A stretch of 64,000 bases of DNA, from IMG/VR virus record IMGVR_UViG_3300035670_000149, positions 1 through 64,000 of that record. One strand, written 5' to 3'. Position 1 is the first letter of the stretch. Each line of letters starts with the position of its first letter. The notes under the pieces were generated by a model. That model was not told the origin of the DNA and did not search any database. It saw nothing but the letters and a program-made list of their open reading frames with translations. Below are positions 1-64,000 of this stretch, piece by piece. A program made the translations under genes and the position numbers. The DNA is from a virus.

Positions 1-63
1 CTGACCAATGCTATGCTGAAGCATAGCATCAAGAATACGCTGTTGGTGAGGACGAAGTTGCAT
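1..63 (-). CDS. Start of a superfamily II helicase-like gene (partial)
   Basis: Only the first 21 codons are in the window; the gene continues beyond base 1. The N-terminus begins MQLRPHQQRILDAM, which resembles the Q-motif-like start (R-P-H-Q near an aromatic or leucine-rich helix) of phage superfamily II helicases such as UvsW. No Walker motifs can be seen, so the family is inferred. It lies 23 bp downstream of the -10 box at 86-91 and is the first gene of that transcript. Confidence 0.45.
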   Translation of the reverse strand, partial: MQLRPHQQRILDAMLQHSIGQ

Positions 64-85
64 GAATTGAATTGATTGTCTCTTT

Positions 86-114
86 ACAATAGCATCAAAA
101 AAGGGGTCTGTCAA
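86..114 (-). promoter_or_regulatory. Sigma-70-type promoter with the -35 box in a terminator loop
   Basis: On the minus strand TTGACA (109-114) is followed by exactly 17 bp and then TATTGT (86-91). The -35 box is the loop of the hairpin that ends the preceding gene, and the T-run of that terminator lies in the spacer. It should drive the helicase-like gene that starts at 63. Confidence 0.7.
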
Positions 115-121
115 GACCCCT
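97..121 (-). terminator. Intrinsic terminator of the DGQHR/ParB-like gene
   Basis: Reading the minus strand, GGGGTC and GACCCC form a 6 bp stem around the loop TTGACA, followed by six T. The gene at 130-1149 ends 9 bp upstream. The loop doubles as a promoter -35 box. Confidence 0.8.
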
Positions 122-129
122 GTGCCAGT

Positions 130-1149
130 TCAGAAATTGTCTGGTCTCTTGAATCGTTTATTAACTTTTGCTGCCTCTTTGATCGTTGCATCTCCAATGC
201 AATGATTTGACTTGAGACCTTCTCTTTGGCAGAAAATCTTGTATCGGTCAAGAATACTGTGGAAGATGTATTTGTGAGCATTAGCATCAATATATCCTTT
301 ACAGAGAGTAGTTTGACTCTCCATTCTTGGCAGAACGTTGATAAGGAAATACTTGAAGTTTTCCTCTCTTCCATTCTCCAAAACATCATCAATAAACTGT
401 GCCAGTAAGCAGCAGGTCCTGAACATTGGACCAGTGACATAAGTATCAACTGCTCGTGATCCGCCAAAAGAATTGTGGAACATTTGTGCCCACATCCAGT
501 TGCCAGCTGCAAGTCTACGCTGTGATTCTGGATCTTCTGCGGGGTAATCTACGGTAAGAGCCAAATAGAATTGGTTGAAAGATTTCAATTCAATTCCATC
601 TTCTCCATCGTATCCAAAACCATCAATGTGAAGGTGATAACCAGTCAGGATTCTCTCTACCCACAGAGATGTTTGATCCTTAAATACAACACCTGCACGA
701 ATCTCATCAATCTTACTGAGTTTTTTACGTTGTGTATTCAGTGCAAAAAAGATTTCTGCTTCAATTTCTTCACACTCTTGAAGTGTTGAATCTTCATTGT
801 GCTCATAGATCATTGCAGGAAAAGATACAGAATTATCCTTAACTCCCGACAGATAGTGAAGAACTGCTTTATGCTGCCCATCAATCAACCAATCTCCACT
901 GTTATTTCCCAACCCTTCGGGACGACGTGCAACAACAGCAGGAATCAGCAACTTTAGGTCTAGTTTCTTATATTTTTTAATACAACTGGTGCTCAACATT
1001 CTCTGATACAGAGATGATACCTTTAGTTCACCGCTATTTGAATAATTTTCAAATGTGAGAGGTTTACCCTCAAATCCTGGTATCACAGACTTCATCAAAT
1101 CTTTCTTTGATGAAAGTTCTTTGATTGTTTTATAGTTAGATGTAGACAT
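130..1149 (-). CDS. DGQHR/ParB-like domain protein
   Basis: A 339-residue protein. Around residues 85-105 it has the segment DWLIDGQHKAVLHYL, which matches the conserved core of ParB/DGQHR-type domains found in DNA-binding and DNA-modification proteins (ParB, DndB). Residues 135-150 continue with FFALNTQRKKLSKIDEI, also seen in DGQHR proteins, where N-T-Q-R-K follows the core. The role in phage is unknown; DNA binding or a nuclease-like function is inferred. It has its own perfect-consensus promoter at 1198-1226 and ends at a terminator, so it is monocistronic. Confidence 0.6.
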   Translation of the reverse strand: MSTSNYKTIKELSSKKDLMKSVIPGFEGKPLTFENYSNSGELKVSSLYQRMLSTSCIKKYKKLDLKLLIPAVVARRPEGLGNNSGDWLIDGQHKAVLHYLSGVKDNSVSFPAMIYEHNEDSTLQECEEIEAEIFFALNTQRKKLSKIDEIRAGVVFKDQTSLWVERILTGYHLHIDGFGYDGEDGIELKSFNQFYLALTVDYPAEDPESQRRLAAGNWMWAQMFHNSFGGSRAVDTYVTGPMFRTCCLLAQFIDDVLENGREENFKYFLINVLPRMESQTTLCKGYIDANAHKYIFHSILDRYKIFCQREGLKSNHCIGDATIKEAAKVNKRFKRPDNF

Positions 1150-1197
1150 AGTTTTGTTTAAGTTAGTTTATTGCCACTCATTGTGTGGCATGTTTAA

Positions 1198-1226
1198 ATT
1201 ATAACAGATGAAAGTTTATCTGTCAA
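1198..1226 (-). promoter_or_regulatory. Perfect consensus promoter for the DGQHR/ParB-like gene
   Basis: TTGACA (1221-1226), 17 bp, TATAAT (1198-1203) on the minus strand. The spacer holds an inverted repeat (ACAGAT and ATCTGT) that overlaps both boxes and could be an operator or a simple structural element. The start codon is at 1149. Confidence 0.8.
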
Positions 1227-1233
1227 TACTTTT

Positions 1234-1428
1234 TCATTTACCCTTCAGTAAATTGTGATAGTATTTTACCTCGGGGTTGTCATAATCAGCACATCTGGGA
1301 TAAAACACACCATCAACGTAACAAGACTTTTCTGGTTCTCGGTAAATTGGTTTGGGAGGAATATCTCTAGTGCAGAGATATGCACCATCTAGGCACAGCT
1401 GCAAAAATATCAATGCTGCCTCAATCAT
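1234..1428 (-). CDS. Small hypothetical protein after the methyltransferase
   Basis: 64 residues with a short hydrophobic N-terminus (IEAALIFLQLCLDGAYLC) and five cysteines. Its ATG overlaps the stop of the methyltransferase gene (ATGA), so it is translationally coupled to the nuclease-methyltransferase pair. No family recognised. The N-terminus could be a weak signal peptide or a membrane-associated helix. Confidence 0.55.
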   Translation of the reverse strand: MIEAALIFLQLCLDGAYLCTRDIPPKPIYREPEKSCYVDGVFYPRCADYDNPEVKYYHNLLKGK

Positions 1429-2180
1429 AGACCCAAAGGATTTTCCAATCGGATTCTTTCTTGCAGTTTAGCATAGTATTCTGCATCAAGTTCTGTGCCT
1501 GTGTATTTTCTATCACACCGCATTGCTGCTACAGCAGTAGATCCAGAACCCATAAAGCAATCCAGCACAGTATCACCAGGGTGAGTGTATGCACGAATGA
1601 GTCTTTCCAAAACCTCAAGATTTTTGGTAGTCGGATGCCACCCAATGTAATCTTTTGACGTTGTGTGATTGTTCTTCTCCCAAATACAGGTAGGAATTGT
1701 ACCTTGTTCATAATCTTTCCCAGTGCGGAGGTTCTTTTTGACCTTCCTTTCCACTCGTACATCACCATCGTTGAAGAGGAATGTTTCGCCTTTTGACCAA
1801 CAGAAAGCATACTCATGTTTGCGGGCAAAGTTAGTCTTAGCACGTCCACCCCAGTTATAACTCCAGATGATCTCATTCTGAGCACACATGCCAGCATAAG
1901 AATCCACCAGTAGTTTATATCTAAGAAACGTGCTGGTCTTCAGTGTGCCCCATACAATCAACATACGGTTGGGTTTGAGAACACGGACACATTCAGCAGT
2001 CCATTGATCACACCATCCTAGGTAATCGCCTTCACAATCCCATTGAGAATCCCACCCCTTTCCACCATCAAATCCAATGAAATAAGGTGGATCAGTAAGC
2101 ACCAGATCCACGCTATTATCATCAATCTGTTTGAGGTATTCCAGACAATCAACGTTCTGAATCATACTTGTGTCATCCAT
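1425..2180 (-). CDS. DNA methyltransferase (N6-adenine or N4-cytosine type)
   Basis: 251 residues with the catalytic motif DPPY near residue 31 and the AdoMet-binding motif DCFMGSGSTAVAA near residue 208. The order catalytic motif before AdoMet motif is that of beta-class amino-methyltransferases. The target-recognition part would lie between them (residues about 60-180), where NNHTTSKDYIGWHPTTKNLEVLERLI is a typical group motif. The start at 2180 overlaps the end of the nuclease-like gene by 19 bp; a second ATG six codons in is possible. Known role of the family: methylates DNA at a short site, here either to protect phage DNA or to act with the adjacent nuclease-like protein. Confidence 0.9.
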   Translation of the reverse strand: MDDTSMIQNVDCLEYLKQIDDNSVDLVLTDPPYFIGFDGGKGWDSQWDCEGDYLGWCDQWTAECVRVLKPNRMLIVWGTLKTSTFLRYKLLVDSYAGMCAQNEIIWSYNWGGRAKTNFARKHEYAFCWSKGETFLFNDGDVRVERKVKKNLRTGKDYEQGTIPTCIWEKNNHTTSKDYIGWHPTTKNLEVLERLIRAYTHPGDTVLDCFMGSGSTAVAAMRCDRKYTGTELDAEYYAKLQERIRLENPLGL

Positions 2181-2668
2181 GTAAAATCGGAGGGGAAACC
2201 ATCAAGAAAGAACGTGCCAGAATTAACACGCTTGCCGCCATGTTGATTGTAGATCCAATTACCTTTTTCATCCTGAACTTCTACAGCAGAGCGTACAGTT
2301 TCTTTGTCTGCCTCATAGATTTCCAAACGATCAGGATAAAATGCCAGGAAAACTACATCATCATAGTCTTGATCGGGGCGGATTTGTTGCCAACGAAAGT
2401 GAGTGCCATCGCCCCACAAGAATGAACCTTTAATTTCTTTCTTGCGACCAGCAGCAATACGATCGTGGTCAGAGTTCTCTGCTTTTTCTACAAGAACACC
2501 CTTAGATTCCATGTATTCTTGATAGACACGCTCAAAGTATTTGCCTTTCTTCTTAGAAGAGAGGTCTTTGAGGGTTTTGAAGGGAGAATCAGCATACGGA
2601 TCTTTGCTTTGCTCTTTAGCAATCTCAGCAAAGACTTTAGTAGAATTGAAGTCGTTAGCGTTGAGCAT
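2162..2668 (-). CDS. Restriction-endonuclease-like protein (PD-(D/E)XK type)
   Basis: 168 residues. The central part has GKYFERVY, then SDHDRI, then KKEIKGSFLWG: an acidic helix, an aspartate, and an E-x-K on a strand, the arrangement of PD-(D/E)XK nucleases. It continues WQQIRPDQDYDDVVFLAF, a pattern common in type II restriction enzymes. The gene overlaps the DNA methyltransferase gene by 19 bp on the same strand. From this I infer a type II-like restriction enzyme with its cognate methylase; it could instead be a phage nuclease protected by phage-DNA methylation. No database match was possible here. Confidence 0.6.
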   Translation of the reverse strand: MLNANDFNSTKVFAEIAKEQSKDPYADSPFKTLKDLSSKKKGKYFERVYQEYMESKGVLVEKAENSDHDRIAAGRKKEIKGSFLWGDGTHFRWQQIRPDQDYDDVVFLAFYPDRLEIYEADKETVRSAVEVQDEKGNWIYNQHGGKRVNSGTFFLDGFPSDFTWMTQV

Positions 2669-2678
2669 AACCTTGACT

Positions 2679-2697
2679 TGAGTACCTTGTTATTATA
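2679..2697 (-). promoter_or_regulatory. -10 promoter element of the nuclease-methyltransferase operon
   Basis: Minus-strand CTATAATAACAAGGTAC, with TATAAT at 2692-2697. The same 17 bases occur at the gp32 promoter. Here the position 17 bp upstream (terminator loop) reads CGCATC rather than TTGACA, so the promoter may need an activator or be weak. The first gene starts at 2668. Confidence 0.55.
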
Positions 2698-2703
2698 GCA
2701 CAC

Positions 2704-2728
2704 AAAAAAGGGAGGATGCGACCCTCCC
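2704..2728 (-). terminator. Intrinsic terminator at the end of the small-gene cluster
   Basis: On the minus strand GGGAGG and CCTCCC form a stem with a 7-base loop, followed by six T. It overlaps the stop of the 108-residue gene and precedes the -10 box of the next operon. Confidence 0.75.
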
Positions 2729-3054
2729 TAGTCCAGTTCTTCATCTGTCCACTCTAAGCATCGTTCCTTTACTTCTTCCCAGGAATAAGTTTTCTCTTTA
2801 CCAGTCATAACATCATCTGCTAATTGTAGCAGATACTCAAGAAACTCTTTGGAATAAACTTCATCTTCTCCAAGAGATGCCCAAAACCATTCAAGACACT
2901 CTTGCTCTGGGTTATCTTCCTTGAGCAGAGCATAGTCAGTATAGTTTGATCTCATGAGATCAGACCAAATACGAAATGCTCCACGAATACTTTGCCATCC
3001 TGTCATCCAGCAGTGACCAATCCAATAATCAAACCAGTTCAGTTTCGTTTTCAT
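2728..3054 (-). CDS. Hypothetical protein, tryptophan-rich
   Basis: 108 residues. The N-terminal third is rich in tryptophan (WFDYWIGHCWMTGWQSIRGA) and may lie on a membrane; the C-terminal half is acidic and helical. It overlaps the upstream 90-residue gene by 26 bp and is the last gene of the small-gene cluster, ending in a terminator. No family recognised. Confidence 0.7.
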   Translation of the reverse strand: MKTKLNWFDYWIGHCWMTGWQSIRGAFRIWSDLMRSNYTDYALLKEDNPEQECLEWFWASLGEDEVYSKEFLEYLLQLADDVMTGKEKTYSWEEVKERCLEWTDEELD

Positions 3055-3301
3055 CTAATTCCTCCAAATGATTCCAGTTCCAAGTTCTCTCAATGAATCC
3101 AATATCAAATCCAAATTTATATACCCAAAACATAACATTCAGTAGACTATTGTTACCAACACTAATCTGCATATAAGGCCCAGACGGATAATCGTTCCAA
3201 GAAACTGATGCCTGAAGAAGTGCCCATCGTTTATTATGTAAAATCTGAACATACCAATCATGCCCAAAGTCATAACGGTGTTTGAATGTAATTAATTTCA
3301 T
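3029..3301 (-). CDS. Hypothetical protein
   Basis: 90 residues from the ATG at 3301, chosen because it overlaps the stop of the upstream gene as ATGA. The sequence alternates aromatic and polar residues (RYDFGHDWYVQILHNKRWAL), suggesting a small beta-rich fold. Function unknown. Confidence 0.65.
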   Translation of the reverse strand: MKLITFKHRYDFGHDWYVQILHNKRWALLQASVSWNDYPSGPYMQISVGNNSLLNVMFWVYKFGFDIGFIERTWNWNHLEELDENETELV

Positions 3302-3534
3302 TTTGAACAATGTAAAAAGTACTTATATTCTGCTACTTGATGTGGAGCATACCTCACCACATCACAGTCCTTGTATTTATCAACAACCTCAAATGATGAT
3401 TCCAATGGTTTACCGCCTGTGGAAAGATTAGCAAGCACAATCATAATAACAATAAAGACAACAGAGGCGCCAACAAATACACCAAAACCACGGAGCAATT
3501 CTTTGAGAGCATACTTATCTTCAGGTGTCATCAT
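3298..3534 (-). CDS. Small single-pass membrane protein
   Basis: 78 residues from the ATG at 3534 (in-frame ATGs at 3540, 3531 and 3552 are alternatives). Residues about 15-38 (GVFVGASVVFIVIMIVLANL) are a clear membrane helix, followed by a short polar tail with two cysteines. It overlaps the genes on both sides. Function unknown; possibly acts at the host membrane. Confidence 0.65.
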   Translation of the reverse strand: MMTPEDKYALKELLRGFGVFVGASVVFIVIMIVLANLSTGGKPLESSFEVVDKYKDCDVVRYAPHQVAEYKYFLHCSK

Positions 3535-3877
3535 TATCATCCCACGGAGCACGACGGTTCATAAGTTCTTTGATTCTTTCCACCACAGCAGGATTTGGTG
3601 GTTCATTGATTCGTCGCACAAGTTCATCATATGCTTCTGCGGATACAATAATCCTTTCTGGTTCTTGTCCCAATCTCAACCTACGTTCTGGACTGATAGT
3701 TAGATTGTAAGGGTCATCATAAGGATAAATGTATTCCTGAAACCATCCAATACTCAAACTCTCCCAGAACTCACCATATCCCCATTCATCACCATCATCA
3801 TAACAGTCAAGAATATACAAGATGTTGTGGAAACCATCAAGAAAGAGTTCCCATTTAGTTGGTTCTTGAAATCTCAC
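3521..3877 (-). CDS. Hypothetical protein with an antitoxin-like C-terminus
   Basis: 118 residues. The N-terminal half is acidic and aromatic. Residues about 75-110 read IIVSAEAYDELVRRINEPPN followed by a helical tail, resembling the C-terminal toxin-binding segment of DUF1778-type antitoxins (V-S..-Y/F-..-L..-PP-P). The usual N-terminal ribbon-helix-helix is not evident and no toxin gene is next to it. The resemblance is an inference from pattern only. Overlaps the neighbours by 4 and 14 bp. Confidence 0.6.
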   Translation of the reverse strand: MRFQEPTKWELFLDGFHNILYILDCYDDGDEWGYGEFWESLSIGWFQEYIYPYDDPYNLTISPERRLRLGQEPERIIVSAEAYDELVRRINEPPNPAVVERIKELMNRRAPWDDNDDT

Positions 3878-4059
3878 AGCGTTTCATCACTCCAATAGTA
3901 TCTCAGTTTATCACCATCAGCAGAAATATTCAAGTGATATGTTTTGTTGTTTTGTGTGTAAACACCAATCCATAGAGTTCTTTCATTCATACTTTCAAGA
4001 TGAAACATTTGAATGTCTTGGAGTACAATCTCATCAGGATTTTCAGTAAATCTACTCAT
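3874..4059 (-). CDS. Small hypothetical protein
   Basis: 61 residues, with beta-strand-like pattern (ERTLWIGVYTQNNKTYHLNI). It overlaps the next gene by 4 bp and the previous gene by 8 bp, which supports it as a real coupled gene. Function unknown. Confidence 0.6.
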   Translation of the reverse strand: MSRFTENPDEIVLQDIQMFHLESMNERTLWIGVYTQNNKTYHLNISADGDKLRYYWSDETL

Positions 4060-4513
4060 TATTCTTCCTCACTCGTTCAAGAAACTCATCACTCTGTTGA
4101 TACAATCGTGCAATCAAATCCTTAATATCATCAATTGCAATCACATTATACTCCACATTCATATTCTCACAAATAAGAGCATCCACCATACATTCAAGTG
4201 TGATGGCTTGCATATGTTCTGGTGTGATTGGTGTCCCATGAGGAAGACCAGAACATTCTTCATTATAGAAGTGATTATATCGTCTCAGCACAGTATCACT
4301 TCGTTCTTTGCGTTCCCATTCTTGTTTTGCAAGTTCTCTGTTTGCTACTTCACGACGTTCTGCTTCCTCAAACATCTCATCAGGATAAGGTTCTTGGTTT
4401 CTCATAAGTTCTCTCAACCTTTGTTTACCGTATTCAGTGAGTTCATATTTCTTGGTGCGGAGATCATCAAGTTCTTCTTGTGTAAGATTGACCCAAGGCA
4501 TTTCATCGTTCAT
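4052..4513 (-). CDS. Hypothetical charged helical protein
   Basis: 153 residues from the ATG at 4513, which overlaps the preceding stop as ATGA; an ATG five codons upstream is less likely. Very rich in Glu, Arg and Lys in residues 15-80, predicted long helices (possibly coiled coil). No family recognised. Confidence 0.65.
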   Translation of the reverse strand: MNDEMPWVNLTQEELDDLRTKKYELTEYGKQRLRELMRNQEPYPDEMFEEAERREVANRELAKQEWERKERSDTVLRRYNHFYNEECSGLPHGTPITPEHMQAITLECMVDALICENMNVEYNVIAIDDIKDLIARLYQQSDEFLERVRKNNE

Positions 4514-4725
4514 TCTGGTTGGTCCCAAAGTCGTTCTCTCAACATTCTAACACACTTGTTCCAGTCATAAGAGTTCGTGTCGTGCTCATTCGGCATCCAT
4601 TCCTCAACTGCTGATACAATCTCATTACTTTGCTCAACAGAGAAACCAAGTTGATGCCTCATTACATTCCACAAGGATGCTGGACGATTGTTGAGATTGT
4701 GAAGTATTTTATCAAGGTCAGTCAT
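4510..4725 (-). CDS. Small hypothetical protein
   Basis: 71 residues, helical, with several tryptophans (LWNVMRHQLGFSVEQSNEIV). It is coupled to genes on both sides by short overlaps. Function unknown. Confidence 0.6.
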   Translation of the reverse strand: MTDLDKILHNLNNRPASLWNVMRHQLGFSVEQSNEIVSAVEEWMPNEHDTNSYDWNKCVRMLRERLWDQPE

Positions 4726-5029
4726 TCCAATATGCTCTCACATTTCTATAAGGTTCTGCTTTCACACCACCATAAGTATCAAAATAAGGCTTTGGGTCAT
4801 TAGGTTGAGCAGTATGAACTAACTTTGTAATATTAGGAGAAATAGTATTAGGAGGAGTGGGAGGAGTATAAGGAGCACTATAAAGTAGTGGAGATTTACT
4901 CAAATACTCTTCAATAATATTACAAGACCATCCATCCTCATAGAATTGCTTACCATAGAAAATCGCATCTTCCTTATTTGGAAAGGAAGCAACATAAGTG
5001 TCGTTGTGATAGAGTGAATAAACTTTCAT
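4718..5029 (-). CDS. Hypothetical protein with proline-rich middle
   Basis: 103 residues from the ATG at 5029, which overlaps the upstream stop (ATGA). The N-terminus (MKVYSLYHNDTYVASFPNKE) has a small beta-hairpin pattern followed by a helix. Residues 50-75 are proline-rich and look unfolded. Function unknown. Confidence 0.6.
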   Translation of the reverse strand: MKVYSLYHNDTYVASFPNKEDAIFYGKQFYEDGWSCNIIEEYLSKSPLLYSAPYTPPTPPNTISPNITKLVHTAQPNDPKPYFDTYGGVKAEPYRNVRAYWND

Positions 5030-5247
5030 TTTACAGTATCCACAAATACAGGAACTTCCCCACACATTTTAGTTGCCGCAGTATCATTAGCAGCATAAGA
5101 TTTCCTACATTCTAACACAATCTCATAAGTTTTGGTGAATAACTCTCTGTCCTTTTGAGTATTGTAAGTATTCAGTAGTTCCATAGAAAGGAAATAACCA
5201 GTAACGATGAGAAGTGGAATGATGAAGATAAAGATAAAGGGCTTCAT
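5026..5247 (-). CDS. Small membrane-anchored protein
   Basis: 73 residues. Residues 3-21 (PFIFIFIIPLLIVTGYFLS) form a membrane anchor or uncleaved signal. The rest is a short soluble domain with two cysteines (ECRKSY, KMCGEV) that could form a disulphide if periplasmic. Overlaps both neighbours by 4 bp. Function unknown. Confidence 0.65.
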   Translation of the reverse strand: MKPFIFIFIIPLLIVTGYFLSMELLNTYNTQKDRELFTKTYEIVLECRKSYAANDTAATKMCGEVPVFVDTVK

Positions 5248-5498
5248 TTCAGTTCTTCTTCAATCCTTTCAATCTCAAAAATTGCATTTAGAAACTCCAG
5301 ACCATACTTACCTACAACCCACGCATCTTTATCTTCAAAGAACCTATCACCTACGGTTCTCATTGAATAACATTCTTTTTCTTTATCAAAGAAAGCAATC
5401 ACATAACAAGTTTCACTATTTGTGTTTTGACGCCACTTGACGAGTTCATATTTGTTGTTGCATTTACTCCAACGGAACTCAATGTTACGAAATCTCAT
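5244..5498 (-). CDS. Small hypothetical protein
   Basis: 84 residues, beta-rich N-terminus (WSKCNNKYELVKWRQN) and helical C-terminus (ending FEIERIEEELK). Its stop overlaps the start of the membrane-anchored gene. Function unknown. Confidence 0.6.
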   Translation of the reverse strand: MRFRNIEFRWSKCNNKYELVKWRQNTNSETCYVIAFFDKEKECYSMRTVGDRFFEDKDAWVVGKYGLEFLNAIFEIERIEEELK

Positions 5499-5685
5499 TG
5501 TTCTCCAAGATAGTTTTGATTTGTTTGAGGTCTTCTATTCTTTGTTTTGTAAGATCGTATTGTTCTACATACCAATCAATATCATTGACTTCGTGATTAA
5601 GTTCTTCACGAATGTCCCATTCATAACATTGAAGATCTCCTTCTTGATCTTGTATGAAGTATTCTAATGTATCAATCAGAGACAT
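5485..5685 (-). CDS. Small hypothetical acidic helical protein
   Basis: 66 residues from the ATG at 5685 (MSLIDT); an ATG nine codons upstream would extend it further into the preceding gene. Acidic, helical throughout. Overlaps both neighbours by 14 bp. Function unknown. Confidence 0.55.
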   Translation of the reverse strand: MSLIDTLEYFIQDQEGDLQCYEWDIREELNHEVNDIDWYVEQYDLTKQRIEDLKQIKTILENNEIS

Positions 5686-5857
5686 GTTGATCCTCAAAAT
5701 CAAACCATTCATACAGGGAATTCATTGCACCCTCAACCACACAATCAACCACAGCATCTTGGTGCGGGTTTTCTACATGTTTGTGAGCACGATTGTATCC
5801 GTAACGGACACCTTCTTCAAGTGCCATTTCTAATACTTTACGAAAGTTGGGTTTCAT
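5672..5857 (-). CDS. Small hypothetical protein
   Basis: 61 residues with the helical segment DCVVEGAMNSLYEWFDFE. Start overlaps the stop of the upstream 58-residue gene as ATGA, which fixes the start. Function unknown. Confidence 0.6.
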   Translation of the reverse strand: MKPNFRKVLEMALEEGVRYGYNRAHKHVENPHQDAVVDCVVEGAMNSLYEWFDFEDQHVSD

Positions 5858-6030
5858 TCTTCATCCTCTTCATAAGGGAACATTTCATCATACTCTTCAT
5901 CAGTCAGAGTGAGATACTGAACATTAGCATTTTTGTGCTCTTCAGCATACACCAACTGATAGTGAGCAAAGCTACTTTCAGAAGTGCTAGCATACTCTAT
6001 AAGTCCATCAACAATACAAAGGTAGTTCAT
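5854..6030 (-). CDS. Small acidic hypothetical protein
   Basis: 58 residues starting MNYLCIVDGLIEYAST and ending with a very acidic tail (EEYDEMFPYEEDEE). It fills the gap between two coupled genes, with ATGA overlaps at both ends (5854-5857 and 6027-6030), which is the main support. Function unknown. Confidence 0.6.
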   Translation of the reverse strand: MNYLCIVDGLIEYASTSESSFAHYQLVYAEEHKNANVQYLTLTDEEYDEMFPYEEDEE

Positions 6031-6182
6031 TCAATCACCTCCCAGTGTGCGTCAGATTTGTCACCAAAACGATTAGTTCCAGTTCTTGTGCTTACCCAGA
6101 AGAAGTATTTGCGATTTTCTGATGCCAGAAACAACTCACCACCAGTATCCTGCTCTACAATACAGACAGGATTGTTATCCAT
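6027..6182 (-). CDS. Small hypothetical protein
   Basis: 51 residues from the ATG at 6182 (MDNNPVCIVEQDTGGELF), chosen because it follows the stop of the zinc-ribbon gene by 4 bp; longer frames run back into that gene. Beta-rich pattern. Function unknown. Confidence 0.55.
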   Translation of the reverse strand: MDNNPVCIVEQDTGGELFLASENRKYFFWVSTRTGTNRFGDKSDAHWEVIE

Positions 6183-6186
6183 AGTG

Positions 6187-6462
6187 TTAGCTAGACGGTT
6201 TTTCGCTTTGCTGCTTTTGGGCTTTACGAGCACTTTTCTCATCTTCAATTTCCTTTTTAAGTTTGCGGATACCAGTGATGAAATAAGCAAAGTCTCGTGT
6301 TTCAGTGATTCGTTTGATCTCACCACATACACCACACTTTGCTTCATAAACAGAAGAGCAACCTACAGAATAAACACCATACTTTTGTCCACAATCAAAA
6401 CAAGTATTACCAGCAGTCTCAAGTTTCTTGAGTAGTGCTTTTTTTTCTTTAAGTGTCATCAT
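6187..6462 (-). CDS. Small zinc-ribbon protein
   Basis: 91 residues. Two cysteine pairs, CFDCG near residue 21 and CGVCG near residue 43, form a four-cysteine zinc ribbon, followed by a basic helix (LKKEIEDEKSARKAQKQQ). Likely binds zinc and possibly nucleic acid or a host protein. Overlaps the upstream gene by 14 bp. Exact role unknown. Confidence 0.7.
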   Translation of the reverse strand: MMTLKEKKALLKKLETAGNTCFDCGQKYGVYSVGCSSVYEAKCGVCGEIKRITETRDFAYFITGIRKLKKEIEDEKSARKAQKQQSEKPSS

Positions 6463-6841
6463 GAAGAGGTGTGTGTCTAACTTCAGTTATTTTACCATCC
6501 CGAAACAGGATGTGGCAAGAGGGCCACTTGCAATAGTGTCCATCCCACCTTGAAGGATATACTTCTACGACTTTGAAAATATAAACAGGTTTTATCTTTC
6601 CTCTCTTCCCAGTGGGAATCCACTCATAATTCAAAAATAATTTCTTTTCATCATACCTTGGATCATCTTCATTAATTGTCTCAAAGGTATGAGTTCCACC
6701 ATAATCAATCTCATACAATTGCCCAGCAGGACTAATCCAATAGTCCTTCAGGCAACAGTCAAGATCTTTAGTTTGTAGTTCTTTATTAAGATAACCAGGA
6801 CCCAAATCATATGAGGTCCTGACTGTATCAAACATTCCCAT
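6449..6841 (-). CDS. Conserved phage protein of the GMFDTV type
   Basis: 130 residues beginning MGMFDTVRTSYDLGPGYLNK and continuing QTKDLDCCLKDYWISPAGQL. This start and the following QTKD-L-x-C pattern recur in small phage proteins of unknown function. It overlaps the preceding 52-residue gene by 14 bp. No catalytic motif is visible. Confidence 0.7.
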   Translation of the reverse strand: MGMFDTVRTSYDLGPGYLNKELQTKDLDCCLKDYWISPAGQLYEIDYGGTHTFETINEDDPRYDEKKLFLNYEWIPTGKRGKIKPVYIFKVVEVYPSRWDGHYCKWPSCHILFRDGKITEVRHTPLHDDT

Positions 6842-6986
6842 GATTCTTTAGAACCTCATTACAGCGTTCCATAATCGCATTAGTAAAGTCTTCTTCTGTC
6901 CATGTGTTGAAAACACTTTCAACAGGATCATTCGGGTCCCAGGAGATAGTGAACGACCCGTCCTCATTCTCTTTAACATCAATCAT
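6828..6986 (-). CDS. Small conserved acidic protein
   Basis: 52 residues beginning MIDVKENEDGSFTISWDPND, with WTEEDFTNAIMERC in the C-terminal half. The start overlaps the stop of the upstream gene as ATGA and the end overlaps the next gene. The codon pattern and tight packing support it. Function unknown. Confidence 0.65.
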   Translation of the reverse strand: MIDVKENEDGSFTISWDPNDPVESVFNTWTEEDFTNAIMERCNEVLKNHGNV

Positions 6987-7258
6987 TTGTCCCCAAGAGT
7001 AAAATCAGAAATTGGATTGTGACCATTCACAAGTGCCTGAACATCTTGTGCTTTACGCAGAAACTTTTGATGATAATCCACCCATTCTTGAATCTCTTGT
7101 TTGAGTTCAATAAAGAATTGTACCGCTGTAGTATCCTCATCCGTCAAATAATCGCCAATCACATCACCAAGGCGATCACGACGTTGCTTTTCGTAAGTTT
7201 CCATGTGCCATTTATTGAGTAAAGAATCTGAAGGATCAGAGGTTTTTAACATTTCCAT
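6983..7258 (-). CDS. Hypothetical protein, first gene of the small-gene operon
   Basis: 91 residues from the ATG at 7258 (MEMLKTSDPSDSLLNKWHME). The longer start at 7270 would fall at or before the transcription start expected from the -10 box at 7275-7280, so the shorter start is preferred. Helical (AVQFFIELKQEIQEWVDYHQ). Function unknown. Confidence 0.65.
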   Translation of the reverse strand: MEMLKTSDPSDSLLNKWHMETYEKQRRDRLGDVIGDYLTDEDTTAVQFFIELKQEIQEWVDYHQKFLRKAQDVQALVNGHNPISDFTLGDK

Positions 7259-7274
7259 CAAACCGAACAAAGGT

Positions 7275-7304
7275 ATTCTAGAGGGATTTATGGGTTTTTG
7301 TCAA
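7275..7304 (-). promoter_or_regulatory. Sigma-70-type promoter of the small-gene cluster
   Basis: TTGACA (7299-7304), 18 bp, TAGAAT (7275-7280) on the minus strand. It overlaps the 3' end of the SprT-like gene and should drive the run of small genes down to the terminator at 2704. Confidence 0.6.
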
Positions 7305-7715
7305 GTAGTACAGGTATTCCTCATAAAGAACCTCCTCCATTTGAAATGCTTGCACTTCCCATGGTTGCTCTGAATAGTCCGTCTCAGTGTGATCTATGCC
7401 CCTCCAGAGACGCTTTCCATACTTATCCCTGAGAGCACCCTTGACGTGTTGATATACATGCCAGAGTTCATGTAGGAGGGTTCTGGTGTAATGTTCGGCA
7501 GGCATTTGATTGTGCATTTCAATCTCAAATGCACGAGGACGATGATCACAATCTGTGACACCTACCCAACCGTGAACACCATCACGAAGCATCCCACGAT
7601 GATGAACAACAATGTCCAATCTGTGTCGTGGAAGATGTTTCTGAACAAACCAATTGACGATACGCTCACAACGACGCTTGCTGTAATTGTATCCAGAAGT
7701 TTCAAGACAGAGCAT
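7278..7715 (-). CDS. SprT-like zinc metallopeptidase
   Basis: 145 residues from the ATG at 7715 (MLCLETSGYNY). The motif LLHELWHVYQHVKG near residue 90 is an HExxH zinc site, and EQPWEVQAFQMEE near residue 122 supplies the downstream glutamate-containing helix seen in SprT/M78-like phage peptidases. The family binds zinc and cuts proteins, or acts at DNA-protein crosslinks. The small size suggests a stand-alone catalytic domain. The target is unknown. Confidence 0.7.
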   Translation of the reverse strand: MLCLETSGYNYSKRRCERIVNWFVQKHLPRHRLDIVVHHRGMLRDGVHGWVGVTDCDHRPRAFEIEMHNQMPAEHYTRTLLHELWHVYQHVKGALRDKYGKRLWRGIDHTETDYSEQPWEVQAFQMEEVLYEEYLYYLTKTHKSL

Positions 7716-7809
7716 AATTAAATACCACTTGAGTAAGACGTACACCCCAGTTCATCATTGCCATAAACGACACGATAAACAGCAGTCTATCAAGAGTTGT
7801 GAATCTCAT
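7702..7809 (-). CDS. Putative 35-residue membrane peptide
   Basis: MRFTTLDRLLFIVSFMAMMN followed by a short amphipathic tail; one membrane helix. Its end overlaps the SprT-like start. There is no strong ribosome site, so this is tentative. Confidence 0.35.
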   Translation of the reverse strand: MRFTTLDRLLFIVSFMAMMNWGVRLTQVVFNYALS

Positions 7810-7830
7810 AGGGTCTTTGCTTACCCTTCC

Positions 7831-7862
7831 ATTATAAAACCCCTCCAGGACGATTCTGGAGG
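7831..7862 (-). terminator. Intrinsic terminator of the first fibre gene, with adjacent -10 box
   Basis: On the minus strand CTCCAG and CTGGAG form a stem, followed by GGGG and TTTT. TATAAT (7831-7836) directly follows the T-run and could be the -10 box for the 35-residue peptide and SprT-like gene; no TTGACA is found at the matching distance. Confidence 0.65.
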
Positions 7863-7890
7863 AGTCTGTGCCACTTATTTGACTGTCACA

Positions 7891-9483
7891 TCAGATGGTG
7901 GGATAAATCGTAATTGTGTTTCCCATTCCTGAGTGATTGGTGCATTGATAGTAAAGAGTATTTGATGCATTAAATGGAACTTCAAACCTTATTGTTCCAG
8001 TTGCAGCACCGTTATTTGTAACTCCATTATCATAAGCAGCACCACCATCACTTACACGAATTTGAAATGGGTGAGCTCCACCAGAGTTGTTTACAAACTC
8101 ATACACTCTACCTCTTGCAAGATATAGAATTGGATCATTGGTCGTTTGAGTAAATCCAATTCCAGTGAAGGTATAATCAGACGTTCCATTGGCACCTAAA
8201 ACCCATCTACCATCAATAGCATTTGAAGTATCTCCATAATATGTGACAATGCCCGATGATGCAGTAATAATACCAGAAGAAACTTGAACCGTTCCTAATG
8301 TTGTAACACCAGAAACATTCAACTGATTTGTAAAGGTGGTTCCAGTAATTGTTACACCAGCACCAAGAGTTTCAAGTTTTTTATTCGTTCCAAAATATAA
8401 TTGAGCAGAACCACTTGAATCTGCAACTAATGGAAATCCAGCAGATCCATCTACATCAGACCAAATATAAGTAGAACCATATGATCTAATGTTAAGATCA
8501 GTTCCAGCATATTCTAAAAATGCTTCATTTGTGGAAGTGCTTTGATAAATTGACAGTGATGGGCGAGCAGGTGCAGTAAATATCGCAGCATTGCCAGAGG
8601 TATATGTAAATGAAGATCCCACACTTACATTTCCTGTAAATGTAGAAACACCAGAAACTACAAGACTGCTTGTTCTTATATCTGCTGTGCTTCCAACACT
8701 AATACCAGTCAGTTGAGATCCATCTCCAACAAATGATGATGCTGTTACAATACCAAGGGTGGAGTAACCACCATTAGACATTGTAGATACGCCAGCAACT
8801 TCTACTCTTTTGAATGCAGTAACATCATTGAGTACATCTAGTTCAGAAATAGTGCTGATACCGCTAACATTAATCGCTTTTGCAAAAAATGTATTTGATG
8901 TTACTGTAGTAACTCCTGCGAAAGTAGAAACTCCAGTTACACTTAACTGATTTGCAAATAAAGTAGAAGTAGATGTAGTAACTCCTGCGAAAGTAGAAAC
9001 TCCAGTTACACTTAACTGATTTGCAAATAAAGTAGAAGTAGATGTAGTAACTCCTGCGAAAGTAGAAACTCCAGTTACACTTAGATTAGTAAGGTCTGTT
9101 TGCCCAGATACTGTTGCAATTCCACTTCCTACATTTAGATTTGAAAGTGTTGATTGCCCAGTTACTGATAATGTCGCAGTTGTAGTTATGCCAGAATTAT
9201 TGATTTGACTTGAATTAACGTTTTCAGTAGTAATTCCAACGGTAATTGTTGCAATACCAGAACTGATATTAGATACAGTAAAATAATCGGCAAAATCTAT
9301 TTTTGATGCTGCCCCTTTGCTGACTCCATCATCAAGAATAGTTACACCAGAACCAACTGCCGTTACTCCAGTAATACCAGAACCCTCACCAAACAATATC
9401 GCAGCTGTAAGGATACCAGAAATATTTACATCGCCAGATACTTGTTCTGATAAAAGTTTTGCTATATTACGTGCTCTAGTCAT
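7891..9483 (-). CDS. Tail-fibre-like structural protein with GVSTF repeats
   Basis: 530 residues. The N-terminus (MTRARNIAKLLSEQVSGDVN) is followed by many short repeats of the type VSGVSTF/GVTT (residues 100-290), as in fibre shafts built of repeating beta units. Three near-identical 23-residue units lie at residues about 133-200. The C-terminus has YYQCTNHSGMGNTITIYPT, a small domain found at the end of many marine phage virion proteins. A late promoter (CATAAATA) lies 18 bp upstream and a terminator follows. Probably a tail fibre or whisker that binds the host surface. Confidence 0.75.
   Translation of the reverse strand: MTRARNIAKLLSEQVSGDVNISGILTAAILFGEGSGITGVTAVGSGVTILDDGVSKGAASKIDFADYFTVSNISSGIATITVGITTENVNSSQINNSGITTTATLSVTGQSTLSNLNVGSGIATVSGQTDLTNLSVTGVSTFAGVTTSTSTLFANQLSVTGVSTFAGVTTSTSTLFANQLSVTGVSTFAGVTTVTSNTFFAKAINVSGISTISELDVLNDVTAFKRVEVAGVSTMSNGGYSTLGIVTASSFVGDGSQLTGISVGSTADIRTSSLVVSGVSTFTGNVSVGSSFTYTSGNAAIFTAPARPSLSIYQSTSTNEAFLEYAGTDLNIRSYGSTYIWSDVDGSAGFPLVADSSGSAQLYFGTNKKLETLGAGVTITGTTFTNQLNVSGVTTLGTVQVSSGIITASSGIVTYYGDTSNAIDGRWVLGANGTSDYTFTGIGFTQTTNDPILYLARGRVYEFVNNSGGAHPFQIRVSDGGAAYDNGVTNNGAATGTIRFEVPFNASNTLYYQCTNHSGMGNTITIYPTI
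8906..9083. repeat. 69-bp in-frame tandem repeat
   Basis: Two full copies and a partial third copy (starts at 8906, 8975 and 9044) are almost identical at DNA level and encode 23-residue fibre units. The lack of silent differences points to recent duplication. Confidence 0.85.
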
Positions 9484-9500
9484 TGCACACAGTTTTTAGT

Positions 9501-9508
9501 TATTTATG
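9501..9508 (-). promoter_or_regulatory. T4-type late promoter
   Basis: Minus-strand CATAAATA followed by ACTAAAAA, the same leader as at 14282, 19929 and 51918. Drives the fibre gene starting at 9483. Confidence 0.7.
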
Positions 9509-9512
9509 TACA

Positions 9513-9983
9513 TCAAATAGTCATCAAGTCAGCACCACATGCTTGGAACAACATATAAAACTGCCACAAAACTTCCACTTCAAATTCATGGAATGTTAGA
9601 TTTTCTTTTGTAGAATCTAATCTTTGACAACTATTTTTATCTACAACGACGGTAGGAACTGTTTCATGTTTTTCTGGTGCAAACAAATACGTCTTACAAT
9701 TAACATATGCTAAACTATTTGCAATCGGAGAATCATTCCTTGTGCTGATTCCAAGAATCAAATCTGCATGTTTAGCAGCATATTCAATCCACGGAAGATG
9801 CCATGGTTGATCTTTAGATAGTGCAGAAAGATGAACAGCATCTGGAGCAAAACAGAATTTACCAAGATACCTATTCATATCACTTGCAACATGTTGGGCA
9901 ATAGCAAGATTTCCGCCATTTCCAATAATAGCAATACTGTTTGATTGGTTGACCAGTTCAATTAGATCTAAAGAAATCGTCAC
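9513..9983 (-). CDS. SIS-domain sugar isomerase (GmhA-like)
   Basis: 156 residues. IAIIGNGGNLAIAQHVASDM (residues 17-36) is the phosphosugar-binding loop of SIS domains, and the following segment KFCFAPDAVHLSALS resembles GmhA (sedoheptulose-7-phosphate isomerase), the first step to ADP/GDP-heptose. Compared with GmhA (about 190 residues) it is short, and one active-site half looks reduced. It overlaps the HAD gene by 26 bp and is the last gene of a five-gene sugar cassette. Likely converts a phosphosugar for surface glycan synthesis; substrate inferred. Confidence 0.7.
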   Translation of the reverse strand: MTISLDLIELVNQSNSIAIIGNGGNLAIAQHVASDMNRYLGKFCFAPDAVHLSALSKDQPWHLPWIEYAAKHADLILGISTRNDSPIANSLAYVNCKTYLFAPEKHETVPTVVVDKNSCQRLDSTKENLTFHEFEVEVLWQFYMLFQACGADLMTI

Positions 9984-10284
9984 TGTTTACTCCTTTATCG
10001 TCAATGTAAATGTCGCCAGAATATTTTCCAAGAATGAGTTTAGTAAACTTACATCCCCAAGTTTCTAGTTGATTATATGTGTAATTATACCACTTTTGAT
10101 GAGCATTGTGAATAGATCCATCATATTCTCCCATTCCACGAGCAGTGTAGTAGATAATTTCATGTCCTTCATCAAAGAGTTGATTTATCTTCTCAATGCG
10201 ATCATAATAAACTTTACCAGTTCCAAATCCTGGATTGTTTACATGTTCACAGATTGTTCCATCTATGTCTACGATGTATTTCAT
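9958..10284 (-). CDS. HAD-family phosphatase
   Basis: 108 residues. MKYIVDIDGTIC contains the nucleophile motif DxDGT; YYTARGMGE supplies the motif II Thr, and the segment GDIYIDDKG near the end carries the acidic motif. This is the compact form found in capsule and LPS gene clusters. In this cassette it could remove phosphate from a heptose or Kdo-8-phosphate-type intermediate (inference from neighbours). It overlaps kdsB-like by 38 bp. Confidence 0.75.
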   Translation of the reverse strand: MKYIVDIDGTICEHVNNPGFGTGKVYYDRIEKINQLFDEGHEIIYYTARGMGEYDGSIHNAHQKWYNYTYNQLETWGCKFTKLILGKYSGDIYIDDKGVNSDDFFRSN

Positions 10285-10972
10285 CTTTTACCACTTCAAT
10301 GTCAGATAAACGATCAACGGCATGTGTTCTTGTTTGAATATTAAATGGTCTTACTGGTACTTTTCCAATAAAACCTAACGTATCAAGACTAGCACAGTCT
10401 TCTACCATACGCAAGTCATACTGTCCGAATTTTGAAATCGTATCGTAGTCATAAACGTAAAGACCAGATATGCCAAAAATGTGACGATTGATCATCCATT
10501 CTTTTTCTGGATTCCTCGATAACCAAATGATACAATTGTTGTTTACAACTGCCTTTACACAATCTTCATCCGCAAGATCATTTTCATCAATATTGTAAAT
10601 TGCCTGAACCATCTGATGTTTATGATCAACTGCATATTGAATCATTGCGTCCATGGCAGTCACATTCATGCATGGTTCATCACCTTGAAGATTGACAACA
10701 TAATCTGGACGACGATCTAACATGTGAGAGCACAGATAAACTCTATGCGTACATGTAGGACATTTTTCAGTAATGATACACTTGTGCCCATAATTTGTCA
10801 CAACATCATAGATGTCCTGATCTTCAGTTGCAACAACAATCTCATCAATTTTAATACTTTCTTTTGCACGATCAATTACATGCAAAATCATCTCTTTTCC
10901 TTTGATTTTGTATAATGGTTTGCCAGGAAATCTTGATGATCCTAATCGAGCAGGAATAATACAAGTAATCAT
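10247..10972 (-). CDS. kdsB: CMP-Kdo synthetase-like cytidylyltransferase
   Basis: 241 residues. The N-terminus ITCIIPARLGSSRFPGKPL is the nucleotide-binding signature of 3-deoxy-manno-octulosonate cytidylyltransferases, and YVVNLQGDEPCMN (near residue 90) is the second conserved motif (NxQGDEP). The length matches KdsB. The enzyme activates Kdo or a related keto-sugar as the CMP-sugar for transfer. ATGA overlap with the upstream transferase-like gene. The closely related CMP-sugar synthetases for other acidic sugars cannot be excluded. Confidence 0.8.
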   Translation of the reverse strand: MITCIIPARLGSSRFPGKPLYKIKGKEMILHVIDRAKESIKIDEIVVATEDQDIYDVVTNYGHKCIITEKCPTCTHRVYLCSHMLDRRPDYVVNLQGDEPCMNVTAMDAMIQYAVDHKHQMVQAIYNIDENDLADEDCVKAVVNNNCIIWLSRNPEKEWMINRHIFGISGLYVYDYDTISKFGQYDLRMVEDCASLDTLGFIGKVPVRPFNIQTRTHAVDRLSDIEVVKDEIHRRHRWNNL

Positions 10973-11967
10973 AGTTCAGGAATCAGTTTAGCAACTTCAG
11001 GATGATACTCCATTTTATCATACATTTTACACTTCATCTCAAGTTTTTCTATCGCTTTGTCTTTATCATATAACGAAAGAGGAACTGCTTCAGGAATGAT
11101 TCTACCTGTAGAGTTTCCATAGAACCAATCATCCCACATTCTACCATGATTCTCAGTCAAACGATTTGAATAAAAGTTTAACATGTAAAGAGATTTGAGT
11201 AATTGTTCTGGTGTTTCCCTTTTGTGTGGACACAGAAACAATTTGACCATGCTGGATATAATTTCACGATCATCTACATTCTGTATCCAAAGATCTTCAA
11301 ACTTCTTGTGAATTAGTTCTAGATTGGCATAGGTATCAATCGTACTCTCTTTGTCAAAGCGATAGAAAATATCACCAGGATCGTAATAACGAACGATTGC
11401 ACCACTATAATATGCATAAAGAGTTGCTGATGTAAAGAGTGGGAAATAAAATAACTTAAACTTTCCCATTGCCACAGCAAGACCTAATTGCCATTCTTCA
11501 ATACCTGGATCATTGAAAATGCTGATAATTTTCACATTTTCCAATCCTTCATATGCAAAGGCACGATACCATTCATCCTTTTGTTCTGCAGGTGCCATTG
11601 CATAAACTGGTTCATTAGAAGTTGATACGATTTGTCTAAAGTTTTCGTAGACAACCTTATTGAAATCAATTCCAGTTGCAATATCTCCCTTTGGAAGAAA
11701 GATGCAGATACCTTTTCTTTCTTGCCTTGGAATCAGTGCATCAGCATAAACAAAAGGACTCGCACCTAGGTGAACATAATATGATGGTTTTGTGAGTTTG
11801 TTTTGTAAATACTCACTCCAGATGTAAACACTGGAGCACATGAAGTCAGCATAGAACTCTTTACGTCCCATGGTTTCTGTCTGCACCCCAGGAATAAAAT
11901 TATAATCTAAAAACTGGTCAGTTCCTGCCCAATAGTTGAGAAGTTCTTTAGTTCCAAAACGACTCAT
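10969..11967 (-). CDS. Transferase-like protein of the sugar cassette (GT-B-like?)
   Basis: 332 residues. Conserved features shared with the protein at 22310-23278: WAGT/WTGV near the N-terminus, then an ASPFVYADAL / VSPFCYGLEL segment, then a hydrophobic strand with ICIFLPKGD / IVFLPRSD, and later FYFPLFTSATLYAYYSGA followed by VRYYDPG. The last segment resembles the donor-binding part of GT-B glycosyltransferases (Ser/Thr, then helix, then small residue, then V-x-Y). Coupled to kdsB-like by an ATGA overlap, so it may use the CMP-sugar. Enzyme class is inference. Confidence 0.5.
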   Translation of the reverse strand: MSRFGTKELLNYWAGTDQFLDYNFIPGVQTETMGRKEFYADFMCSSVYIWSEYLQNKLTKPSYYVHLGASPFVYADALIPRQERKGICIFLPKGDIATGIDFNKVVYENFRQIVSTSNEPVYAMAPAEQKDEWYRAFAYEGLENVKIISIFNDPGIEEWQLGLAVAMGKFKLFYFPLFTSATLYAYYSGAIVRYYDPGDIFYRFDKESTIDTYANLELIHKKFEDLWIQNVDDREIISSMVKLFLCPHKRETPEQLLKSLYMLNFYSNRLTENHGRMWDDWFYGNSTGRIIPEAVPLSLYDKDKAIEKLEMKCKMYDKMEYHPEVAKLIPEL

Positions 11968-12323
11968 AGTTGATTATCATCAGTGTTGAATAGGTTATTC
12001 ATCTCTTCTTCTGTTAGAATATCTTTTTGATAGAGAACTTTGAGCATCTTGTGCAGTTTTCTTTCAAAGTTTCTATGAAGTTTGAGATCTTCTCCATCCC
12101 AATCTGGATTGAATCTCCACCCATCAGTTGGATTGAATTTATATTTTTTCTTGTACCAATTCTTTGGTTCTTCTACATCTTCATGAAGAACGTAGTAGTG
12201 AGGTAGATCTGGAATCATGGTATTGTCAATCCACCACTGACCCAGATCTTCATCAAATCTGATTGGGATAAAGTCTGGAAAAAGATATACGCTTTCTTCG
12301 TATTCGTTACAAAGGGTCTTCAT
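11964..12323 (-). CDS. Hypothetical protein, first gene of the sugar cassette
   Basis: 119 residues, acidic and tryptophan-rich (GQWWIDNTMIPDLPHYYVLH). ATGA overlap with the transferase-like gene. No family recognised; the context suggests a role with the transferase or its acceptor. Confidence 0.6.
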   Translation of the reverse strand: MKTLCNEYEESVYLFPDFIPIRFDEDLGQWWIDNTMIPDLPHYYVLHEDVEEPKNWYKKKYKFNPTDGWRFNPDWDGEDLKLHRNFERKLHKMLKVLYQKDILTEEEMNNLFNTDDNQL

Positions 12324-12345
12324 ATTCGCTCAAGATGATGTGATT

Positions 12346-12374
12346 ATTATAGATGAGTTTTTGAGTTATGTCAA
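12346..12374 (-). promoter_or_regulatory. Perfect consensus promoter of the sugar cassette
   Basis: TTGACA (12369-12374), 17 bp, TATAAT (12346-12351) on the minus strand. The -35 box overlaps the last codons of the upstream adhesin gene. It gives the cassette (12323 to 9513) a host-polymerase promoter, separate from the late promoters of the fibre genes. Confidence 0.8.
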
Positions 12375-13243
12375 ATTATGGTATAAGTTTCTACTGCAGA
12401 TCCTGGTGGTGCAGATGTGTCATCAACAACTACTACGTTATTTACAACAATAAGAACTTTTCCAGTAGTGCCTGGGGCGTTTGGATATGGGCTAGGATTA
12501 TTATATGTTCCACTTCCACCAGAGGGACTACCTGGAGCTCCATTTCCTGACAGATTTGTAGTTGATGTAATTGTAAAAGAACCAAATCCAGGTTGAGTTA
12601 CTGTTCCGGAATTAACATATCCTGATCCTCCACCTCCTCCTGCATCATATCCACCATTAGTGCCACCACCGCCACCACCATACCAACCACCGCCGCCGCC
12701 GCCGCCTTCGGTGGGGGATGCGCCATTCCCACCTAACCACTGACCTCCTGAACTTGCGCCTGATCCGCCGCCACCGCCGGCATTTTGAGTGGCACCACCA
12801 CCCCGTAAACCAAAATCTGGAATCTCTACTGCAGTTGTACCAGAAGGTCCACCCCCAGCACCGCCTTGTGCGCTATCATATCCATCATTTCCGCCACCGC
12901 CGGCACCGCCAGCAACTCCCAATACATAAGTTCTACCTGTAGTGCCATCTACTGGACCAACAAAAGCTGCAGAAAACCCGCCAGCTGCGCGAGACCCGCC
13001 TCCTCCAGTATAAAAATTTCTTGCTCCATCTCTAGATCCAACAATATATCCAATAACTGTTCCTGGATTAGCAGTTCCTTGTATTTGTACCCATCCGCCG
13101 CCGCCTGGCGCGCCGCCCCTGCCCGGTGTACCAAACCCACCCCAAAGATAGATTTGTATATTTTTTGGTCCGGAGGCCCCCCTTAATTTTTTTCTATTAC
13201 CAAATCCAAAAGATTGAGAAATTCTTGATACAATAGGTGCCAT
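12371..13243 (-). CDS. Glycine-rich tail adhesin
   Basis: 290 residues. From residue 35 onward there are long runs of Gly with small and aromatic residues (GGGGGGGWYGGGGGG and others), then a C-terminal beta region ending VETYTII. This is the composition of polyglycine-sandwich adhesins such as gp38-type receptor-binding proteins. It follows the fibre gene at 13243 with 1 bp overlap, like the gp37-gp38 pair in T-even phages. Likely the receptor-binding tip. Confidence 0.75.
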   Translation of the reverse strand: MAPIVSRISQSFGFGNRKKLRGASGPKNIQIYLWGGFGTPGRGGAPGGGGWVQIQGTANPGTVIGYIVGSRDGARNFYTGGGGSRAAGGFSAAFVGPVDGTTGRTYVLGVAGGAGGGGNDGYDSAQGGAGGGPSGTTAVEIPDFGLRGGGATQNAGGGGGSGASSGGQWLGGNGASPTEGGGGGGGWYGGGGGGTNGGYDAGGGGGSGYVNSGTVTQPGFGSFTITSTTNLSGNGAPGSPSGGSGTYNNPSPYPNAPGTTGKVLIVVNNVVVVDDTSAPPGSAVETYTII

Positions 13244-14262
13244 CAGAAAAATCCGCCAGAAACAATTCCAAATACTTCGTAATTAGCAGCAGAACTTGCT
13301 GAACCAATTGTATTTACTCCAACAAAATTATAAACTGTGTATCCATTGGTGGTTGTGACACCTGAAGTTGCCTCGTTTCTAGAACCTCCAGCAAACTTCA
13401 CTGCTCTTTCTACACCATTTAGTCTAACAAACGTATGACAACTGCGACCAGTTCCTGTTGTTCTTAGAATTGCAGAAACAGAAATTGAATGATTGTCAAA
13501 AGAACTATCAGTTGGAATTCCTTCAACTCTAATTACAACATCAGCAGAAGGATTATCAAAATAGATAATATTTGCAGTGGATGTATATGTGCAGACTCCA
13601 ACACTTGATGATGCTGATACTCTAACCATCTTTTCTGCGACGTTAGAGAATCTAGATTCATTCGGAATTACAACGTTAGTGATTGTAGTAACACCGGTAA
13701 TTGTAGTATTACTTAGATTTGCTTGACCACTAATTGTAGTAATTCCACCAGTAACTTGGAGACCGTTTCTAGCAGTAATCAATCCAATTGAGTCTACATT
13801 AGTTACATCATCATAAGTCAAAGTACCACCAACAGTTACATTTCCAGCAAATGTTGCTGCAACACCAGAAATATTTCCACTGAACTGTGTTGCAGTGACA
13901 ACTCCCAATGCATTGATATGTCTTGCACTTAGATCTGCAGTCAAAGAAAGATTAGAACCCGTAGCACCTGGTCCTAATCCAGTGGCACTACCAGCATTAG
14001 TTGCAGTGCCATTAAAAGTATTTGCGGTGATGATGCCAATACCAGTTCCATCAATAGAGACAGTTCCAAAATTACCTTTAGATGCCGTAATTACGCCAGA
14101 GTTTCCATCAATAGAGACAGTTCCAAAATTACCTTTAGATGCCGTAATTACGCCAGAGTTTCCATCTAGGGTTATACCAATTCCAATATCTATTGGTTGT
14201 GATGGAGATGTTCCTAGCCCAGATCCAACTGCTGCTAGATTTGTAGCTTTTGTTATTGCCAT
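13243..14262 (-). CDS. Tail-fibre-like structural protein
   Basis: 339 residues from the ATG at 14262 (MAITKATNLAAVGSGLGTSP); an ATG three codons upstream also exists. Contains two identical 19-residue units (GNFGTVSIDGNSGVITASK) and GVSTF-like repeats. The C-terminal part (residues 210-340) is a non-repetitive domain. Late promoter at 14282. The following adhesin gene overlaps by 1 bp, so the two are probably one fibre and its tip. Confidence 0.7.
   Translation of the reverse strand: MAITKATNLAAVGSGLGTSPSQPIDIGIGITLDGNSGVITASKGNFGTVSIDGNSGVITASKGNFGTVSIDGTGIGIITANTFNGTATNAGSATGLGPGATGSNLSLTADLSARHINALGVVTATQFSGNISGVAATFAGNVTVGGTLTYDDVTNVDSIGLITARNGLQVTGGITTISGQANLSNTTITGVTTITNVVIPNESRFSNVAEKMVRVSASSSVGVCTYTSTANIIYFDNPSADVVIRVEGIPTDSSFDNHSISVSAILRTTGTGRSCHTFVRLNGVERAVKFAGGSRNEATSGVTTTNGYTVYNFVGVNTIGSASSAANYEVFGIVSGGFF
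14047..14160. repeat. 57-bp in-frame tandem duplication
   Basis: Two copies of a 57-bp block, which I read as identical base for base, encode 19-residue units of the fibre protein. Confidence 0.85.
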
Positions 14263-14281
14263 TACCGACAAATTTTTTAGT

Positions 14282-14289
14282 TATTTATC
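14282..14289 (-). promoter_or_regulatory. T4-type late promoter
   Basis: Minus-strand GATAAATA followed by ACTAAAAA; 20 bp upstream of the fibre gene start at 14262. Overlaps the stop of the last oxygenase gene. Confidence 0.7.
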
Positions 14290-14911
14290 AGAGCAATAAT
14301 TCGCTTATTCCTACCATTCCTTTTGGAAATATATTGAAAGATAATGAATAACGATCTTTGTTTGATAGATTTGGTTTCACAGAATGAGAAAGACCAGAAC
14401 TGAATAATAATAGTGTTCCAGTTACAGCAGGAACAGTATAATGTGGGGTGTTATATGCATTGAATTTTGTATGTGTAAATGGGAGGGAAATTTGATGATA
14501 AGCATGGGAACATCCCATTGCACTTGCATTATGAAATACAATATCGCCGGAATTTTCTGGAGCATCAATGTAGAGAACTCCACTAAAAATAGATCCTGTA
14601 TGATTATGCATTACACAATGATGTCCATAGGAATGTCTCAATGCCCATGATCTTCCATAATCAAAAACAAGATCATCATCAATCAGATACACATCTTTAG
14701 ATAATTTATCAACGTTACCACAAATATGTTGTTTTATATTTGAAAATATTTTATGGTCTAAGATTGATTTGTTTTTTGACCAATCGCCATTACCAATATG
14801 AACTGGTTCATACTCAAGATTCTTCACATATTCAACTACTTCATTAGTAATGAGATGCTGAATATGATCAATCACCAACGGAATTGCAAAAATAGGTATA
14901 ATTTCTGTCAT
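14288..14911 (-). CDS. 2OG-Fe(II) oxygenase-like protein (TIGR02466 type)
   Basis: 207 residues. The metal-site region is VMHNHTGSIFSGVLYID (near residue 100), the second histidine is in SSGLSHSVKPN (near 172) and the 2OG-binding arginine in DRYSLSFNIFPK. This is the small oxygenase type common in marine phages and resembles the protein at 14908. It is the last of five oxygenase genes in a row. Substrate unknown; fibre protein residues or a host glycan are inferred from context. Confidence 0.7.
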   Translation of the reverse strand: MTEIIPIFAIPLVIDHIQHLITNEVVEYVKNLEYEPVHIGNGDWSKNKSILDHKIFSNIKQHICGNVDKLSKDVYLIDDDLVFDYGRSWALRHSYGHHCVMHNHTGSIFSGVLYIDAPENSGDIVFHNASAMGCSHAYHQISLPFTHTKFNAYNTPHYTVPAVTGTLLLFSSGLSHSVKPNLSNKDRYSLSFNIFPKGMVGISELLL

Positions 14912-15495
14912 GAGAACGATATATTGAAGGCTACTGAAATTCTCTCTTGATCTGATTTATTTGAGGTGACCGAATGATTTAAGTGGGATGGAAACAATAT
15001 CATTAACCCTTCTTGAGGTTCAACATAGAACCAATCATAAGCATTAGTTGATTTTTTAAACTCTTCACTATAGTTTGATAGTGTTTTGTACTGTTGAAAA
15101 CTGCAAGGAGATTCAAAAACTATATTGCCACTATTTTTTGGTACTTTTAACCATAAAACCCCAGATAAGTCACAACCTGGATGATTATGAGAATGATTAT
15201 AATTTCCCGTATCATTACAATTTAACCACATACTATTCATTTTAGCAGTGGAAAAATTATTGAAAATTTGTTTATTCGCAAAGAAACTTTCTAATTGAGT
15301 ATCTATCAAACTTTTGATTAGATTGTCTTCTTTTTGATTGTAATCATCTGTTGATTGCCACCCGCCAGCATTTGATTTTTTTACTCCAGATGATTTTGAT
15401 TTTTCTTGATGCACATATGATATTAAGTCATTTTTATGGTAAGAAAAATTTTCTAAAAAGAAAGTATGAATAATGCAAGGAAAAATTGTAATCAT
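14908..15495 (-). CDS. 2OG-Fe(II) oxygenase-like protein (TIGR02466 type)
   Basis: 195 residues. Motifs HSHNHPGCDLSGVLWLKVP, then SHLNHSVTSN and QERISVAFNISF. Relative positions agree with the preceding protein, so the two are paralogues. Its stop overlaps the next start (ATGA), and its own start overlaps the upstream gene by 1 bp, so the five oxygenases are translationally coupled. Confidence 0.7.
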   Translation of the reverse strand: MITIFPCIIHTFFLENFSYHKNDLISYVHQEKSKSSGVKKSNAGGWQSTDDYNQKEDNLIKSLIDTQLESFFANKQIFNNFSTAKMNSMWLNCNDTGNYNHSHNHPGCDLSGVLWLKVPKNSGNIVFESPCSFQQYKTLSNYSEEFKKSTNAYDWFYVEPQEGLMILFPSHLNHSVTSNKSDQERISVAFNISFS

Positions 15496-16061
15496 TATTT
15501 TTGAAGTGTAAAGACACAGACAAATCTATGTTTTCCTACAGACGGAAAAACATTCGTATGAAAATACTTACCATCAAACAGTATAACCTTTCCTGCCTTT
15601 GGAGTTATTTGTTTTAGTATATCTAAACTTTGACCTTGATCAATTGATATGAAGGTAGGACCTGTATCATAATACTTGTCAAATATAATCGTTTCTCCAT
15701 CACAATCATTCAAGTACATCAAAACAACATAATGATCATCTGTATAATCTATATGTGGTTCCGAAAATTGAGTATCATGATGAATGGTCGAATTTATACA
15801 TGCTCGTGTTACATTGGAAAAGGAAATATTATGTTTATAGCAAAAGTTTACCACAATACTATAGAAAAAGTCAAAATATACGGATTTTCTTACTTCACCA
15901 AGTTCTACTCTTGGCATCAAAGTATGACTAAAATATGGAAATTTTTCTGTAGTATATGAGTGCCGATAATAAAACGGCAAATCTGCATTTTTTAAGACAT
16001 GATAATCAATTTGCTCCAAAATTTTAGATGGTATTCCACATTCGTCTTCAATAAAAATCAT
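15495..16061 (-). CDS. 2OG-Fe(II) oxygenase
   Basis: 188 residues. HxD in EPHIDYTDDHYVVLMYLND, the distal His in DGKYFHTNVFPS and the 2OG arginine in GKHRFVCVFTL. YLND-x-x-x-GET after the HxD strand is the pattern of prolyl-hydroxylase-like oxygenases. It sits in the middle of the five-gene oxygenase block. Confidence 0.75.
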   Translation of the reverse strand: MIFIEDECGIPSKILEQIDYHVLKNADLPFYYRHSYTTEKFPYFSHTLMPRVELGEVRKSVYFDFFYSIVVNFCYKHNISFSNVTRACINSTIHHDTQFSEPHIDYTDDHYVVLMYLNDCDGETIIFDKYYDTGPTFISIDQGQSLDILKQITPKAGKVILFDGKYFHTNVFPSVGKHRFVCVFTLQK

Positions 16062-16567
16062 GGGTTATATTGAAATGCTATTGAAAGTCTACCAAAATCA
16101 TTCATCAAAGGAGTTGGAGGAATGATTTTGTGTTGAATTCTTCCATTAAAAACAACTGCTCTACCTGGTTTTGGTCTTACAATTCCTCCTCTACGAAACT
16201 TAGTGCCTGACCCCCAATACCATTTCCAAACGGGATTTACATAAAAAATTACAGTGCTTCCCCATTCGTCGGTATGATATTCAAAATGTTCAAATGGTTT
16301 GATGCAGTTTATAGAAACCTTATAAAGATTGTTTGTTTCTGGAATGTTTTTTTCTTTAATTTTATTGTGCAAATAACTTACCAAGGGGTCATCATGCATA
16401 ATTTCCCCAATCATAGGTTGTCTTATTGTTCTACCAAAGGACATTCTTTTTACTTGCTGTCCTCTATAATCATCAATTTTATTCCAAATAAAATCATCAG
16501 TATTCAAAAAACTATAGATGTCTCTGACTTCATCTTGCTTCAAAAAATTATCGTAAATTGTAATCAT
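16058..16567 (-). CDS. 2OG-Fe(II) oxygenase
   Basis: 169 residues from the ATG at 16567 (MITIYDNFLKQDEV). The motif FEYHTDEWGSTVIFYVN carries HxD, NGRIQHKIIPPTP the distal His and FGRLSIAFQYNP the arginine. The unusual insert VWKWYWGSGTKFRRGG lies between the strands. ATGA overlaps on both sides. Confidence 0.75.
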   Translation of the reverse strand: MITIYDNFLKQDEVRDIYSFLNTDDFIWNKIDDYRGQQVKRMSFGRTIRQPMIGEIMHDDPLVSYLHNKIKEKNIPETNNLYKVSINCIKPFEHFEYHTDEWGSTVIFYVNPVWKWYWGSGTKFRRGGIVRPKPGRAVVFNGRIQHKIIPPTPLMNDFGRLSIAFQYNP

Positions 16568-17109
16568 GATACAAAACTTAACCAACTGGAAATTATATAT
16601 TTGGTCTCACTCGACGAAGTAAGACCTTTGTGAGCATGTGTCCACTCAGAAGGCCAAATAACAAGTTTTCCTTGTTTTGGTTTTATGAGTTTTTTTTGAT
16701 GATAGAATAGGGTTTCTCCGCCATCGTGAACATCATTCAAATACAGCATCCACACCAGTATTCTAGCACAGGTTTTAATCGTGCTTCTTTCGCAATGCAA
16801 CTCATGATATGCTTGTCCTGGATAATACCGTTTGAGTGATATATTTTCTATTTGACCAAAACTGCTTAGGTTTTTTAGAAATGGATATGTTTTTTCATAT
16901 TCATGCAATTCAAGTTGCAAGGTTTCTAATAAACAATCTAGTTCAGGATGATTTGGAGAAAATAATACTTCAGTACAATCCTTCTTATTTTTATTCAAAC
17001 CTCCAATAGTTTCTCCATCTCGTTGAAAATTTTTAAGTTCTTCAAATAATGATATCAGTTTTTCACAATTTTCTCGTGAGAGTGCATTATCTTTTTCAAA
17101 AATAAACAT
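16564..17109 (-). CDS. 2OG-Fe(II) oxygenase, prolyl 4-hydroxylase-like
   Basis: 181 residues. LHCERSTIKTCARILVWMLY carries HxE as the metal site, followed by YLNDVHDGGETLF, the distal His in EWTHAHKGLTS, and the lysine-containing C-terminal strand KYIISSWLSF. The combination matches prolyl 4-hydroxylase-type oxygenases more closely than the other paralogues here; these use Lys rather than Arg to bind 2-oxoglutarate. First of the five oxygenases, starting 1 bp into the end of a glycine-rich adhesin gene. Confidence 0.75.
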   Translation of the reverse strand: MFIFEKDNALSRENCEKLISLFEELKNFQRDGETIGGLNKNKKDCTEVLFSPNHPELDCLLETLQLELHEYEKTYPFLKNLSSFGQIENISLKRYYPGQAYHELHCERSTIKTCARILVWMLYLNDVHDGGETLFYHQKKLIKPKQGKLVIWPSEWTHAHKGLTSSSETKYIISSWLSFVS

Positions 17110-17972
17110 TATGTGCTTAAATAAAGTCTTCCTAACGTTCCAGCATTTCCAGCAGTTCCTCTCACAGGATCGGATGGATTTCCAACAGTTCCTCTAGATC
17201 CGCCAAGATTTGATGGAGATGTTACTGTGGGATGCACATAAGAACTTCCGCCACCGCCACCTGTTGCAGCAAGACAACAAATATCTGGACCACCTTGACC
17301 TCCCCAATATCCAGAACCCCCGCCAGATCCTCCACCATAACCAGCACCAGGTCCTCCTTGTAAAGGCCAAACAGTATAACCAGGACCACCACCGTTAGTT
17401 GATTGATAACCACTACCAGGTTGCCCCGATGTTCCACCTCCAGCTCCTGCTACCTGCCCTCTGCCACCATCATCAGAATCTGTTGCGCCTCCGCCACCGG
17501 CAACTACCCTCGCATTGGCCTGCGAAACTGATGAAGCAAAAACTCCATACGCGCCGCCACCAAGAGAAGGTCCAACAACCCCAAAATTTGAATTCATAAT
17601 TAAAGTATCTCCCGTGGTTCCTGGCAAATACCCACCAGCAAACCCTCCAGCTCCAGATGGATATCCTTGATTTGGTTGTCCACCACCACCCCAAGCCCTA
17701 ATTCTAAGATTATATGGTCCCTGAGCAACAAAAGTATGTTGAACTGTTGGTTGAAAACTCAGAGCCCCGTTAGTTACAAAACTCCATGTGCCTGGACCAG
17801 AAATTGTTGCTGGAACTGTAAAAGTATCTGAAATTGCGGAAGAAAAAACTTGTCTCCAGGTCCCAGCGTCTTTAATATGAACTGTAGAGGAACTTCTCCA
17901 AACTCCACCATCTTTTACATGAATACCAGTTGCGGATCTCCAGGTTCCTCCGTCTTTAATTTGCGTTGCCAT
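17109..17972 (-). CDS. Glycine-rich adhesin with KDGGTWR repeats
   Basis: 287 residues. The N-terminus has three 13-15-residue repeats of the type IKDGGTWRSATGIHV, a motif found in phage tail fibres; then a beta domain, then a Gly-rich region (GGGGGSSYVHPTVTSPSN and others) typical of adhesin tips. It lies directly upstream of five oxygenase genes with 1 bp overlap. Likely virion receptor-binding protein, possibly a substrate of the oxygenases (inference). Confidence 0.75.
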   Translation of the reverse strand: MATQIKDGGTWRSATGIHVKDGGVWRSSSTVHIKDAGTWRQVFSSAISDTFTVPATISGPGTWSFVTNGALSFQPTVQHTFVAQGPYNLRIRAWGGGGQPNQGYPSGAGGFAGGYLPGTTGDTLIMNSNFGVVGPSLGGGAYGVFASSVSQANARVVAGGGGATDSDDGGRGQVAGAGGGTSGQPGSGYQSTNGGGPGYTVWPLQGGPGAGYGGGSGGGSGYWGGQGGPDICCLAATGGGGGSSYVHPTVTSPSNLGGSRGTVGNPSDPVRGTAGNAGTLGRLYLST

Positions 17973-17978
17973 ATCTTA

Positions 17979-18677
17979 TCAAACCAAATAAGGACCAGAT
18001 GGTTGTGGTGGATAAAAATCCCTTGCAGAAATCATTGATCGAGTATAAGGTGATACATCACCAATAATTTCTGGCAAATCTCTAAGTTGTTGTCTATACT
18101 GCTTAATTTCAGTAGTGAGTAATTTTCCAGTTTCAGTTGCCTGAATAACAAGATAATCTGTATTTTTTAGAAGAAGATCTCTTGTTCCTCTCAAAATGTT
18201 CCATTTTTCAGTATTCAATTCTTCATCAGTAAATCTTGTTATTTCATATACTTTAGTGATGGTTAACTTCTTATGATCAAGAATCCATTGATCATCTGGT
18301 TTTGTTGCCTTGATTTTAATAGTATCTTCATCACCAACATCTGGTTCAACTACTTTATAAGTTTTCCAAGTAATTGAAATTGTTTTATCATCATCACTAA
18401 TTGCCCACTCTTTAATAGGATTTTTGATATAAAATTCTTTATCATTTGCTGTTGGCACATCATTAGCATTGGTGATTCTTCTCCAACTCTCATTATAATA
18501 CAAATAGTCATCATCAACAAATGCACCGTTGTCATAAATCCAACGAGGATGCATTCTTTCTGTATTATAATTAGTTACATATTTTTGTCTTTCTTGACTC
18601 TGATTCCATTCATCAGTTAGTTCTGGAAGAACATCAGGAAACCAATACTTTTTGTCTGTTTCTTCTACCCAACTCAT
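17979..18677 (-). CDS. Virion-associated protein with tail-assembly-chaperone-like C-terminus
   Basis: 232 residues. Residues about 155-210 (WNILRGTRDLLLKNTDYLVI, then KQYRQQLRDLPE) match the phage tail assembly chaperone domain (W..LR..RD.LL..TD, then YRQ.LRDLP) often found at the end of fibre assembly proteins. The N-terminal part is not recognised. Sits between a fibre and an adhesin gene, so a fibre-assembly chaperone is likely. Confidence 0.65.
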   Translation of the reverse strand: MSWVEETDKKYWFPDVLPELTDEWNQSQERQKYVTNYNTERMHPRWIYDNGAFVDDDYLYYNESWRRITNANDVPTANDKEFYIKNPIKEWAISDDDKTISITWKTYKVVEPDVGDEDTIKIKATKPDDQWILDHKKLTITKVYEITRFTDEELNTEKWNILRGTRDLLLKNTDYLVIQATETGKLLTTEIKQYRQQLRDLPEIIGDVSPYTRSMISARDFYPPQPSGPYLV

Positions 18678-18688
18678 TGTTTTTATCC

Positions 18689-19912
18689 TTAGTAGATGTA
18701 GTATATATCTCCGTCAGATCCACCAGTAGGAGATCCTCCAGATTGTACAGTTCTATTTCCTATCGCATTTTTCCCAATAGCAGCACCAATTGATCCAACA
18801 GTCATAATACCAGCGATTGACAAATGAGTACCACTAATTGTGACTCCAGTTCCGACCTGAATCTGAGAAGAACCGCCTCTCATTGTAATTGCACTTCCAA
18901 CCTGAACAACATCACTATTACCATTCAAAGTTATTGAACTTCTGCCAATGGTCAGAATTCCAATAACTCTAGCATTTCCATCAACCAATAACGCAGTTGT
19001 ACCAATACCAATGGTTACCGTACCCATACCTGCTGAGGTATTGAAAGTAGATACCCCAGACACCGTAATCGTATTTGAAGTTACGCTTGCTAGTGTTGAA
19101 AATCCAGTAACTCTGAAGTGTGTTGAATTGGACTGAGTAAAAGTTGTAATACCAGATACATTTAGATTTCCACTCAATGTAGACATACCAGAAACTACAA
19201 GAGTGCTGGTACTTACATTATCAGTAGCAGCAATTCCAGTAAGTGCAGATCCATCTCCACTGAAAGAATTTGCTGTGATGATACCAGTAACATTTAGATT
19301 TGTTCCAGTTACTCCTACACCAAGAAATCCGCTAACAGATGTGGAAACTCCGGCAGTTGATGCATATGTTGCAATGCCTGCACTAACCGCGACAGAAGCA
19401 ATGCCCGCACGAACTGCTTCAGTTGCAATACCTGCTCTAGTCGCTTCGGTGGACATTCCAGCACGAACTGCTTCAGTTGCAATACCTGCTCTAGTCGCTT
19501 CGGTGGACATTCCAGCACGAACTGCTTCAGTTGCAATACCAGCTTTAATGGTAGATTGAACAGTGGCATTTAATAATCCACCAACTGAGAGATCACCAGA
19601 GACTTGGAAATTTCCTCTTACGACTTGATCACCATCGCCATTCAGAACATCAGCAACTACAAAATTTTCATGTATGACAAACTCAATAACATCATTTTGA
19701 TTTGCTGGAGTAATTAGAGTTATTGTTGCCCCATCTAATGCAACAAAATCTCTTTGTCCAACTAACTTCACACCATTACGATATACATCAATGGCATTGA
19801 TATTATAACCACCACTAGGCAAAAAATCTACCTGTCCAGCAGTGGCTAACACTGATAATCTTATATTATTTTGGGTTCCAGTAAAACTAGATTGTTGTCC
19901 TAGGTATCCCAT
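18689..19912 (-). CDS. Tail-fibre-like structural protein
   Basis: 407 residues. N-terminal domain (MGYLGQQSSFTGTQNNIRLS) resembles that of the protein at 26257 (FGYVGNQPDSTPV..., DVFLNGIKLV versus DVYRNGVKLVG), likely a shared capsid/tail attachment domain. Residues 120-190 are 9-residue repeats (TEAVRAGMS/TEATRAGIA), then GVSTF repeats. Has a late promoter at 19929 and heads the adhesin-oxygenase transcript. Confidence 0.75.
   Translation of the reverse strand: MGYLGQQSSFTGTQNNIRLSVLATAGQVDFLPSGGYNINAIDVYRNGVKLVGQRDFVALDGATITLITPANQNDVIEFVIHENFVVADVLNGDGDQVVRGNFQVSGDLSVGGLLNATVQSTIKAGIATEAVRAGMSTEATRAGIATEAVRAGMSTEATRAGIATEAVRAGIASVAVSAGIATYASTAGVSTSVSGFLGVGVTGTNLNVTGIITANSFSGDGSALTGIAATDNVSTSTLVVSGMSTLSGNLNVSGITTFTQSNSTHFRVTGFSTLASVTSNTITVSGVSTFNTSAGMGTVTIGIGTTALLVDGNARVIGILTIGRSSITLNGNSDVVQVGSAITMRGGSSQIQVGTGVTISGTHLSIAGIMTVGSIGAAIGKNAIGNRTVQSGGSPTGGSDGDIYYIY
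19407..19554. repeat. 54-bp in-frame tandem repeat
   Basis: Copies start at 19407, 19461 and 19515 and encode 18-residue units (two 9-residue half-repeats). They are almost identical at DNA level. Confidence 0.85.
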
Positions 19913-19927
19913 GTTATCGTTTTTTAG

Positions 19928-20257
19928 TTATTTATCATCTCCAACATCAAAAGAAATCACATCAGATCCTTCAAGACCACAAAAAGGAACTGTATCAGCA
20001 GCAAAAATCATATCTTCACCATAAGAACTCAAATAATTTGGAAATTCAAAAATACCAGTTGCATTATCAGTTTCGGGAAACTCAATGACTTTATCTTCAA
20101 GATCTAGATTATCAATATAATCCATAATATCTGAGATCATTCTCCATTTTGCTTCAGTTTCATACTGTTCATGGTCTCCGAGATTGAATTGCCCCAGATT
20201 TGCATGAAAATTGTAATGAGTTTGAAGATAGGACTTAAGTTTTTCGTATTTAGACAT
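19928..20257 (-). CDS. Hypothetical protein
   Basis: 109 residues, helical N-terminus (MSKYEKLKSYLQTHYNFHAN) and acidic C-terminus. It follows the oxygenase at 20260 with 2 bp spacing and ends at the late promoter for the next fibre unit. No family recognised. Confidence 0.6.
   Translation of the reverse strand: MSKYEKLKSYLQTHYNFHANLGQFNLGDHEQYETEAKWRMISDIMDYIDNLDLEDKVIEFPETDNATGIFEFPNYLSSYGEDMIFAADTVPFCGLEGSDVISFDVGDDK
19929..19936 (-). promoter_or_regulatory. T4-type late promoter
   Basis: Minus-strand GATAAATA followed by ACTAAAAAA, 17 bp upstream of the fibre gene start at 19912. Overlaps the 3' end of the upstream 109-residue gene. Confidence 0.7.
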
Positions 20258-20259
20258 AA

Positions 20260-20943
20260 TTACCTCGCAGCATCTTTTGCACAGTGAGCACGTTGTCCAT
20301 CAGCAAGAACATAATGGAAGAAAATTTGATGATAGTACGTATCATCATTTCTCCTCTTCCATCTACCTATTATATTGCCTTTATGTCTAGATGGCAAGGG
20401 ATCTCTCCAGTGTGGTCGTTCACACCCTTTGTACAACAAACCATCTCCTGGTTCCAAACAAAGGGATCTCTCTTCTCCACCAACAGTTTTGATTTTGAAT
20501 GGCCAGCATTCTTCTAAATTAGTGCTAACATGAACACTTACAGAAATTTCGCAAGCATCACGATCGGCATGTCTTTTTAGTTCTTGCCCAGCAAAATAAA
20601 ATCTATCATAGTAATACGTATTATACAACTTACGTCCAATTATTTCCTCTAATTTCAAACGAATACCAGAATGAACTTCTCTGTATTGGGGATGAGTATA
20701 AGTTGCAATAGAACCTTCTACCTGTTCTTCTAATGGAATATGCTGATATTGATCTAAATTTTTTCCCCAGAAGTTTATTTGCCCTCTGATCTCAGGAACT
20801 GACCTATGCAAATCAATAGAATTCCAAAGATTTTTAATAACTAAGTATCCATCATTTTCAAATTGATCATTTCGAGTCCACGCAGTTCCTGTGTTTTGTC
20901 GTTCTTGCCATAGCAATTGCTCTTCTGTCATTTTTTCTGCCAT
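20260..20943 (-). CDS. 2OG-Fe(II) oxygenase-like protein
   Basis: 227 residues. LKRHADRDACEISVSVHV supplies the HxD, CERPHWRDPLPS the distal His after EPGDGLLY, and HQIFFHYVLADG the C-terminal strand. This is a second subtype often found in cyanophages, different from the TIGR02466 pair. It lies 8 bp downstream of another oxygenase gene. Substrate unknown. Confidence 0.7.
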   Translation of the reverse strand: MAEKMTEEQLLWQERQNTGTAWTRNDQFENDGYLVIKNLWNSIDLHRSVPEIRGQINFWGKNLDQYQHIPLEEQVEGSIATYTHPQYREVHSGIRLKLEEIIGRKLYNTYYYDRFYFAGQELKRHADRDACEISVSVHVSTNLEECWPFKIKTVGGEERSLCLEPGDGLLYKGCERPHWRDPLPSRHKGNIIGRWKRRNDDTYYHQIFFHYVLADGQRAHCAKDAAR

Positions 20944-20951
20944 AATTTACC

Positions 20952-21572
20952 TCACTTCCAGCGGGGTCCAACCGTCCATCCAACAAGGGATTTGCGGGTT
21001 CCTTTTGTAACTTTTAGAACTCTATGTTGTGTGCGAGAATCAAATAGAATTACAGTGCCACGCTTACGGGGAGCAATATAACTATTCCCTGCTTCATCAA
21101 GCAGTTGTAAGTTTCCACCTTCATAATCATCAGGGTCACTCAACTGAACTACAAATGAAAGTTTACGAACCATTTCAATTTTTTCATTAAAATAATCCTG
21201 TGCCAAACCTTCAGCACGATTTCCAACTGCTACTGGTTTGTATTGAGTCGAAAGTCCTGCGTCATTATGCCAACCATAGAACTGTCCCTCAGTATATTTT
21301 GTAAACTGCATTGATTCTCCATCAATACAGTGAAGGTCATAAAGGAAGTTCTCACGATTTGCTCTTTGAATATAATGCCACACAAATCCACCAACCCAAT
21401 GAGTGGTAGGAATCCAGGCGTTTTGTGAGTTTCTTTTTTCTTTATTGAGAGCATCTCCATGAAGTTTGGAGTCTGCCATTTGCTCATCAAACTTTTCTGT
21501 AAGATCTCGTTCGATGATGTGTACAACATCATCTGGTAGATCACTAAAATACCAAACTGATTGAAATGCCAT
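20952..21572 (-). CDS. 2OG-Fe(II) oxygenase, PKHD/PiuC-like
   Basis: 206 residues. TEGQFYGWHNDAG gives HxD, then KLSFVVQLSDPDDYEGGNLQ is the conserved strand pair, RTQHRVLKVTKGTRKSLVGW gives His and Arg. The order and spacing fit the PKHD-type hydroxylases (YbiX/PiuC). First of two oxygenase genes in this block. A protein hydroxylase role is inferred. Confidence 0.8.
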   Translation of the reverse strand: MAFQSVWYFSDLPDDVVHIIERDLTEKFDEQMADSKLHGDALNKEKRNSQNAWIPTTHWVGGFVWHYIQRANRENFLYDLHCIDGESMQFTKYTEGQFYGWHNDAGLSTQYKPVAVGNRAEGLAQDYFNEKIEMVRKLSFVVQLSDPDDYEGGNLQLLDEAGNSYIAPRKRGTVILFDSRTQHRVLKVTKGTRKSLVGWTVGPRWK

Positions 21573-21587
21573 ATGTAAAAAGTTAAA

Positions 21588-22313
21588 TTAAGTTTGCTTC
21601 CACAGTGAAGAAAATGGGCACTTACCGTTTTCAGATCTTTTGGTTCTTTCTTTGATCAGATTCCATGAATGAAAAGGGTGCCATTTTTTTAGTTCATTAT
21701 TTTGAATGACTTTTTTTGATATTTCCTCTGACACCTCTTTTTTGACCAACTTTATCATTATATCATGTTGATTCTTTTTTGTAAATCTAACATTGCATAA
21801 TGGCGATCCTCTGTCAAGAAATATTTCTTCATCTTTCTTTTTTAGAAGAACTCCAATATTTATTGGTCTCTCCCAACAAGATACTGGAAAAGTTCCAGAT
21901 ATTAAATCCAACCCTTTAGAAGTTAATGATGAATGGGGAATTTGCTCAATCCAAAGATCTTCTTCTTCAGTCCAAAACAAAAAGGATAAAAGCATTTGAA
22001 ATTCTGGAAATTCCCCATTATTCCAATCTGAATGAATTTGAAAATAACGATCAAAATTACTCTGCGAATTAAAATCTGCATTCAAAAAATTAGAATTTGA
22101 ATTGTACTTTATTTTCAGAGGAAATTGTTGATATAATGTAAAGGTATTTTTGTAATATTCTTTCCAACCAGGACATTTAGAATGTTGATATCTAGAATCA
22201 TAATCTGAAGTATACTTTTGAGGTGAAATAAAATAATCTTCAGGAAGACAATTTCTATTTTCTGGATCAAAGGATCCAATAGAATAATCATAAAATACTT
22301 TTACAGTTTTCAT
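21588..22313 (-). CDS. Hypothetical protein (DUF6065-like?)
   Basis: 241 residues, starting MKTVKVFYDYSIGSFDPENR with KCPGWKEYYKNTFTLYQQFP (residues 45-70) and ending HPFHSWNLIKERTKRSENGK. The pattern CPG...KNTF resembles phage proteins of unknown function annotated DUF6065, but I am not sure. ATGA overlap with the transferase-like gene upstream, so it is probably part of the same modification step. Confidence 0.5.
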   Translation of the reverse strand: MKTVKVFYDYSIGSFDPENRNCLPEDYFISPQKYTSDYDSRYQHSKCPGWKEYYKNTFTLYQQFPLKIKYNSNSNFLNADFNSQSNFDRYFQIHSDWNNGEFPEFQMLLSFLFWTEEEDLWIEQIPHSSLTSKGLDLISGTFPVSCWERPINIGVLLKKKDEEIFLDRGSPLCNVRFTKKNQHDIMIKLVKKEVSEEISKKVIQNNELKKWHPFHSWNLIKERTKRSENGKCPFSSLWKQT

Positions 22314-23278
22314 AATTTTTGAAAAAAATCAAATACTTTTTTTGGTGGTTCTACTTCAAACTTTTTGATTTTATTGGAAAGAGATTGATATGCACCATCA
22401 TTCAAAATAAGATCTTCATTGATGACAAAATCGATAGATTCTACTCTTTCGTGCAGTAATCTCAATTTTTTATAAAGATTACTGGGAGTTTCTAATAAAT
22501 CTAAAGAAAGAAACTGATATGTGAGAAATTTTTTTTCATCCGTTAGTAAGTCATCTGAAAAAATTTCTTCCAAATATTTCATACCTTGATTCCATTCTTC
22601 TCCTTTATCACTTGGAGCATAATGTTTATGAACATCTTGTTCTATTAGGTTACTTACTTTTTTATGAATATTTCCCTCATCATAAAATTTTACTTTAGAC
22701 CCACAAAAACCAGCATACACAACTGTGCTGCAAAATATTGGAAAATATAAAGTTTTTGCTTTTTTTATGAGTCTTATTAGTTGATCCCCCCAGGAATCGT
22801 CATGTTGTCTGTGAGATATTTTATAAAGATTTTTTGGTATTGCTGATTTCCAAAAGTCTATATCTGATGGGAAAGAGATGTAATATGTTTTATCATCAAG
22901 AGAAAGATTGCCTAAGGATGTTATTATATCATGCTTTTTCTCTTCTGCCAACTCGGTGCTCCAATCTGATCGTGGCAAAAACACAATATCAACTTTTTCT
23001 TCCTCTTTGTAAGAAACTTTATTAAGTTCAAGACCATAGCAAAATGGACTTACACCAAATATCGCATCGTCTGGTATTTTTTTTATTACTTGGTTTCCCC
23101 AAAAATATTTGGGAGGATTATACATGATATAATCATAATCCCAATTTTGAAAAAAATTTTCTTTTGCTATCCCAGGAGTAATTTCATATTTTAAGGAATG
23201 TGTTACACCAGTCCAATTATCCAAATATAATTTCTGACCGTACGCTGGATGATTGGTAATAAAATTTTGCTTTTTCAT
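22310..23278 (-). CDS. Transferase-like protein, paralogue of the one at 10969
   Basis: 322 residues. Shares with the 332-residue protein: WTGVTHSLKYEITPG, GVSPFCYGLEL, VDIVFLPRSD, and LYFPIFCSTVVYAGFCGSKV then FYDEGN. The paralogue lies beside kdsB-like, hence a sugar- or phosphoryl-transfer role is inferred; a GT-B-like donor site is possible. It is coupled to the gene downstream and follows a conserved virion-associated gene. Confidence 0.5.
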   Translation of the reverse strand: MKKQNFITNHPAYGQKLYLDNWTGVTHSLKYEITPGIAKENFFQNWDYDYIMYNPPKYFWGNQVIKKIPDDAIFGVSPFCYGLELNKVSYKEEEKVDIVFLPRSDWSTELAEEKKHDIITSLGNLSLDDKTYYISFPSDIDFWKSAIPKNLYKISHRQHDDSWGDQLIRLIKKAKTLYFPIFCSTVVYAGFCGSKVKFYDEGNIHKKVSNLIEQDVHKHYAPSDKGEEWNQGMKYLEEIFSDDLLTDEKKFLTYQFLSLDLLETPSNLYKKLRLLHERVESIDFVINEDLILNDGAYQSLSNKIKKFEVEPPKKVFDFFQKL

Positions 23279-23293
23279 AACAAAAATAGTAGT

Positions 23294-23770
23294 TTAACCG
23301 TTGTCTGCCTCTGCTTCTTCTTGGGTTCTAGTTGGTGCTATGTAATATTCAGATTCAGGATCAGTGTCACCTGTTGGAACCATAGATTCTCTATATACAA
23401 CCCACGAAGTAGTTTCTTCATCCCATTCATATAATTTATACGTGGTTTGTATTCCTATTGGTCCACCAAGAACCACAAAAACTTCTTGTGGTTTTTGAAC
23501 GGGAGGTTCCCATTCGATTTTATCTCTATTCAGAACCCAACTTGGATATGGAGAATCAGGAATAAACTGATTCAGTTCACTATCATAAGTTATACCAATT
23601 CCACATGGTCCAGGCATATCATCATCTCTGTAATTAGTATATTCAATCCAACTTGAAGGATCTCCAGACTTTCCAGAAAGTATCCAAGACTCAGTAGCAA
23701 CTGTGATCTCAACAACCTTTTTGGTTTTTGGATCAATTTTTGCCCAATTTTTAGGTTTTTCCTGTGTCAT
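23294..23770 (-). CDS. Conserved fibre-region protein
   Basis: 158 residues. The segment GIGITYDSELNQFIPDSPYP then SWVLN and W-E-PP is widespread in cyanophage and marine phage fibre regions. The C-terminus has YKLYEWDEETTSWVVYRESM and an acidic tail. No enzymatic motif; probably virion-associated or a fibre-assembly factor. It follows the glycine-rich gene by 4 bp. Confidence 0.65.
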   Translation of the reverse strand: MTQEKPKNWAKIDPKTKKVVEITVATESWILSGKSGDPSSWIEYTNYRDDDMPGPCGIGITYDSELNQFIPDSPYPSWVLNRDKIEWEPPVQKPQEVFVVLGGPIGIQTTYKLYEWDEETTSWVVYRESMVPTGDTDPESEYYIAPTRTQEEAEADNG

Positions 23771-23774
23771 TTTA

Positions 23775-24821
23775 TCAAAGTTTTGTAATATTCGTTTTCA
23801 CGACAAACCATGCAGCACCATTACTACCTGAGGTATATGATGATCCATTCCCCGGAGTTCCTCCACCACCTGCGGCATAACTACTGGCGGCCGCGCTGGC
23901 AGCACCACCACCAGATCCTCCCGGGGTTCCAGATGGAGAGGCGGCACCAGGAACAAAAGTGCCATAACAATAACCATCAGGTCTTTGAGTTCCTTGACAG
24001 TAAGAAGGACCAGGGGTCCCGCCACCGCCGGCACCACCACCTCCGATTGCTTCAGGAGTCGGTAGCGTAATAGTAAATCCCGAACCTCCTGCGCCACCAC
24101 TACCATTGGCATTCATTCCACCGCCGCCTCCTCCAGTACAACCAACCGGGGTTGCGTTAGATGTTCCTCCACCAGATCCTCCTTGCGATCCTGGTCCAGG
24201 AGATGCATTAAATCCAGCTCCTCCACCACATCCACCAGGTTGACCATTGCCTCCATTAGTACCACCTCTACCACCACCAGTAGCAGTTCTTCCAAAAAAG
24301 GATGTATTGCCACCATTTGCACCAGAACCGCCGCCGCCACCAATGGTTAGTGTTTGAGAATATGAACTAACAAAACCCACAAAACCACCGCTAGCATTTT
24401 TAGAAATTGGTGAGATTGTATTATTTGATTTTATAAAGGAAAATTGTGGAGCAGTTAGATCACTATTTCGCGTGGGAGCTGGTGTTATTGGACCATTTCC
24501 AACAAATCCTCCAGCTCCTCCTCCACCATGAGCACCGGACCCACCTCCTGCGCTAATAAAATATTCAATAGAATTGGATCTAGAACTAACTCTAGTAGAA
24601 TTACCAATTACATCGTCTGCATGTCTTGAGACATATCCAGTTCCATTGGAAACTTTCCAATTTACAGTAGTATTAGACGTTGCCTTAAAATATGAATTGC
24701 CACCAGAAGACCCCAAAGAAGATGAAGGGGAGTCAATTCTAAAATCAAACACTCCACCAGTTTCAAATCTTCCACTCAATCTATTCTGAGATCTGAGTCT
24801 TCTATATTTTTTATTTGACAT
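23775..24821 (-). CDS. Glycine-rich tail adhesin
   Basis: 348 residues. Basic N-terminus (MSNKKYRRLRSQNRLSGRFE), then a beta domain, then glycine-rich blocks (GGGGGSGANGG, GGGAGGGGTPG, and others) to residue 330 and a C-terminus ending VVKTNITKL. Composition as in polyglycine-sandwich receptor-binding proteins. Upstream of a transferase-like and two oxygenase genes. Confidence 0.7.
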   Translation of the reverse strand: MSNKKYRRLRSQNRLSGRFETGGVFDFRIDSPSSSLGSSGGNSYFKATSNTTVNWKVSNGTGYVSRHADDVIGNSTRVSSRSNSIEYFISAGGGSGAHGGGGAGGFVGNGPITPAPTRNSDLTAPQFSFIKSNNTISPISKNASGGFVGFVSSYSQTLTIGGGGGSGANGGNTSFFGRTATGGGRGGTNGGNGQPGGCGGGAGFNASPGPGSQGGSGGGTSNATPVGCTGGGGGGMNANGSGGAGGSGFTITLPTPEAIGGGGAGGGGTPGPSYCQGTQRPDGYCYGTFVPGAASPSGTPGGSGGGAASAAASSYAAGGGGTPGNGSSYTSGSNGAAWFVVKTNITKL

Positions 24822-24849
24822 TTTAGATACCAGTCTAAACTAAAATTAG

Positions 24850-25230
24850 TCAGTCTTCAATAGATTCGTAAGAAGCAACTACATCAATAACGTTAGAAGC
24901 AGTAACAGATTGCACAACTAACGATTGATCTTCTGTAATATAAACGCCAGATGCTCTATCGAGAACAACAAGAGAAGTTCCAGTATCGATACCTACATTT
25001 TTCTGAATATAACGTGTTGTCCCACCCCCCGCAGCTTTATCATTCATACCAACATGAACATAGTTAGTTCCTGAATTAGCGGTGTTTGCTACGATTAAAC
25101 TAGTAACTTTATAAGATGCACCGCTTGAACCGGGATTGCTTATAATACTTGTTTGGTTAGTATTTGATAATGTAGTAAAAGTAGTTACTCCTACCAGAGT
25201 TGTAATTCCAACAATATTTGGTGCAGCCAT
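24850..25230 (-). CDS. Small virion protein
   Basis: 126 residues, beta-rich, starting MAAPNIVGITTLVGVTTFTT with a VVVASYES-type C-terminus (VIDVVASYESIED). The composition (Ser/Thr/Val/Gly rich) is like capsid-decoration or fibre-base proteins of marine phages. Late promoter TATAAATA at 25266. Exact function unknown. Confidence 0.65.
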   Translation of the reverse strand: MAAPNIVGITTLVGVTTFTTLSNTNQTSIISNPGSSGASYKVTSLIVANTANSGTNYVHVGMNDKAAGGGTTRYIQKNVGIDTGTSLVVLDRASGVYITEDQSLVVQSVTASNVIDVVASYESIED

Positions 25231-25265
25231 GATTTTTAAAGAGAATTAGTTGTAGAGTCTTTGGT

Positions 25266-25273
25266 TATTTATA
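25266..25273 (-). promoter_or_regulatory. T4-type late promoter
   Basis: Minus-strand TATAAATA followed by ACCAAAGA; 36 bp upstream of the gene starting at 25230. Confidence 0.6.
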
Positions 25274-25274
25274 T

Positions 25275-25523
25275 CTATGCTCGGTAATAATTTCCAAAGA
25301 GCATACCCCAAGCAATATTTGCTGATATTGATGTTGCAGATCCTCCAATTCCTGTCAGATTAGAACCATCACCACTAAATTGAGTTGCTGTGATAATGCC
25401 ACTGACATTGATATTGCCATTTACAGTTAGCTGTTGCCCACTTGGTATGATAGCTCCTTTTTCAAAGATTACCGCACCATCATTATTAGAATTTACTAAC
25501 GTATCTACTTTGATTACAGACAT
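25275..25523 (-). CDS. Short fibre-like protein, paralogue 1 of 3
   Basis: 82 residues: MSVIKVDTLVNSNNDGAVIF, IPSGQQLTVNGNINVSG, then ATQFSGDGSNLTGI. The following two genes encode proteins with the same order of motifs. The C-terminal third (ISANIAWGMLFGNYYRA) differs. Likely a short virion fibre. Confidence 0.7.
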   Translation of the reverse strand: MSVIKVDTLVNSNNDGAVIFEKGAIIPSGQQLTVNGNINVSGIITATQFSGDGSNLTGIGGSATSISANIAWGMLFGNYYRA

Positions 25524-25524
25524 T

Positions 25525-25749
25525 TTAAACCCTCACCAAAACGCGAGCTAGACTTGCAGACTGTAGCACAACAGGTATATTAGTTATACCTGCTCCAGAT
25601 CCAACAAATGATGTTGCAGTTATAATTCCTGAAATTGAAAGATCTCCATCTGCAGAAAGAGTTTGTCCAGATGGAATAGTTGCTCCCAAAGAAACAATTA
25701 CTGGACCACCAGTTTTTGATTGTATAGAGTCAACTTGAATTTGTGACAT
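25525..25749 (-). CDS. Short fibre-like protein, paralogue 2 of 3
   Basis: 74 residues: MSQIQVDSIQSKTGGPVIVS, IPSGQTLSADGDLSISG, then ATSFVGSGAGITNI. One base separates it from paralogue 1 and three bases from paralogue 3. The C-terminus (VLQSASLARVLVRV) differs. Confidence 0.7.
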   Translation of the reverse strand: MSQIQVDSIQSKTGGPVIVSLGATIPSGQTLSADGDLSISGIITATSFVGSGAGITNIPVVLQSASLARVLVRV

Positions 25750-25752
25750 TTT

Positions 25753-25983
25753 TTAAACACTCCCTGTTACAAATGGTAGTCCAATTGCAATAGATCTTGG
25801 TATGCCCAAAATTCCAGTAAGTGCAGATCCATCTCCATGAAATTCTGTAGCAGTACAAAAACCTACATTTGCATTTAGAGATCCGTCGATTCTTTGTCCC
25901 AATGGAATTGTTAATCCACTAGAAAGTTCAATAGGACCATCATTGGCAAAATTAACAATACCGTTTACTTTTAGTTGTGACAT
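25753..25983 (-). CDS. Short fibre-like protein, paralogue 3 of 3
   Basis: 76 residues: MSQLKVNGIVNFANDGPIEL, LTIPLGQRIDGSLNANVG, then ATEFHGDGSALTGI. The shared N-terminus and shaft with variable C-termini across the three tandem genes suggest duplication and divergence of the tip. Confidence 0.7.
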   Translation of the reverse strand: MSQLKVNGIVNFANDGPIELSSGLTIPLGQRIDGSLNANVGFCTATEFHGDGSALTGILGIPRSIAIGLPFVTGSV

Positions 25984-25988
25984 AATTT

Positions 25989-26228
25989 TCAGATAACAGT
26001 AAAGGTAACTCCAGCACTAACATTAATTGTTCCAATTCCTGATACAGCAACTGGACCAACCATCATATAATTGTAATTACTGTTAGCAAGAGACACAGGA
26101 GAAGTGACTAACTTTATGTTGGAAAATGCAACAGCGGATACAATACCAACATTAAGTTCATCATTAAGAGACACTTCTTGAAGTTGTCCAGCACTATCAT
26201 TGTAAATAATAGGATTTCTTTGTGCCAT
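25989..26228 (-). CDS. Small fibre-region structural protein
   Basis: 79 residues starting MAQRNPIIYNDSAGQLQEVS, ending in a beta stretch (GTINVSAGVTFTVI). Resembles N-terminal domains of other fibre proteins in this window. Late promoter AATAAATA lies at 26248. Confidence 0.6.
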   Translation of the reverse strand: MAQRNPIIYNDSAGQLQEVSLNDELNVGIVSAVAFSNIKLVTSPVSLANSNYNYMMVGPVAVSGIGTINVSAGVTFTVI

Positions 26229-26247
26229 AACTCTGACTATTTGACTT

Positions 26248-26255
26248 TATTTATT
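26248..26255 (-). promoter_or_regulatory. Possible late promoter
   Basis: Minus-strand AATAAATA, 20 bp upstream of the gene at 25989-26228. Confidence 0.5.
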
Positions 26256-26256
26256 A

Positions 26257-26844
26257 TTAGAGGATAACTGTTCCAATCCCACCACCGCGAAGTGTGATAG
26301 GTAAAGTAATAGTCACAACAGCAGTTTTAGCACCACCAACATCACCAGTTCCAAGAGCAGTAACAGCAGCTCCAATAAAATTGAAATGTGTAAATCCAGT
26401 TCCAGTTAGAGTGCTAAAGCTATTTGATGAAACACCAATAGCTCCTCCACCAGAAATGGAAATATCAACAGTACTTCCATTGACAGCAAAAGTATTGCCA
26501 GCACCAATAAAATTGAGTGTAGTGACACTATCTGCTTTGATTGTGGTTCCAGCAGATGCAACTCCAACTGGTCCTAATGTCAAATTGAATGCCTTATAGG
26601 CAACCATTTCAAGTATATCGCCAGCAACGGCATTTGAAATGACGTTTACCGTTCTACCATCTGCCGCAGAATAATCTTGAGCATCAACTAATTTGATACC
26701 ATTCAAAAATACATCCAAATAACCTGGCGTATATCCAGAATTAAATGTTATGATTCCAACTGGACCTGTGGCAGTATGAATTTGCCTGGCAACAACTACC
26801 GGAGTTGAATCTGGTTGATTGCCGACGTATCCAAATTTTGCCAT
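26257..26844 (-). CDS. Fibre-type structural protein
   Basis: 195 residues. Its N-terminal domain (MAKFGYVGNQPDSTPVVVAR, DVFLNGIKLVDAQDYSAADG) is the same type as in the fibre protein at 18689, suggesting a common attachment domain. C-terminal region is beta-rich, with GAGNTFAVNGSTVDISISG. Probably virion; exact position unknown. Confidence 0.65.
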   Translation of the reverse strand: MAKFGYVGNQPDSTPVVVARQIHTATGPVGIITFNSGYTPGYLDVFLNGIKLVDAQDYSAADGRTVNVISNAVAGDILEMVAYKAFNLTLGPVGVASAGTTIKADSVTTLNFIGAGNTFAVNGSTVDISISGGGAIGVSSNSFSTLTGTGFTHFNFIGAAVTALGTGDVGGAKTAVVTITLPITLRGGGIGTVIL

Positions 26845-26845
26845 A

Positions 26846-27397
26846 TCAAGTTACTCCTCTGAGGAAACTGAAACTTACATCAACTGCTTCATTTCCATTT
26901 ACCGCAACTGATAATGTACTTCCAACACCAACCACGACTTTTCCAGCATCAGAAATAACAAGTGAAGATCCTTCTGGAATTGGAACGTTATGAACAATAT
27001 TCACGTGCTCATTGTTTGCTTGAGAGAGAATCAATGATGCTCTCAGTTGACTATCGGTATTGTTTGCAAAAGTTCCAGCAACAACGATTGTTTTTTCTGT
27101 TGGAGTATCAATGGCAGTGACACTATTAAATCCAACAGTTTGAGTCGTAGCAGCAGAAACGTTACTTGATGTAGAATCAACTGTCACAATTCCACCTGTT
27201 CCAAAGTTAGAAGCAGTGTTGATAGTTGTGACTCGTGTACCACCAATAAAAAATGGATTATCTACAAGAGCACCAACAGCCACATTATATGTGGAAATAT
27301 TGGTGATTCTATCGGTTGCAACTCCAATAGATGCTGTGTAGACCGTTGTGGTCACACCTACTCTTCTTACAGATTTGTTTGCAAATGACTCTGCCAT
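26846..27397 (-). CDS. Virion structural protein
   Basis: 183 residues, starting MAESFANKSVRRVGVTTTVY. Ser/Thr/Val/Ile-rich with alternating strands; ends VDVSFSFLRGVT. Similar style to small capsid/fibre proteins in cyanophages. No specific family recognised. One base from the next gene. Confidence 0.6.
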   Translation of the reverse strand: MAESFANKSVRRVGVTTTVYTASIGVATDRITNISTYNVAVGALVDNPFFIGGTRVTTINTASNFGTGGIVTVDSTSSNVSAATTQTVGFNSVTAIDTPTEKTIVVAGTFANNTDSQLRASLILSQANNEHVNIVHNVPIPEGSSLVISDAGKVVVGVGSTLSVAVNGNEAVDVSFSFLRGVT

Positions 27398-27427
27398 TTT
27401 TTTAGATCCTTTTTATTAGTTATAATA

Positions 27428-28348
27428 TTATGCACCTAGAGCAATAGCAAGACCAATAGAAATACCACTGGATTGGAAAGTAACCGTAGTAATTCCAGAA
27501 CCACCATCAGATTGGTCAACACGAACTGATGCATTCACAGGAACAAAGTTGATTGTCGATGTTGCGGTACTAACGGTTGTACCTTCAGATTGAATACCAA
27601 TTGCAATACCAGTTCCACTAAAGCTACCAGAAAAATTGGTAGCAGTCATGTAACCAGTTACATTGAGACCTGCTGGACTTGCAATAATATTATCAAAACT
27701 TGCTAATGATTTACCAGCACCAACGACAACAACAGCACCACTATTTCCTAAAGTGGAAATTGTAGTAATGCCAGTCACAGCAAGACCTGCTGGGCTTGCT
27801 ATTACATTATTAATACTCGCTAATGATTTGCCAGTACCAACAGTAATAACACCACCAGTGTTACCTAGGGTGGAAACAGTGGTTACACCCGTAACTTTTA
27901 CATTATCCGCAAAATCAACAAGATTGGAAAAGGTAGAAAATCCAGATACTCTTAGATTTCCTACAACAGAAGTTAGTCCTACAAAAGTAGAGAATCCTGT
28001 TACATTAACATTTCCATCAAGATTGACATTATTTTGAAACGTCGTAACACCAACAACTCTCAGGTTTGATATTGAGGACATCCCCAATACATTGACCTGA
28101 TTTACAGCGGTAGAAAATCCGCTTACAACTAAATTGTTATTGATCTGGGTGAATGGCAGCGTGGCAAATCCAGTAACTCTTAGAAAAGAAGTTACTACAT
28201 CTGTTGCCGCTATGGCACCTTGAACGTCAAGTTCGACCGTTGGGAGCGTGCTTCCAATACCAACCTTATTTGTTGTAGAATCGGCAAAGATTTGGTTAGT
28301 ATTAACCTCTAGACCGTTCTTGACGACAAAGTTTTTGTTAATTGCCAT
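27428..28348 (-). CDS. Tail-fibre-like structural protein
   Basis: 306 residues. N-terminus MAINKNFVVKNGLEVNTNQI (a common fibre start), then GVSTF/GFSTF repeats (residues 60-220) and two long 41-residue units (GNTGGVITVGTGKSLASIN / GNSGAVVVVGAGKSLASFD). C-terminus binds to the next protein or forms a tip. Probable fibre shaft. Confidence 0.7.
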   Translation of the reverse strand: MAINKNFVVKNGLEVNTNQIFADSTTNKVGIGSTLPTVELDVQGAIAATDVVTSFLRVTGFATLPFTQINNNLVVSGFSTAVNQVNVLGMSSISNLRVVGVTTFQNNVNLDGNVNVTGFSTFVGLTSVVGNLRVSGFSTFSNLVDFADNVKVTGVTTVSTLGNTGGVITVGTGKSLASINNVIASPAGLAVTGITTISTLGNSGAVVVVGAGKSLASFDNIIASPAGLNVTGYMTATNFSGSFSGTGIAIGIQSEGTTVSTATSTINFVPVNASVRVDQSDGGSGITTVTFQSSGISIGLAIALGA

Positions 28349-28381
28349 TGGAGTTCACTATCCCCCCAGTCTATACTCTAT

Positions 28382-29884
28382 TTAGTAAATTCTAAAGGCA
28401 GCTTCTCTAACATGAACATTTCCAATATCGTCTCCAGTAAACCAAACTCTACATTGTCCCAATTCTTTTTGAACAAAAGAAACTTTCATGTTTGGTAGTA
28501 TGATACTAGAGACACCAGCAATAGTTGTGCTGATAAACGTAAAAGCAACAATATAATCAGTATTTAAGAAAGGTTCTTGAAACTTAATCAAATAATGATT
28601 TTCTGGTAATTGATTATAATCTGTGCTGCGGGTGCCCTCATTTTGAGGTATAATGGTTGCAATAAAGTTGCCCGTATTTGTGTAGTTGAATACAGGAGTA
28701 AATCCTGCTATTACACCTGTCGTATGATACCAAGAAGCAATATAATTTACAAATCCAGTTTTTCTTATTCGAACACTACCCCGTTTTCCTTGAGGATTTC
28801 CACCTAAGGTTGTTGATAGTACTGTAACTGCACTTCCAGCCCACCCAGATCCACCACCTCCGCCGCCATTGCTACTTGATCCAGAGTATCCGCCTGTTAC
28901 TCCAGATCCACCTGCACCTCCATTATTAAATGCAAAAGCACCATTATTTTGAAGATCATCTGCTGTCAGTTCTACATTGCATGATAAATTAGAGCTACCA
29001 GCTGCAGATAAACCACATCTAGTCATTGTTCTAGTCACATTTGCCTGAGTATAATTAGAAACACTAATAAATTCTCCTGGAGTAACAACTCTACCTCCGC
29101 TGCCACCATTTGATCCAGTACCATTTTCTCCAGCAACATTAAATCCACCGCCGTCGCCTCCTTTTATTCCAGAAGAGGAAGATCCTCCTCCTCCACCAAC
29201 AACCGCCAATAAAGTTCCACCTCTTTTTATATACGTTGGTCCTCCACCATTAAATCCACTGCCAGAAGATACTCTTCCGCCGTTTGGACCATTAAAAGAA
29301 ACATCTGGTTGAGAACCATAATTATCATCACCAACTCTAAATGTATATAATTGAGATTGTTCAAAAGTTCTTCGAAGAGTACCAACTCCACCTTGTCCAG
29401 GATTAGATCCAGCGCCAGAAGAACCCCGCAAAGTAATATCTAAAGATATATCCTTTTCTTTTGCAAATACTCTCCACCACCCAGATGATGGAGTGTTAAA
29501 TCCATTGTTTGCATCTGGACCAAATTCATATTGTTGAGTTGCTATGTTCCAGTCAATAATAACAGGACTGGTAAAACTTCCATCAGAATAAGCGTTAGTT
29601 CCGTTCGAATGATATACTAATCTAAGAATATCTTGAGGTGCTCTAAGAGTAAGAGTAAATGTTTCTGATGTTACTGGATCTGCAGTTGGATGACTTACTA
29701 CAACATAATACGTACCAGCAGTTGCTGTTAGAATATTAGATATCCCATCAGTCAGAGTGGTTAAGAGTAAATTGCCATCTCTATACCAAGAATACTGAAG
29801 TAATGTAGGATCTCCAGAAGAAATAGTTGCCTTTGCAGTGATGGCTATAATTGTACCAGTTGCAAACTCTTTTGTTATTGCCAT
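28382..29884 (-). CDS. Ig-like plus glycine-rich fibre protein
   Basis: 500 residues. The first about 80 residues form a beta-sandwich pattern (SWYRDGNLLLTTL, then AGTYYVVVSHP), as in Ig-like domains. Residues 155-340 are glycine-rich (GGGGGSSSSGIKGGDGGG, GGYSGSSSNGGGGGGSG). The C-terminal 130 residues are beta-rich with no known motif. Likely a receptor-binding fibre. Confidence 0.7.
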   Translation of the reverse strand: MAITKEFATGTIIAITAKATISSGDPTLLQYSWYRDGNLLLTTLTDGISNILTATAGTYYVVVSHPTADPVTSETFTLTLRAPQDILRLVYHSNGTNAYSDGSFTSPVIIDWNIATQQYEFGPDANNGFNTPSSGWWRVFAKEKDISLDITLRGSSGAGSNPGQGGVGTLRRTFEQSQLYTFRVGDDNYGSQPDVSFNGPNGGRVSSGSGFNGGGPTYIKRGGTLLAVVGGGGGSSSSGIKGGDGGGFNVAGENGTGSNGGSGGRVVTPGEFISVSNYTQANVTRTMTRCGLSAAGSSNLSCNVELTADDLQNNGAFAFNNGGAGGSGVTGGYSGSSSNGGGGGGSGWAGSAVTVLSTTLGGNPQGKRGSVRIRKTGFVNYIASWYHTTGVIAGFTPVFNYTNTGNFIATIIPQNEGTRSTDYNQLPENHYLIKFQEPFLNTDYIVAFTFISTTIAGVSSIILPNMKVSFVQKELGQCRVWFTGDDIGNVHVREAAFRIY

Positions 29885-29888
29885 TTTA

Positions 29889-30752
29889 CTAATTTGGTTT
29901 TGTTACAATAAACCATGACTGTGCAACTCCAATATCTCCCTTAGAAATATAAAATCCAGTATACACAGTTTCATCAAAAGTTGAAGCTGAAGTCATTCGA
30001 ACTTGAATGGTACTGCCATATTGTGCCGACAAACTTTTACCAGTTCTTCCATCAACAACTAAAGATGCTGTAGGTCCATCAACAGACACAGTAAATCCTG
30101 TACATGATCTATCAACATCGGTCAAACTAAATGATTGACTATAGACAGTATTGAGATTTGCATTACGAATACCAACTAAATTATAGTTTGCATTTAGAGG
30201 ATTACAATTTGGAATAACAGGTGCAGGTGCAGGTGCTGGAGCAGGTGCTGGTGCTGGAGCAGGTGCTGGTGCAGGTGCTGGTGCTGGAGCAGGTGCTGGT
30301 GCTGGTGCGGGTGCGGGTGGCGCAGGAGTAGGAGGAACATCCCCATCTGGTTGTTGAGTAATTGTTATCTGACCCTTTACCTTTAGAATAACAGTATTAG
30401 AAGCCAAAGGAGAGTTTGATGCCCCTGGTTGAAAAGTTTGTATGCCGACTCTTGTTGGGTCTGGATAAAATATTGAATACTGAATTAAATTTTTACCATT
30501 ATAAACAGTATCTGTCATATTTGTCAGCGTTAGTTGTGTACCGATACCAACAACAGATCCATTTATCCTCCATTCATAACCTAAAGTTCCGATTCCTGCA
30601 ACAAGATAGTTGACAGTAGACACTCCTGTAAATGTAGCAGATCCACCATAAGAAATTGTTCCAGGATCATTGATCTGAGTTACATACGTCAGAAATGGTG
30701 GGTTTATTCTGACGGGTGTAGATACTTTTCTATGAAATGCTAATGGACTCAT
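29889..30752 (-). CDS. Ig-like fibre protein with an Ala-Pro linker
   Basis: 287 residues. Residues 25-125 form an Ig-like domain (LGYEWRINGSVVGIGTQLTL). Residues about 140-180 are an Ala-Pro repeat, about 16 dipeptides in a row. The rest is a second domain with a CTGF-containing strand (DRSCTGFTVSVDGPTASLVV). Alternating Ala-Pro stretches are stiff linkers, and in plants they are sites of proline hydroxylation and glycosylation. It overlaps the 2000-residue protein gene by 4 bp. Confidence 0.7.
   Translation of the reverse strand: MSPLAFHRKVSTPVRINPPFLTYVTQINDPGTISYGGSATFTGVSTVNYLVAGIGTLGYEWRINGSVVGIGTQLTLTNMTDTVYNGKNLIQYSIFYPDPTRVGIQTFQPGASNSPLASNTVILKVKGQITITQQPDGDVPPTPAPPAPAPAPAPAPAPAPAPAPAPAPAPAPAPAPAPVIPNCNPLNANYNLVGIRNANLNTVYSQSFSLTDVDRSCTGFTVSVDGPTASLVVDGRTGKSLSAQYGSTIQVRMTSASTFDETVYTGFYISKGDIGVAQSWFIVTKPN
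30219..30325. repeat. Hexanucleotide repeat coding for Ala-Pro
   Basis: About 17 copies of a (GGTGCN)-type hexanucleotide on the plus strand, with variants in third positions. Prone to slippage and length change; in-frame changes would alter only linker length. Confidence 0.8.
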
Positions 30753-33700
30753 CCGAAATTCTGTCCTCCAGGTACGCCATAGAATGAAGATCCACCATCA
30801 AATGTTATAAACGAATATATATCAGTTTTATTTGCGGTGGTAGTAACAATTGGAATCACAGAACCAGACCAGTAAACTGGTATGTTTCCTCCTCCAGAAT
30901 TTTTGAATGTATCAATACCAACTGAATATCCGCCAGTAGAATCTTGTGTTATTTTCACAGTGAATGAAGAAGAATCGCTAGGTGGATTTAGAATCTCAAA
31001 ATTATTTACAATTGAGGTAATATTGACATTGAATGACTGTGCCTGAGAAAGATCAATAGTAACCACATTTCCTACTGGAGCAACAGTCGCTACTGCCTCA
31101 GAATATGTCTTGAATCTGGCACTTCCATCAACATCAAATCTAGCTCTTGGAATTATGGTTCCAACACCAACGGAGGATCCAGATGCATGGAATACTGTTC
31201 CGCCAACACCAGCTCTTAGAGTTGTAGTCGCGGTTACAATACCAGCATTGATTGTACCAACACCAGAAAGTGCGTATTGATTTGAGATAAACTGACCGTT
31301 TACGTCTAAGATACCTCTTGCAACAGAAGTTCCAACTCCGATTCTACCAAGAGTATTAATACCAACAAATTCAGTTCCAAATCCAGATTTGATTGCAAAT
31401 GCTTTAGCAGTTTGAGTTGTTGAATATTGGACTGTTAGTAATGCATCAGGCATTGTGCTACCAACACCAACAAAATTATTCAATCCAGTATGAATACCAA
31501 TATTTGCACCAACACCAACTTCATTTCCTACCCACTTAGAATCATTTGGCAAATTCGTAATATTTGAACCATTACCATAGAGGAATGCTGCGGTTACAAA
31601 ACCAGAAGCATAGATGTTGTTGACTACGTGCAAATCATATTGTGGTCTGGTGGTTCCAATGCCAAGAGATCCGCCACATGAAACAATAACTCCTGAGCGA
31701 CCTGCAGCATTGAATCCTGACTGAGATTCTGTTCTACCAGATCCAATAACAAGTTGACATCCACCTGTAGTTTCTGTGGCAATGCCAATACGATCAAATA
31801 TTCCAATACTCTCAGTGCTTGAGGCACTAACATTACCCCATCTATACCAATCATTATCTGTAGTATAGACCCATCCAATGAATCCACCTTTTGCTGGGTT
31901 TGCATTGAATACAACATCACCAGAATTACCAGCAAGAACTGGTTGAGAGATTCCTACAGTATAATTTCTAGAAACAGTAGTATTTCCCTGTAGATATAAC
32001 GAAGTTGCTTCAAGACCACCAGGAGCAGTAGAAGTTACTTTGTTATTGAAGATAACAGGCCCATCAAATTCAGAAATAATATTTCCATCTGGTCCACCCT
32101 CTACTCTAATTGATCTTGAAATTGTAACTTCAAGAGGAGTTAGAACGTCAAAACCAACACTAACACCCGTTTCGCCAACATCTTCACCAGTTACAGAAGG
32201 AATAGGAGCATCAAATACTTCTTCTTGACCAGTCGCTGAACTTACCTTCTTATTACCAATATAGAAATCACCATCATTATTCATACCAGTGTAAACGTTT
32301 ACACCACCATCAACTTTGGTTGATTGTGAAAGTAATTCTTCTTGAGGTGATAATCTTCTATCAATTCTCTCTGGTAGAGCAGTTGAGTAGTTACCAGGAC
32401 CAAATCCAACATATTCAAATGTATGTCCAGAAGCACGAATGATAGAGTTTCTACGAAGTTCTATCGGCAAACATCTAACTTTTTTAACAACGCTGTCTAG
32501 TGGATGTGAAGATGCTTTAGTTCCAAGAATTCCTCTAAAAACCGATATAGGATTAGAAATATATCCACTAGACGCATCTACACTACTTGTAGATGTTGTG
32601 GATTTAATTCTCATCAACTCTTCATCAATTTGAATAAAGTCGCCAATATTCAGATCAAGATTTTCAACATTTTGAATATAAATGTCTGTTATCGTGGAGT
32701 TGGTAATTTGTGCAGATAATGTTGATGTAATACCAGCATAGGCATATGTCATTCTGCCAGAAATATTCTCATCGTCACTTGTAATAACTCCACCCTGAGA
32801 ACTTGTTCCATAATTATAAATTTCAGCAGTACCAGTTGCAGGAACCGTTGTTCCAATTCCGATAAAGGAAGTAAATGAAGTTACACCTAAAACGTTTGCA
32901 ACAACAAAATCACCATTATAAAGTGAACTACTTGCATTTGCAATTCGTATCTTATTGTCAGCATATAATCCATGCTTTTGAACTGTTGCAAAAGTTGCAA
33001 TTCCAGATCCAGCATCGTAACTAAACCCACTAATATTAATAACAGGTCCTGTAAGCTGAATTGTTGTATCAAGTGTTGCTTCAGATCCAATACCAATTGT
33101 ATTGGCAGATCCAACTATAGTAGAAGAAGTTACTTGGATTTCTTTATCTTTACCAACAGCAATTCCACTAATCTTATAAAGAGTATTATGAGATTGATAT
33201 ATTGCTGAGGTTACGCCTTGAACATCAAGACATTCCCCAACTGAATTATAAATTTTCTCTACACGAATAACTGCATCAGATGATCCAGCAAGTTTTGGTA
33301 GGTTGGTAACAGTCATTGTGTTACCAATTGCATAAGCAGAACCACCATCAATAATCTTAATGTCTGTAATTCCACCAGCAGGATGAATAGTTACTCTTGC
33401 AGTAGCATGTTTTCCTACAGTAGAACCAGCAAAACCTACAAGTTGTGCATTATAATAAGATTCTGTAATACCAGAACCAACTCCGTAGTTTGTACCACTG
33501 TTTGCAATACTTACGGAAACAATTCTATTCAGACCATGATCAATCTTCGTGAAAATGGTATGTGCAGTTCCAGCAGAATTTGATTGAATATCAGTGATTC
33601 CTAATCCAATATTACCAGCAAATTCAATAACTTTTCCAATTTCAGTTTCTTTGGTCAGACTGTTTTGTGGATCATTAATTGAAACCTCTCCAATTGGAGT

Positions 33701-36700
33701 TGGAAGAGCGAAAGATCTTGCTGATTCAGGATCTGATACTGGATTATCTCTATTTGTCTGAGGATAGAAATATTGAATGTTTTGACTGAACTTCTCATTA
33801 GTAAATGGACTTACAGTTGGAGAAATGGAATTTTTAGATAAAAGTATGTGATAGACACCATCCTGTTGACCAGCAATGTATGTGTTGACTTCTGTTGATC
33901 TGTAAATACTAAACGTTTGATTTGCTTTTACTCTCTTGAATCTTGGTAAAGCAGTCGTTCTCAATGAAGTTGAATTTGTAAATACTCCAGGGTTTGTGTT
34001 TAGACCAACAACAAATGACTTTGCACTAGTAACACCGACAACCGTATAGTCTCTGTTGAAACCTGTTCCAGCAGTACCGGTGGTATTTGTGGAACTCGTG
34101 ACATTAATAATGGAAACATTTGATCCAACAGTCAAACCATGTGGTTTTTCTGTGTCAATATATGCAAATGGTGAAGAATATCTACATGTAGAAATGAAAC
34201 TTGGATTTCTTAGTTCACTTAGGTTAGATAATGTTTTGCCTGTAGTTGAATACAGATATGTAACTTCATTATTATTGAGTGCCCCAGTATCATTTGACTC
34301 TTGAATGACATAACCATCTACAGGAGGTCTGGCTGATGTAATTCCACTTCCAGATGGGATTACATATCTTGCACGATAGACAGTATCAAGTAATGCTCTA
34401 TCATCTTGCTTTCTGGTGATGTAAGTTCTAGGTGTAGAGTCCCCAAGAACAGAGGTTCCTAGACCAACAACCTGAGAGAAGAATGTATTATCTGTAGAAG
34501 ACGTTGATACATTTACATACCATTGATTATTTGCGATATCAAATTGAATTGGGTGACCAATATCTCCTGAATTTTTATCAGATACTCTTGATTCAATATT
34601 CAATACGCCACCAAGACTGTTGATTCCAATTGCTTCAGCAGCAAGAGCAGAGTTGAGAGATGTCGCTACTTGAATCTGATTATTGCCAGAGAAAGAAGCA
34701 TTTGCATTTTCTTTCGTAATTGCATAATAAACTCGGTTGTTTCTCAAACCATCAGGAAGAGCACCATTATCAGAAATAATACGAACTGATTCACCATTGA
34801 TAAAATTATGATCTGAAGTAAGAGTTAGAATATTTGAAGTAATACTATTAAATCCAACTGCTCTACCAACATATCCAATTTTTTTGGAAGTATATTGACT
34901 TGTAGTAATGCCATTGATTGGCATTGTGATTCTTGCTTTATACTCAATAGCACTACCACCAACGTTTAGTTGTACTTTGAGTTCATCGTTTTCTTTTGCA
35001 CCAAATCGGTAACCTTCAATTACGTTTTGAGGTCTTTGGTCAGAGTTATTTTGATTATATAAGTATAGTCTTCCAGTAGATCCAACACCAACAGCAGTTT
35101 GATAAACATCAATGGAATTAAATTCTACTGATGTTTCTGTAGTTTGAAGTTCTCTAGGAGGAATAACATGAGTCAAATAACCAATATCATCCTTTGCAAA
35201 AGCATCACTCTTGAATCCTTTTGATAAGAGTGATTTTGCTCCAAAGTTTGAGTTAGAGTTTGTAACGGATTGGTCTCCACCAGACTCTGTTACAAAATGC
35301 TCTGCAAATCCAATAGCAAAGATAGAAACTAACTGTAAAATAGAGTCATTGGTACACTTAATATGAAAATTAGTGTAGTCTGGTTTATAGATTGCTCTAG
35401 AATCTGATGATAAATTTGGAATCGTTGTTGCATCATCATATGATCCCGTAATTTCATTATATTTTACAAATGCATCATTATCTTTCTGTAGTCCAATTCC
35501 AGTAAATTGTGCGATAACCATGGATTTGAATCCAGTTGCCTTATTTCCTTCGGCAAGACAACCGCACATTCCAAATACAGAACGTAAAGATACGTTGAAA
35601 ATATAAGGAGAAGCAGAAGTTACAGTATCTACTACAATGTTTACAGTAGCATTTGCTGGATTTTCTAGAGCAGTAGTTGGAGCATTAGAAACTCTATATG
35701 TAAATTCTGTCGTACTAGTTACACCAGCACAGACATAATTGCCATTATAACCAGCGGCACTAATGCCATTGATTCGGATAGGTGTATCAACGTCAAGTCC
35801 AATATTTTTGATTGAATCAGTCGTTTGAACTGTGATTACAGTTGTAGCTGTTACTCCATCACCTGCTTTGATTGATGAAATACCTACACCATCTCCCTTA
35901 GAACCAACAATTCGGTACTCATCAATTTTTGGTTGAATATCAACATTTCCTGCAGGATAATCTGGTTGAATAGGTCTACCAGTCGCATCATCATATACAT
36001 CAGATATTTTTTCATAATACATTTGCAGATCTGTTCTGGTCTCTGCAATGTTCAAAAAACCATCATCAATGGTGACATTGTTTACACCATCGGCAAATTC
36101 AAAGCAAGAAAGTTTATGGTGGGAGAAATTAGGAACAAAGATATTGCTTGTGTAATCCTTATAGACAGTAGAATTCGGATCAGCATCAAAAATAGTAAAC
36201 TGATAGAAATAGCACGCACCAGTTACTCTAAAAATACAAGATCTACTAATCGCAGGATTAGATGGGTTGGGAACATATTTTGGTCTGATCTGAGTTTTTC
36301 TCAAATCTAAACCAACAAGTGATGTACCTCTAGGAATAATAACACCACCATTGATTGAATTCAATTTGTAGAGATCATTATCAGCAGTTGATAAATCAAA
36401 ATTACTGGTAAGATTGAATGGAGATAAAATTAAACCAGAAGTTCCATTTCTGTCTCTATATTTTGCTACTCCACTGCCATCATCATAAGGAATCCATCCA
36501 GGTCTATTATCAACAATATGTTCTCCTGGATAGACAAGAATGGTTGTTTTACCAAATCTATCGTTGTCAAGTCCTGCTTGATATGAAAATCTTGCCGACT
36601 CAATTAGTGCCCTTTGAATTGTTTTGAAAGGACGAGTGAGTGAATTTCCCTGATTCTCAATACTGTCTGTAGCATCAAGATCATTTGGATTTACATATAA

Positions 36701-36751
36701 AATATTGCCCTTGGCATTCTTTAGAAAATTCTGAAGTCTACTGAGACCCAT
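30749..36751 (-). CDS. Giant virion structural protein (2000 residues)
   Basis: The N-terminus NILYVNPNDLDATDSIENQG and RPFKTIQRALIESARFSYQA (residues 15-55) then ILVYPGEHIVDN is the start of a right-handed beta-helix of the pectate-lyase type, found in large cyanophage virion proteins. The long middle (residues 280-1500) has repeated small beta domains (GNYVCAGVTSTTEFTY, GNYNGDFVVANV and similar), and the C-terminal 400 residues return to GVGTSV/fibre-type repeats. It probably forms a long fibre or baseplate-attached structure. The gene has no late promoter of the usual form; CTAAATA lies upstream. Confidence 0.7.
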   Translation of the reverse strand: MGLSRLQNFLKNAKGNILYVNPNDLDATDSIENQGNSLTRPFKTIQRALIESARFSYQAGLDNDRFGKTTILVYPGEHIVDNRPGWIPYDDGSGVAKYRDRNGTSGLILSPFNLTSNFDLSTADNDLYKLNSINGGVIIPRGTSLVGLDLRKTQIRPKYVPNPSNPAISRSCIFRVTGACYFYQFTIFDADPNSTVYKDYTSNIFVPNFSHHKLSCFEFADGVNNVTIDDGFLNIAETRTDLQMYYEKISDVYDDATGRPIQPDYPAGNVDIQPKIDEYRIVGSKGDGVGISSIKAGDGVTATTVITVQTTDSIKNIGLDVDTPIRINGISAAGYNGNYVCAGVTSTTEFTYRVSNAPTTALENPANATVNIVVDTVTSASPYIFNVSLRSVFGMCGCLAEGNKATGFKSMVIAQFTGIGLQKDNDAFVKYNEITGSYDDATTIPNLSSDSRAIYKPDYTNFHIKCTNDSILQLVSIFAIGFAEHFVTESGGDQSVTNSNSNFGAKSLLSKGFKSDAFAKDDIGYLTHVIPPRELQTTETSVEFNSIDVYQTAVGVGSTGRLYLYNQNNSDQRPQNVIEGYRFGAKENDELKVQLNVGGSAIEYKARITMPINGITTSQYTSKKIGYVGRAVGFNSITSNILTLTSDHNFINGESVRIISDNGALPDGLRNNRVYYAITKENANASFSGNNQIQVATSLNSALAAEAIGINSLGGVLNIESRVSDKNSGDIGHPIQFDIANNQWYVNVSTSSTDNTFFSQVVGLGTSVLGDSTPRTYITRKQDDRALLDTVYRARYVIPSGSGITSARPPVDGYVIQESNDTGALNNNEVTYLYSTTGKTLSNLSELRNPSFISTCRYSSPFAYIDTEKPHGLTVGSNVSIINVTSSTNTTGTAGTGFNRDYTVVGVTSAKSFVVGLNTNPGVFTNSTSLRTTALPRFKRVKANQTFSIYRSTEVNTYIAGQQDGVYHILLSKNSISPTVSPFTNEKFSQNIQYFYPQTNRDNPVSDPESARSFALPTPIGEVSINDPQNSLTKETEIGKVIEFAGNIGLGITDIQSNSAGTAHTIFTKIDHGLNRIVSVSIANSGTNYGVGSGITESYYNAQLVGFAGSTVGKHATARVTIHPAGGITDIKIIDGGSAYAIGNTMTVTNLPKLAGSSDAVIRVEKIYNSVGECLDVQGVTSAIYQSHNTLYKISGIAVGKDKEIQVTSSTIVGSANTIGIGSEATLDTTIQLTGPVINISGFSYDAGSGIATFATVQKHGLYADNKIRIANASSSLYNGDFVVANVLGVTSFTSFIGIGTTVPATGTAEIYNYGTSSQGGVITSDDENISGRMTYAYAGITSTLSAQITNSTITDIYIQNVENLDLNIGDFIQIDEELMRIKSTTSTSSVDASSGYISNPISVFRGILGTKASSHPLDSVVKKVRCLPIELRRNSIIRASGHTFEYVGFGPGNYSTALPERIDRRLSPQEELLSQSTKVDGGVNVYTGMNNDGDFYIGNKKVSSATGQEEVFDAPIPSVTGEDVGETGVSVGFDVLTPLEVTISRSIRVEGGPDGNIISEFDGPVIFNNKVTSTAPGGLEATSLYLQGNTTVSRNYTVGISQPVLAGNSGDVVFNANPAKGGFIGWVYTTDNDWYRWGNVSASSTESIGIFDRIGIATETTGGCQLVIGSGRTESQSGFNAAGRSGVIVSCGGSLGIGTTRPQYDLHVVNNIYASGFVTAAFLYGNGSNITNLPNDSKWVGNEVGVGANIGIHTGLNNFVGVGSTMPDALLTVQYSTTQTAKAFAIKSGFGTEFVGINTLGRIGVGTSVARGILDVNGQFISNQYALSGVGTINAGIVTATTTLRAGVGGTVFHASGSSVGVGTIIPRARFDVDGSARFKTYSEAVATVAPVGNVVTIDLSQAQSFNVNITSIVNNFEILNPPSDSSSFTVKITQDSTGGYSVGIDTFKNSGGGNIPVYWSGSVIPIVTTTANKTDIYSFITFDGGSSFYGVPGGQNFG

Positions 36752-36779
36752 TGTATTACGACCAGGTTTTTGCTATATG

Positions 36780-37382
36780 TTATTTAGCAGGAGTCCACCT
36801 AACTGTTAGTGATTTATCAAACACCATAAGATAACGATGTTTACGATTTCTATCTTTCCATTCACCTTCAACTCCCTTTACGGAACCTCTTGAATGTTTA
36901 GTTCCGTCAGCATAATAAAAATCTTTTTTAGGGTCTGTCAACCCATAATAGACGAAATTGCAAGCGCGGTATATAGTTCCGTCATGGCGAGAACTGTCAG
37001 CGTAGCTAAGAATAGCACGAACTGGTACATCTTTTTTAAACCTCCTAATACAACGACTTACGAACCAAGATGTAATGTTATATTCTTCTTTTTGAGTATC
37101 TGGATGTATACAAAGTCTTGAGAGTTCGTATATTCCTTCTTGTTGATTTCTTTCTAGACCAAATGCCCCTACGGCGATTTCTGGAACTGGGATATTAGTA
37201 AAAACGCAAGCACCAAGGCAGCTGCCAATTCTAAGGGGGCATTCCCAGTCAGGACGTTTGAAAAGTCCATAATTGAATCCTGATTTGAAATCTTTAGATT
37301 CATCTTTTAGATAATGATATGTATAAAGAAGGTTTTTAATTTCATCTTTACATACCTTATCTATGTAAAAATTTGATTTCAT
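36780..37382 (-). CDS. Mom-like DNA modification protein (GNAT fold)
   Basis: 200 residues. LLYTYHYLKDESK near residue 18, YELSRLCIHPD near residue 88 and AILSYADSSRHDGTIYRACN then FVYYGLT (residues 122-150), ending with a basic RNRKHRYLMVF segment. These match the conserved blocks of the phage Mu Mom family, a GNAT-related protein that converts adenine to N6-carbamoylmethyladenine in DNA. Probably protects phage DNA from host nucleases. Lies 15 bp after an oxygenase gene. Family assignment from pattern only. Confidence 0.6.
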   Translation of the reverse strand: MKSNFYIDKVCKDEIKNLLYTYHYLKDESKDFKSGFNYGLFKRPDWECPLRIGSCLGACVFTNIPVPEIAVGAFGLERNQQEGIYELSRLCIHPDTQKEEYNITSWFVSRCIRRFKKDVPVRAILSYADSSRHDGTIYRACNFVYYGLTDPKKDFYYADGTKHSRGSVKGVEGEWKDRNRKHRYLMVFDKSLTVRWTPAK

Positions 37383-37396
37383 CTAAGTATTTGTGC

Positions 37397-37834
37397 TTAT
37401 TTTCTAACAAACCAAAAAGACAAAGTATATCTTGTTCCACTGGTTATTTCTTTTACACAATGCTTGATGGTAGAATTTGAAAATATAACAAGTTTTCCCA
37501 CTTTTGGATCACATGTATAATTTTGAAAAATCGTTTGTCCACCTCGATAATCATCATTTAGATACAATATAGCAGAAAAAAGATCTCCTTCATCATAATG
37601 CCAATCCATTTTAGAACTTTTTGGCCACTGTACAATTTGACAAAGAGATAATTTCACATCACTGTTCAATGACATGCATATTTTTTCTATTTTATCAGTA
37701 ACTTGGGATATTTTTTCAATATTAAGTGGATATGTATCTCGATACTGAAATACTCTATCAGTATTTTGTAAGTAAAATTGAATTATTTTATCACAATCTG
37801 CTTTACTTAGAAAATTTTTATCAATATAAATCAT
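37397..37834 (-). CDS. 2OG-Fe(II) oxygenase
   Basis: 145 residues, the shortest here. DWHYDEGDLFSAILYLND gives HxD, NSTIKHCVKEITSGTRYTLS gives distal His and arginine. It precedes the Mom-like gene by 15 bp and follows the tRNA genes. Candidate DNA- or protein-modifying oxygenase. ILYLNDDYRGGQTIF is the conserved strand. Confidence 0.75.
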   Translation of the reverse strand: MIYIDKNFLSKADCDKIIQFYLQNTDRVFQYRDTYPLNIEKISQVTDKIEKICMSLNSDVKLSLCQIVQWPKSSKMDWHYDEGDLFSAILYLNDDYRGGQTIFQNYTCDPKVGKLVIFSNSTIKHCVKEITSGTRYTLSFWFVRK

Positions 37835-37852
37835 GATAATTCCAAAAAATAA

Positions 37853-37924
37853 AGCCCCCGACTGGATTTGAACCAGCGACCAATGGTTTACAAAACCATT
37901 GCTCTACCACTGAGCTACAAGGGC
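37853..37924 (-). tRNA. tRNA-Thr (anticodon TGT)
   Basis: Minus strand. The acceptor stem begins GCCCTTG and ends CGGGGGC; anticodon stem ATGGT/ACCAT with loop TTTGTAA; T-arm GCTGG/CCAGT around TTCAAAT. About 72 nt, CCA not encoded. Confidence 0.9.
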
Positions 37925-37927
37925 AAT

Positions 37928-38000
37928 GGGCGTGGTGGGAGTCGAACCCACACTGGATGGATTTTAAGTCCACTTTCTCTGCCGATTGGAATACACGCCC
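37928..38000 (-). tRNA. tRNA-Leu (anticodon TAA) without a long variable arm
   Basis: 73 nt. Acceptor GGGCGTG/CACGCCC; D-loop AATCGGCAGA as in leucine tRNAs; anticodon stem GTGGA/TCCAT with loop CTTAAAA; T-stem GTGGG/CCCAC. The variable region is only 5 nt, although bacterial leucine tRNAs normally carry a long arm. Confidence 0.8.
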
Positions 38001-38004
38001 TTAG

Positions 38005-38076
38005 TAGGACTGCTGAGACTTGAACTCAGTTCACACCGTTATAAGCAGTGGGCCTTAACCCATAGGCGACAGTCCC
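38005..38076 (-). tRNA. tRNA-Ile (anticodon TAT)
   Basis: Acceptor GGGACTG/CAGTCCT, with one G-U pair; anticodon stem CACTG/CGGTG with loop CTTATAA; T-arm CTGAG/CTCAG around TTCAAGT. Reads ATA codons. Confidence 0.85.
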
Positions 38077-38084
38077 TTGATGAA

Positions 38085-38309
38085 TTAGCTACCTTCGTCG
38101 TGGTCGGTATGTATTCGGACTAATTCATCCTCATCATTGTTTGTGAGACCTGATTTGATAACGTCTTTCAAATCTTCAAATTCTGATGCAGGAACAATCA
38201 TAAACTCTCCATGATCTTTGTCTGTGATAATGAAGGATTCTCCGTTTTCAACTCTATCAAAGAGTTCATCAAAATTTTCTTGGAATTGTTCTGTGGTGAA
38301 TTTTTGCAT
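38085..38309 (-). CDS. Phd/YefM-type antitoxin-like protein, orphan
   Basis: 74 residues: MQKFTTEQFQENFDELFDRV then ENGESFIITDKD and FMIVPASEFEDLKD match the N-terminal fold and MIVP strand of prevent-host-death antitoxins. No toxin gene is next to it. In other phages such orphans neutralise host toxins or act as repressors. The basic recognition residues are few, so binding DNA is uncertain. Confidence 0.7.
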   Translation of the reverse strand: MQKFTTEQFQENFDELFDRVENGESFIITDKDHGEFMIVPASEFEDLKDVIKSGLTNNDEDELVRIHTDHDEGS

Positions 38310-38431
38310 TTCTTGCGATAAAAACGGAGAACTTCTTCGTAAAGGTTAGGTGAATACCTATTCATAAAAAGTAATAGGGTACTTTTTTACCGGAGTTTTT
38401 TATACCCGATTTTTGGAATAAAAAGTGAATT
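38310..38431. other. Non-coding gap upstream of the antitoxin gene
   Basis: 122 bp, AT-rich, with several short T/A tracts and no ORF. It contains TATAAA and TATGAA hexamers on the minus strand but no TTGACA. It must hold the promoter for the antitoxin/tRNA transcript or is read through. Confidence 0.4.
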
Positions 38432-38632
38432 TTAGTTTGAGACAGCGACCAAAGGACTTGCATAAACCAGGGTCTCATCATCAAGGACTGAACGACAGAA
38501 TTCTAGCACACTCATGAACTCTTCAATCCTTTCACAGTCAACAATCTTTTCATTTCCTTGATTGCTGTACAAAATGAATCGGCGGGCAGAAGTGTCAACG
38601 ACACAGCGAGTCAGATAGTCTTCCTCTTGCAT
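38432..38632 (-). CDS. Small conserved hypothetical protein
   Basis: 66 residues: RFILYSNQGNEKIVDCERIE then EFMSVLEFCRSVLDDETLVY. Short cyanophage proteins with RF-x-LYS-x-x-G pattern exist; function unknown. Its own promoter lies at 38656-38684. Confidence 0.65.
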   Translation of the reverse strand: MQEEDYLTRCVVDTSARRFILYSNQGNEKIVDCERIEEFMSVLEFCRSVLDDETLVYASPLVAVSN

Positions 38633-38655
38633 GATAGGATCTCGGTTACCTATCT

Positions 38656-38684
38656 AGTTTAGCACGGATCAAGGGCAATGGCAA
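38656..38684 (-). promoter_or_regulatory. Sigma-70-type promoter
   Basis: TTGCCA (38679-38684), 17 bp, TAAACT (38656-38661) on the minus strand, for the 66-residue gene. A weaker match to the consensus than the other sites. Confidence 0.45.
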
Positions 38685-38702
38685 GAGGAGTGTGCCAGTT
38701 TT

Positions 38703-39350
38703 TCAGGTGTCCCTACCATAATCATATCCAGCAATTGAATACTGGCTAGGGTCTCCAGGATAATCCGCAGGAGATTCTCCTTCATATTCGGGAATCAATG
38801 GTTCACCATCTTTTCTTGCTCCATGTACAAGATAGAAGCAATCAATATTAGATCCACTCTCAGATTTTACTTTAATCTGAGTTCCCCACTTAATTTCCTC
38901 AACCAAAAGATTTTGATTGGTTCCGATTGGGGTAAGATGCACCGTGATCGTATCTGCATCAACCAAATCTCTCCAATAATCTGGAAGATGAATTATGTTC
39001 GTGCCACTAATACGACCCCTGGCATAAACACCAGCTTCTGGTCCTTCAAGACAAACGTATCGCAAACGATGCCCATCTTTTGATGGGTGTTGAATATCAA
39101 ATCCTTTCCAAGACTGAACATTGATATTTCCTTGAAATGTAGGGGCAGTCACGGTTCCAGAACAATTGATATCTCCATCAACTTGAAGATCCTCTTCAAA
39201 TAATCCATTCTTCAAATGACAAGACACTTCATTACAGCAATCTGCTTCAAGATTATCTGCACGTCCGAAAGTTTCATCTTGTTCCCATACACTGGCTCCG
39301 CATCCAACATCTGGATCGGGATACAGTCCTTGACATCCTCCATGTGGCAT
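38703..39350 (-). CDS. Virion protein, paralogue of the one at 39361
   Basis: 215 residues. N-terminus with several cysteines (GCQGLYPDPDVGCGASVWEQ). The conserved core HRLRYVCLEGPEAGVYARGR then IIHLPDYWRDLVDADTITVH and TPIG occurs in both this and the next protein. The core recalls the conserved C-terminal part of phage spikes and chaperone-like domains. Probably baseplate or short-fibre part; role unknown. Confidence 0.65.
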   Translation of the reverse strand: MPHGGCQGLYPDPDVGCGASVWEQDETFGRADNLEADCCNEVSCHLKNGLFEEDLQVDGDINCSGTVTAPTFQGNINVQSWKGFDIQHPSKDGHRLRYVCLEGPEAGVYARGRISGTNIIHLPDYWRDLVDADTITVHLTPIGTNQNLLVEEIKWGTQIKVKSESGSNIDCFYLVHGARKDGEPLIPEYEGESPADYPGDPSQYSIAGYDYGRDT

Positions 39351-39360
39351 AATTTACCTC

Positions 39361-40062
39361 CTATTGTCCAACAAATTTATCAGTTAAAAGATCCTGTGCA
39401 GGAAAAACATTGGGTTCACGTGGAGTATCTGCTCTCTCTCCGTAAACTGTGTAATAGCAATTGATAGGAAGTGCAGAATGAGAATCAATTACGATCTCTA
39501 GTCCCTGAATTCCTTTTACGAATAAAACCTGAGGTGCTCCGATTGGAGTCAGGTTTACCGTGATTGAATCTTTATGAATCAACCACTCCCATTCGTCAGG
39601 AAGACGAATGATATTATTTCCTCTCAGTTTTCCACGTACAAATACGTCCTTTGTAGGACCTTCAATACATGTGTAACGAAGTTTATATCCTGGTTTTTTT
39701 GCATGATCAATAACAAAGTTGCAGCTGCCTTTGTTAATTGTAGAAATGAATGCCTTTCTTGCATTTATCTTGTCTGCAACAAGAGTTTTTGTTTTTGTCT
39801 CTTGTTCTACCCAAAGATTATCACGAATATGCTCATCATCCTTTACTTCTAATGCAAAAGCACCTTGTTGCTCTGCACTTTTGTTGATCATCACAGTTCC
39901 CTCCATGAGACCAAACTTATCAGGAGATCCTACATGAAGTCCATTTTCAATGTACTGACTGCCTAGAATTTTTTCGTCGTCAGTTTTACCAACACATGAT
40001 GAGGTTTGACCTCCCACCACACATTGTTTATGAACCTGTTCGTCATCAAATGTCCAAGCCAT
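39361..40062 (-). CDS. Virion protein, paralogue of the one at 38703
   Basis: 233 residues. The core LRYTCIEGPTKDVFVRGKLR, IRLPDEWEWLIHKDSITVNL, TPIGAPQ. A different N-terminus (HKQCVVGGQTSSCVGKTDDE). Located next to the gp5-like and beta-helix genes, so a baseplate-associated role is likely. Confidence 0.65.
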   Translation of the reverse strand: MAWTFDDEQVHKQCVVGGQTSSCVGKTDDEKILGSQYIENGLHVGSPDKFGLMEGTVMINKSAEQQGAFALEVKDDEHIRDNLWVEQETKTKTLVADKINARKAFISTINKGSCNFVIDHAKKPGYKLRYTCIEGPTKDVFVRGKLRGNNIIRLPDEWEWLIHKDSITVNLTPIGAPQVLFVKGIQGLEIVIDSHSALPINCYYTVYGERADTPREPNVFPAQDLLTDKFVGQ

Positions 40063-40065
40063 TTC

Positions 40066-40638
40066 TTACTCCACAATTTTGTCTTCTTGAGATGTTCCTC
40101 TTTTGCCATATCTAGAGGAAGCTGACTGTCCAGTACACTGAGAACCATACATTCCCAGAGTCCCATTGGATTTTAGTTCCATTTTATTTTCACTATTCAA
40201 TTCACATTTTTGTTTGCCGTTAACAATGACTTCTGGAGAATTCAGTTCAATTTTAGAATTGGATTTGAGTGTGATGACACCATCATCAGAATTACTTCCC
40301 AATGCTTCTATCGTGACATTTTTTCCCTGAATTTCAACATCACCACACTGACAAGTCAAACACAACCTCCCATTTTCAACTTGAATATTGAAAACAATAT
40401 CAGGTCTGGTTCTATCCTGCCCAGTTTTTATAATAATTCCGCCAGGAGATTCAAGAGTCGTGGTACTAAACGTGCCATTGCCCATGGGACGATCAATGTC
40501 CATGTAAAGACGATGACGTACATCTTGTTTGTTTCCAAGATATACAGCAGCTCTTACATTATCTGGATCTAATATTCCAAAATTTAGTTGTCCGTAATTA
40601 TTTTCTGTATAACTTGTAAAATCATTATTTTTAGACAT
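40066..40638 (-). CDS. Baseplate spike-associated beta-helix protein
   Basis: 190 residues. The C-terminal 100 residues (IEALGSNSDDGVITLKSNSK, ELNSPEVIVNGKQK, LNSENKMELKSNG) are short repeated beta strands as in spike beta-helices. Its start overlaps the end of the gp5-like gene by 8 bp. In this phage the gp5-like protein lacks an obvious C-terminal spike, so this protein may supply it. Confidence 0.6.
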   Translation of the reverse strand: MSKNNDFTSYTENNYGQLNFGILDPDNVRAAVYLGNKQDVRHRLYMDIDRPMGNGTFSTTTLESPGGIIIKTGQDRTRPDIVFNIQVENGRLCLTCQCGDVEIQGKNVTIEALGSNSDDGVITLKSNSKIELNSPEVIVNGKQKCELNSENKMELKSNGTLGMYGSQCTGQSASSRYGKRGTSQEDKIVE

Positions 40639-43117
40639 TAATCTTTCCTACGCAATCAACAACACTAATAATTTGATCTTGAGTCACCTGAGTCAACACT
40701 TCATCAAGATTATCTCTTCCTCTGTACTTGATTCTGAGATATGGTGTAAGTTTAGCACCGGCACCAGTCTGAGTATTTATGACAACTTCAGGAATGTTTG
40801 TAAAACCAATTCCTCTTTGATCATCTGGAATATTAACTCCAAGAATAGAACCATTCAGAGAAAGAATTGGTTCAAGAGTAATTGTATTACCATCACCAGT
40901 GATAGTAATTGTATCTCCATTATTATATGAAATGCCGGTTTTGTCAACATTTATTTCATCCAATTCCATTACAACAGGATATGCAATTGGACTCAAATCA
41001 ACATCATCAACAGTTGGAATTGGTGTGACAATACTTATTGGACCAGGAACAACAAATCCATTACCATCTGTTAGACCTCTTCCACATTGATACCCACTTG
41101 CATCATTTCCCTGCTGATCAACTGTTCCTTCTGGGAATTCAACACATCCTCCTGATGGTAAGAACACAATAGATCCTGCTGGGACATTCACCCCTCTTTC
41201 AGGGTTGATTGTAATTTGTTCTCCATCCTCAGTTCTGACAATAGTTTGCTCTGGTGTTGCAAACACCTGTCCGCTGGCACCAACAGACCCATCTGGTGCA
41301 GGTGGATAACCAATTCCTGGTTCATCAATTACAATCTTATCCAGAGTTCCATCTTCATTCAGGATTGCTCTTCCTGATGCACCACCACCTTGACCACAAT
41401 TACTGATAAAGTTTACGGACGGAACACTGTTGTACACAGCGTTTAGAGCATCACTACCTTGCAAGTCAACGCCGATGATATATCCTGCCTGATTGATTAC
41501 AGCATTAGCAGTTGTTTCTACAATGCCACCACCAAAAATTACGGCAAGTGGTGGTTCGCATGTGTTCGCAAAAGGATTACATTCTTGAAGGGCATTCAAT
41601 GCCTCTCCAGGAATACCAGCAATAGTTTCTACAGCACCAGTAACTGTACCAACAGCACCTTCTACTGCACCAACAACACCTTGAACAGAACCGATTGCAC
41701 CTTCAACAGAACCTCTCAAATTGCTACCAGCACTAAGAAGAGATCCAATAGGTTCTGGAACAATTGGAGCTCCTCCTAGAGCACTACTTACAAAACCAAA
41801 AAAGTCGCTTGGTTTTGTGGACTGATTTCCAGTCAACATATTAAACTGCGAAATTTCTGCACACTTTGTTTCACTTTTACAGGTGAACAATGATTTAAGA
41901 GATGCCAGAAAATCTGCTGCATCCATCAGAGGAATTTTAACTGCTCCTATTGCACCTAAAAGACTATCTAAGATATTTGTGACCGAACCTAAAACAGAAT
42001 TGACTGCTTCAAGAGCACTATTCAGCATGTTACCAATTACATTATCAATGATACAATCAAGAGCACCAGTAACTTTGCCGATCATATCTTGAAGAAGACC
42101 ATTCAGGGTGCTTTCCAATCCACCGATAATATTTTCAAAAAGACAACCAAGACCTTCTAATGCTTTGTCAAGTTGATCCTTAAATTTACCCATTTTATCA
42201 ATGGGAAGTTTGATTGATAGTTTTGCTGCTCTTTCAGAAACTTCTCTTGTCATCACACCACGGACTCTTTCCATGATGTTCTTCACATAGGCAGCAATAC
42301 CATCTTTTGCTCTTGCAATTTCATTCTGTATATTACCAATTTTGAAATTGAGTGGATCAAGATAAATTCCCTGTTGCTTTTGAATAAATGCAACCTGCTT
42401 TTGCAACCTTCTTATGAGAAGAGCAATCCCTTCTTTTTCATTATTATCTGCACATTTTGCTCCTACTGCTGTTTCACTTGTATTACCTCCGTTTGTATGT
42501 GCAGCATATGTTCCATGACTTTTAGTCTGGTTTGGAGACTGTTCAAGAGTCGCGCCAGATTGTGCAGTAGTTGGTTGTACTTGTACTCCAGCACCACCCA
42601 CACTAGCAGGTGGTGATGCTGGATCTGGTTTTCCTGGAGCTCCATCTTTTTTGATATTGTGTGGAGACTCAACCAGTCCATTTGAATACCCAGACATTGG
42701 AGTATTACCAATGGTCGGAATCTGTTTACCAAAATCTAATTGACTAGATTTATCAAGCACTCCCATGACAACGGGTTGTTGTGCGTCTTCACCGTCCAAG
42801 AAAAATCCAAATACAAACTCACCGCCAGAAAAATTAGCACTTTGAGACATTCCACCTTGAGATCCACCAGCAGTGACTGGTTTCATGCAGTATGCCCACG
42901 GCAAATCATCATCAGTCAAAGCTTTGGTATCAGCAGTGTGATACCCAATGATTCTGACCTTTACTCTTTCTTTGAATCCAGGCAGATCTGCTTGAGTCGG
43001 AACAGGAAGTTCTGGTACGTTTCTTTTCCAGGCATTGGAATGAACTACTTGTCCAATCCACCAGTAAAATCCATCACGACCTACAAAATTTTTCTTCAGT
43101 AAAGATTCTTCAATCAT
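40631..43117 (-). CDS. gp5: Baseplate hub protein gp5-like (OB-fold), no lysozyme
   Basis: 828 residues. The first 140 residues follow gp5: WWIGQVVHSNAWKRN, GFKERVKVRIIGYHTADTKA, LPWAYCMKPVTAGGSQGG, and FGFFLDGEDAQQPVVMGVLD. This is the OB-fold of T4 gp5. The lysozyme domain of T4 gp5 is absent; middle parts are helical and glycine-rich repeats (about residues 300-500: IGSVQGVVGAVEGAVGTVTG). C-terminal region beta-rich. Likely part of the central hub; peptidoglycan cleavage is carried by neighbours. Confidence 0.8.
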   Translation of the reverse strand: MIEESLLKKNFVGRDGFYWWIGQVVHSNAWKRNVPELPVPTQADLPGFKERVKVRIIGYHTADTKALTDDDLPWAYCMKPVTAGGSQGGMSQSANFSGGEFVFGFFLDGEDAQQPVVMGVLDKSSQLDFGKQIPTIGNTPMSGYSNGLVESPHNIKKDGAPGKPDPASPPASVGGAGVQVQPTTAQSGATLEQSPNQTKSHGTYAAHTNGGNTSETAVGAKCADNNEKEGIALLIRRLQKQVAFIQKQQGIYLDPLNFKIGNIQNEIARAKDGIAAYVKNIMERVRGVMTREVSERAAKLSIKLPIDKMGKFKDQLDKALEGLGCLFENIIGGLESTLNGLLQDMIGKVTGALDCIIDNVIGNMLNSALEAVNSVLGSVTNILDSLLGAIGAVKIPLMDAADFLASLKSLFTCKSETKCAEISQFNMLTGNQSTKPSDFFGFVSSALGGAPIVPEPIGSLLSAGSNLRGSVEGAIGSVQGVVGAVEGAVGTVTGAVETIAGIPGEALNALQECNPFANTCEPPLAVIFGGGIVETTANAVINQAGYIIGVDLQGSDALNAVYNSVPSVNFISNCGQGGGASGRAILNEDGTLDKIVIDEPGIGYPPAPDGSVGASGQVFATPEQTIVRTEDGEQITINPERGVNVPAGSIVFLPSGGCVEFPEGTVDQQGNDASGYQCGRGLTDGNGFVVPGPISIVTPIPTVDDVDLSPIAYPVVMELDEINVDKTGISYNNGDTITITGDGNTITLEPILSLNGSILGVNIPDDQRGIGFTNIPEVVINTQTGAGAKLTPYLRIKYRGRDNLDEVLTQVTQDQIISVVDCVGKINV

Positions 43118-43329
43118 CAGTCTTCGTAGATTCTACATTCAGATGCACTTGGATTTTCATCGCAGTACATATCAAATGCGGTTGGAACATAATCTTCATC
43201 TGGATGATTTGCTTGATACTTTTCTAAATGATCAAGTTCATCGGTTATACGACGACGCATTTGTGGTGATAGATTCGCATCATCCAGCAAATCTTTATAG
43301 TCATTTATATATTGTTGAATAGTTGTCAT
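43117..43329 (-). CDS. Small conserved baseplate-region protein
   Basis: 70 residues. Helical N-terminus (TTIQQYINDYKDLLDDANLS) and acidic C-terminus with FDMYCDENPSASECRIYED, a pattern found in many marine phage proteins of similar size. 1 bp overlap with gp5-like gene. Function unknown. Confidence 0.65.
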   Translation of the reverse strand: MTTIQQYINDYKDLLDDANLSPQMRRRITDELDHLEKYQANHPDEDYVPTAFDMYCDENPSASECRIYED

Positions 43330-43334
43330 TTGTT

Positions 43335-44636
43335 TTACTTGGCAAATGAATCTCTAACGAGACCTAATCTAGTTAGGCATCTTTCTGGAGTTATATAGTG
43401 GCAGAGTGTTGCAATTGTATACTTTTCACTTGTTGCTTTATCTTTTTCTGGTGCAGTTCCTAGTCCTTTTCTTGATGGGAAAATACACTCAATAACATCA
43501 CCAGCTCTCAAAGAAAAGTCTCCTTCAACAGTAATAGACGCTTTGATGGTGAACAATTGATTGTATCTCATGATAGATTGAACCATTCTTTCAATCACTT
43601 TATCATTTGTTCTTGCTTTATCCGACTTCCAATACTCAAGTTGAGATGTGGCATCCTTACCAATAGGTAAAGTGCCAACATCAAGAATTGTAGACATTAA
43701 TCTGGTAGGACTGTCAGTAAATTGTTTATTTACAAAATCAAATCCAGAAGGTTTTCCAGAGTGTCCAATGTTTTTTTGCTGAGTAATGTCATATGTTTTT
43801 ACATCTACTTTGAATGCATAAGGATCAAAATAGATGGTTCTGTTATGATAAACTCCTAACATCATATCTGTTTGAACATCAATATTTTTATTCACATCAT
43901 ATGATAAAATTTTCTTTTCTCCTTTTGGAAGAGTTGCGACACTATCAGTAAATCTATAAATTCCTTTTGATTTATTGGTAAGGAGACCATCAACTGACTT
44001 AAAACAAAACCCATCTTGAGTTTGATAGAAAAGAAACCCTGCAGTCTTTCCGTAATCCTTTGCTGGTATTGATTTAGTACCTAACCAAGAACAAGTATAG
44101 AATGGTTTTCTATCATTTCCAATGAAAGCATATGCATTAGAAGTCTCTTCAATATTTTCACTTTTGTAGTGTTTTGTTTTTAGAGTTTCATCCAATACTT
44201 TTTTTACAGTCTCGCTTACTTTTCCTTCATATCTTTTTACTACTCTGGTTTTTTCGTTAGAAAAATATTCTTTGCTTACCAAACCAAATTCAATTGATGA
44301 AAGTGTAGCATCGGCATTTGGCACACTTACAGTATTAACATACAGTTCATGTTTTGAAAAGTCAATAAGATTCCCAAAAGAATCCTTTGCGACCATTCTT
44401 ACTTCCTCTCCGCCACGAACAGGAAGATAGTTTAGAAGACCTTCTGTTTGCCCACTTCTATCTGAACCTGTCCTCGTAGTTGATTCTATAACAGATACTG
44501 TGGCTGTAATAAAATTAGAAAGAATATTCTCATAATAACTAAACGAAGCGATACCCTCTCTAATGTCAACAGTTTTGCCATTGTCTTTAGATTCCTGTAT
44601 TTCAAATCGTGTAAAATTTGATTCTCTTGCTGACAT
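43335..44636 (-). CDS. gp27: Baseplate hub protein, gp27-like
   Basis: 433 residues. Position next to gp5-like and segments such as RFEIQESKDNGKTVDIREGI, SFSYYENILSNFITATVSVI, TASLGTKSIPAKDYGK-type region and IECIFPSRKGLGT resemble gp27-type hub proteins with gp44/Mu-like folds. In T4 gp27 forms the trimeric hub at the tube tip. Assignment is mainly from order and length. Confidence 0.6.
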   Translation of the reverse strand: MSARESNFTRFEIQESKDNGKTVDIREGIASFSYYENILSNFITATVSVIESTTRTGSDRSGQTEGLLNYLPVRGGEEVRMVAKDSFGNLIDFSKHELYVNTVSVPNADATLSSIEFGLVSKEYFSNEKTRVVKRYEGKVSETVKKVLDETLKTKHYKSENIEETSNAYAFIGNDRKPFYTCSWLGTKSIPAKDYGKTAGFLFYQTQDGFCFKSVDGLLTNKSKGIYRFTDSVATLPKGEKKILSYDVNKNIDVQTDMMLGVYHNRTIYFDPYAFKVDVKTYDITQQKNIGHSGKPSGFDFVNKQFTDSPTRLMSTILDVGTLPIGKDATSQLEYWKSDKARTNDKVIERMVQSIMRYNQLFTIKASITVEGDFSLRAGDVIECIFPSRKGLGTAPEKDKATSEKYTIATLCHYITPERCLTRLGLVRDSFAK

Positions 44637-47212
44637 TATCCTTGTTTATAGAGGAAGGCACTTATCTGTTGTATGTAGTAGTAATTTAGCACCCAGGAAT
44701 TAGAGAATCCTTGTCCACCTACACCAGCACCAGGAACTCCAGGGGAACCTATTCTAGTTGGTGGTGCAGGTAATGGGAGAAGTAAAGGATTAATCTTACC
44801 TTTCTCGTCATAAGGAGCTGATTGAGAAATCGCAGATGTTGATGATGCAGTCGGAGTTGAAGGAGAAGACATTGATATCTGTGCTGGTGGTGGAAGCACT
44901 GGTGCTGCTGGAGGCGATGACAAACTTGATGCGTAAGATGAAGCGCCTGCAGTCGGGGCAGCAGCTACTGGAGCAAATTTCAATCCAGCAATATCTTGTT
45001 CGGTTCCAGTAACTTTCGCATAACTTTGAACAAGTTTTTTGAGTTTTTCTGGGTAGGATGGGTCAGTTGCATATCCTTCTTTTTTCAAATGATCTGCAGC
45101 AGCAAATACATTTGGTGCTCGGTTAGCACCACGATATCCTTTGTAATCTTTATACCACTTTGCAACGAGATGATTTACTGCATCTTGAGGTGATGCAAAG
45201 TTTCTGAATCTAGCAGCAGTATTAACAGTCATACCACCATAGACTTCTTGAGTTGATGAAACAGTTCCAGATTCATTACCAGTTGCTTTTATACCAAAGA
45301 AATTATTCTTAGCAGCTAATCTGCGTCCCCAACCAGATTCAAGAGCAAATTGTGCGGCAACGAGTGATGGATACTTTGCTCCTGCTTTGACACCCATAGC
45401 ATAGAATGCTTTCCACTTTTGTTCATTAGATCCCGTTAATGCCTGTGGTATTGATCCACTAAAGTCTTTGATTGATTCTGGTCTTGCTTCTGTAGAAGAT
45501 AATGGTTCTCCATCCCTACCTTCACCAGAAATATTATAACCACTTAGAGAAGTATCAGTTCTTGATGGTTGTGCCCCTTTAGGAAAGAAAGAATTTTTCA
45601 ATAACTTCAATAATCCAATTGGATTCAGGAAAAATCCAGGGTTAGGTAATTTAGTTACTCTTCCTCTAGATTCTCCGGTCTTATCTGCCAACATTGGAAA
45701 TGCGAATCCTAAAGCAGTTTGCAATCCACCCCCTTTTGGTATATTGACTCTTGGCCAACCGGCGACCAATCTTTTCAAACCAGCGCCAATCCAATCAGCA
45801 ATTGCTTTGCCAGTATCAAAAACTTTTCTCAAACCATTTAATAATTTCTCACCAGCTTTCTTAGGACCACCACCCAGAAGAAGTTCGTAGAATAAATCAC
45901 CGACAAAGGTTCCTATAAATTCACCAAGCATAGTTCCCAGTATGGGAATGGGAATAAATGATCCAAGCAATCCCCCTATCGCAGCTCCAGCAGCTTTGAA
46001 CAGGGTTTGACCCATTGGTTCCCCTGCCATGATGGAGGCAACTGCTACAAGAATTGGACCAAGGACAGGTATTCTTCCAAACACACCCTTGGCAGTTGCA
46101 AGACCTGCCTTACCAAAGAGTTTCAATCCCAAACGATTTGCAGACTTACCAATGTTGCCTTTGAGAATAGAACTTCCACCGATTCCACCGCCCAAAGAAC
46201 CTGTTTGTGGTCTAGCAGTAATTTGTCCTCTCTTGAGAGCTCTTTGAACAGCAGCATTAGCAGCTCTTGGATTCTTTCCACTATCTAATGCATTTTGATA
46301 GATATTTGCTGCAGATATTCCATATCTTCTTTGAATCAGTTTTGTAGAAGGATTCCTATCAAGATATTTTTGCAGACTCAGACGTTCTTTTGGAGTAAGA
46401 GATGCACCAGGTTTAGCACCAGGAACTGGTTTACCAGGTTTACCAGGTTTACCACGACTATCTGGTGTTGCTGCTTCTTGTAAAGCATACTGTAATAACA
46501 ATCCAGCAACAAGTATTGATGCATCAAATAATTGTGTGAGATTGCCTCCAAGATCAGTTAGTGCTTTGAAAGAATCTTCACCGAATGTTCCAGTTATAAA
46601 GTTTTGAAATCCTTGTTCAATCCTATCAACACCACTGATGATAGATGAAAATAAGTCTATTGTGCCAATAAAAATATTGGCAATAGTATCTAAAGCTCTT
46701 TCTAAAAGTTTGATGGTTCCAGTGAAAGCTTCTGGATTATCAATCGCCCATTGCCCAATGAACCCCATCACAATTAGACCAACTGCATTTAGAATCTCAT
46801 CAAAGAAAGAAGTAAATGGTCTGGTTATTGGAGCAACAGCAGATTTTATACCACCAAAATTTATTTTCTCTAAGAGATTTTCTCTCTTACCTCCTTTCTC
46901 CTTTTCTTTTTCTTTTCTTTCAGTATCACTATTCTTCTTCGCAAAATTTAATCTGGATCTGAAAATAGATTTCAGTGTTGCAAGTTTTTTGCCAATCAAT
47001 CTTGCCTTTGGAACAACACCTTTTGGTCTAGACTTTGTTCCGATATCCTCTGTTGGAGATGGTGGTAGAAGAGATGTTGATGGTTTTGATACTGACTCTT
47101 TTTTTACTGTTTCAACTTCAGTCACAAAAGACTGCATGGCAGGTTTTTCCTGCTTGACAATCTGTCCGCCCTGTTCTCTATTAGATGTTGCCCCAATGAG
47201 TGCTTTTATCAT
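44636..47212 (-). CDS. Large tail protein with a glucosaminidase (GH73-like) domain
   Basis: 858 residues. Residues about 560-770 contain YPSLVAAQFALESGWGRRLA, AKNNFFGIKATGNE and AARFRNFASPQDAVNHLVAK, the signature of FlgJ/GH73-type N-acetylglucosaminidases with catalytic Glu in LESGWG. The first 350 residues are Lys/Arg-rich and hydrophobic segments (GGLLGSFIPIPILGTMLGEF) suggest a tape-measure- or hub-like part. Likely degrades peptidoglycan during injection, replacing the lysozyme missing from gp5. Confidence 0.75.
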   Translation of the reverse strand: MIKALIGATSNREQGGQIVKQEKPAMQSFVTEVETVKKESVSKPSTSLLPPSPTEDIGTKSRPKGVVPKARLIGKKLATLKSIFRSRLNFAKKNSDTERKEKEKEKGGKRENLLEKINFGGIKSAVAPITRPFTSFFDEILNAVGLIVMGFIGQWAIDNPEAFTGTIKLLERALDTIANIFIGTIDLFSSIISGVDRIEQGFQNFITGTFGEDSFKALTDLGGNLTQLFDASILVAGLLLQYALQEAATPDSRGKPGKPGKPVPGAKPGASLTPKERLSLQKYLDRNPSTKLIQRRYGISAANIYQNALDSGKNPRAANAAVQRALKRGQITARPQTGSLGGGIGGSSILKGNIGKSANRLGLKLFGKAGLATAKGVFGRIPVLGPILVAVASIMAGEPMGQTLFKAAGAAIGGLLGSFIPIPILGTMLGEFIGTFVGDLFYELLLGGGPKKAGEKLLNGLRKVFDTGKAIADWIGAGLKRLVAGWPRVNIPKGGGLQTALGFAFPMLADKTGESRGRVTKLPNPGFFLNPIGLLKLLKNSFFPKGAQPSRTDTSLSGYNISGEGRDGEPLSSTEARPESIKDFSGSIPQALTGSNEQKWKAFYAMGVKAGAKYPSLVAAQFALESGWGRRLAAKNNFFGIKATGNESGTVSSTQEVYGGMTVNTAARFRNFASPQDAVNHLVAKWYKDYKGYRGANRAPNVFAAADHLKKEGYATDPSYPEKLKKLVQSYAKVTGTEQDIAGLKFAPVAAAPTAGASSYASSLSSPPAAPVLPPPAQISMSSPSTPTASSTSAISQSAPYDEKGKINPLLLPLPAPPTRIGSPGVPGAGVGGQGFSNSWVLNYYYIQQISAFLYKQG

Positions 47213-47214
47213 GA

Positions 47215-49422
47215 CTATCCAACAATATTATGCATTGCTTTCATTCCAATGATGCTCCTATTGTTCGGATCAATGCTTCCAAGCTTAGGAATATCATTTG
47301 AAACACCTGGATTCGGCGCAGCAGGTTGTTGAGGAGAGGGAACACCTAAAGTTGGTGTCACTTTTTGAACGTCACTTGGAGTCGTACCAAATACTTCTTG
47401 ATAAAGTTTGAAAGTATCTCTCAAATACTCCATTGGATTTGTTATTTGTTCAACTTGACCACCCGATGATGACGCAATACTTCCTGAAGATGGATCATTA
47501 TAGTCACCCATTGTATCAATATTTTCTGCTCCAGGACCAGATGCAAATCCCAAATGAAGGTGAGTATCATGTCCACCAATGGCTCCACCTTTACCACCGC
47601 CAGCAAACCAAGACCCCCATGGATCATGAATAATTTGAGTTAATTTTAGAGCATTTCTTTGCCTGTACATAGATTCGGCAAGAGCTTTTGTTCTGCCTTT
47701 CCAATCACCAGGACGCCAATCCGTGACATCAATCGCAAGATTTTTATAGTGAAGACTACCGCTACTATGACCACCAACTCTTTCGCCACCAGATGGATTA
47801 TATCCTGTACCAGTGTTTGGACCTTCACGAGACCAACTGTTTTTTCTAAAGTTTTTATGTTCTCCAACAGTAAATCCTTTTCCCAAAAGTTGTTTTCCAA
47901 CAGAAGTAACAGCTGGCAATCCGCCTTCTCCTTGTCTCTGCTTAATTCCTTTTAGAGAATCAACCTCACCATCTGTACTTGACTTTGGTTTGGATGCTTT
48001 ACTAGTATTACCACCTGCGTATCCACCACCTTGAGCATATAAAGTTCCGCTCAATAATTTTGGTCGGTTTGTTCCTCCACCAGCAGCATTCATTGCTGTA
48101 AAAGTATCAACACCAAATTGTTGAACGGCACCTTTGCTCATTACAAATTCGCCAGGACTCAACATTGCTGGAATAGTATCAGTCCCAAGTGGAGCTCCAC
48201 CACTTGAGAACGCAAATGTTGGGTTGAAAGTTACTAATGGTCCTGCAGTTCTATTTCCACTATTAATAAGTCCACCACCTCTTGCAGTTTGAAGCATTCC
48301 TGTTGTAGGAGTTGGACCCATGCTTCCAGGACTTGGAGTTTTATCAATTCCAGTATCAGTTCCTTGTACTCCTAAACCTTTTCCTCTACGTGCTCGGACA
48401 GCATTTTCTGCTTGAACAGGTGCTGCTCTTCTTTGCCCAGTAACTTCATTTGCAAGTACAGCGGCGCCACCAATCCCAGCACCGACAGCAATAATTTTGG
48501 CAGCAGGAGAAACTAATGCTGCTCTGGCAAGAGGACCTGCTTTTCCTAGTGCTTTGAGTGCTCCTCCACCCATCCTCAATGCCAGTCTACCTGCAGCTTT
48601 GAACAAATCAAAAGTCAGTTTGAGAAGTTTAGGAACATACTTGAATCCCAACTTCAACAGGAACATTACAATTCCATTGAGTCTTGTTCCAAATAGAAGC
48701 AAACCCCCAATAATTAGTAACCAATGTCTCCTAAAGAATTTGATAACATTATTAAGTTTTTCCGCATTTTCTGGATTTGAATACCATTCAATTAACTTCA
48801 CTCCAACTTTGGCAAAAAGAATTTTGCCGATGGCATCCATTATCTCTTGGAATATATTTTTTATGGGTGCTAAAATTTTCTGAGCTGGACCTTCTATAAT
48901 TTTCTTTAGACCTTCTAGTCTACTTTCCTTCTGCTCCCTCTTATCTTTTTCTTTTTCTTTTCGGTCTTTATCTGCAACTGCCTTCTCAAACTTATTGGTA
49001 TCTCGTATTTCCTTGAGCAGATCATCAATCTTATCTAAGATATCATCAAAACCTTGCTCTACTTGTTGTGTAGATACTTCTGGTTTAGTTTTTAATACAG
49101 TCAATTCCTCCTTTTCAATCGGAGGTTTATATTTTACCAATGCACTTGACTTCGTGCCAGGTAACAATGCTCTAGTAGGACGCAATCCACCACCGTCAAA
49201 CCCACCACCGGCAGCAGATTTTCTCTTCAAAACATTCTCTACAAATGTTTTGAATTCTATTTTGTTCTTTCTATAAAGTTTTAGACCTTCTCTTCTCTCT
49301 TCTGGAGTGGCATTTTCTTTGGTGCCTGGAATTTTTCCATCAGCAACTAACTCCTGACGATACTGTTCTACTTTATCTTCGCCAAAGAAATTAGATGCAT
49401 TGATGGTTCCAGGCTTAGCCAT
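47215..49422 (-). CDS. Tape-measure-like protein with LAS metallopeptidase domain
   Basis: 735 residues. Helical N-terminal half (DKDRKEKEKDKREQKESRLE), membrane-like helices (HWLLIIGGLLLFGTRLNGIV), then TDTIPAMLSPGEFVMSKGA, a motif of tail tape-measure proteins. Residues 520-640: SLHYKNLAIDVTDWR (H..D) and HDTHLHLGF (HxH) match the zinc site of LAS/M15-type peptidases, which cut peptide cross-links. Together with the glucosaminidase it would cut both parts of the cell wall. Confidence 0.7.
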   Translation of the reverse strand: MAKPGTINASNFFGEDKVEQYRQELVADGKIPGTKENATPEERREGLKLYRKNKIEFKTFVENVLKRKSAAGGGFDGGGLRPTRALLPGTKSSALVKYKPPIEKEELTVLKTKPEVSTQQVEQGFDDILDKIDDLLKEIRDTNKFEKAVADKDRKEKEKDKREQKESRLEGLKKIIEGPAQKILAPIKNIFQEIMDAIGKILFAKVGVKLIEWYSNPENAEKLNNVIKFFRRHWLLIIGGLLLFGTRLNGIVMFLLKLGFKYVPKLLKLTFDLFKAAGRLALRMGGGALKALGKAGPLARAALVSPAAKIIAVGAGIGGAAVLANEVTGQRRAAPVQAENAVRARRGKGLGVQGTDTGIDKTPSPGSMGPTPTTGMLQTARGGGLINSGNRTAGPLVTFNPTFAFSSGGAPLGTDTIPAMLSPGEFVMSKGAVQQFGVDTFTAMNAAGGGTNRPKLLSGTLYAQGGGYAGGNTSKASKPKSSTDGEVDSLKGIKQRQGEGGLPAVTSVGKQLLGKGFTVGEHKNFRKNSWSREGPNTGTGYNPSGGERVGGHSSGSLHYKNLAIDVTDWRPGDWKGRTKALAESMYRQRNALKLTQIIHDPWGSWFAGGGKGGAIGGHDTHLHLGFASGPGAENIDTMGDYNDPSSGSIASSSGGQVEQITNPMEYLRDTFKLYQEVFGTTPSDVQKVTPTLGVPSPQQPAAPNPGVSNDIPKLGSIDPNNRSIIGMKAMHNIVG

Positions 49423-49588
49423 TCTGTTGCTGTTTTAGTTTTTCCTCTTCCAGATGCTGTTTCAATAATTCAACGTAGATGTCTCTTTCCCAAGGCATCA
49501 TATTTTCAATCTCAGTCAAAGAGTATTTATGATACTGCATCAAGGCAAAATTGATCCTGAAGTAAACTTCAAGATCCATATGAGACAT
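49415..49588 (-). CDS. Small tail-assembly-chaperone-position protein
   Basis: 57 residues (MSHMDLEVYFRINFALMQYH, then MMPWERDIYVELLKQHLEEE). Lies between gp26 and the tape-measure-like gene, with a stop that overlaps the next start region by 8 bp. That is the position of tail assembly chaperones (GT-type). Function inferred by position. Confidence 0.6.
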   Translation of the reverse strand: MSHMDLEVYFRINFALMQYHKYSLTEIENMMPWERDIYVELLKQHLEEEKLKQQQNG

Positions 49589-49590
49589 CC

Positions 49591-50307
49591 CTAGGCGAAA
49601 AAACTTGAGATTCCCTCCAGAACAACCTCACTTTTCTTTTTAGTCTTAGGATTTGTTACCTCAACTTTATAAGACAACTTTGGCATTGTCTCAAAGAAAC
49701 GTTCAATATCTTTGAACTGAGAAGTATTGAGTTGTTCTAAAAATTCTGAAAGTTCTTTCTTAGTTACATCTGAAGTATTCCATGCCTCATCTTCATTATA
49801 AATGGTTTCAATGCATGAAGAGATTAGATCAAAAGTTTTTTCAATTCCAATTTCATCACTCAAATCAAAGTTTTCAGAAACAAATTGATCTAAAGATGGA
49901 TATTTCATTCTCATTGTGAGATGATCATCTAGTTTGATATCTTTGTTATGATCTGAATTCCTTTGAACTTTAATTTCATCAATAGGAATGGTCACAGGAA
50001 CTTCTGTTTCACCATCGTCAGGACAAATAATTTTGACTTCAACTTCTTCTCCGACAGACTTACCACGAATATTGAGGAACAGATACTCAATATCAAAAGT
50101 AGGTAGATCTTCAACCTTTACCTTACTTTTGACACAAGATTTAATGACATCTTTGATTGCTTTTGTAATTTGTTTTGTGTCCTGACTTTCCATAGCCAGA
50201 ACAAGAATTTTTTCTTCTTTGACAAGAAATGGTCTGTATTCTATTTCTTCCCCAGTGGATGGCAACTCAAGTGTGTAATATGGTGTTGCAATTTTTGGTA
50301 AAGGCAT
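49591..50307 (-). CDS. gp26: Baseplate hub protein gp26 (T4_baseplate family)
   Basis: 238 residues: ATPYYTLELPSTGEEIEYRP, EEKILVLAMESQD, then FDIEYLFLNIRGKSVGEEVE and CPDDGETEVPVTIPIDEIKV. These are hallmarks of the T4 gp26-type family (DUF, T4_baseplate), a conserved protein in myoviruses. Late promoter at 50333 lies 26 bp upstream. Confidence 0.8.
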   Translation of the reverse strand: MPLPKIATPYYTLELPSTGEEIEYRPFLVKEEKILVLAMESQDTKQITKAIKDVIKSCVKSKVKVEDLPTFDIEYLFLNIRGKSVGEEVEVKIICPDDGETEVPVTIPIDEIKVQRNSDHNKDIKLDDHLTMRMKYPSLDQFVSENFDLSDEIGIEKTFDLISSCIETIYNEDEAWNTSDVTKKELSEFLEQLNTSQFKDIERFFETMPKLSYKVEVTNPKTKKKSEVVLEGISSFFA

Positions 50308-50332
50308 AATCTCCTATACAAATCAGTGTGAT

Positions 50333-50340
50333 TATTTATG
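50333..50340 (-). promoter_or_regulatory. T4-type late promoter
   Basis: Minus-strand CATAAATA upstream of gp26 (start 50307). Overlaps the end of the neighbouring gene. Confidence 0.65.
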
Positions 50341-51109
50341 CCTCACCATAGATCCTATTATAATATGCCTCTTCAGATTCTTGGGGAGCAGCGGCAGTTG
50401 CCTGATTAGTTGGAGATGATTCTCCTTGATTTGCTTGGACTGGTTTTGAACCAGATCTCTCCACAAAATAACGATCATAACTAAAACTAACTGTTGTCTT
50501 TAGTATTTGAGATTGATCGTAGGAAACAGGTATAGAAGAAATATTCAAAGGAAATGCATTCACAAAAGTATAAACTATTTCATTACCACTTCCAGTGCCA
50601 GGAACTAATTTTCCTCCATTGTAAACTGCTTCATAATCTTTATTGAATTTGTGAATAAAGATTGACGTTTTATACTTTTCTGGATACTTAAACCTATAAA
50701 AAGAATTTATAGAAGAAACATCATCTCCAACCACCGAATAACTTTCATCAGGACTAGCAATATAATCCATCCACTGCTCAAAGAACTTCAAAGTTTTATA
50801 TTCATCATCAACATAAAAAGACATGTCAATTGTATCAAAGTCTTTTCTATAAGCAAACTTTTGACTTATACCATAATAATCCTGATTGTTTTCGGATGTA
50901 GAAAATCTAGATCCTGGCAATGAAGTTTCAGAGCAAAGAATGCTCAAATCTTCAGTGTATCTATTTGCAGGAGCATACTGATTGACAAAGGGAAGATTCT
51001 GAATATTGAACACTGCTCTAAACTGACTACTTTGAGCAATGTTAGAAAATCTCTTTACGAAATCACTGGTGCTATATGTTCTGTAAGGAATTCTTCCTGA
51101 AGATGGCAT
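50336..51109 (-). CDS. Tail-tube-fold baseplate protein, possibly gp54-like
   Basis: 257 residues. NAFPLNISSIPVSYDQSQIL then TVSFSYDRYFV near residue 215 is the conserved end of tail-tube and tube-initiator proteins (gp19/gp54). ASPDESYSVVGDDVSS and the tube-like beta pattern support it. T4 gp54 starts tube polymerisation on the baseplate. The divergent gene pair (gp48 on the plus strand) fits. Could also be a tail tube protein of another subtype. Confidence 0.5.
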   Translation of the reverse strand: MPSSGRIPYRTYSTSDFVKRFSNIAQSSQFRAVFNIQNLPFVNQYAPANRYTEDLSILCSETSLPGSRFSTSENNQDYYGISQKFAYRKDFDTIDMSFYVDDEYKTLKFFEQWMDYIASPDESYSVVGDDVSSINSFYRFKYPEKYKTSIFIHKFNKDYEAVYNGGKLVPGTGSGNEIVYTFVNAFPLNISSIPVSYDQSQILKTTVSFSYDRYFVERSGSKPVQANQGESSPTNQATAAAPQESEEAYYNRIYGEA

Positions 51110-51140
51110 CTAAATACCTATTAGTCTTTATATATTATGT
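51110..51140. promoter_or_regulatory. Divergent intergenic region
   Basis: 31 bp between the gp54-like (-) and gp4 (+) starts. AT-rich; TATATTATG on the plus strand and TATAAAG on the minus strand are possible -10 boxes. No consensus -35 box seen. Confidence 0.4.
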
Positions 51141-51575
51141 ATGAGTTATAAGGGGAAGTTTCGTCCAAGTAACTATCAAAAATATAAGGGAGACCCTACC
51201 AATATAATTTACCGTTCTTTATGGGAACTTAAGTTTATGAATTGGTGTGACAAGAATGAAAACATTCTTGAGTGGGGTAGTGAAGAATTTTGGATTCCAT
51301 ATGTTTCACCCATTGATAATAGAGTGCATAGATATTTTCCAGATTTTTATTTGAAAGTAAAAGAACAAAATGGTTCAATAAAAAAATATGTAATTGAAGT
51401 CAAACCACTGAAGCAAACTGTAGAACCACAACCTTCAAAAAGAAAGACGAAAAAATATCTCTATGAAGCGATGGAATATGCAAAGAATCAGGCAAAGTGG
51501 AAAGCAGCAAGAGAATTTTGTGAAGACCGTAGATATGAATTCAAAATCATAACCGAAAAAGAATTGGGCATATGA
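51141..51575 (+). CDS. gp4: Head completion nuclease-like protein gp4
   Basis: 144 residues: YRGSLWELKFMNWCD-type start (NIIYRSLWELKFMNWCDKNE), HRYFPDFYLKV, then IEVKPLKQ and KWKAAREFCEDRRYEFKIIT. The D...E-x-K and conserved P-D-F match gp4 (gp50/gp65) head completion proteins with a TnsA/PD-(D/E)XK nuclease-like fold. In T4 it finishes packaged heads before tail joining. First gene of the plus-strand block. Confidence 0.85.
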   Translation: MSYKGKFRPSNYQKYKGDPTNIIYRSLWELKFMNWCDKNENILEWGSEEFWIPYVSPIDNRVHRYFPDFYLKVKEQNGSIKKYVIEVKPLKQTVEPQPSKRKTKKYLYEAMEYAKNQAKWKAAREFCEDRRYEFKIITEKELGI

Positions 51576-51919
51576 ATCGTTTAGAACCAATTCTATACAA
51601 ACTCAAAGGAACAGAAAATCCAGATGATTTAATGTTACTAATCATGGAGGCATTGAAAGAGATTGATTATGCTCCAGATGAAGTTGGGAACTTATTCACA
51701 TTCATCTATATGCCTAAGACGCCAAACATATTGTACGATCAACATCCTCTTGTAGAAGTTACAGAAATAACAAGATGGGGATTTCGTGGATTCAACTATC
51801 ACTGGAATCGTATTCGCAACTATACTTTCCCAGAAATTGTGGGACCAATGCATAGATTATACCCAAGAGAACTAGAAACACTTCGCACAATTCCTTATAG
51901 AAAGGTTCTAATGTCTTGA
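51572..51919 (+). CDS. Conserved protein next to gp4 and gp48
   Basis: 115 residues: IYMPKTPNILYDQHPLVEVT then RWGFRGFNYHWNRIRNYTFP. Strongly basic-aromatic and conserved-looking. It overlaps gp4 by 4 bp. Cyanophages carry a gene here; the function is unknown, probably virion assembly. Confidence 0.65.
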   Translation: MNRLEPILYKLKGTENPDDLMLLIMEALKEIDYAPDEVGNLFTFIYMPKTPNILYDQHPLVEVTEITRWGFRGFNYHWNRIRNYTFPEIVGPMHRLYPRELETLRTIPYRKVLMS

Positions 51920-51925
51920 TAAATA
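51918..51925 (+). promoter_or_regulatory. T4-type late promoter
   Basis: Plus-strand GATAAATA then ACTAAAAAA, 14 bp before the gp48 start at 51940; overlaps the stop of the preceding gene. Same leader as at three fibre genes. Confidence 0.7.
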
Positions 51926-51939
51926 ACTAAAAAAAGTCA

Positions 51940-53304
51940 ATGGCGGATTTTGCCGAAAAAACAATAGCAGTAAAAGGCAAGCAAGTAATTGTAAGAACAA
52001 ATCTAAATGACGGAAGTTATACCGTCAGAGATTCGTTCAATAGAACCATTGCGACTGGATCGGCAGCAAATGGTGGTGTGCCAAGTTTTGGACAGGGAGA
52101 TAAAGCAGGACAAGCGTATATTTTAGGAATCAATTCGCAACAAGCATCCAGAAGGTCTGGAAGTTTATCTGTAAGTTTGTCACAAGAAATTGGAGACACT
52201 GTGGCAAAAAGAAATCTAGATAACATCAACTACTTAGGATCTGCAGATCAAAAAAAAGCACTCAAAAATACAAATTATGGCGGAAAAATAAGTATACCTG
52301 GAGACACTACAGCACAAAATAACGGTCCTGGTGGAGGTGGAACAACTGGTGGAAAATCTGGAACCGATACAGGAGCAATATCAACTGGTCAAAACGATCC
52401 ACAAAATCCTGCACAACCACAAACTCAGAACGCAAATCCTGAAGTTCCTAAACCACAATCACCTTCAGGTCCAACTTTGAGATATCCATCAGGTTTGATA
52501 GAACAAAATCAAGACTTTGTTAAAATATCAAGAATCCAATATGTTGCAGGAGGTTCATCTGCTGCAAGTTTATCCTTTGGTGCAATTGCCAGACCATCAG
52601 AAAGAATGGCAACAGTCAAGTCATTGCAAGATGTTATCTTGCCAATACCAACAAACGTATCTTCTGACAATTCCGTTGGGTGGGGTGATGACAAATTGGA
52701 TTTTGTCGCTGCTATGAAAGGTGGACTTGCAGAAGGAGTCATTGCTGGAGGAAGAACATTAGATGATTCATTATCAAACATTGGTGCGACTATTAGCACC
52801 AACAAAGAGTCATTGAAGAAATTACTTACTAAAAGTATTTCTGGTCAAATTGCTGGATCAAACCTGTTCACGAGAGCAACAGGAGCAATTACAAATAGCA
52901 ACTTAGAACTGCTTTTCACTGGTCCAGAACTTAGATCATTTTCGTTTACATACCGAATGACTCCTAGGTCAAATACTGAAACAACACAAATCAAAGAAAT
53001 CATTCGCCAATTCAAAAGAGGAATGGCAGCAAACATTGTTCAAGGACAATTGTTTGTGCAGACACCTAATGTTTTTCTAATTGACTTTAGATTTGCTGGG
53101 GACCAACCACATCCGTTCTTGGATAAAATAAAACCTTGTGCTCTTACCAACTTTAGAGTAAATTATACTCCAGACAATGCATATATGACTTATGGAGACG
53201 GTTCTCCCATAGCGTATGAAATAGCATTTTCATTCAAAGAACTAGAGCCAGTCTATGCACAAGACTATGATAGCGGTAAAGGAGCAGAGGGGATGGGATT
53301 CTAA
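51940..53304 (+). CDS. gp48: Baseplate tail-tube cap gp48
   Basis: 454 residues. C-terminal half: LELLFTGPELRSFSFTYRMT, IIRQFKRGMAA, then LIDFRFAGDQPHPFLDKIK and ALTNFRVNYTPDNAYMTYGD, all as in gp48. The first 230 residues hold a linker rich in Gly/Pro/Gln. In T4 gp48 caps the baseplate and, with gp54, starts tube polymerisation. Confidence 0.85.
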   Translation: MADFAEKTIAVKGKQVIVRTNLNDGSYTVRDSFNRTIATGSAANGGVPSFGQGDKAGQAYILGINSQQASRRSGSLSVSLSQEIGDTVAKRNLDNINYLGSADQKKALKNTNYGGKISIPGDTTAQNNGPGGGGTTGGKSGTDTGAISTGQNDPQNPAQPQTQNANPEVPKPQSPSGPTLRYPSGLIEQNQDFVKISRIQYVAGGSSAASLSFGAIARPSERMATVKSLQDVILPIPTNVSSDNSVGWGDDKLDFVAAMKGGLAEGVIAGGRTLDDSLSNIGATISTNKESLKKLLTKSISGQIAGSNLFTRATGAITNSNLELLFTGPELRSFSFTYRMTPRSNTETTQIKEIIRQFKRGMAANIVQGQLFVQTPNVFLIDFRFAGDQPHPFLDKIKPCALTNFRVNYTPDNAYMTYGDGSPIAYEIAFSFKELEPVYAQDYDSGKGAEGMGF

Positions 53305-53963
53305 TGACTTACTTCAGACAACTTCCTAATTTCAATTACGTTTCAAGACTCAACAATCCAAACTCTAGTTCGGACTATATTGAAGTTAAAAATCTTTTCA
53401 GAAGAGGAAAGATCCGAGAAGATCTTTTCAATGACTTTACAACTTTCACTCAGTATACAATCATTGGCGATGAAAGACCTGACTCCGTAGCATACAAATT
53501 CTATAATGACTCTACGTTAGACTGGTTAATATTACACGCAAATAATATAGTCAATGTGAGAAATGAATGGCCACTCACTCAGAAAGATTTTGAAAATTAT
53601 CTAATTGAAAAGTATGGATCAGTTGAAGGATACAGTGCAATAAAACACTACGAATCCAAAGAAACAAGAGACACTCTTGGAAATATTATTCTACCAGAGG
53701 GTCTTATTATTGATGAAGGTTACTTAATTACCTACAGAGATGCTGGAACTGGCACTGAATTAATTGCCAGCGATATCTCTTCTGGAGTTACCTATCAAGA
53801 ATATGAGCAAAGAATTGAAAATGAAAAGAGAAATATCTACGTACTGAAACCTCAGTTTGTTGAGATTGCTATCAATGATATTGAAGATATGATGACTTAT
53901 ACAGAGTCCTCTCAATACATTAGCGACACCTTGAAGCAAGGAGACAATATTAAAATAAAATAG
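53304..53963 (+). CDS. gp53: Baseplate wedge subunit gp53
   Basis: 219 residues: YFRQLPNFNYVSRLNNPNSS, IKREDLFNDF-like RREDLF region, then YTIIGDERPDSVAYKFYNDS and LDWLILHANNIVNVRNEWPL, all typical of gp53. It joins wedges in the baseplate. Overlaps gp48 by 1 bp and ends at the terminator of gp32. Confidence 0.9.
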   Translation: MTYFRQLPNFNYVSRLNNPNSSSDYIEVKNLFRRGKIREDLFNDFTTFTQYTIIGDERPDSVAYKFYNDSTLDWLILHANNIVNVRNEWPLTQKDFENYLIEKYGSVEGYSAIKHYESKETRDTLGNIILPEGLIIDEGYLITYRDAGTGTELIASDISSGVTYQEYEQRIENEKRNIYVLKPQFVEIAINDIEDMMTYTESSQYISDTLKQGDNIKIK

Positions 53964-53980
53964 GGGGGAAAGATCCCCCC
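53953..53980 (-). terminator. Intrinsic terminator of gp32
   Basis: GGGGGG (53963-53968) and CCCCCC (53975-53980) form a 6 bp stem, followed on the minus strand by TATTTTATTTTAAT. The same hairpin could stop plus-strand transcription from gp53, but its T-run is weak on that strand. Confidence 0.75.
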
Positions 53981-53986
53981 ATAGTA

Positions 53987-54892
53987 TCATGCCTCAGCAA
54001 GTTTTTGGAAATAACTTAGGGCATCGTCTTCATCGTCATCATCAACTTTAGATGAGACGTTAGGAAGACTTACTTTTTGACGCACTTCTTCTTCAACGGG
54101 ATCATAGGAATCTTCTTCATCAGCAACCTCAGAATCAACACGGCGAGCAGGTTGAGATACTCGCAGAACCTGATTCAGACGGCGCTCAAGTTCCTCATAG
54201 GACTTGAAATTGGAGGGTTTTACAAACTCCTCTAGAGAATATTCTTTTTTCCAAATGGACTCAAGAGCTTCATCGTCATCAAGGAGAGGCTCAACAGAGT
54301 CAAACTCTGACTTGTCATAATTCCAGTAGCCATCCACCTTGCGGATCTTAAGTTTGAAGTTAGCTCCCTGCCAGAAATCAAAGGGATTGATTGGTGATTC
54401 ATCCTCAAACTCTGGTTGCATGGACGCCATGATCTTGTCGAAGATTTTCTTTCCGTATTTGAAAAGAAAAACTTTGCCCTCGTTTTCAGGATTTACGGGG
54501 TCTTTTACAACATAGATGTTGCTATAGTAAGACAGTTTGCGCTTCTGTTTGCGGACAGTATCTTTATCTGCATCACTACCACTGTTCCAAAGATCGCGGT
54601 TGTATTCTGATACAGGATCTTTTTGACCAACAGTGGTCAAAGAGTTCTCGATGTACCAACCACCAGGACCTTGAAATGCGTGGGAGTATACTTTTGCCCA
54701 GGGAACTTCTTCTCCTTCAGGAGCAGGCAAGAAGCGAACAACAGCATAACCATTCCCACTCTTATCCAGAGCAGGTTTCCAGAGTCGCTCATCAGCACCA
54801 TTAGTTTTGGTGCTCATTTTCTCTACTTCTGCGACCAGTTTAGAAGTGAGAGAACCAAGACGGGATTGTTTTTTGAGATCGGAAAAAGACAT
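53987..54892 (-). CDS. gp32: Single-stranded DNA-binding protein gp32
   Basis: 301 residues. MSFSDLKKQSRLGSLTSKLV is the gp32 N-terminal self-interaction domain (LAST-like basic motif); core FLPAPEGEEVPWAKVYSHAF and the KQKRKLSYYSNIYVV segment lie in the OB fold, and the C-terminus is acidic (DDDDEDDALSYFQKLAEA) as needed to bind partners. Protects ssDNA during replication, recombination and repair. A perfect promoter lies at 54931-54959. Confidence 0.95.
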   Translation of the reverse strand: MSFSDLKKQSRLGSLTSKLVAEVEKMSTKTNGADERLWKPALDKSGNGYAVVRFLPAPEGEEVPWAKVYSHAFQGPGGWYIENSLTTVGQKDPVSEYNRDLWNSGSDADKDTVRKQKRKLSYYSNIYVVKDPVNPENEGKVFLFKYGKKIFDKIMASMQPEFEDESPINPFDFWQGANFKLKIRKVDGYWNYDKSEFDSVEPLLDDDEALESIWKKEYSLEEFVKPSNFKSYEELERRLNQVLRVSQPARRVDSEVADEEDSYDPVEEEVRQKVSLPNVSSKVDDDDEDDALSYFQKLAEA

Positions 54893-54930
54893 AAGATTTG
54901 GCTTGTAATTTGGCTTTTGTGTACCTTGTT

Positions 54931-54959
54931 ATTATAGGACTAGATGGAACTCTTGTCAA
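54931..54959 (-). promoter_or_regulatory. Perfect consensus promoter of gp32
   Basis: TTGACA (54954-54959), 17 bp, TATAAT (54931-54936). The 17 bases CTATAATAACAAGGTAC are shared with the site at 2679-2697. The -35 and spacer overlap the 3' end of the DUF1825 gene. Confidence 0.8.
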
Positions 54960-55278
54960 TCTGATAACGCATAACTTCAAGCATCTTTTCCATGTTTTGG
55001 AAAATAACGTTCATATCCATGTTATCAGGCATACCCATTAGTTTCGCAGAGTTAATAATATTTTCTTTCATTTGCTTTGCTTCTGGATCATCTGATAGCG
55101 AGAGTCTAGTGTATAAGACTCTTTGCTTTTCTAGAAGTTTCTCTAGCATTGCCACGTGTTCTACTTTTTCTTCCCGTGTCATGGTAGGAAACTGGAACAC
55201 TTTCTGATAAATCTCCTCTTGAAGTTCAGTAATCTCAGTCATTTCTGAACGGACTACTTCTGAGTCAAAGAAACTCAT
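54940..55278 (-). CDS. DUF1825 family protein
   Basis: 112 residues from the ATG at 55278 (MSFFDSEVVRSEMTEITELQ); the longer frame reads back into gp59. MTREEKVEHVAMLEKLLEKQ and LSDDPEAKQMKENI match the cyanobacterial DUF1825 family, known only from cyanobacteria and their phages. Start overlaps the gp59 stop (ATGA). Function unknown. Confidence 0.75.
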   Translation of the reverse strand: MSFFDSEVVRSEMTEITELQEEIYQKVFQFPTMTREEKVEHVAMLEKLLEKQRVLYTRLSLSDDPEAKQMKENIINSAKLMGMPDNMDMNVIFQNMEKMLEVMRYQIDKSSI

Positions 55279-55865
55279 AGAATAACCTCCTTGAGGATTG
55301 TCGTATAACGAGGTACATCGATATTTAGAAAGGGAGAATACTTGTTCATTTTTTGTGATATGAGTTTCCACACAGGATCATTTAGTTTCTTATCAAACGT
55401 TGATTTATATTTGATTATTTTATCAATAATGATTAAAGTTTCGATTGAGATGTTCTTTCGGATAAACTCTTTGACAATTTGTGGATGTCTATTTTCTTCA
55501 ATTTTGAACAGACTATCAAAATCTCTTCCACTGAAGGTTGCTTCAATTTCTCCTCGGAAGATGTACGAGAGTGACTGTGTTCGTTTTTGCCAGTCTCGGT
55601 ATCTTTGTTCTCCATTCTGTATGATATCTACGATATAAAGAGTTTGTGGATCATCACATCCCACGAAATTTGCAATGAAGAAATTTTCAATTTCATTGTC
55701 CGAATGTTGACGAGACATCTTTTCAAAAAAATATCTGTCCTTTCTTTTATAAAATGATTGAAGAGATGCTTTAGATCTACCGCAATACTTCAGATAGTCG
55801 TAACTATCTTTTGTGAAGTGTTGCTTCATTGCAAGATATGTTTTATAGCACTCAAAGGGCATCAT
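55275..55865 (-). CDS. gp59: Helicase loader gp59
   Basis: 196 residues from the ATG at 55865 (MMPFECYKTYLAMKQHFTKD); a second ATG is one codon on, and the upstream extension lies in the gap after gp33. YLKYCGRSKASLQSFYKRKD and FFIANFVGCDDPQTLYI are typical. It loads the gp41 helicase on gp32-covered DNA. The length fits T4 gp59 (217). Confidence 0.8.
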   Translation of the reverse strand: MMPFECYKTYLAMKQHFTKDSYDYLKYCGRSKASLQSFYKRKDRYFFEKMSRQHSDNEIENFFIANFVGCDDPQTLYIVDIIQNGEQRYRDWQKRTQSLSYIFRGEIEATFSGRDFDSLFKIEENRHPQIVKEFIRKNISIETLIIIDKIIKYKSTFDKKLNDPVWKLISQKMNKYSPFLNIDVPRYTTILKEVIL

Positions 55866-55920
55866 TCTAAAAAGTAATACGAAGAAATTTTTACCGGAAA
55901 AATTTCCAGGTAAAATAGAA

Positions 55921-56205
55921 TCAAAGAGGCAGTTTTGCTCTGGAACTTCTCTTGAGGAAGTTAAGTTCCATTGCATTATACTTTAGTTTTTCTTTCAATG
56001 GTTTGGAAATAAGTTTAGGAACAGATTCAAGTTCAATATTATTCTGTTCGCAATAAACTACGATCGCATCAATATAGTTTAGGTCACTATTTTCAAGAAC
56101 GATTCTTTCAATTTCTTGTGCAAATTTTGCGGGACCTAAAAACTTTTTATCAAAAGCTTCGTCGAGTTCATTCGGCATTGGTGTGAGATAGATTGTTTGT
56201 GACAA
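55921..56205 (-). CDS. gp33: Late transcription coactivator gp33
   Basis: 94 residues: IYLTPMPNELDEAFDKKFLG, IERIVLENSDLNYIDAIVVY, LISKPLKEKLKYNAMELNFL. This is the cyanophage form of T4 gp33, which bridges the phage sigma factor and sliding clamp to the RNA polymerase to read the late promoters seen here. Overlaps the nuclease gene by 38 bp. Confidence 0.8.
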   Translation of the reverse strand: MSQTIYLTPMPNELDEAFDKKFLGPAKFAQEIERIVLENSDLNYIDAIVVYCEQNNIELESVPKLISKPLKEKLKYNAMELNFLKRSSRAKLPL

Positions 56206-56851
56206 ATTCTTTTATGTATCGTACTAATAACTTAATATACTCCTCTTTATTCCGTTTGTCAAATACTTCAACCTCACCACCAGGAGTTACCATCAAAGTG
56301 ATAAGTTTGGTGACAGGAATCTTAGTCAGTTCATAGTACATACAGGCATACGCAGTTTCCTGTACAAAATAATGCTCTAACCACTTTTCTGGTTTGATTT
56401 TATCAGAAGTCTTGAAGTCAATGATTGCTAATTCGCCATCATATTCTGCAATACAATCTACTCTACCTGCAAGTCCCAGGTATTCTGAATAGAGAGTTCT
56501 TTCAATTGCGTGAATATTATTTATCTTATCTAGATATGGTTTGGCATGAAAGAACATGAACTTTGTCAGGGGTTGATAATCATCCCAGTTCAATTCCTTG
56601 TTTTCTAGATACGCCTGTGCAGCTTCATGGAAATCTGTACCACGTGAGGTTGCTTTCTTCGTAATTCGATTCGCTTCTTCCTCTCCAACTCGCTTTCTCC
56701 ACTCAACAAAAATTTGGCGGTTATAGAAAGAAGTGACAGAAGTAATAGAGGGAACCCACTCTCCATTTGGTAACTGGTAGAGTCGGCACCCTGGCGTTTC
56801 CTTTTTATCAAGTTCAAGTTCACCGAGATAATTATGATGAATAAAGTTCAT
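56168..56851 (-). CDS. PD-(D/E)XK exonuclease, RecB/Cas4-like
   Basis: 227 residues: VPSITSVTSFYNRQIFVEWR, SRGTDFHEAAQAYLENK, then GRVDCIAEYDGELAIIDFKT. The D...D-x-K of the nuclease core and the following QETAYACMYYELTKIPV helix (R/QxxY-type) are seen. Likely a DNA exonuclease for recombination or host DNA breakdown. Overlaps phoH by 4 bp and gp33 by 38 bp. Confidence 0.8.
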   Translation of the reverse strand: MNFIHHNYLGELELDKKETPGCRLYQLPNGEWVPSITSVTSFYNRQIFVEWRKRVGEEEANRITKKATSRGTDFHEAAQAYLENKELNWDDYQPLTKFMFFHAKPYLDKINNIHAIERTLYSEYLGLAGRVDCIAEYDGELAIIDFKTSDKIKPEKWLEHYFVQETAYACMYYELTKIPVTKLITLMVTPGGEVEVFDKRNKEEYIKLLVRYIKEFVTNNLSHTNAE

Positions 56852-57603
56852 ACTAAACCAATTGCGTTCTTTGCTAGGATGTATTCCTTGACTAGACCAG
56901 AACGAACAATATCTTCTACTCCAAATTCAATTAGAGAGAAAGATTCCATCTTTGCAAGAATGCGTGTGAAATCTGAGATACCATTTCTTTCAAAAGTTTT
57001 TGTCAAGTCAGATTGAACACCATCACCACAAAACATAATCTTAGAATTTTCACCAACACGGGTAATGATTGAATCAAGTTCATGGAAGTTTAGATTCTGA
57101 CACTCATCAACAATGATGATCGCATTATCAAGTGTGGTTCCACGAATGAATGATGTGCTCCAGAAACTAATTGTTCCTTGAGTTTTAAGATTACCATACA
57201 GCATTTCAAATTCTGATTCTGTTGGTAACTCAAACATATATTTTACCATATTTTTGTATGGAATTTGGTAAAGAGAAGACTTGTCTTCATGATCACCAGG
57301 AAGAAAACCAATTTCCCGAGTAGCAACAAGAGACCTAACGATATAGATCTTTTCGTAAGGAGACCTTTCATCTAGTACATCCTTGAGTGCTTTGTAGAGT
57401 GCGATGAATGTTTTACCAGTTCCAGCACAACCATATGCAAAAAGATGTTTACCCTCATCATAAGATTGAAAGAATCTTCTTTGATTATCTGTAAGAGGAT
57501 CAATGTCAACTAAGATGTCAGCATTAATTGGTTTCTTACGACGGAGTTGCTTTGCAGTGTAACCAACTCCAATTGGATCTTCGGTTTTTCTTCTTCTTGC
57601 CAT
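56848..57603 (-). CDS. phoH: PhoH-like ATPase
   Basis: 251 residues. Walker A GCAGTGKT near residue 60, Walker B AIIIVDECQNL near 165, and the DNQRRF start (TDNQRRFFQSYDEGKHLFAY) are those of PhoH. In cyanophages it is a common auxiliary gene; the family has RNA helicase or P-loop ATPase activity. Overlaps the nuclease by 4 bp. Confidence 0.9.
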   Translation of the reverse strand: MARRRKTEDPIGVGYTAKQLRRKKPINADILVDIDPLTDNQRRFFQSYDEGKHLFAYGCAGTGKTFIALYKALKDVLDERSPYEKIYIVRSLVATREIGFLPGDHEDKSSLYQIPYKNMVKYMFELPTESEFEMLYGNLKTQGTISFWSTSFIRGTTLDNAIIIVDECQNLNFHELDSIITRVGENSKIMFCGDGVQSDLTKTFERNGISDFTRILAKMESFSLIEFGVEDIVRSGLVKEYILAKNAIGLV

Positions 57604-57606
57604 GAG

Positions 57607-57858
57607 TTAGATCTTGAATTTTTGAGTTGCAGAAGGGGCTTTCTGTGCTCTTTCAAGCACTTCATTCCAACCAGGTTTAGACCTGACGAGTTTATCTTTC
57701 CACTCGCCAACTTCTCCGCTACCAGGACATGTGGAAGGATCAGACCAGTCTCTTTCCCATTCTGGATTGTCTTTTTTCCACTGGTCCCAGTCGTGAACAC
57801 TGAGCATCACTTCTTTTTGCTCACCAGTTTCTTTGTTGATAACAGGATAAATTGCCAT
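57607..57858 (-). CDS. Small conserved cyanophage protein
   Basis: 83 residues: MAIYPVINKETGEQKEVMLS then WDQWKKDNPEWERDWSDPST. A common cyanophage protein before phoH, reminiscent of FmdB-type zinc ribbons but with only one Cys left. Function unknown. A late-type AATAAATA is at 57879. Confidence 0.65.
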   Translation of the reverse strand: MAIYPVINKETGEQKEVMLSVHDWDQWKKDNPEWERDWSDPSTCPGSGEVGEWKDKLVRSKPGWNEVLERAQKAPSATQKFKI

Positions 57859-57878
57859 AACGTTACATAATGTAAGAA

Positions 57879-57886
57879 TATTTATT
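57879..57886 (-). promoter_or_regulatory. Possible late promoter
   Basis: Minus-strand AATAAATA, 21 bp before the gene starting at 57858, overlapping the end of the oxygenase gene. Confidence 0.45.
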
Positions 57887-58412
57887 ATAGAAAATTGAAG
57901 TTAATATTATATCTTGCCATGACATTTGTTGTGGTAGATGAGTTATGAAATTCACTTCCATCGAAGAAAAAAATTCTATTCTCCACACTATCAATCTTTG
58001 TTCCATCACTCATTCTAGTAAATCCATCACAAGTGTTGAGAGAATATAATGCAGCATAGTGTTTGAAAGAATAGTCATCATGCTGAGAGTGTTCTCTAAT
58101 GACATCAGTATGGGGATATAAATTTGCTTTGATTCTCATTAAAGATTTATAAATTCCCATCTCTTGAAATTTGGGAATGAATATTTCAACTATCCTAGGA
58201 CAGTAATTGCTTTCTGGTTTGTCATAATTATAAAAACTGTGTGTTGCATACCAGTTCCAAAGTTCATTTGTTTTTTCATCAACTTGAAATCTTGGATCAT
58301 GAGAAACATAGCTTTGAAAATAGAAAGGAAAAGTTGCATTAAAAACTATGTTTCCTTTTAGTTCTTCAAATTCTTCCTTTGGTAGGAAGTTGTCAATAAT
58401 TTTTATATCCAT
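57885..58412 (-). CDS. 2OG-Fe(II) oxygenase
   Basis: 175 residues. NLYPHTDVIREHSQHDD gives HxD, FKHYAALYSLNTCDGFTRMS the strand pair, DGSEFHNSSTTTNVMARYNI the distal His and Arg. It is separate from the fibre region and sits in the replication cluster, next to thyX. Cyanophages carry such a gene here; the substrate is unknown. Confidence 0.7.
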   Translation of the reverse strand: MDIKIIDNFLPKEEFEELKGNIVFNATFPFYFQSYVSHDPRFQVDEKTNELWNWYATHSFYNYDKPESNYCPRIVEIFIPKFQEMGIYKSLMRIKANLYPHTDVIREHSQHDDYSFKHYAALYSLNTCDGFTRMSDGTKIDSVENRIFFFDGSEFHNSSTTTNVMARYNINFNFL

Positions 58413-59047
58413 TCTAATGCTTTAGCGACCGTAGGATACTGCTCAGCAAAGACCTTCTTACAGTCTTCTGCAATCTCCATATGCTCCTTCTGTGTGCCGT
58501 TAGAAGACCGTAGAGAGATGTAATGGATCCATGACCTGCAAGAACCGGTCATGTAGATTCTAGTGGGCGTAGCAAGCGGCAGAACGAACCTTGCACACTC
58601 CTTAGCAACTCCTGCTTCAAGCATATCTTCATACAGATCTACGGCATGATCAAATTGAAGTTTGATACGCTTACGAAATACTTCTGCAATTTCTTTTGGA
58701 AGATCATCAATACTGTTCTGACGATTCTTTACATCCTGTCTACGAAGTTCAGGAAGAGGAATCTTTCCTAGTTCAGTGCTATCGGCATATCGTTGCGAAA
58801 ATTCCTGGAATGTGAAAGAACGATGCCTCAAAATCTGAGCAGCAATTGCACGACTGGTTTCAATCTGTAGCGTCATATATGCTTGTTCAAATACAGACCA
58901 ATGCTGATGCTTGATGCAGTATTTTAACAAACCTTCAAAACTTTCATTGTCTTGATTTTTTGGATTGCTTACACGTGCAATGTAAGCCATGTTCTGTTCA
59001 GGATTCGGTGTTGCTTGAATCAGTTTTACTTTCATTTTCTTAGTCAT
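58403..59047 (-). CDS. thyX: Flavin-dependent thymidylate synthase
   Basis: 214 residues with the ThyX signature RHRSFTFQEFSQRY near residue 75 (RHR(x7)S), preceded by MTLQIETSRAIAAQILRHR. Converts dUMP to dTMP with FAD and a reduced folate; supplies thymidine for phage DNA. Overlaps the oxygenase gene by 10 bp. Length matches the family. Confidence 0.95.
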   Translation of the reverse strand: MTKKMKVKLIQATPNPEQNMAYIARVSNPKNQDNESFEGLLKYCIKHQHWSVFEQAYMTLQIETSRAIAAQILRHRSFTFQEFSQRYADSTELGKIPLPELRRQDVKNRQNSIDDLPKEIAEVFRKRIKLQFDHAVDLYEDMLEAGVAKECARFVLPLATPTRIYMTGSCRSWIHYISLRSSNGTQKEHMEIAEDCKKVFAEQYPTVAKALEWI

Positions 59048-59214
59048 TAATCTGGATAACCATCATCATCTTCAAACACTTCATCATAATCGCTGATGAA
59101 ATTGCTTTGTACATTTTCTATGTATCTATTTGCATCCGAATAAACTTCAGACTTCAATGACTCTACAAGTAGTTCTAGGTTTCTTACTATGAGCTTTAAT
59201 CTTTCTTGATCCAT
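59047..59214 (-). CDS. Small conserved acidic protein
   Basis: 55 residues from the ATG at 59214 (MDQERLKLIVRNLELLVESL); the ATG at 59232 would be at the expected transcription start. Ends with acidic EVFEDDDGYPD. Known from cyanophages near thyX; function unknown. The promoter at 59238-59266 serves it and thyX. Confidence 0.7.
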   Translation of the reverse strand: MDQERLKLIVRNLELLVESLKSEVYSDANRYIENVQSNFISDYDEVFEDDDGYPD

Positions 59215-59237
59215 TCTTATGTTCGCTGACAAAGCTA

Positions 59238-59266
59238 ATTTTACACAAAAAAAGAGGGTCTGTCAA
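59238..59266 (-). promoter_or_regulatory. Sigma-70-type promoter with the -35 box in a terminator loop
   Basis: TTGACA (59261-59266), 17 bp, TAAAAT (59238-59243). The -35 box is the loop of the hairpin at 59252-59275. Confidence 0.75.
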
Positions 59267-59275
59267 GACCCTCTT
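59245..59275 (-). terminator. Intrinsic terminator of the YRGV-peptide operon
   Basis: AAGAGGGTC and GACCCTCTT form a 9 bp stem around TTGACA; a T-run follows on the minus strand. Confidence 0.85.
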
Positions 59276-59282
59276 CATTCAA

Positions 59283-59369
59283 TTATCCAAGAGTTGCAAT
59301 GTAGTATTGTGCTTCTTGGAGTCTTTTCTGTTTTTGAATTTGTTTACGAATTACATTCAACCAATTCAT
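59283..59369 (-). CDS. 28-residue peptide downstream of the riboswitch operon
   Basis: MNWLNVIRKQIQKQKRLQEA then QYYIATLG; positively charged amphipathic helix. Preceded by a strong ribosome site (AAAGGAGG) and coupled to the YRGV peptide gene by an ATGA overlap. Function unknown. Confidence 0.65.
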   Translation of the reverse strand: MNWLNVIRKQIQKQKRLQEAQYYIATLG

Positions 59370-59503
59370 TTTGTTGCCTCCTTTACAAACTTAACTCCAC
59401 GATATGTTTCGTTGTATGCTTGAGGTTGTTGCTGTTGTTGTGCCTGTGCTTGGCGACGAACTTCGGTGTCATATGGGACACCACGATATACTACTTGTGA
59501 CAT
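59366..59503 (-). CDS. YRGV-type (DUF4278-like) small protein
   Basis: 45 residues: MSQVVYRGVPYDTEVRRQAQ, a Gln-rich stretch, then ETYRGVKFVKEATK. Two YRGV/Y motifs are typical of the DUF4278 proteins of cyanobacteria and their phages. Strong Shine-Dalgarno (AAGGAG). The leader at 59534-59634 resembles a glutamine riboswitch, so its expression should follow the glutamine level. Confidence 0.75.
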   Translation of the reverse strand: MSQVVYRGVPYDTEVRRQAQAQQQQQPQAYNETYRGVKFVKEATK

Positions 59504-59533
59504 TAGGTTTTCTCCTTAGTTGTTTAGGTTAAA

Positions 59534-59634
59534 GAGCGTTCCTTCAGTCGGCGTTTGCGTTCGCTATTTGCAAATAGCGAATGAACGATCCGTTCCGCGT
59601 CGGCTTACTTCCGTTCCCATTGGGAATGAACGTA
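59534..59634 (-). promoter_or_regulatory. Glutamine-riboswitch-like leader, apparently duplicated
   Basis: On the minus strand, CGTTCATTCCCAATGGGAAC then CGGAAGTAAG, a GCCGACGCGGAACG segment, then a second CGTTCATTC followed by a hairpin (GCTATTTGCAAATAGC), GCCGACTGAAGGAACGC. The pieces CGTTCA, GGAAGTA and GAAGGAACGC are the conserved core of glnA / Downstream-peptide RNAs, known to bind glutamine. Two CGTTCATTC...GCCGAC blocks are present, so tandem or interrupted aptamers are likely. Fits the YRGV peptide gene 31 bp downstream. Confidence 0.65.
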
Positions 59635-59639
59635 AGATC

Positions 59640-59668
59640 ATTATAGATCTTATGCATTATCTAGTCAA
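59640..59668 (-). promoter_or_regulatory. Promoter of the riboswitch-peptide transcript
   Basis: TTGACT (59663-59668), 17 bp, TATAAT (59640-59645). Transcription should start near 59633, at the first base of the leader RNA. Confidence 0.75.
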
Positions 59669-59702
59669 GTAAGTTTGTAAAATGTGATACAGTTTTTATA
59701 CT

Positions 59703-59882
59703 TTATTCAGAATCTCCGTATTTATTCAGAAGATTTTTTACTTTCGTTTCAGTTCCATCCATGGTCATTACCTGAAACAAATTTGATTTCATATATTTTT
59801 TAATCTGCTTATACTCTTTTACAACATCATTGATACCATCAAGATCCAAAGTTACCTTTGGTTTGCTACTAAACCCTGCCAT
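59703..59882 (-). CDS. Small hypothetical protein
   Basis: 59 residues (MAGFSSKPKVTLDLDGINDV, then KEYKQIKKYMKSNLFQVMT). Coupled to the preceding gene (TAATG). Helical and basic. Function unknown. Confidence 0.65.
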   Translation of the reverse strand: MAGFSSKPKVTLDLDGINDVVKEYKQIKKYMKSNLFQVMTMDGTETKVKNLLNKYGDSE

Positions 59883-60145
59883 TACTTTTTACCTTTCTTT
59901 TTTTCTGGAGGTACATAACCCCATAGTTTGGGATTCTTTCTTCCTTCTGTCTGCTTATACCACTTGAGACCTTCTCTATATCGGTCCCAATAGTGATCAA
60001 ATATATCTACCTTCTTATCTGTAATAACAATGTCATATGCAATTGCTCCGTCTATTTCATACTGAACAAGATAGGCCGTATATGGTAACGACCTATCATT
60101 TGCAAGTTCTGGATCGCAATTTTGGTGAATGACTTTGATACTCAA
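59882..60145 (-). CDS. Small conserved cyanophage protein
   Basis: 87 residues: MSIKVIHQNCDPELANDRSL, ITDKKVDIFDHYWDRY, ending with a basic tail KKKGKK. Coupled to genes on both sides. Function unknown. Confidence 0.65.
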   Translation of the reverse strand: MSIKVIHQNCDPELANDRSLPYTAYLVQYEIDGAIAYDIVITDKKVDIFDHYWDRYREGLKWYKQTEGRKNPKLWGYVPPEKKKGKK

Positions 60146-60687
60146 GATCTACCACCCCATTTGATGTCAGGATATGCCTCCTCAATCAGACTGCGGTTGA
60201 TGTTGTATTTGTCAATAAGACGTTTGTCCTTTACAAGAACAAGCAGGTCTGCCTCTTCTGGATGAAGACCTTCTAGAATTTGAATAAAGATAGTTTCTCG
60301 TCTTGTTTTAGACAGAGTATCATTACCACCCTTCACGAAGTTATAGAAACTTCTTTGTTCAGAGCGTAAAGAAGTATGTTCAGTGCCTTTGGGTGCCTCA
60401 TTTGGTTTGTAAGGAACCGTTCCTTCAGGGAGCACAGAGATGACACTCTCATCAAAATTCCAAATGAGAAGTGAAACGAGAGCATCGTTTCTATACTGCC
60501 TCAGAAGTTCAACTTTCTTTTGGCGAGTTCTAGCTTTAGAAACTAAGTCTAGAATTTCACTTTGGAATGGATTGGGAGGAAGATTTGTAGATGTCACTTC
60601 CTCCACAACCTCTTTTGGTTTTGTGGTCTTGGTTGACCTTGGTCTAGTCGTCGTCTTCGCTGTCGTAGTAGTCTTCTGCATTTTCAA
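60142..60687 (-). CDS. DUF6433 family protein
   Basis: 181 residues: PNPFQSEILDLVSKARTRQK, LIWNFDESVISVLPEGTVPY, NFVKGGNDTLSKTRRETIFI, then EEAYPDIKWGGRS. These are the conserved blocks of DUF6433, found in T4-like cyanophages and marine myoviruses. N-terminus is Thr/Lys-rich and flexible. Role unknown; may assist DNA replication or packaging. Confidence 0.75.
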   Translation of the reverse strand: MKMQKTTTTAKTTTRPRSTKTTKPKEVVEEVTSTNLPPNPFQSEILDLVSKARTRQKKVELLRQYRNDALVSLLIWNFDESVISVLPEGTVPYKPNEAPKGTEHTSLRSEQRSFYNFVKGGNDTLSKTRRETIFIQILEGLHPEEADLLVLVKDKRLIDKYNINRSLIEEAYPDIKWGGRS

Positions 60688-60880
60688 ATCTCAAGGCAAA
60701 AATTTGGTCTGGAATTACATTCCCATTTTCATCTAGGAACTCAGGATGTAAGTTTAGTGTATCTGGATGATGAGGAGTTGTTTTGATAACGTGCTCTTTT
60801 GCCAACCATCCAATAACGATACCGACAAATAAGAACATTATACTAACTAATGTGCCTATTGTCAAAGTAACTGCTAACAT
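60644..60880 (-). CDS. Small membrane protein
   Basis: 78 residues. Residues 5-30 form a membrane helix (VSIMFLFVGIVIGWLAKEHV); then HPEFLDENGNVIPDQIFALR and an acidic end. Found in cyanophages next to DUF6433. Overlaps it by 44 bp in another frame. Function unknown. Confidence 0.65.
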   Translation of the reverse strand: MLAVTLTIGTLVSIMFLFVGIVIGWLAKEHVIKTTPHHPDTLNLHPEFLDENGNVIPDQIFALRFENAEDYYDSEDDD

Positions 60881-60890
60881 CTTCCTACTC

Positions 60891-61031
60891 CTAGTTTGAG
60901 TTTTGTTTCCTTAAGTCAAAGGAAAATTCTAAGAAGATGTGAATCTCTCTTTTCAGGAGAGAAACCATCTTACCAAAACGAATTTGGAATGTTTTTGGTT
61001 TCCTCCCCTGTTTGTTTTTATTTCGGAGCAT
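60891..61031 (-). CDS. Small basic conserved protein
   Basis: 46 residues from the ATG at 61031 (MLRNKNKQGRKPKTFQIRFG, then MVSLLKREIHIFLEFSFDLR). A longer frame from 61100 would overlap the previous gene by 41 bp and is less likely. Function unknown. Confidence 0.55.
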   Translation of the reverse strand: MLRNKNKQGRKPKTFQIRFGKMVSLLKREIHIFLEFSFDLRKQNSN

Positions 61032-61059
61032 CAGCTCCACACCTTTATTTATTTCCAGA

Positions 61060-61404
61060 TCAGGATTTCTTTTTCCTCCCTGGTTTCTTGTCTCGCTCAT
61101 AACGCCAGGCATCCTCCAATATTCCGTACAAATAGTTTCTTATCTTACGAGCACGTGGTTTTGGTATGTGTCCATATGCTTCTCGTAATTGTTTGTGAAC
61201 ATTGTCTGCCCCGCCTTTTAGATACTCATCAAGATCTTCAACTAAATTGCTAATCTCTAGAGCAACAGAGCTTTGAATAAACTGTGTCACTTGATGCTTT
61301 GTCATTTTAGATGACTTGGCATATTCATACATGTTGAGAACATATCTGTCCTTTGTAAATGCATAATCAATTGCGGTCTCAACAACGTAGAGAAGATCTT
61401 CCAT
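61060..61404 (-). CDS. Conserved hypothetical protein
   Basis: 114 residues: MEDLLYVVETAIDYAFTKDR, then YGHIPKPRARKIRNYLYGIL and basic KKPGRKKKS. Helical. A 1-bp overlap with the glutaredoxin gene. Function unknown. Confidence 0.65.
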   Translation of the reverse strand: MEDLLYVVETAIDYAFTKDRYVLNMYEYAKSSKMTKHQVTQFIQSSVALEISNLVEDLDEYLKGGADNVHKQLREAYGHIPKPRARKIRNYLYGILEDAWRYERDKKPGRKKKS

Positions 61405-61646
61405 TATTGCGGTAAGTGTTTTTGTTCTTTTAGAAACTTAATTGTATCAGAACAACCACCTATATGAGTATTTCCAAAAGTGATTTGAGGAAAAGTGGCT
61501 CCTACACCATACTCATCATAAAATGCCTGACGTGTGAAGTCTCTGTCTAATTTATAAATGACGTAAGGAACTTCAGCAAACTGTAAAAGTTGTTCAATTT
61601 TTTGACAATAAGGACAATTGTCTTTTGAATAAACAGTAAAGGACAT
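61404..61646 (-). CDS. nrdC: Glutaredoxin
   Basis: 80 residues. The CPYC active site is in SKDNCPYCQKIEQLLQF; the TFPQITFGNTHIGGCSD segment gives cis-proline and GGCSD motif. Reduces ribonucleotide reductase or other proteins with glutathione. Typical size for phage glutaredoxins (nrdC). Confidence 0.9.
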   Translation of the reverse strand: MSFTVYSKDNCPYCQKIEQLLQFAEVPYVIYKLDRDFTRQAFYDEYGVGATFPQITFGNTHIGGCSDTIKFLKEQKHLPQ

Positions 61647-61679
61647 AATTGTGAGTTTTCTTTTATTTAATATTTTTTA

Positions 61680-61937
61680 TTATTCTGTACAATCTCCCGT
61701 TCTTGTTCTCCAAGAAATCAAAAAGAAATCAATTACGTTTTCCTTGCAACTCTTTTTTGATGAGTTCACATCACCAGGCATGATTACCGTTGGTGGAACA
61801 ACAACAGGAGATGAATTTCCTCCAGGAGAATAAAAAGAAGGAGGATTATATTGTGCTTGAGGGTAGTTGCCATATGCAAATGCTGGAGCATTCATAGCAA
61901 CTAAAGATCCAAAAGTAATAAGTAAACGGACAATCAT
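61680..61937 (-). CDS. Small secreted protein
   Basis: 85 residues. Residues 1-21 (MIVRLLITFGSLVAMNAPAFA) are a classical signal peptide with an AFA cleavage site. Mature part is proline- and tyrosine-rich (YGNYPQAQYNPPSFYSPGGN), then 2 Cys. Likely exported to periplasm; role unknown. Confidence 0.7.
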   Translation of the reverse strand: MIVRLLITFGSLVAMNAPAFAYGNYPQAQYNPPSFYSPGGNSSPVVVPPTVIMPGDVNSSKKSCKENVIDFFLISWRTRTGDCTE

Positions 61938-61961
61938 AACAAAATCAGTATGAACATTTGC

Positions 61962-61990
61962 AGGTTAGCACGGATTGAATACCATGTCAA
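61962..61990 (-). promoter_or_regulatory. Promoter of the secreted-protein gene
   Basis: TTGACA (61985-61990), 17 bp, TAACCT (61962-61967). TTGACA overlaps the stop of the 35-residue peptide. Confidence 0.5.
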
Positions 61991-62094
61991 GATTTTTTAG
62001 GTTCTTTTTTATTTGATTTATTTGGTCTATAAATTTGAGGCCAAGTGTCTCTAATAATCTGTGCTAGTTTATATGGAGTTTCTGAACTAATCAT
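61987..62094 (-). CDS. Putative 35-residue peptide downstream of psbA
   Basis: MISSETPYKLAQIIRDTWPQ, then IYRPNKSNKKEPKKS: helix plus basic tail. There is no clear ribosome site (T-run just before ATG). Tentative. Confidence 0.4.
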   Translation of the reverse strand: MISSETPYKLAQIIRDTWPQIYRPNKSNKKEPKKS

Positions 62095-62118
62095 TAAAAA
62101 AGGAGGGTTTCCCCTCCC
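62095..62118 (-). terminator. Intrinsic terminator of psbA
   Basis: GGAGGG (62102-62107) and CCCTCC (62112-62117), loop of 4, and a run of T on the minus strand. Confidence 0.8.
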
Positions 62119-62147
62119 ATTTTATCAAGGTATACCTTGAGTGTCAA
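62119..62147 (-). promoter_or_regulatory. Promoter-like motif with palindromic spacer after psbA
   Basis: TTGACA (62142-62147), 17 bp, TAAAAT (62119-62124). The spacer contains the 16-bp perfect palindrome TCAAGGTATACCTTGA (62125-62140). The -35 overlaps the psbA stop codon; the psbA terminator follows immediately. May be a promoter, operator or just second hairpin. Confidence 0.5.
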
Positions 62148-63223
62148 CCGATTGCAGGTGCTACTAGTGCCACAGGAGTGATATCAGCAGCAGCAAGGTC
62201 AAGAGGGAAGTTATGGGCATTGCGCTCATGCATTACCTCAAAACCAAGATTGGCACGGTTCAGAATATCAGCCCAAGTGTTGATCACACGACCGTTGTTG
62301 TCAAGCAGCGACTGGTTGAAGTTGAAACCGTTGAGGTTGAATGCCATGGTGCTAACACCAAGAGCAGCAAACCAGATACCAACTACAGGCCATGCAGCGA
62401 GGAAGAAGTGAAGTGAACGAGAGTTGTTGAACGATGCGTATTGGAAGATCAAACGACCAAAGTAACCGTGTGCAGCAACAATGTTATACGTCTCTTCTTC
62501 TTGACCAAACTTGTAACCGTAGTTCTGACTTACTTCTTCAGTTGTCTCACGGATGAGCGAAGAAGTGACCAGAGATCCATGCATAGCAGAGAAAAGAGCA
62601 CCACCAAATACACCAGCCACCCCAAGCATATGGAAGGGGTGCATGAGGATATTATGCTCCGCCTGGAAAACAAGCATGTAGTTAAATGTTCCTGAAATGC
62701 CAAGAGGCATACCATCAGAGAAGGAACCTTGTCCAAAGGGATAGACGAGGAACACTGCAGTAGCAGCAGCAACGGGTGCGCTGTAGGCAACAAAAATCCA
62801 AGGACGCATACCAAGTCGGTAAGAAAGTTCCCACTCACGACCCATATAAGAGAAGACACCAATCAGGAAGTGAAATACTACCAGCTGGTAAGGACCACCA
62901 TTATATAGCCACTCGTCTAGTGAATTTGCTTCCCAGATGGGATAAAAGTGCAGTCCAATAGCATTGGATGAAGGAACAACAGCACCAGAAATGATGTTGT
63001 TTCCGTACATGAGAGAACCAGAAACAGGTTCACGAATACCATCAATGTCCACCGGAGGTGCGGCAATGAAGGCGACGATGAAACATACGGTTGCAGCGAG
63101 CAGCGTAGGAATCATCAGAGTTCCGAACCAACCAACATAAAGGCGGTTGTTCGTTGAAGTAACCCACTGGCAAAACTGTTCCCAGGAGTTAGTAGATTGT
63201 CTTTGAGCAATAGTAGCAGTCAT
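62144..63223 (-). CDS. psbA: Photosystem II D1 protein
   Basis: 359 residues from the ATG at 63223 ([20 protein letters not shown]); upstream in-frame ATG would add 25 residues lying in the 5' UTR. Conserved features: [20 protein letters not shown] (E130-type), [20 protein letters not shown], the C-terminus [17 protein letters not shown]. Maintains photosynthesis during infection by replacing damaged D1. Full length, no intron. Confidence 0.97.
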
Positions 63224-63380
63224 TTGAAAAGGGTAGGTATGATCCAGGGGGTATCTGGATGTTACGGTATTCCCCACACTACCCTCCAGTGTGGGCATGA
63301 GAGACTGTGTTTAACCTCCCCATAGGTCTCGGTTAGGAAGAGGAATCAGAAACGTTACGATTTGTTACGTTTCTTAATGT
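63224..63380 (-). promoter_or_regulatory. Structured 5' leader of psbA
   Basis: About 155 nt between the expected start of transcription and psbA. Two hairpins: ATCCAG/CTGGAT (63242-63259) and CCCACACT/AGTGTGGG (63273-63295). The latter is near the ribosome site area. May affect translation or RNA stability. Confidence 0.55.
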
Positions 63381-63381
63381 G

Positions 63382-63415
63382 TATTTATCATAACATAAAA
63401 AAATCCCCCTGTCAA
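63382..63415 (-). promoter_or_regulatory. Composite psbA promoter (host-type plus late)
   Basis: TTGACA (63410-63415), 17 bp, TATGAT (63387-63392); the late promoter GATAAATA (63382-63389) overlaps the -10 box. So psbA can be read both early and late. The -35 is in the hli terminator loop. Confidence 0.7.
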
Positions 63416-63423
63416 GAGGGGGA
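63394..63423 (-). terminator. Intrinsic terminator of the hli operon
   Basis: ATCCCCC and GGGGGAT stem around TCTTGACA, followed by a T-run (minus strand). Confidence 0.8.
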
Positions 63424-63451
63424 TGGGCAATTTAGAAATTGGTTCAAGACT

Positions 63452-63559
63452 TCACCAAATACCAGGAATGATCTGTCCTGTAACAGCATAGCTTCCCATC
63501 GCAGCAATAATACCAATCATCGCTGCCCAACCATTAATACGTTCTGCTCTTTCGTTCAT
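63452..63559 (-). CDS. hli: High-light-inducible protein (short)
   Basis: 35 residues: MNERAERINGWAAMIGIIAA then MGSYAVTGQIIPGIW. ERxNGWAAM-x-G is the chlorophyll-binding helix of Hli/LHC family. Thylakoid membrane; protects photosystems. Overlaps the upstream 53-residue gene by 4 bp. Confidence 0.9.
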   Translation of the reverse strand: MNERAERINGWAAMIGIIAAMGSYAVTGQIIPGIW

Positions 63560-63717
63560 TGTTTTGTCCTCTTAGTAGTGTTTTGAATTACAATAAATTT
63601 ATCTTTTGGAAGAGTGCCTGCTACACAAATTTTAAGTTCATCATCATTAGACCAAGCACCACTTTCTAAAAGTTCTTGAAGGGCAAGACTTAGTTGCCCA
63701 AGCATATCAGCACTCAT
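63556..63717 (-). CDS. Small hypothetical protein in hli operon
   Basis: 53 residues: MSADMLGQLSLALQELLESG, AWSNDDELKICVAGTLPKDK. Overlaps both neighbours (ATGA and TGATG). Function unknown. Confidence 0.65.
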   Translation of the reverse strand: MSADMLGQLSLALQELLESGAWSNDDELKICVAGTLPKDKFIVIQNTTKRTKQ

Positions 63718-63803
63718 CAATAAGTTTCAGCAAGTTTCTCTACAGCATAACCCAGAGTTACAAAAAAAGCAACTGTGGTTGCTATCCAAATAATTTCAGT
63801 CAT
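63717..63803 (-). CDS. 28-residue single-helix membrane peptide
   Basis: MTEIIWIATTVAFFVTLGYA then VEKLAETY: one membrane helix, acidic C-terminus. Between hli genes and coupled at both ends (TGATG). Size resembles small subunits of photosynthetic complexes (PetL, PsbT etc.) but sequence does not match those I know. Confidence 0.55.
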   Translation of the reverse strand: MTEIIWIATTVAFFVTLGYAVEKLAETY

Positions 63804-64000
63804 CAGAAGATACCGAAGAAGAGTTTGCCAGTGAAAGCATAAGAAATGAAACCAGCAACAATGCCGACCATAGCCCAGCGTCCATTAGCGGATTCAGCAC
63901 GTTCTGCATGAGTTTTCATCCCATATTTGATAGCGTCTTCATCTGAAATATAAACGGGCGGTTCAATTGCCCACATATTCTGTTGACCACGCTCATTAGT
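63803..64000 (-). CDS. hli: High-light-inducible protein (partial at edge)
   Basis: C-terminal 65 residues visible; EPPVYISDEDAIKYGMKTHA, ERAESANGRWAMVGIVAGFI, then TGKLFFGIF. The ExxNGRWAMxG motif is that of Hli proteins. First gene seen in the hli-psbA operon; its start lies beyond the window. Confidence 0.9.
   Translation of the reverse strand, partial: TNERGQQNMWAIEPPVYISDEDAIKYGMKTHAERAESANGRWAMVGIVAGFISYAFTGKLFFGIF

Follow-up and report, generated by a model that had tools for sequence, protein, structure and literature searches.

Clustered genes for 2OG-Fe(II) oxygenases have been described in cyanomyoviruses (T4-GC 104/240/412/611; Sullivan et al. 2010, PMC3037559), for which a role in metabolism, rather than on fibres, has been published. 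The locus described here carries the same families, and arrays lie near tail-fibre genes in S-SM1, S-RSM4, Mosig and S-RIM44. It differs in that the array directly follows a putative tip gene, in one late-type unit with a stalk gene and a chaperone gene. Mimivirus encodes the collagen lysyl hydroxylase L230 and a collagen glucosyltransferase (PMC9546862). The likeness would lie in a hydroxylase and a glycosyltransferase, both encoded by the virus, that modify one of its fibrous proteins; here, however, the activities lie in separate genes, the substrate is putative, and no sequence relation of the transferases was found. Glycosyltransferases of mycobacteriophages have been suggested to act on the capsid (PMC11256854). 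As in those phages, phage-encoded glycosyltransferases are proposed here to decorate virion proteins, but the transferases are accompanied by a CMP-sugar pathway and 2OG oxygenases, in cyanophage fibre operons. The CMP-Kdo synthetase KdsB/KpsU is known with KdsC/KdsD-type enzymes, and a KdsB-like gene here lies beside a phosphatase, which is closer to EcbF/BcbF, and an isomerase, which is closer to GmhA. Temperate phages also transfer sugars with Gtr-type O-antigen modification clusters. No GtrA/GtrB-like membrane proteins were found in the cassette here.

The window analysed is a 64,000-nt stretch from an uncultured virus of marine cyanobacteria. Its 9.5–24.8 kb region contains three glycine-rich genes with enzyme genes downstream: seven 2OG-Fe(II) oxygenases, two paralogous transferases and one kdsB/HAD/SIS cassette. 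A near-DNA search of phage records returned zero matches. The open reading frames named in an earlier note on this DNA are all present where it placed them, on the minus strand, and its three glycine-rich genes have Gly contents of 0.31 (12371), 0.26 (17109) and 0.27 (23775). From position and composition we infer that they encode adhesins. A fourth, weaker glycine-rich gene (28382–29884) has no enzyme genes after it. The genes mostly overlap in blocks 1 and 2, as had been claimed for all three, but not in block 3, where gaps are mostly 2–15 nt. Because fibre genes share units with probable modifying enzymes and a separate sugar set is present, the virus may chemically decorate its fibres or the host surface.

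The earlier note saw no DNA identity between the modules. In fact, a promoter-like element is common to them, with the ATAAATAACTAAAAA core at 9493, 14274 and 19921:

25258–25272, minus strand, late-promoter-like element, degenerate copy (TATAAATA...), opens unit 3
19921–19935, minus strand, late-promoter-like element ATAAATAACTAAAAA, unit 2
14274–14288, minus strand, late-promoter-like element ATAAATAACTAAAAA, unit 1
9493–9507, minus strand, late-promoter-like element, opens the next fibre gene (7891–9483)

The 15-nt core is identical at three of the four sites, the copy at 25258 being degenerate, and each element directly precedes the fibre gene that opens its unit. ATAAATAACTA occurs four times in the window against 0.05 expected. 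On the minus strand, 9 of 21 NATAAATA sites lie 8–60 nt upstream of a gene (p 5e-6); the placement of NATAAATA near gene starts that marks T4-type late transcription units is thus found here at the level of sequence. In the relatives read, the element is conserved before the homologues of FIB19, FIB13 and the fibre gene at 7891. With the element before the opening fibre gene, the GLY2 unit (five oxygenases) and the GLY3 unit (GTb and two oxygenases) look like late fibre operons.

Unit 2 contains the following genes:

18689–19912, minus strand, FIB19, tail-fibre stalk-like protein
17979–18677, minus strand, TFA18, tail-fibre assembly/chaperone (PF16778)
17109–17972, minus strand, GLY2, glycine-rich putative tip adhesin, three KDGGTWR-type repeats
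16564–17109, minus strand, OXY165, P4H-like 2OG oxygenase, HCE motif
16058–16585, minus strand, OXY160, phrog_274 2OG oxygenase, HFE motif
15495–16061, minus strand, OXY15, phrog_274 2OG oxygenase, HID motif
14908–15495, minus strand, OXY149, PF13759 oxygenase, HNH motif
14288–14911, minus strand, OXY14, PF13759 oxygenase, HNH motif

The order of GLY2 and the five oxygenases is kept in relatives, at 59–70% identity. The AF2 model of GLY2 (pLDDT 33) is too low in confidence to show a polyglycine II sandwich tip of the S16 gp38 type. The KDGGTWR repeats were considered as a general oxygenase partner and rejected, as no such gene occurs in ten cultured genomes.

The oxygenases named in the earlier note, five after GLY2 and two in the third block, have family matches in Pfam or PHROG. 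Specifically, the genes at 14288 and 14908 match PF13759 (8.7e-18 and 1.6e-24) and those at 16564 and 20952 match PF13640 (4.7e-12 and 2.8e-15), so four of the seven match the 2OG-Fe(II) superfamily above the Pfam cut-off. The other three are placed by PHROG profile and weak Pfam matches: 15495 and 16058 match PF13640 only below the curated cut-off and phrog_274 strongly, and 20260 matches phrog_2954 (8e-58). An HxD/E or HxH motif with a distal His is present in all seven; the iron site is HxD/E plus distal His in five and an invariant HxH in both PF13759 proteins. The presence of these motifs suggests that the PHROG labels of phrog_274 ('DNA endonuclease V') and phrog_2954 ('ferrochelatase') are wrong. 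Such labels, naming DNA enzymes in some cases, are one reason to consider that the targets of the oxygenases and transferase are not fibres but nucleic acid (giving hypermodified bases) or small molecules (giving natural products); others are a Mom-like gene with another 2OG gene at 36780–37834, and a halogenase beside the 2OG array of S-RIM44. We consider this quite improbable: the units are fibre operons, and the P4H-like pair has its best PDB matches among prolyl and lysyl hydroxylases, which act on proteins. A (PA)n repeat at 29889–30752 was rejected as an obligate prolyl-hydroxylase substrate, because the relative G001 has the oxygenases and no detectable repeat.

Of the 149 2OG genes in ten genomes of cultured phages, 46 have a glycine-rich gene no more than six genes away, compared with 15.8 expected (p<0.0005), while direct adjacency is not enriched (4 versus 3.4 expected). 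Among 143 IMG/VR loci, a 2OG array directly follows 10.8% of glycine-rich genes and 2.4% of other genes (OR 4.9, P 6e-8). The predicted association of adhesins with enzymes across genomes therefore holds within six genes and for IMG/VR arrays, but not as direct adjacency in cultured genomes. With fibre genes as the target, there was no enrichment in the cultured genomes (14 2OG genes within six genes versus 13.0 expected), where the fibre-motif detector is weak; the main association thus rests on glycine-rich genes. We found no report of this enrichment in the literature searched. The enrichment bears on another explanation, in which cargo genes collect in a hypervariable region, the 2OG enzymes influence the host's metabolism or its level of 2OG (the nitrogen/NtcA idea), and they lie next to adhesins only by hitch-hiking. 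A metabolic role has been proposed for cyanophage 2OG enzymes (PMC3037559), and many 2OG genes lie elsewhere in P-SSM2, S-CAM1 and S-CAM4; in P-SSM2, only 1 of 24 is near a glycine-rich gene. We nevertheless regard hitch-hiking as unlikely, given the enrichment near glycine-rich genes, the late fibre-coupled expression signals, and the single fixed order in which five 2OG genes of three families accompany GLY2.

Unit 3 contains the following genes:

24850–25230, minus strand, f248, small fibre-region protein, opens unit 3
23775–24821, minus strand, GLY3, glycine-rich putative tip adhesin, 348 aa, 27% Gly
23294–23770, minus strand, TFA23, small protein (phrog_7759), possible adhesin chaperone
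22310–23278, minus strand, GTb, GT-B-like transferase, GTa paralogue
21588–22313, minus strand, u216 (phrog_17480), no assigned role, absent from relatives L017 and G001
20952–21572, minus strand, OXY209, P4H-like 2OG-Fe(II) oxygenase, HND motif
20260–20943, minus strand, OXY202, phrog_2954 putative 2OG oxygenase, HAD motif
19928–20257, minus strand, u199, small protein without family match

The block was described as an adhesin followed by a transferase-like gene and two oxygenases, which is right except that a small protein gene (23294) intervenes. GLY3 is 54% identical in L017. In G001, neither GLY3 nor TFA23 is recognised by blastp and GTb is 31% identical, while the neighbouring oxygenases are 71–83% identical. 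Thus, GLY3, TFA23 and GTb diverge or are exchanged jointly in G001 between better conserved flanks, in agreement with the prediction that adhesins and enzymes are matched. The joint change could also be a single recombination block without function. The proposal that each adhesin has its own enzyme set fits module 3 and not module 1 (see below); module 2, conserved as a whole, is uninformative.

The two transferase-like genes are indeed paralogues (GTa versus GTb, 25% identity, E 4e-15). Their sequence family matches nothing in Pfam, PHROG or NCBIfam and no PDB sequence significantly, and a search of bacterial genomes found no member of it. The AF2 model of GTa has a pLDDT of 85 and a pTM of 0.88, and its top Foldseek matches are mostly GT-B enzymes (prob 0.97–1.0, E 2e-4), with low TM-scores of about 0.3. 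Modelling of GTa thus tentatively places this unrecognised family among GT-B glycosyltransferases.

Unit 1 and the sugar cassette contain the following features:

13243–14271, minus strand, FIB13, tail-fibre stalk-like protein
12371–13243, minus strand, GLY1, glycine-rich putative tip adhesin, 31% Gly
12346–12374, minus strand, perfect sigma-70 promoter TTGACA-N17-TATAAT of the sugar cassette
11964–12323, minus strand, dn119, conserved first gene of the cassette, no assigned role
10969–11967, minus strand, GTa, GT-B-like transferase, new family
10247–10972, minus strand, KdsB-like CMP-sugar synthetase
9958–10284, minus strand, HAD phosphatase (EcbF/BcbF-like), DxD and DD motifs intact
9513–9983, minus strand, SIS sugar-phosphate isomerase (GmhA-like)

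The kdsB-like assignment is upheld by CTP_transf_3 (5e-32) and a best PDB match to CMP-Kdo synthetase 1gq9 (8.8e-25); the KdsB NCBIfam profile scores 2.6e-48, below its curated cut-off, and the motifs IPAR..S.R.PGK and QGDEP are found. The HAD and SIS genes are as proposed, weakly EcbF/BcbF-like and weakly GmhA-like, respectively, and motifs are intact in all three proteins. On reading the window and relatives, no KdsA-like gene was noticed beside the cassette; the host may supply KdsA. The cassette promoter is one of four perfect sigma-70 promoters in the window (0.05 expected); it is retained, with diverged spacers, in L004, L005, L007 and L008 and is missing in the more distant L009, L010, L011 and L080.

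GTa is 72–73% identical in all three close relatives. The gene preceding the cassette is an adhesin unrelated to GLY1 in two of them (L005 and G001) and is not glycine-rich in the third. Because the cassette is constant while the preceding adhesin changes or is absent, it is not matched to GLY1; it also has a promoter of its own. It occurs in only 1 of 50,697 phage records and is absent from cultured cyanophages. In L010/L011 it lies away from fibre genes; in L079 and AG-345-D19, the GT closes a fibre unit and KdsB-SIS-HAD converge from the opposite strand. In bacterial genomes, the SIS family gave two matches only, one in a phage-like contig (curli-type genes, inside a MAG) and one weak.

A cassette that stays constant while adhesins change would provide either a common donor supply or a host-surface sugar. 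By the second reading, the sugar genes, perhaps with the oxygenases, edit the host surface (e.g. LPS), masking receptors and excluding other phages, and lie by the fibres because receptor-related genes gather there. The cassette promoter is of the early type. Marine Synechococcus LPS is without Kdo and heptose (PMC4515613), so a Kdo- or heptose-like sugar would alter that surface, and glycosyltransferases in the pelagimyophage fibre region have been interpreted likewise, as host-surface editing (PMC7029224). Yet the cassette proteins have no strongly hydrophobic or transmembrane-like segment, the cassette is without a membrane-protein gene, and no lipid-carrier or flippase gene was recognised with it; GTb belongs to a late-type unit and changes along with its own adhesin, and the oxygenases look soluble and late. 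We regard host-surface editing as the whole explanation as rather unlikely.

We favour a two-layer explanation, late fibre operons with enzymes plus a separate early sugar cassette, with a probability of roughly 45%. Specifically, units 2 and 3 would be late fibre operons, each starting at a gp55-type late-promoter-like element and running from a fibre-region or stalk gene through a small protein or chaperone and a glycine-rich tip to the enzymes, with the small protein after the tip in unit 3. The enzymes, five 2OG oxygenases in unit 2 and, in unit 3, GTb and a pair of 2OG oxygenases among others, would be produced together with the fibre. Their most likely action would be to hydroxylate and glycosylate proteins of the fibre tip, or virion proteins next to it, as the particle is assembled. 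Such hydroxylation and glycosylation is plausible; late expression, enzyme activity and substrate are what we infer. dn119-GTa-KdsB-HAD-SIS would be a separate five-gene unit lodged in the fibre region and started early from a host-type sigma-70 promoter. Its products would be a Kdo- or heptose-like sugar activated with CMP and the GT-B transferase that uses this sugar. The unit would then either feed the fibre transferases from one shared pool of donor or attach a foreign sugar to the surface of the host.

A more specific form, a viral tail-fibre hydroxylation and glycosylation system in which the early operon produces a CMP-sugar that is foreign to the host and each tip is decorated by the GT-B transferase and 2OG oxygenases of its own late adhesin operon, is a good deal more doubtful. 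If true, it would add a chemical layer of host-range variation atop sequence. Cyanophage 2OG-Fe(II) oxygenases are numerous and their role has so far been explained as metabolic; late-type fibre operons, proximity to glycine-rich genes and the co-variation of GTb with its adhesin offer a testable alternative, virion modification. If this is correct, abundant marine phages would recognise their hosts through chemistry produced by enzymes, which is invisible to comparison of fibre sequences alone.

The source is a 72.6-kb IMG/VR virus record, 64 kb of which form the window. The tail-fibre and baseplate families in the window are related to those of T4-like cyanophages, and some of its ORFs look like psbA and a high-light-inducible gene. 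Two genes define the ends of the fibre region:

30749-36751, − strand, large tail-fibre gene (phrog_529)
7891-9483, − strand, baseplate/fibre connector gene (phrog_677)

The earlier note placed three glycine-rich genes with enzyme genes inside this region, and all are confirmed there. Specifically, the putative tip adhesin GLY1 (12371) is followed by a sugar cassette (dn119-GTa-KdsB-HAD-SIS; module 1), GLY2 (17109) by five 2OG-Fe(II) oxygenases (module 2), and GLY3 (23775) by the small protein TFA23, the transferase GTb and two oxygenases (module 3). The stalk-like fibre gene FIB13 contains an exact 57-nt tandem duplication (14046-14159), and FIB19, the other stalk-like gene, has repeats of 27-nt period (19341-19547). 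A fibre-region protein at 29889-30752 might be a substrate for prolyl hydroxylases, since it contains an extended (Pro-Ala)n repeat; the repeat was not detected in the relative G001.

The element ATAAATAACTA, which we take to resemble the T4-type late promoter element, has exactly three − strand copies in the window, each 18–25 nt before a fibre gene (7891-9483, FIB13 and FIB19). A fourth copy lies at 51919 on the + strand; the expectation for the window is 0.05 copies. The gene opening unit 3 (f248) is preceded by a degenerate copy. The − strand of the record has 21 late-type sites, 9 of them with a gene starting 8–60 nt downstream (p 5e-6). In the relatives read, homologues of FIB19, FIB13 and the connector gene have retained the element. 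The late-type element divides the fibre region into units, each starting with a fibre-region gene and running through tip and enzymes.

Iron-site motifs are found in all seven oxygenases. OXY165 and OXY209 belong to PF13640/phrog_61, and their joint profile matches prolyl 4-hydroxylases best in the PDB (1.2e-11), with procollagen lysyl hydroxylases weaker. OXY15 and OXY160 belong to phrog_274, and OXY202 to phrog_2954. Most 2OG oxygenases have HxD/E, but in both PF13759 proteins, OXY14 and OXY149 (14288-15495), it is replaced by HxH, which is also invariant in an alignment of phage PF13759 oxygenases and therefore suggests an all-His iron site in these enzymes. PHROG families 274 and 2954/3531 are named ‘DNA endonuclease V’ and ‘ferrochelatase’ though the proteins look like 2OG oxygenases, and RefSeq phage records give the same product names beside 2OG genes. 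A Mom-like gene for DNA modification (PF25680, 9.7e-20) and a further 2OG oxygenase (37397-37834) stand directly side by side at 36780-37834, upstream of the large tail-fibre gene.

The proposed adhesin–oxygenase association across genomes holds regionally in cultured genomes and at array starts in IMG/VR loci, but not as direct adjacency in the cultured genomes. Iterated profiles gave 149 2OG genes in the ten cultured genomes (expectation from rotating their positions). Of these, 46 have a glycine-rich gene no more than six genes away versus 15.8 expected (p<0.0005) and 17 no more than three away versus 8.5 (p 0.03), whereas immediate neighbours show no enrichment. Among 232 starts of 2OG arrays in 143 non-redundant IMG/VR loci, 25 come directly after a glycine-rich gene; for other genes the count is 33 of 1376 (odds ratio 4.9, P 6e-8, an optimistic value because the loci were fetched through enzyme genes, mostly 2OG, and related loci are not independent). 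P-SSM2, with 24 2OG genes, is mostly a counter-example; in it (NC_006883.2, 18953-28270), one such gene (27677-28270) lies three genes after collagen-like fibre genes. Passages of the 16-cyanomyovirus paper explain 2OG enzymes by host nitrogen sensing, and those of the S-SCSM1 paper (24 such genes) give host reprogramming as the role; neither set of passages links the enzymes to fibres. Our search of the open-access literature found no paper on fibre post-translational modification by cyanophage oxygenases.

Close relatives bear on the claim that each enzyme set is matched to its adhesin. Contig 3300017753_000116 has GLY3, TFA23, GTb, OXY209 and OXY202 (54–79%). In G001, GTb falls to 31% while OXY209 and OXY202 remain at 83% and 71%; counterparts of GLY3 and TFA23 were not found there by blastp, with remote similarity in a shuffle test (z 10 and 7). 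GLY3, TFA23 and GTb move or diverge as one set in G001, and the claim holds for module 3. It fails for module 1, in which dn119 and GTa stay 72–76% identical in all three relatives while GLY1 is replaced: the gene in its place has no similarity to it in L005 or G001 (z 0.4 and 0.5) and lacks glycine richness in L007. In L010 and L011, the cassette is preceded by a helicase gene plus a small gene. Module 2 is kept as a whole (GLY2 and its five oxygenases, 59–70%) and says nothing either way.

GTa (10969) and GTb (22310) are paralogues (25% identity). Neither has a match in Pfam, PHROG or NCBIfam, and their joint profile has no significant PDB sequence match. An AlphaFold2 model of GTa (11 relatives; pLDDT 85, pTM 0.88) retrieves GT-B glycosyltransferases first in Foldseek (probabilities 0.97–1.0, E from 2e-4, TM-scores only about 0.3). 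Methylmannose polysaccharide mannosyltransferase, TarM and BshA are top matches, and SdgB is lower; receptor structures among the matches are presumably fusions with GT-B glycogen synthase. We infer from the predicted fold that GTa and GTb probably form a small family of GT-B enzymes that is new. Of 50,697 phage records, that of Marine virus AG-345-D19 alone contains a relative of GTa, and it also has relatives of kdsB and SIS as well as a HAD; no relative came out of a pattern-based scan of bacterial genomes. In AG-345-D19 and locus L079, the transferase closes a fibre unit and kdsB-SIS-HAD converge from the opposite strand, an order that again ties the transferase, more than sugar synthesis, to fibres. 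L380, a Rhodobacteraceae MAG contig that carries curli-type genes plus a kdsB-SIS pair, appears to be a contig of a pelagimyophage that was binned together with a bacterium.

A perfect sigma-70 promoter (TTGACA-N17-TATAAT) lies 22 nt before dn119; the window has four such sites versus 0.05 expected, and the others precede apparently early genes. Relatives retain the hexamers (perfect in L004, one mismatch in L005 and L007, visible in L008) while the spacer differs, and thus the cassette looks like an early unit within the late region. No such promoter was found before the cassette in the more distant L009, L010, L011 and L080. The cassette has intact motifs for isomerase, phosphatase and CMP-transferase and would provide some sugar activated by CMP, though KdsA was not seen beside it. 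Neither Kdo nor heptose occurs in the lipopolysaccharide of two marine Synechococcus strains (PMC4515613); therefore, given a host of this type, such a sugar would be foreign on virion or host alike. The early-type promoter and the constancy speak for a general role, which could be donor supply or surface editing.

The likeliest targets of enzymes produced in the same late unit would be the fibre proteins. The pair of P4H-like and GT-B-like enzymes brings to mind the modification of collagen in mimivirus (PMC9546862).

Follow-up and report, generated by a model that had tools for sequence, protein, structure and literature searches.

Five coupled 2OG-Fe(II) oxygenase genes beside viral tail-fibre genes: a possible tailoring block for attachment proteins

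Why should a marine cyanobacterial virus keep five different oxygenase genes in an uninterrupted row among its tail genes? The question arises from positions 1 to 64,000 of IMG/VR record IMGVR_UViG_3300035670_000149, the whole 64,000-nucleotide stretch analysed here and called the window. Five consecutive ORFs on the minus strand (14288-17109) are all genuine genes of the 2-oxoglutarate (2OG)-Fe(II) oxygenase superfamily, and neighbouring ORFs share 1 or 4 bp in an operon-like overlap. The coupled block is headed by a gene for a Gly-rich, tail/adhesin-like protein (17109-17972), whose stop shares 1 bp with the start of the first oxygenase gene; read along the minus strand, the order is Gly-rich, g5, g4, g3, g2 and g1. 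For g4 the start taken is an ATG; a TTG upstream, at 16585, would lengthen the protein by six residues. The overlaps, together with Pfam, TIGR02466 and PHROG matches, bear out the tandem arrangement proposed in the first-pass annotation.

Profile searches assigned each gene to a family. Both g1 (14288-14911; site HNH...H...R) and g2 (14908-15495; HxH...H...R) are of the TIGR02466/PF13759 type, matching PF13759 (8.7e-18 and 1.6e-24; 65 and 86.7 bits, cut-off 27), TIGR02466 (2.6e-20 and 1.9e-29; 73.1 and 102.9 bits, curated cut-off 62.5) and PHROG_81 (3.5e-37 and 2.5e-41). PHROG_274 recruits g3 (15495-16061; HID...H...R; 5e-28) and g4 (16058-16567; HTD...H...R; 3e-23), the latter with a prolyl-4-hydroxylase/PHD-like fold. 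The PHROG_61/P4Hc-like g5 (16564-17109; HCE...H...K) matches PF13640 (4.7e-12) and PHROG_61 (5e-42), and its group profile finds solved prolyl-4-hydroxylases at 1e-11. Four further oxygenase genes announced for the window, likewise on the minus strand, proved genuine by Pfam and PHROG profiles: a PiuC/YbiX-like gene (20952-21572; HND...H...R; PF13640 2.8e-15, PHROG_61 1.7e-41); a member of PHROG_2954, labelled 'ferrochelatase' in that library (20260-20943; HAD...H; 7.9e-58); a gene (37397-37834; PF13640 8.6e-12, PHROG_2297 1.8e-31) near a large tail-fibre gene (30749-36751) and adjoined by a Mom-like gene; and a PHROG_274-type gene distant from fibre genes (57885-58412; 5.3e-39). The 27-bit cut-off of PF13640 was missed by g3 (2.8e-4, 22.2 bits), g4 (~3e-4, 21.8 bits) and 57885 (0.013, 16.9 bits), which are grouped under PHROG_274 instead. 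The NCBIfam model for FlmC-type 2OG enzymes (NF052475) gave g4 4e-12 and 46.5 bits, far under its curated cut-off of 240 bits; a literature search on FlmC found no publication.

The metal site reads HxD/E in seven of the nine genes and HxH in g1 and g2. Hence the HxD/E...H...R/K signature that had been ascribed to all five tandem genes holds for g3, g4 and g5, and gives way in g1 and g2 to HNH/HSH, a form typical of the TIGR02466 family and present in its solved, uncharacterised members 3bvc and 2rg4. Conserved residues include H102/H104/H176/R187 in g1, while H103/D105/H168/R179 are invariant in g3; H125, D127 and H178 are invariant across 39 sequences of the 20260 family, in which the distal R/K is harder to assign (R180, though invariant, sits very close to the distal His). 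AlphaFold checks upheld the two least well supported genes of the set, g4 and 20260, both models (AF2) adopting a 2OG-oxygenase fold. That of g4 (pLDDT 80, pTM 0.80) superposes on Pseudomonas putida P4H 4j25 with a VIA Z of 16.9 and an rmsd of 2.5 over 156 residues, and most of its top listed matches are enzymes that hydroxylate prolyl or lysyl residues of proteins, some of them viral. That of 20260 (pLDDT 92) reaches a VIA Z of ~14 to 2OG oxygenases. Elsewhere, a double-stranded beta-helix is predicted by sequence match to 3bvc/2rg4 (g1, g2) or by joint profile match to solved P4H/PiuC (g5, 20952, 37397); the fold of g3 and 57885 is assigned solely from PHROG_274 and the tree, a joint profile of g3, g4 and 57885 having no match among PDB sequences. 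All nine thus belong to the superfamily on sequence and model evidence, with 2OG- and Fe(II)-dependent oxidation as their predicted activity.

Nine oxygenase genes in 64 kb had been considered unusually dense. When the three PHROG models are applied alike, between 1 and 23 such genes turn up in each of 14 reference cyanomyoviruses, with up to 11 in 64 kb and with 23 in both P-SSM2 and S-SSM7, which rules out an exceptional density. Equal numbers also occur in the same kind of place in other cyanophages: Syn9 has eight within 10 kb, including a strict run of five, and its gp45-gp54 run sits a few genes downstream of tail-fibre assembly genes; S-SM2 has four flanked by two tail-fibre genes. For S-SCSM1, in which we count 21 place-level matches, the authors list 24 divergent 2OG genes of PF13640 and PF13759 types in at least 13 clusters, their function uninvestigated (PMC9602691). 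Equal numbers in a comparable place are what the first-pass annotation itself had named as counting against its density claim. Runs of 2OG genes beside tail-fibre genes are already known in related viruses: Syn9, S-SM2, S-SSM7 and S-RIM44 all resemble the window in having divergent runs near genes for tail fibres or for their assembly, and genes closely related to 20952 and 20260 occur in S-SM2. They differ in lacking the exact five-gene set, and tryptophan halogenases stand beside the runs of Syn9 and S-RIM44 but not in the window. The passages of PMC9602691 consulted class the divergent PF13640/PF13759 genes of S-SCSM1 as auxiliary metabolic genes and do not raise a tail-fibre link.

The exact set was found only in this virus and in three relatives, L011, L012 and L015; megablast against GenBank phages returned no DNA-level relatives. 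In diverged L011/L012 and L015 the Gly-rich-g5-g4-g3-g2-g1 order is retained at 59-70% identity. Between the window and L015, dN/dS is 0.09-0.16 with dS near saturation and active residues retained, values suggestive of purifying selection on the 2OG genes. The nine genes fall in nine separate lineages of a quick tree (58 of its 164 inner branches drawn open), in keeping with the first-pass description of strongly differing genes; tandem duplication as their origin is rejected on this ground. With nine lineages and apparent purifying selection, many different substrates are plausible for the putative enzymes.

Fibre regions are hot spots of unrelated genes, and the five may be passengers of a hypervariable region in which genes are easily gained and exchanged, the enzymes acting on a range of small molecules or proteins from host or phage. 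The separate ancestry of the five fits such a history, as do the 2OG genes located well away from fibres in the large genomes of the count and the fine mosaic between L012 and the L015 contig (g5 98%, g4 95%, g3 63%, g2 91%, g1 67%). We nevertheless consider it unlikely, since the five-gene order and the chaperone-2OG and Gly-rich-2OG-2OG linkages described below recur in diverged phages, and the genes seem to be selectively maintained.

The neighbours suggest a more specific role. Upstream of the Gly-rich gene lie, on the same strand, a tail-fibre assembly chaperone (17979-18677; PF16778 Phage_tail_APC 4.5e-8, over the cut-off; PHROG_4912 3.6e-14) and a tail-fibre protein (18689-19912; PHROG_30742 7.5e-9). 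Downstream of g1 come another tail-fibre protein (13243-14271, minus strand; PHROG_6942 1.6e-7) and a second Gly-rich, adhesin-like protein recognised by composition, with no Pfam or PHROG match (12371-13243, minus strand); a third Gly-rich gene (23775-24821, minus strand) precedes the 20952-20260 pair. Outside the window's lineage, a PHROG_4912 chaperone and a 2OG gene are no more than 100 bp apart at 6 of 9 places (0.62 expected by rotation, 0/5000), in a test picked after the coordinates were seen and with several genomes carrying one inherited module. Among 60 non-redundant 20260 loci in IMG/VR, 90% have a 2OG gene directly upstream, and a Gly-rich protein is encoded within five genes upstream in 35/41 versus downstream in 18/50. 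Overall, 44 of 149 2OG genes lie within ten genes of a Gly-rich gene versus 17.4 expected (2/2000 rotations). Direct adjacency, one gene either side, was not enriched (0/149 versus 2.4), nor was proximity to the large fibre PHROG_529 at 2-10 kb; no close coupling of 2OG genes as a whole to the large fibre or to adjoining Gly-rich genes was found.

The steady position beside chaperone and Gly-rich tip genes suggests that some of the enzymes modify the virus's own attachment proteins. Our preferred, still tentative reading is that the cluster is a tailoring block in a T4-like cyanophage tail-fibre operon, hydroxylating these proteins. It builds on the genes, their folds and active sites, the apparent purifying selection, the overlaps that recall an operon, and the conserved linkage to chaperone and Gly-rich genes; we infer both that the substrate is a protein and that this protein is a fibre or adhesin. 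The five enzymes would be made together with fibre, assembly chaperone and Gly-rich tip proteins, if co-expressed as their arrangement implies, and along with the 20952-20260 pair would consume Fe(II), O2 and 2OG to hydroxylate side chains of attachment proteins. Each might target a different site or protein, and the modification could serve correct fibre folding or binding to a different receptor. The hot-spot character of fibre regions, the many phage 2OG genes that adjoin DNA or metabolic genes, and the lack of enrichment at direct adjacency to Gly-rich genes, near PHROG_529 and of Pro-Gly (below) count against it.

A collagen-type X-Pro-Gly substrate finds no support nearby: Pro-Gly in 125 Gly-rich ORFs is at composition level (1008 observed versus 1024 expected), and no collagen-like Gly-X-Y repeats occur in the window proteins inspected. 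In this the window departs from viral prolyl/lysyl hydroxylase systems, its neighbouring Gly-rich proteins being free of Pro-Gly enrichment. The fold and HxD/E...H...R/K site are shared with PBCV-1 vCPH (5c5t), mimivirus L230 and bacterial P4H (4iw3, 3itq), at a low identity of 12-20%; g4 scores a VIA Z of 15.3 against vCPH, and L230 is among the Foldseek matches listed for it. The closest g4 fold among those listed, P. putida P4H, was solved with EF-Tu (4iw3/4j25), and a JmjC_2 protein lies in the Syn9 run (PF08007 1.3e-16), a domain that occurs in ribosomal protein hydroxylases. It is accordingly conceivable but improbable that, in infected cells, the enzymes modify proteins of the host's translation or photosynthesis, as the genes sit with tail genes, not early ones, and a common fold does not reveal the substrate.

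The block that contains the five oxygenase genes also holds a cytidylyltransferase (10247; CTP_transf_3 5e-32), HAD-like (9958) and SIS-like (9513) genes and the paralogous 10969 and 22310, the latter two with no family match in Pfam or PHROG searches; all are kept in relatives. Towards the record end we read some ORFs as glycosyl- and fucosyltransferase-like. Together with the CMP-sugar genes nearby, the enzymes might instead hydroxylate a sugar or nucleotide sugar decorating the host surface or fibre. This too is doubtful, if slightly less so than a host-protein target: the closest listed folds of g4 are protein hydroxylases, and no such sugar genes are annotated alongside the runs of Syn9 and S-SM2.

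Two earlier proposals fare worse. A DNA-repair role was suggested for Syn9 2OG genes beside uvsX and uvsY (PMC2984593). AlkB- or TET-like DNA repair or base modification could also draw on AlkB being among the many matches of 20260 and on the Mom-like gene beside 37397, and is nonetheless very improbable here. The tandem genes are placed in a tail block, away from repair genes; the best VIA rows of 20260 are prolyl hydroxylases and small-molecule enzymes; and the best listed matches of g4 are prolyl hydroxylases. AlkB does not figure among the 50 Foldseek matches listed for g4, which is given no weight against this role. Least probable is a metabolic sink that lowers 2OG and so affects NtcA nitrogen signalling: hydroxylases consume little 2OG without substrate, and a sink would not need nine diverse conserved active sites. 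This possibility derives from a published proposal linking cyanophage 2OG enzymes to 2OG/NtcA (PMC3037559).

For more than a decade cyanophage 2OG oxygenases have been counted and their functions guessed (DNA repair, nitrogen signalling, 'auxiliary metabolism'); the linkage directs a subset of them towards tail-fibre assembly. More speculatively than for the cluster itself, marine T4-like phages might possess an exchangeable kit for tailoring proteins, made up of several 2OG hydroxylases plus, in the case of Syn9, a JmjC protein and two flavin halogenases, and use it to modify tail proteins that bind receptors; we did not find such a chemistry reported for phages. Were this so, host recognition would hinge in part on enzymatic modification invisible in the genome sequence, and a number of genes would be mislabelled as 'auxiliary metabolic'.

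A possible control element lies further upstream. As the motif is no commoner than expected by chance, a T4-type late promoter before gene 24850 is only suggestive: TATAAATA occurs as a single copy 36 bp ahead of the 24850 start, and L012 has one ~40 bp ahead of the orthologue.

The window belongs to a 72.6-kb IMG/VR virus record of a T4-like cyanomyovirus, judging from a gp5-like baseplate protein whose best matches are to cyanomyoviruses (~30% identity) and an ORF at 62144 which, from our reading of the ORFs, we take to be psbA-like. A long tail-gene block on the minus strand contains both oxygenase groups. It runs from a Gly-rich gene (23775) through 23294, 22310, 21588, the 2-oxoglutarate (2OG) oxygenase genes 20952 and 20260, and 19928 to a tail fibre (18689), a tail-assembly chaperone (17979; PF16778, 4.5e-8), a second Gly-rich gene (17109) and the five tandem oxygenase genes g5 to g1 (17109-14288), followed by another tail fibre (13243), a third Gly-rich gene (12371) and sugar-nucleotide genes. 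Every junction from Gly-rich 17109 through g5, g4, g3 and g2 to g1 is a 1- or 4-base overlap. A lone T4 late-promoter-like TATAAATA lies at 25266-25273 (minus strand), 36 bp ahead of gene 24850, and the diverged relative L012 has one such motif at the matching place; the number of copies is not above chance.

Family profiles, PHROG matches, a tree and two predicted folds bear out the first-pass annotation of nine 2OG-Fe(II) oxygenases. Profile searches placed g1 (14288-14911) and g2 (14908-15495) above the cut-offs for PF13759 and TIGR02466, and g5 (16564-17109), 20952 and 37397 above that for PF13640. Genes g3 (15495-16061), g4 (16058-16567) and 57885 fell under the PF13640 cut-off and matched PHROG_274 (5e-28, 3e-23 and 5e-39, respectively), a family labelled 'DNA endonuclease V' in the library, whose members are placed within the 2OG tree and retain HxD...H...R. 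The remaining gene, 20260, belongs to PHROG_2954, labelled 'ferrochelatase'. Judged the weakest two of the nine, g4 and 20260 were chosen for structure prediction. The g4 model (pLDDT 80, pTM 0.80) matched Pseudomonas putida prolyl-4-hydroxylase (VIA Z 16.9, rmsd 2.5 across 156 residues), and that of 20260 (pLDDT 92, pTM 0.89) a Burkholderia 2OG oxygenase (VIA Z 14.4, rmsd 2.9 across 163 residues). A single S-SCSM1 ORF (NC_070962, 216908-218269) that fuses a PHROG_2954 domain to a PHROG_61 2OG domain supports PHROG_2954 as a partner 2OG enzyme. The HxD/E metal site ascribed to all five tandem genes does not extend to g1 and g2, which carry HxH...H...R, as do the solved TIGR02466 proteins 3bvc and 2rg4 and 25 of the 167 2OG proteins compared. 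Members of PHROG_274, PHROG_2954 and PHROG_1644 (e.g., Syn9 gp51-gp54, L031:13899-16145) are, or resemble, 2OG oxygenases, and the names that the library and RefSeq give them ('DNA endonuclease V', 'ferrochelatase', 'minor coat protein') are probably wrong.

In a quick-method tree of those 167 proteins, the nine genes form nine lineages, eight paired with an orthologue in the record of L015, another relative; the strong divergence noted earlier is thus confirmed, and recent tandem duplication is ruled out as their origin. The g5-g1 order is maintained in L011/L012 and L015 at 59 to 70% identity. Between the window and L015, dN/dS is 0.09 to 0.16 across g1-g5, which, with dS near saturation, is an indication rather than a measurement of purifying selection. 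Between L012 (7368-11786) and the L015 contig (L159), g5, g4 and g2 share 98, 95 and 91% identity (chaperone, 97%) versus 63% for g3 and 67% for g1; single 2OG genes have thus been traded inside the block. L011 carries an extra 2OG gene (10377-10940) immediately after the second Gly-rich gene of the five-gene region (12371 in the window), where the window has none.

The claim that nine such genes in 64 kb are unusually dense did not survive the proposed comparison with other cyanophages, which show comparable numbers and runs. Across 14 reference cyanomyoviruses, the same three PHROG models found 1 to 23 2OG genes per genome, with up to 11 in 64 kb; for S-SCSM1 they matched 21 places, in agreement with its authors' count of 24 genes (PMC9602691). 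At 11.0 genes per 100 kb, the window record only slightly exceeds S-SSM7 (9.9), S-SCSM1 (9.2) and P-SSM2 (9.1). In Syn9, eight 2OG genes span 37053-43144 and include a strict run of five (gp50-gp54); a few genes upstream of them are the tail-fibre assembly genes and two tryptophan halogenases. S-SSM7 has four consecutive 2OG genes, as does S-SM2, where two tail-fibre genes flank the run and two members are close relatives of 20952 and 20260; ORFs 213-216 of Nanhaivirus ms29 are listed among its 2OG genes (PMC10436341). A run of five was reached in 7 of 20,000 random placements in the window genome; the clustering is therefore real, though not new. Earlier publications describe this gene family and how abundant it is among cyanophages (PMC3037559, PMC9146016, PMC9602691), and runs are visible in deposited genomes.

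Linkage was assessed against rotations of the 2OG positions in each genome. Of nine PHROG_4912 tail-assembly chaperone genes outside the window's lineage, six have a 2OG gene no more than 100 bp away, against an expected 0.62 (0/5000 rotations). This test was picked after the coordinates had been seen, and its effective number is smaller, since S-RIM44, S-PM2 and S-CAM4 all have the same inherited module. Gly-rich and 2OG genes lay within ten genes of each other in 44 of 149 cases against 17.4 expected (2/2000 rotations), with none at one-gene distance. Near the large fibre PHROG_529, rotation gave no excess at 2 to 10 kb and a modest one at 20 kb. An IMG/VR scan for 20260 found 238 loci, of which 80 were kept and 60 non-redundant ones analysed: 90% have a 2OG gene immediately upstream, and a Gly-rich protein occurs within five genes upstream in 35/41 versus downstream in 18/50. 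By these results, some of the 2OG genes in cyanophages keep company with Gly-rich tail proteins and chaperones; many others lie outside such settings, for example beside uvsY, gp46 and gp45 in P-SSM2 and psbA in S-CAM1.

Fold, active sites, conservation and linkage are established. The likeliest mechanism, to which we give somewhat less than an even chance, is that the 2OG enzymes would hydroxylate the phage's own attachment proteins. A protein substrate is supported by the match of g4 to prolyl/lysyl hydroxylases, some viral, and of the g5-group profile to prolyl-4-hydroxylases (1e-11); a fibre or Gly-rich protein is the putative substrate. A published remark links viral prolyl-4-hydroxylases with collagen in tail fibres, leaving their use open (PMC9301287). 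The simple collagen model is unsupported here, since Pro-Gly is not enriched in the Gly-rich proteins. In the open literature, we found no paper that connects the 2OG runs with Gly-rich adhesins or with the chaperones of tail fibres, a weak negative; the genes and runs are of known kind, and their tail-fibre/Gly-rich reading is new and testable.

Within the tail block, three genes at 9513-10972 have the look of a set supplying CMP-sugars: a cytidylyltransferase (CTP_transf_3, 5e-32), a SIS-like isomerase and a HAD-like phosphatase. Two distantly related proteins (~25% identity) encoded at 10969-11967 and 22310-23278, each next to one of the oxygenase groups, matched no Pfam or PHROG family. 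A Mom-like DNA modification gene (36780-37382; PF25680 9.7e-20, PHROG_1384) directly adjoins 37397 and the large tail-fibre gene. Within the Syn9 run, gp49 (L031:12598-13308) is a JmjC_2-domain protein (PF08007, 1.3e-16) and probably represents another class of 2OG-dependent enzyme. In S-RIM44 (L020:6740-9851) and Syn9 (L031:5966-9071), a tandem pair of tryptophan halogenase genes separates the tail-fibre assembly genes from the 2OG runs and may belong to the same tailoring block.

Follow-up and report, generated by a model that had tools for sequence, protein, structure and literature searches.

The question raised by this locus is whether the leader of a small phage gene can sense glutamine and, if it can, whether the two similar blocks that it contains are two aptamers in a row or the exchanged parts of a single structure. 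The window analysed is a stretch of 64,000 nucleotides from a 72,627-base IMG/VR virus record (IMGVR_UViG_3300035670_000149) which carries psbA-, phoH- and thyX-like genes, a gene content that appears like that of T4-like cyanophages. Phage glutamine riboswitches are already known (PMC9964418, PMC9004378). A sequence-only reading of the window had proposed a promoter, a structured leader with the core pieces of glutamine-binding RNAs, and a DUF4278-like gene, with the leader holding two blocks that each end in GCCGAC and that might form a tandem or interrupted aptamer.

The promoter, the core pieces and the open reading frame (ORF) with YRG motifs were all found on the minus strand (Table 1). 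The structured leader is also present, although its extent is corrected to 59632-59537, and the unit is completed by a second small ORF and a terminator-like site that the earlier reading did not include. On the minus strand CGTTCA is found at 59632-59627 and 59587-59582, GCCGAC at 59604-59599 and 59552-59547, whilst CGGAAGTAAG begins at 59613 and GAAGGAACGC lies at 59545-59536. The window contains the full pattern of two halves a single time, and 100 dinucleotide-preserving shuffles did not contain it at all. The transcript would be expected to start a few bases 5' of the aptamer.

Two further observations were made in the window. The -10 box upstream of the element (59634-59651, minus strand) lies within an inverted repeat, as it does in many relatives, and the arms of this repeat vary by locus and remain complementary (AGGTC-TATAAT-GACCT, AAGATC-TATAAT-GATCTT, GAGAT-TATAAT-ATCTC), with the longest arms near these boxes clearly exceeding those around control TATAAT sites. 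A PhotoRC-II RNA (70 bits) is found at 63259-63357 on the minus strand, in the same region in which psbA is matched.

Table 1. Features of the leader and its transcription unit, in window positions
Feature	Position	Strand	Evidence or remark
Promoter TTGACT-17-TATAAT	59668-59640	minus	11/12 consensus match
Structured leader	59632-59537	minus	glutamine-riboswitch-like
Outer P1, 5' strand CGUUC (A 59627 next)	59628-59632	minus	invariant 60/60
Outer P2 hairpin UUCCC-AAU-GGGAA	59614-59626	minus	100% cells paired
CGG (putative pocket G, then base of long-range pair) and AAGUA, loop E 5' half	59606-59613	minus	
P3, 5' strand AGCCGACG	59598-59605	minus	covaries with 59546-59553
Inner permuted P1 GAACG-GAU-CGUUC	59583-59595	minus	RNAalifold; 98% cells paired
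Inner P2b hairpin UUCGCUAUUUGCAAAUAGCGAA	59560-59581	minus	compensatory changes; nested-ORF site in relatives
Inner CGCAAA: putative pocket G and C pairing long-range with linker G 59590	59554-59559	minus	
P3, 3' strand CGCCGACU	59546-59553	minus	covariation
Loop E 3' half GAA	59543-59545	minus	single copy in element
Outer P1, 3' strand GAACG, with C 59536 of outer long-range pair	59536-59541	minus	
Anti-Shine-Dalgarno CUCUUUA	59530-59536	minus	7 pairs with 59512-59518
ORF1 ribosome binding site UAAGGAG	59512-59518	minus	sequence
ORF1, 45 aa, two YRG motifs, glutamine-rich middle	59503-59366	minus	DUF4278-like; phrog_5049
ORF2, 28 aa basic helix-like peptide	59369-59283	minus	phrog_545 E 2e-6
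Intrinsic terminator-like hairpin and T run	59276-59251	minus	closes unit after ORF2

The earlier reading had suggested a covariance scan with the Rfam glutamine and Downstream-peptide models as a check. With cmscan the glutamine model RF01739 gives two matches in the leader, one of 33.8 bits (E 6e-6) and one of 23.7 bits (E 0.004). Both fall under the Rfam cut-off of 35 bits, so that membership by score is not reached and Rfam scanning of the window at default settings leaves the leader unmarked. In relatives, single RF01739 matches cover only the 5' half of the element; the Rfam model captures just one half of these elements. The Downstream-peptide model RF01704 (Glutamine-II) scores 16.5 bits in the window against a cut-off of 33, and membership of class II was rejected on this score and on the absence of the class-II pseudoknot order. 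The core of the leader is glutamine-riboswitch-like as had been claimed, with two RF01739 matches and with the parts of class I present once the blocks are combined. The P1 strands CGUUC/GAACG and the P2 hairpin are found as such, whilst the loop E (AGUA/GAA) leading onto P3 is obtained only by joining block 1 to block 2, a joining that is supported by the covariation of P3.

The class-I glutamine aptamer needs a loop E, with AGUA following P2 and GAA preceding the last strand of P1. In the leader this loop is split, AGUA being found only in block 1 and GAA only in block 2. Viral contigs were scanned with a pattern that required only the outer parts, separated by a gap of 40-70, which gave 106 elements without two complete aptamers and 16 with them; no complete short aptamer lies inside the element of the window, compared with two in each of the 16 true tandems. 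Although the pattern did not require it, a middle part of the form CGGAACG-linker-CGUUCA-P2b-CGCAA is common to 100 of the 106, as read by eye from the scan listing, the other six being one apparent chance match and five elements with different inserts in P3. In two of these five (L092 and L117) the middle is a plain hairpin, with the P3 strands and both outer halves kept. At least 249 strand-swapped elements, 197 of them distinct, were found in cyanophage-type viral contigs and phage records; the duplicated form had been thought unusual, and this holds for the form itself but not for how often it occurs.

Comparison of these elements allows the pairing to be followed. With 60 distinct elements and unprompted, RNAalifold pairs the first CGUUC (59628-59632) with the last GAACG (59537-59541) and the middle GAACG with the middle CGUUC. 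It also draws an extra CGG/CCG helix in block 1, which was rejected as it is impossible in relatives that have CGC or AGUCG. The P1 strands are invariant across the elements examined, therefore there is no covariation support for the pairing of P1, whilst outer P2 has compensatory changes in all three pairs counted. For P3, which resembles a palindrome, the observed covariation score is reached in 0 of 500 shuffles and slid registers score near 0. Among 144 distinct elements with an 8-bp P3, the last pair is UA in 90, GC in 47 and AU in 7 with no exception, and the first is AU in 117, GU in 17, CG in 8, GC in one and AC in one. In most elements P3 contains two C.A mismatches, usually at the third and sixth places, where some elements have UA or AU instead; a 5-bp form, AGUCG/CGACU, is fully paired. 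Parsimony on a FastTree tree of the downstream gene DNA counts at least 36 changes of the last P3 pair and at least 10 of the outer long-range pair, numbers that recombination may inflate. The two GCCGAC copies that had been taken for a repeated domain are both present, and are rather the two strands of one helix.

It might be assumed that the leader is an ordinary tandem, each block being a glnA aptamer with its own P1 and the two acting in series as in the known doublets, which are common in the literature (PMC9481103). Each block does contain CGUUCA, a P2 hairpin and GGAACG, cmscan gives two adjacent RF01739 matches and true tandems with two complete aptamers do occur in other viral contigs. 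Yet the window leader does not have two complete aptamers side by side, the P3 strands covary only across the blocks, the outer long-range pair shows no mismatch even in elements whose halves lie 138-192 nt apart on either side of an ORF, and the modelled tandem fold, at -17.0 kcal/mol compared with -21.8 for the nested fold, is 4.8 kcal/mol less stable. With loop E split and the covariation crossing the blocks the tandem reading is rejected, and we regard it as very unlikely. Of the two forms first suggested, tandem or interrupted, it is the interrupted one that the comparative data favour, in which a single class-I aptamer takes its 5' half from block 1 and its 3' half from block 2. This topology of the outer aptamer is well supported.

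The computed energies leave room for a further reading, a bistable switch in which the four P1 strands exchange partners, with tandem P1s when free and swapped P1s when bound. The two CGUUC copies are identical, as are the two GAACG copies, so both registers can form, and their energies lie within 5 kcal/mol. However, in relatives whose element contains an ORF the second pair of strands is far off and, apart from P1, no helix specific to the tandem register is conserved. An invariant P1 can show no covariation, and such a switch is considered improbable. In the unconstrained minimum-energy fold of the leader P2, inner P1, P2b and the anti-Shine-Dalgarno helix are kept and outer P1 is absent, and P3 adds almost nothing to the computed stability (-21.8 kcal/mol with it and -21.7 without).

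The swapped arrangement raises the question of what the inner module does. The class-I structure has a pair between G23 and C60, of which C60 directly follows P1, and the class-II counterpart is C19:G41 (PMC6698751, with class-I construct numbering from PMC5393176). The glutamine pocket in PDB 5DDP and 6QN3 consists of C1:G59, G2:C58, G22 and G23:C60 (PMC6698751), and bases of the CGG in the outer part of the leader are equivalent to G22 and G23 of 5DDP (PMC6698751, PMC5393176). The outer long-range pair, between the CGN and the base after P1, is complementary in all 249 elements, being G:C in 164 and C:G in 85. In the inner module CGC is accompanied by a linker G in 196 elements and CGG by a linker C in 8, whilst 43 have NNGN linkers, in which only the third base could serve as the inner partner, and two further elements break the inner rule. 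With its equivalents of C1:G59, G2:C58 and G22 the inner module keeps every contact between RNA and glutamine that is named in PMC6698751, and because of this GGAACG-GAU-CGUUCA-P2b-CGCAAA is probably a second pocket in a circularly permuted form. P3 would connect it to the first pocket, and the GAU linker would close it. The leader would be expected to bind glutamine, and its two sites may do so cooperatively.

Alternatively glutamine would be bound by the outer aptamer only, with the inner block acting as a structural extension or as a decoy that resembles the pocket without binding. The inner block has no loop E, a plain hairpin replaces it at two loci and the geometry of a permuted pocket is inferred. 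However, its pocket bases are kept in the 100 of 106 elements that were found without requiring them, and the inner long-range base switches together with its partner (C:G in 8), which would be needless for a mere spacer. A single pocket is therefore held to be somewhat unlikely, and a second, permuted pocket is the reading that we follow.

Not all relatives have a plain hairpin at P2b as the window copy does. Among the 249 elements, 94 have a long inner hairpin of 138-192 nt, and these make up 79 of the 197 distinct ones. All 79 distinct long inserts contain a nested ORF, a feature that the earlier reading had not anticipated, with its ATG 3-5 nt into a hairpin with a stem of at least 4 bp. 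In 73 of the 79 the stop codon is made up of the T of P3 and the GA of loop E. The last codons of the ORF are the pocket bases. Of the 79, 76 have a single open forward frame and 77 have a start and a stop in matching phase, whilst a comparable open frame is found in none of the 118 short elements. Differences at the three codon positions number 1039, 527 and 1874, and single-base codon changes are synonymous in 990 cases and not in 463, these counts being over all pairs of 150-nt freshwater-type sequences and hence not independent. On the downstream-gene tree at least 34 switches between the nested and the short form are counted.

The nested protein, of about 50-66 aa with two conserved cysteines and a C-terminal DAKAD or DAND, matches phrog_504 and is annotated as T4-GC 430 in P-SSM4, S-SM2, P-SSM7 and S-SSM7. 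The nested ORF is also present in DSL-LC03 (L431), where it is unannotated. For P-SSM4, which is outside the fully parsed set, the annotation and a match in two pieces suggest that the element is nested. Nested ORFs are found at L434, L556, L559-L562, L430-L432 and approximately 80 IMG/VR loci (e.g. L399:9419, L252:2547). Separate manA RNAs (184-188 bits) are found at a distance of a few hundred nt from the glutamine-riboswitch match in P-SSM4 (L558:114-299) and P-RSM6 (L559:1069-1254).

These forms allow a more tentative proposal, that the permuted second pocket, head to head with the class-I aptamer, makes a cooperative two-site switch that doubles as a container for a gene. The nested start codon would lie in the hairpin of one pocket, the last codons would be pocket bases and the stop would lie in the outer aptamer. 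Translation of the nested ORF, at low glutamine, would then exclude folding of the riboswitch and translation of the YRG operon, at high glutamine.

How the leader might act on the gene behind it is suggested by the sequence that follows P1, where CUCUUUA is placed to pair with the ribosome binding site of ORF1. An anti-Shine-Dalgarno helix of 7-9 pairs is found in 79 of 88 distinct short elements with a C after P1; L244 and L267 have alternative helices of other sequence, and in marine relatives the helix is weak and not clearly kept. As C59536 is shared by the outer long-range pair and the anti-Shine-Dalgarno helix, the two states compete. In the mechanism proposed, the 5' half from block 1 and the 3' half from block 2 would together give a class-I (glnA) aptamer that has all of P1, P2, loop E and the long-range G:C, and P3, formed from the two GCCGAC strands, would lead into the second, permuted module. 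Glutamine would stabilise this swapped fold, and with C59536 held in the ligand-dependent pair the 7-bp helix hiding the ribosome binding site would lose its first pair. The freed site would then turn on translation of the YRG peptide and of the helix peptide coupled to it. The ON direction is taken from the known systems, since glutamine switches of both types, 1 and 2, are activators; in cyanobacteria they are found in front of DUF4278 genes (PMC6316151). It seems likely that the leader is a strand-swapped two-site glutamine riboswitch that acts as a translational ON switch, and it is probably the switch of a two-gene operon of DUF4278-like small proteins.

That the leader precedes a DUF4278-like peptide gene, as first proposed, is borne out by a Pfam match of ORF1 to DUF4278 (PF14105) with an E of 0.00086, its 20.1 bits being under the gathering score of 25.3; the two are related at best and no membership is assigned. 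The match of ORF1 to the PHROG family phrog_5049 has an E of 7e-14. ORF1 is itself rich in glutamine (QAQAQQQQQPQ) in the window and in many close relatives, but not in most marine ones. The start of ORF2 overlaps the stop of ORF1 (ATGA). Of 81 relatives that have an ORF2 of this kind, 78 show the overlap as well; S-CREM1 has the YRG and helix parts fused in a single protein, and marine phages have the helix part ahead of the YRG part. This pattern of overlap, fusion and order suggests that ORF1 and ORF2 may act together. Searches of NCBIfam, Pfam and PDB sequences gave no usable function match for ORF1, ORF2 or the nested ORF, and in NCBIfam and Pfam the helix peptides do not match the glutamine synthetase inactivating factors IF7 and IF17. 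The link to glutamine synthetase is drawn only from IF17, in which DUF4278 makes up the N-terminal part (PMC6316151), and from the weak similarity of ORF1, and a role in the control of nitrogen or glutamine synthetase may be suggested on that basis.

The strand-swapped element is real and widespread. Its short form is carried by S-CREM1, S-PM2, P-TIM68 and Bellamy, and its nested form by DSL-LC02, DSL-LC03, S-SRM01, S-SM2, P-HM2, P-RSM6, S-SSM7, P-SSM7 and S-SSM4. An exact scan for the CGG form in 84,980 bacterial and archaeal species genomes gave 86 matches, none of which is a full element and none of which is from a cyanobacterium by title, and for this form a bacterial origin was rejected. 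Once its blocks are combined, the element has the P1, P2, loop E, pocket bases and post-P1 pair of the Glutamine-I glnA motif (RF01739; 5DDP-5DDR), but P3 is a short hairpin in the latter and a long-range helix enclosing the permuted module in the phage. With Glutamine-II (RF01704; 6QN3) it shares the CGC with a G after GAACG in the inner module, and both precede small DUF4278 or DUF4278-like proteins. The 6QN3 crystal contains a strand-exchanged dimer of two molecules (PMC6698751), whereas the exchange in the phage would be within one RNA.

Tandem glutamine riboswitches, of which 157 doublets and 4 triplets are reported (PMC9481103), likewise place a pair of glutamine-type units in the leader of a single gene. 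They are described as side-by-side units, whilst the phage element has exchanged halves, and some of the published doublets may be the strand-swapped form counted as two matches. True tandem or single glutamine riboswitches also precede very short basic peptides (MTKYQ...NPFYP and MTLWTRYCR... are examples) in L025, L007, L013, L023, L135, L177 and others, which form a possible family of glutamine-controlled phage microproteins. The S-CREM1 element has the same strand-swapped architecture before a YRG gene (L001:1561-1653); it has been published as a glnA element with an Rfam score of 44.0, and the available part of that paper does not discuss its topology (PMC9964418). In Synechocystis, IF17 (gifB) similarly has a type-1 glutamine riboswitch before a DUF4278-type small protein (PMC6316151), but the phage proteins are of 40-60 aa and, unlike in IF17, no glutamine synthetase inhibitory part was identified in them by sequence. 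No description of the exchanged halves, the permuted form or the nested ORF was found in the literature searched, coverage of which is partial and leaves priority uncertain.

Strand exchange between repeated aptamers would be a new route to a two-site riboswitch. The exchange of C:G and G:C at both long-range pairs provides natural compensatory mutants, and in the relatives with a nested ORF the same bases must both encode a protein and form a ligand pocket, which is unusual. Whether cyanophages read the nitrogen state of their hosts is an old question, and as the element is carried by cultured phages (S-PM2, S-SM2, P-SSM7, P-HM2, S-CREM1 and S-SRM01) such a reading becomes directly testable.
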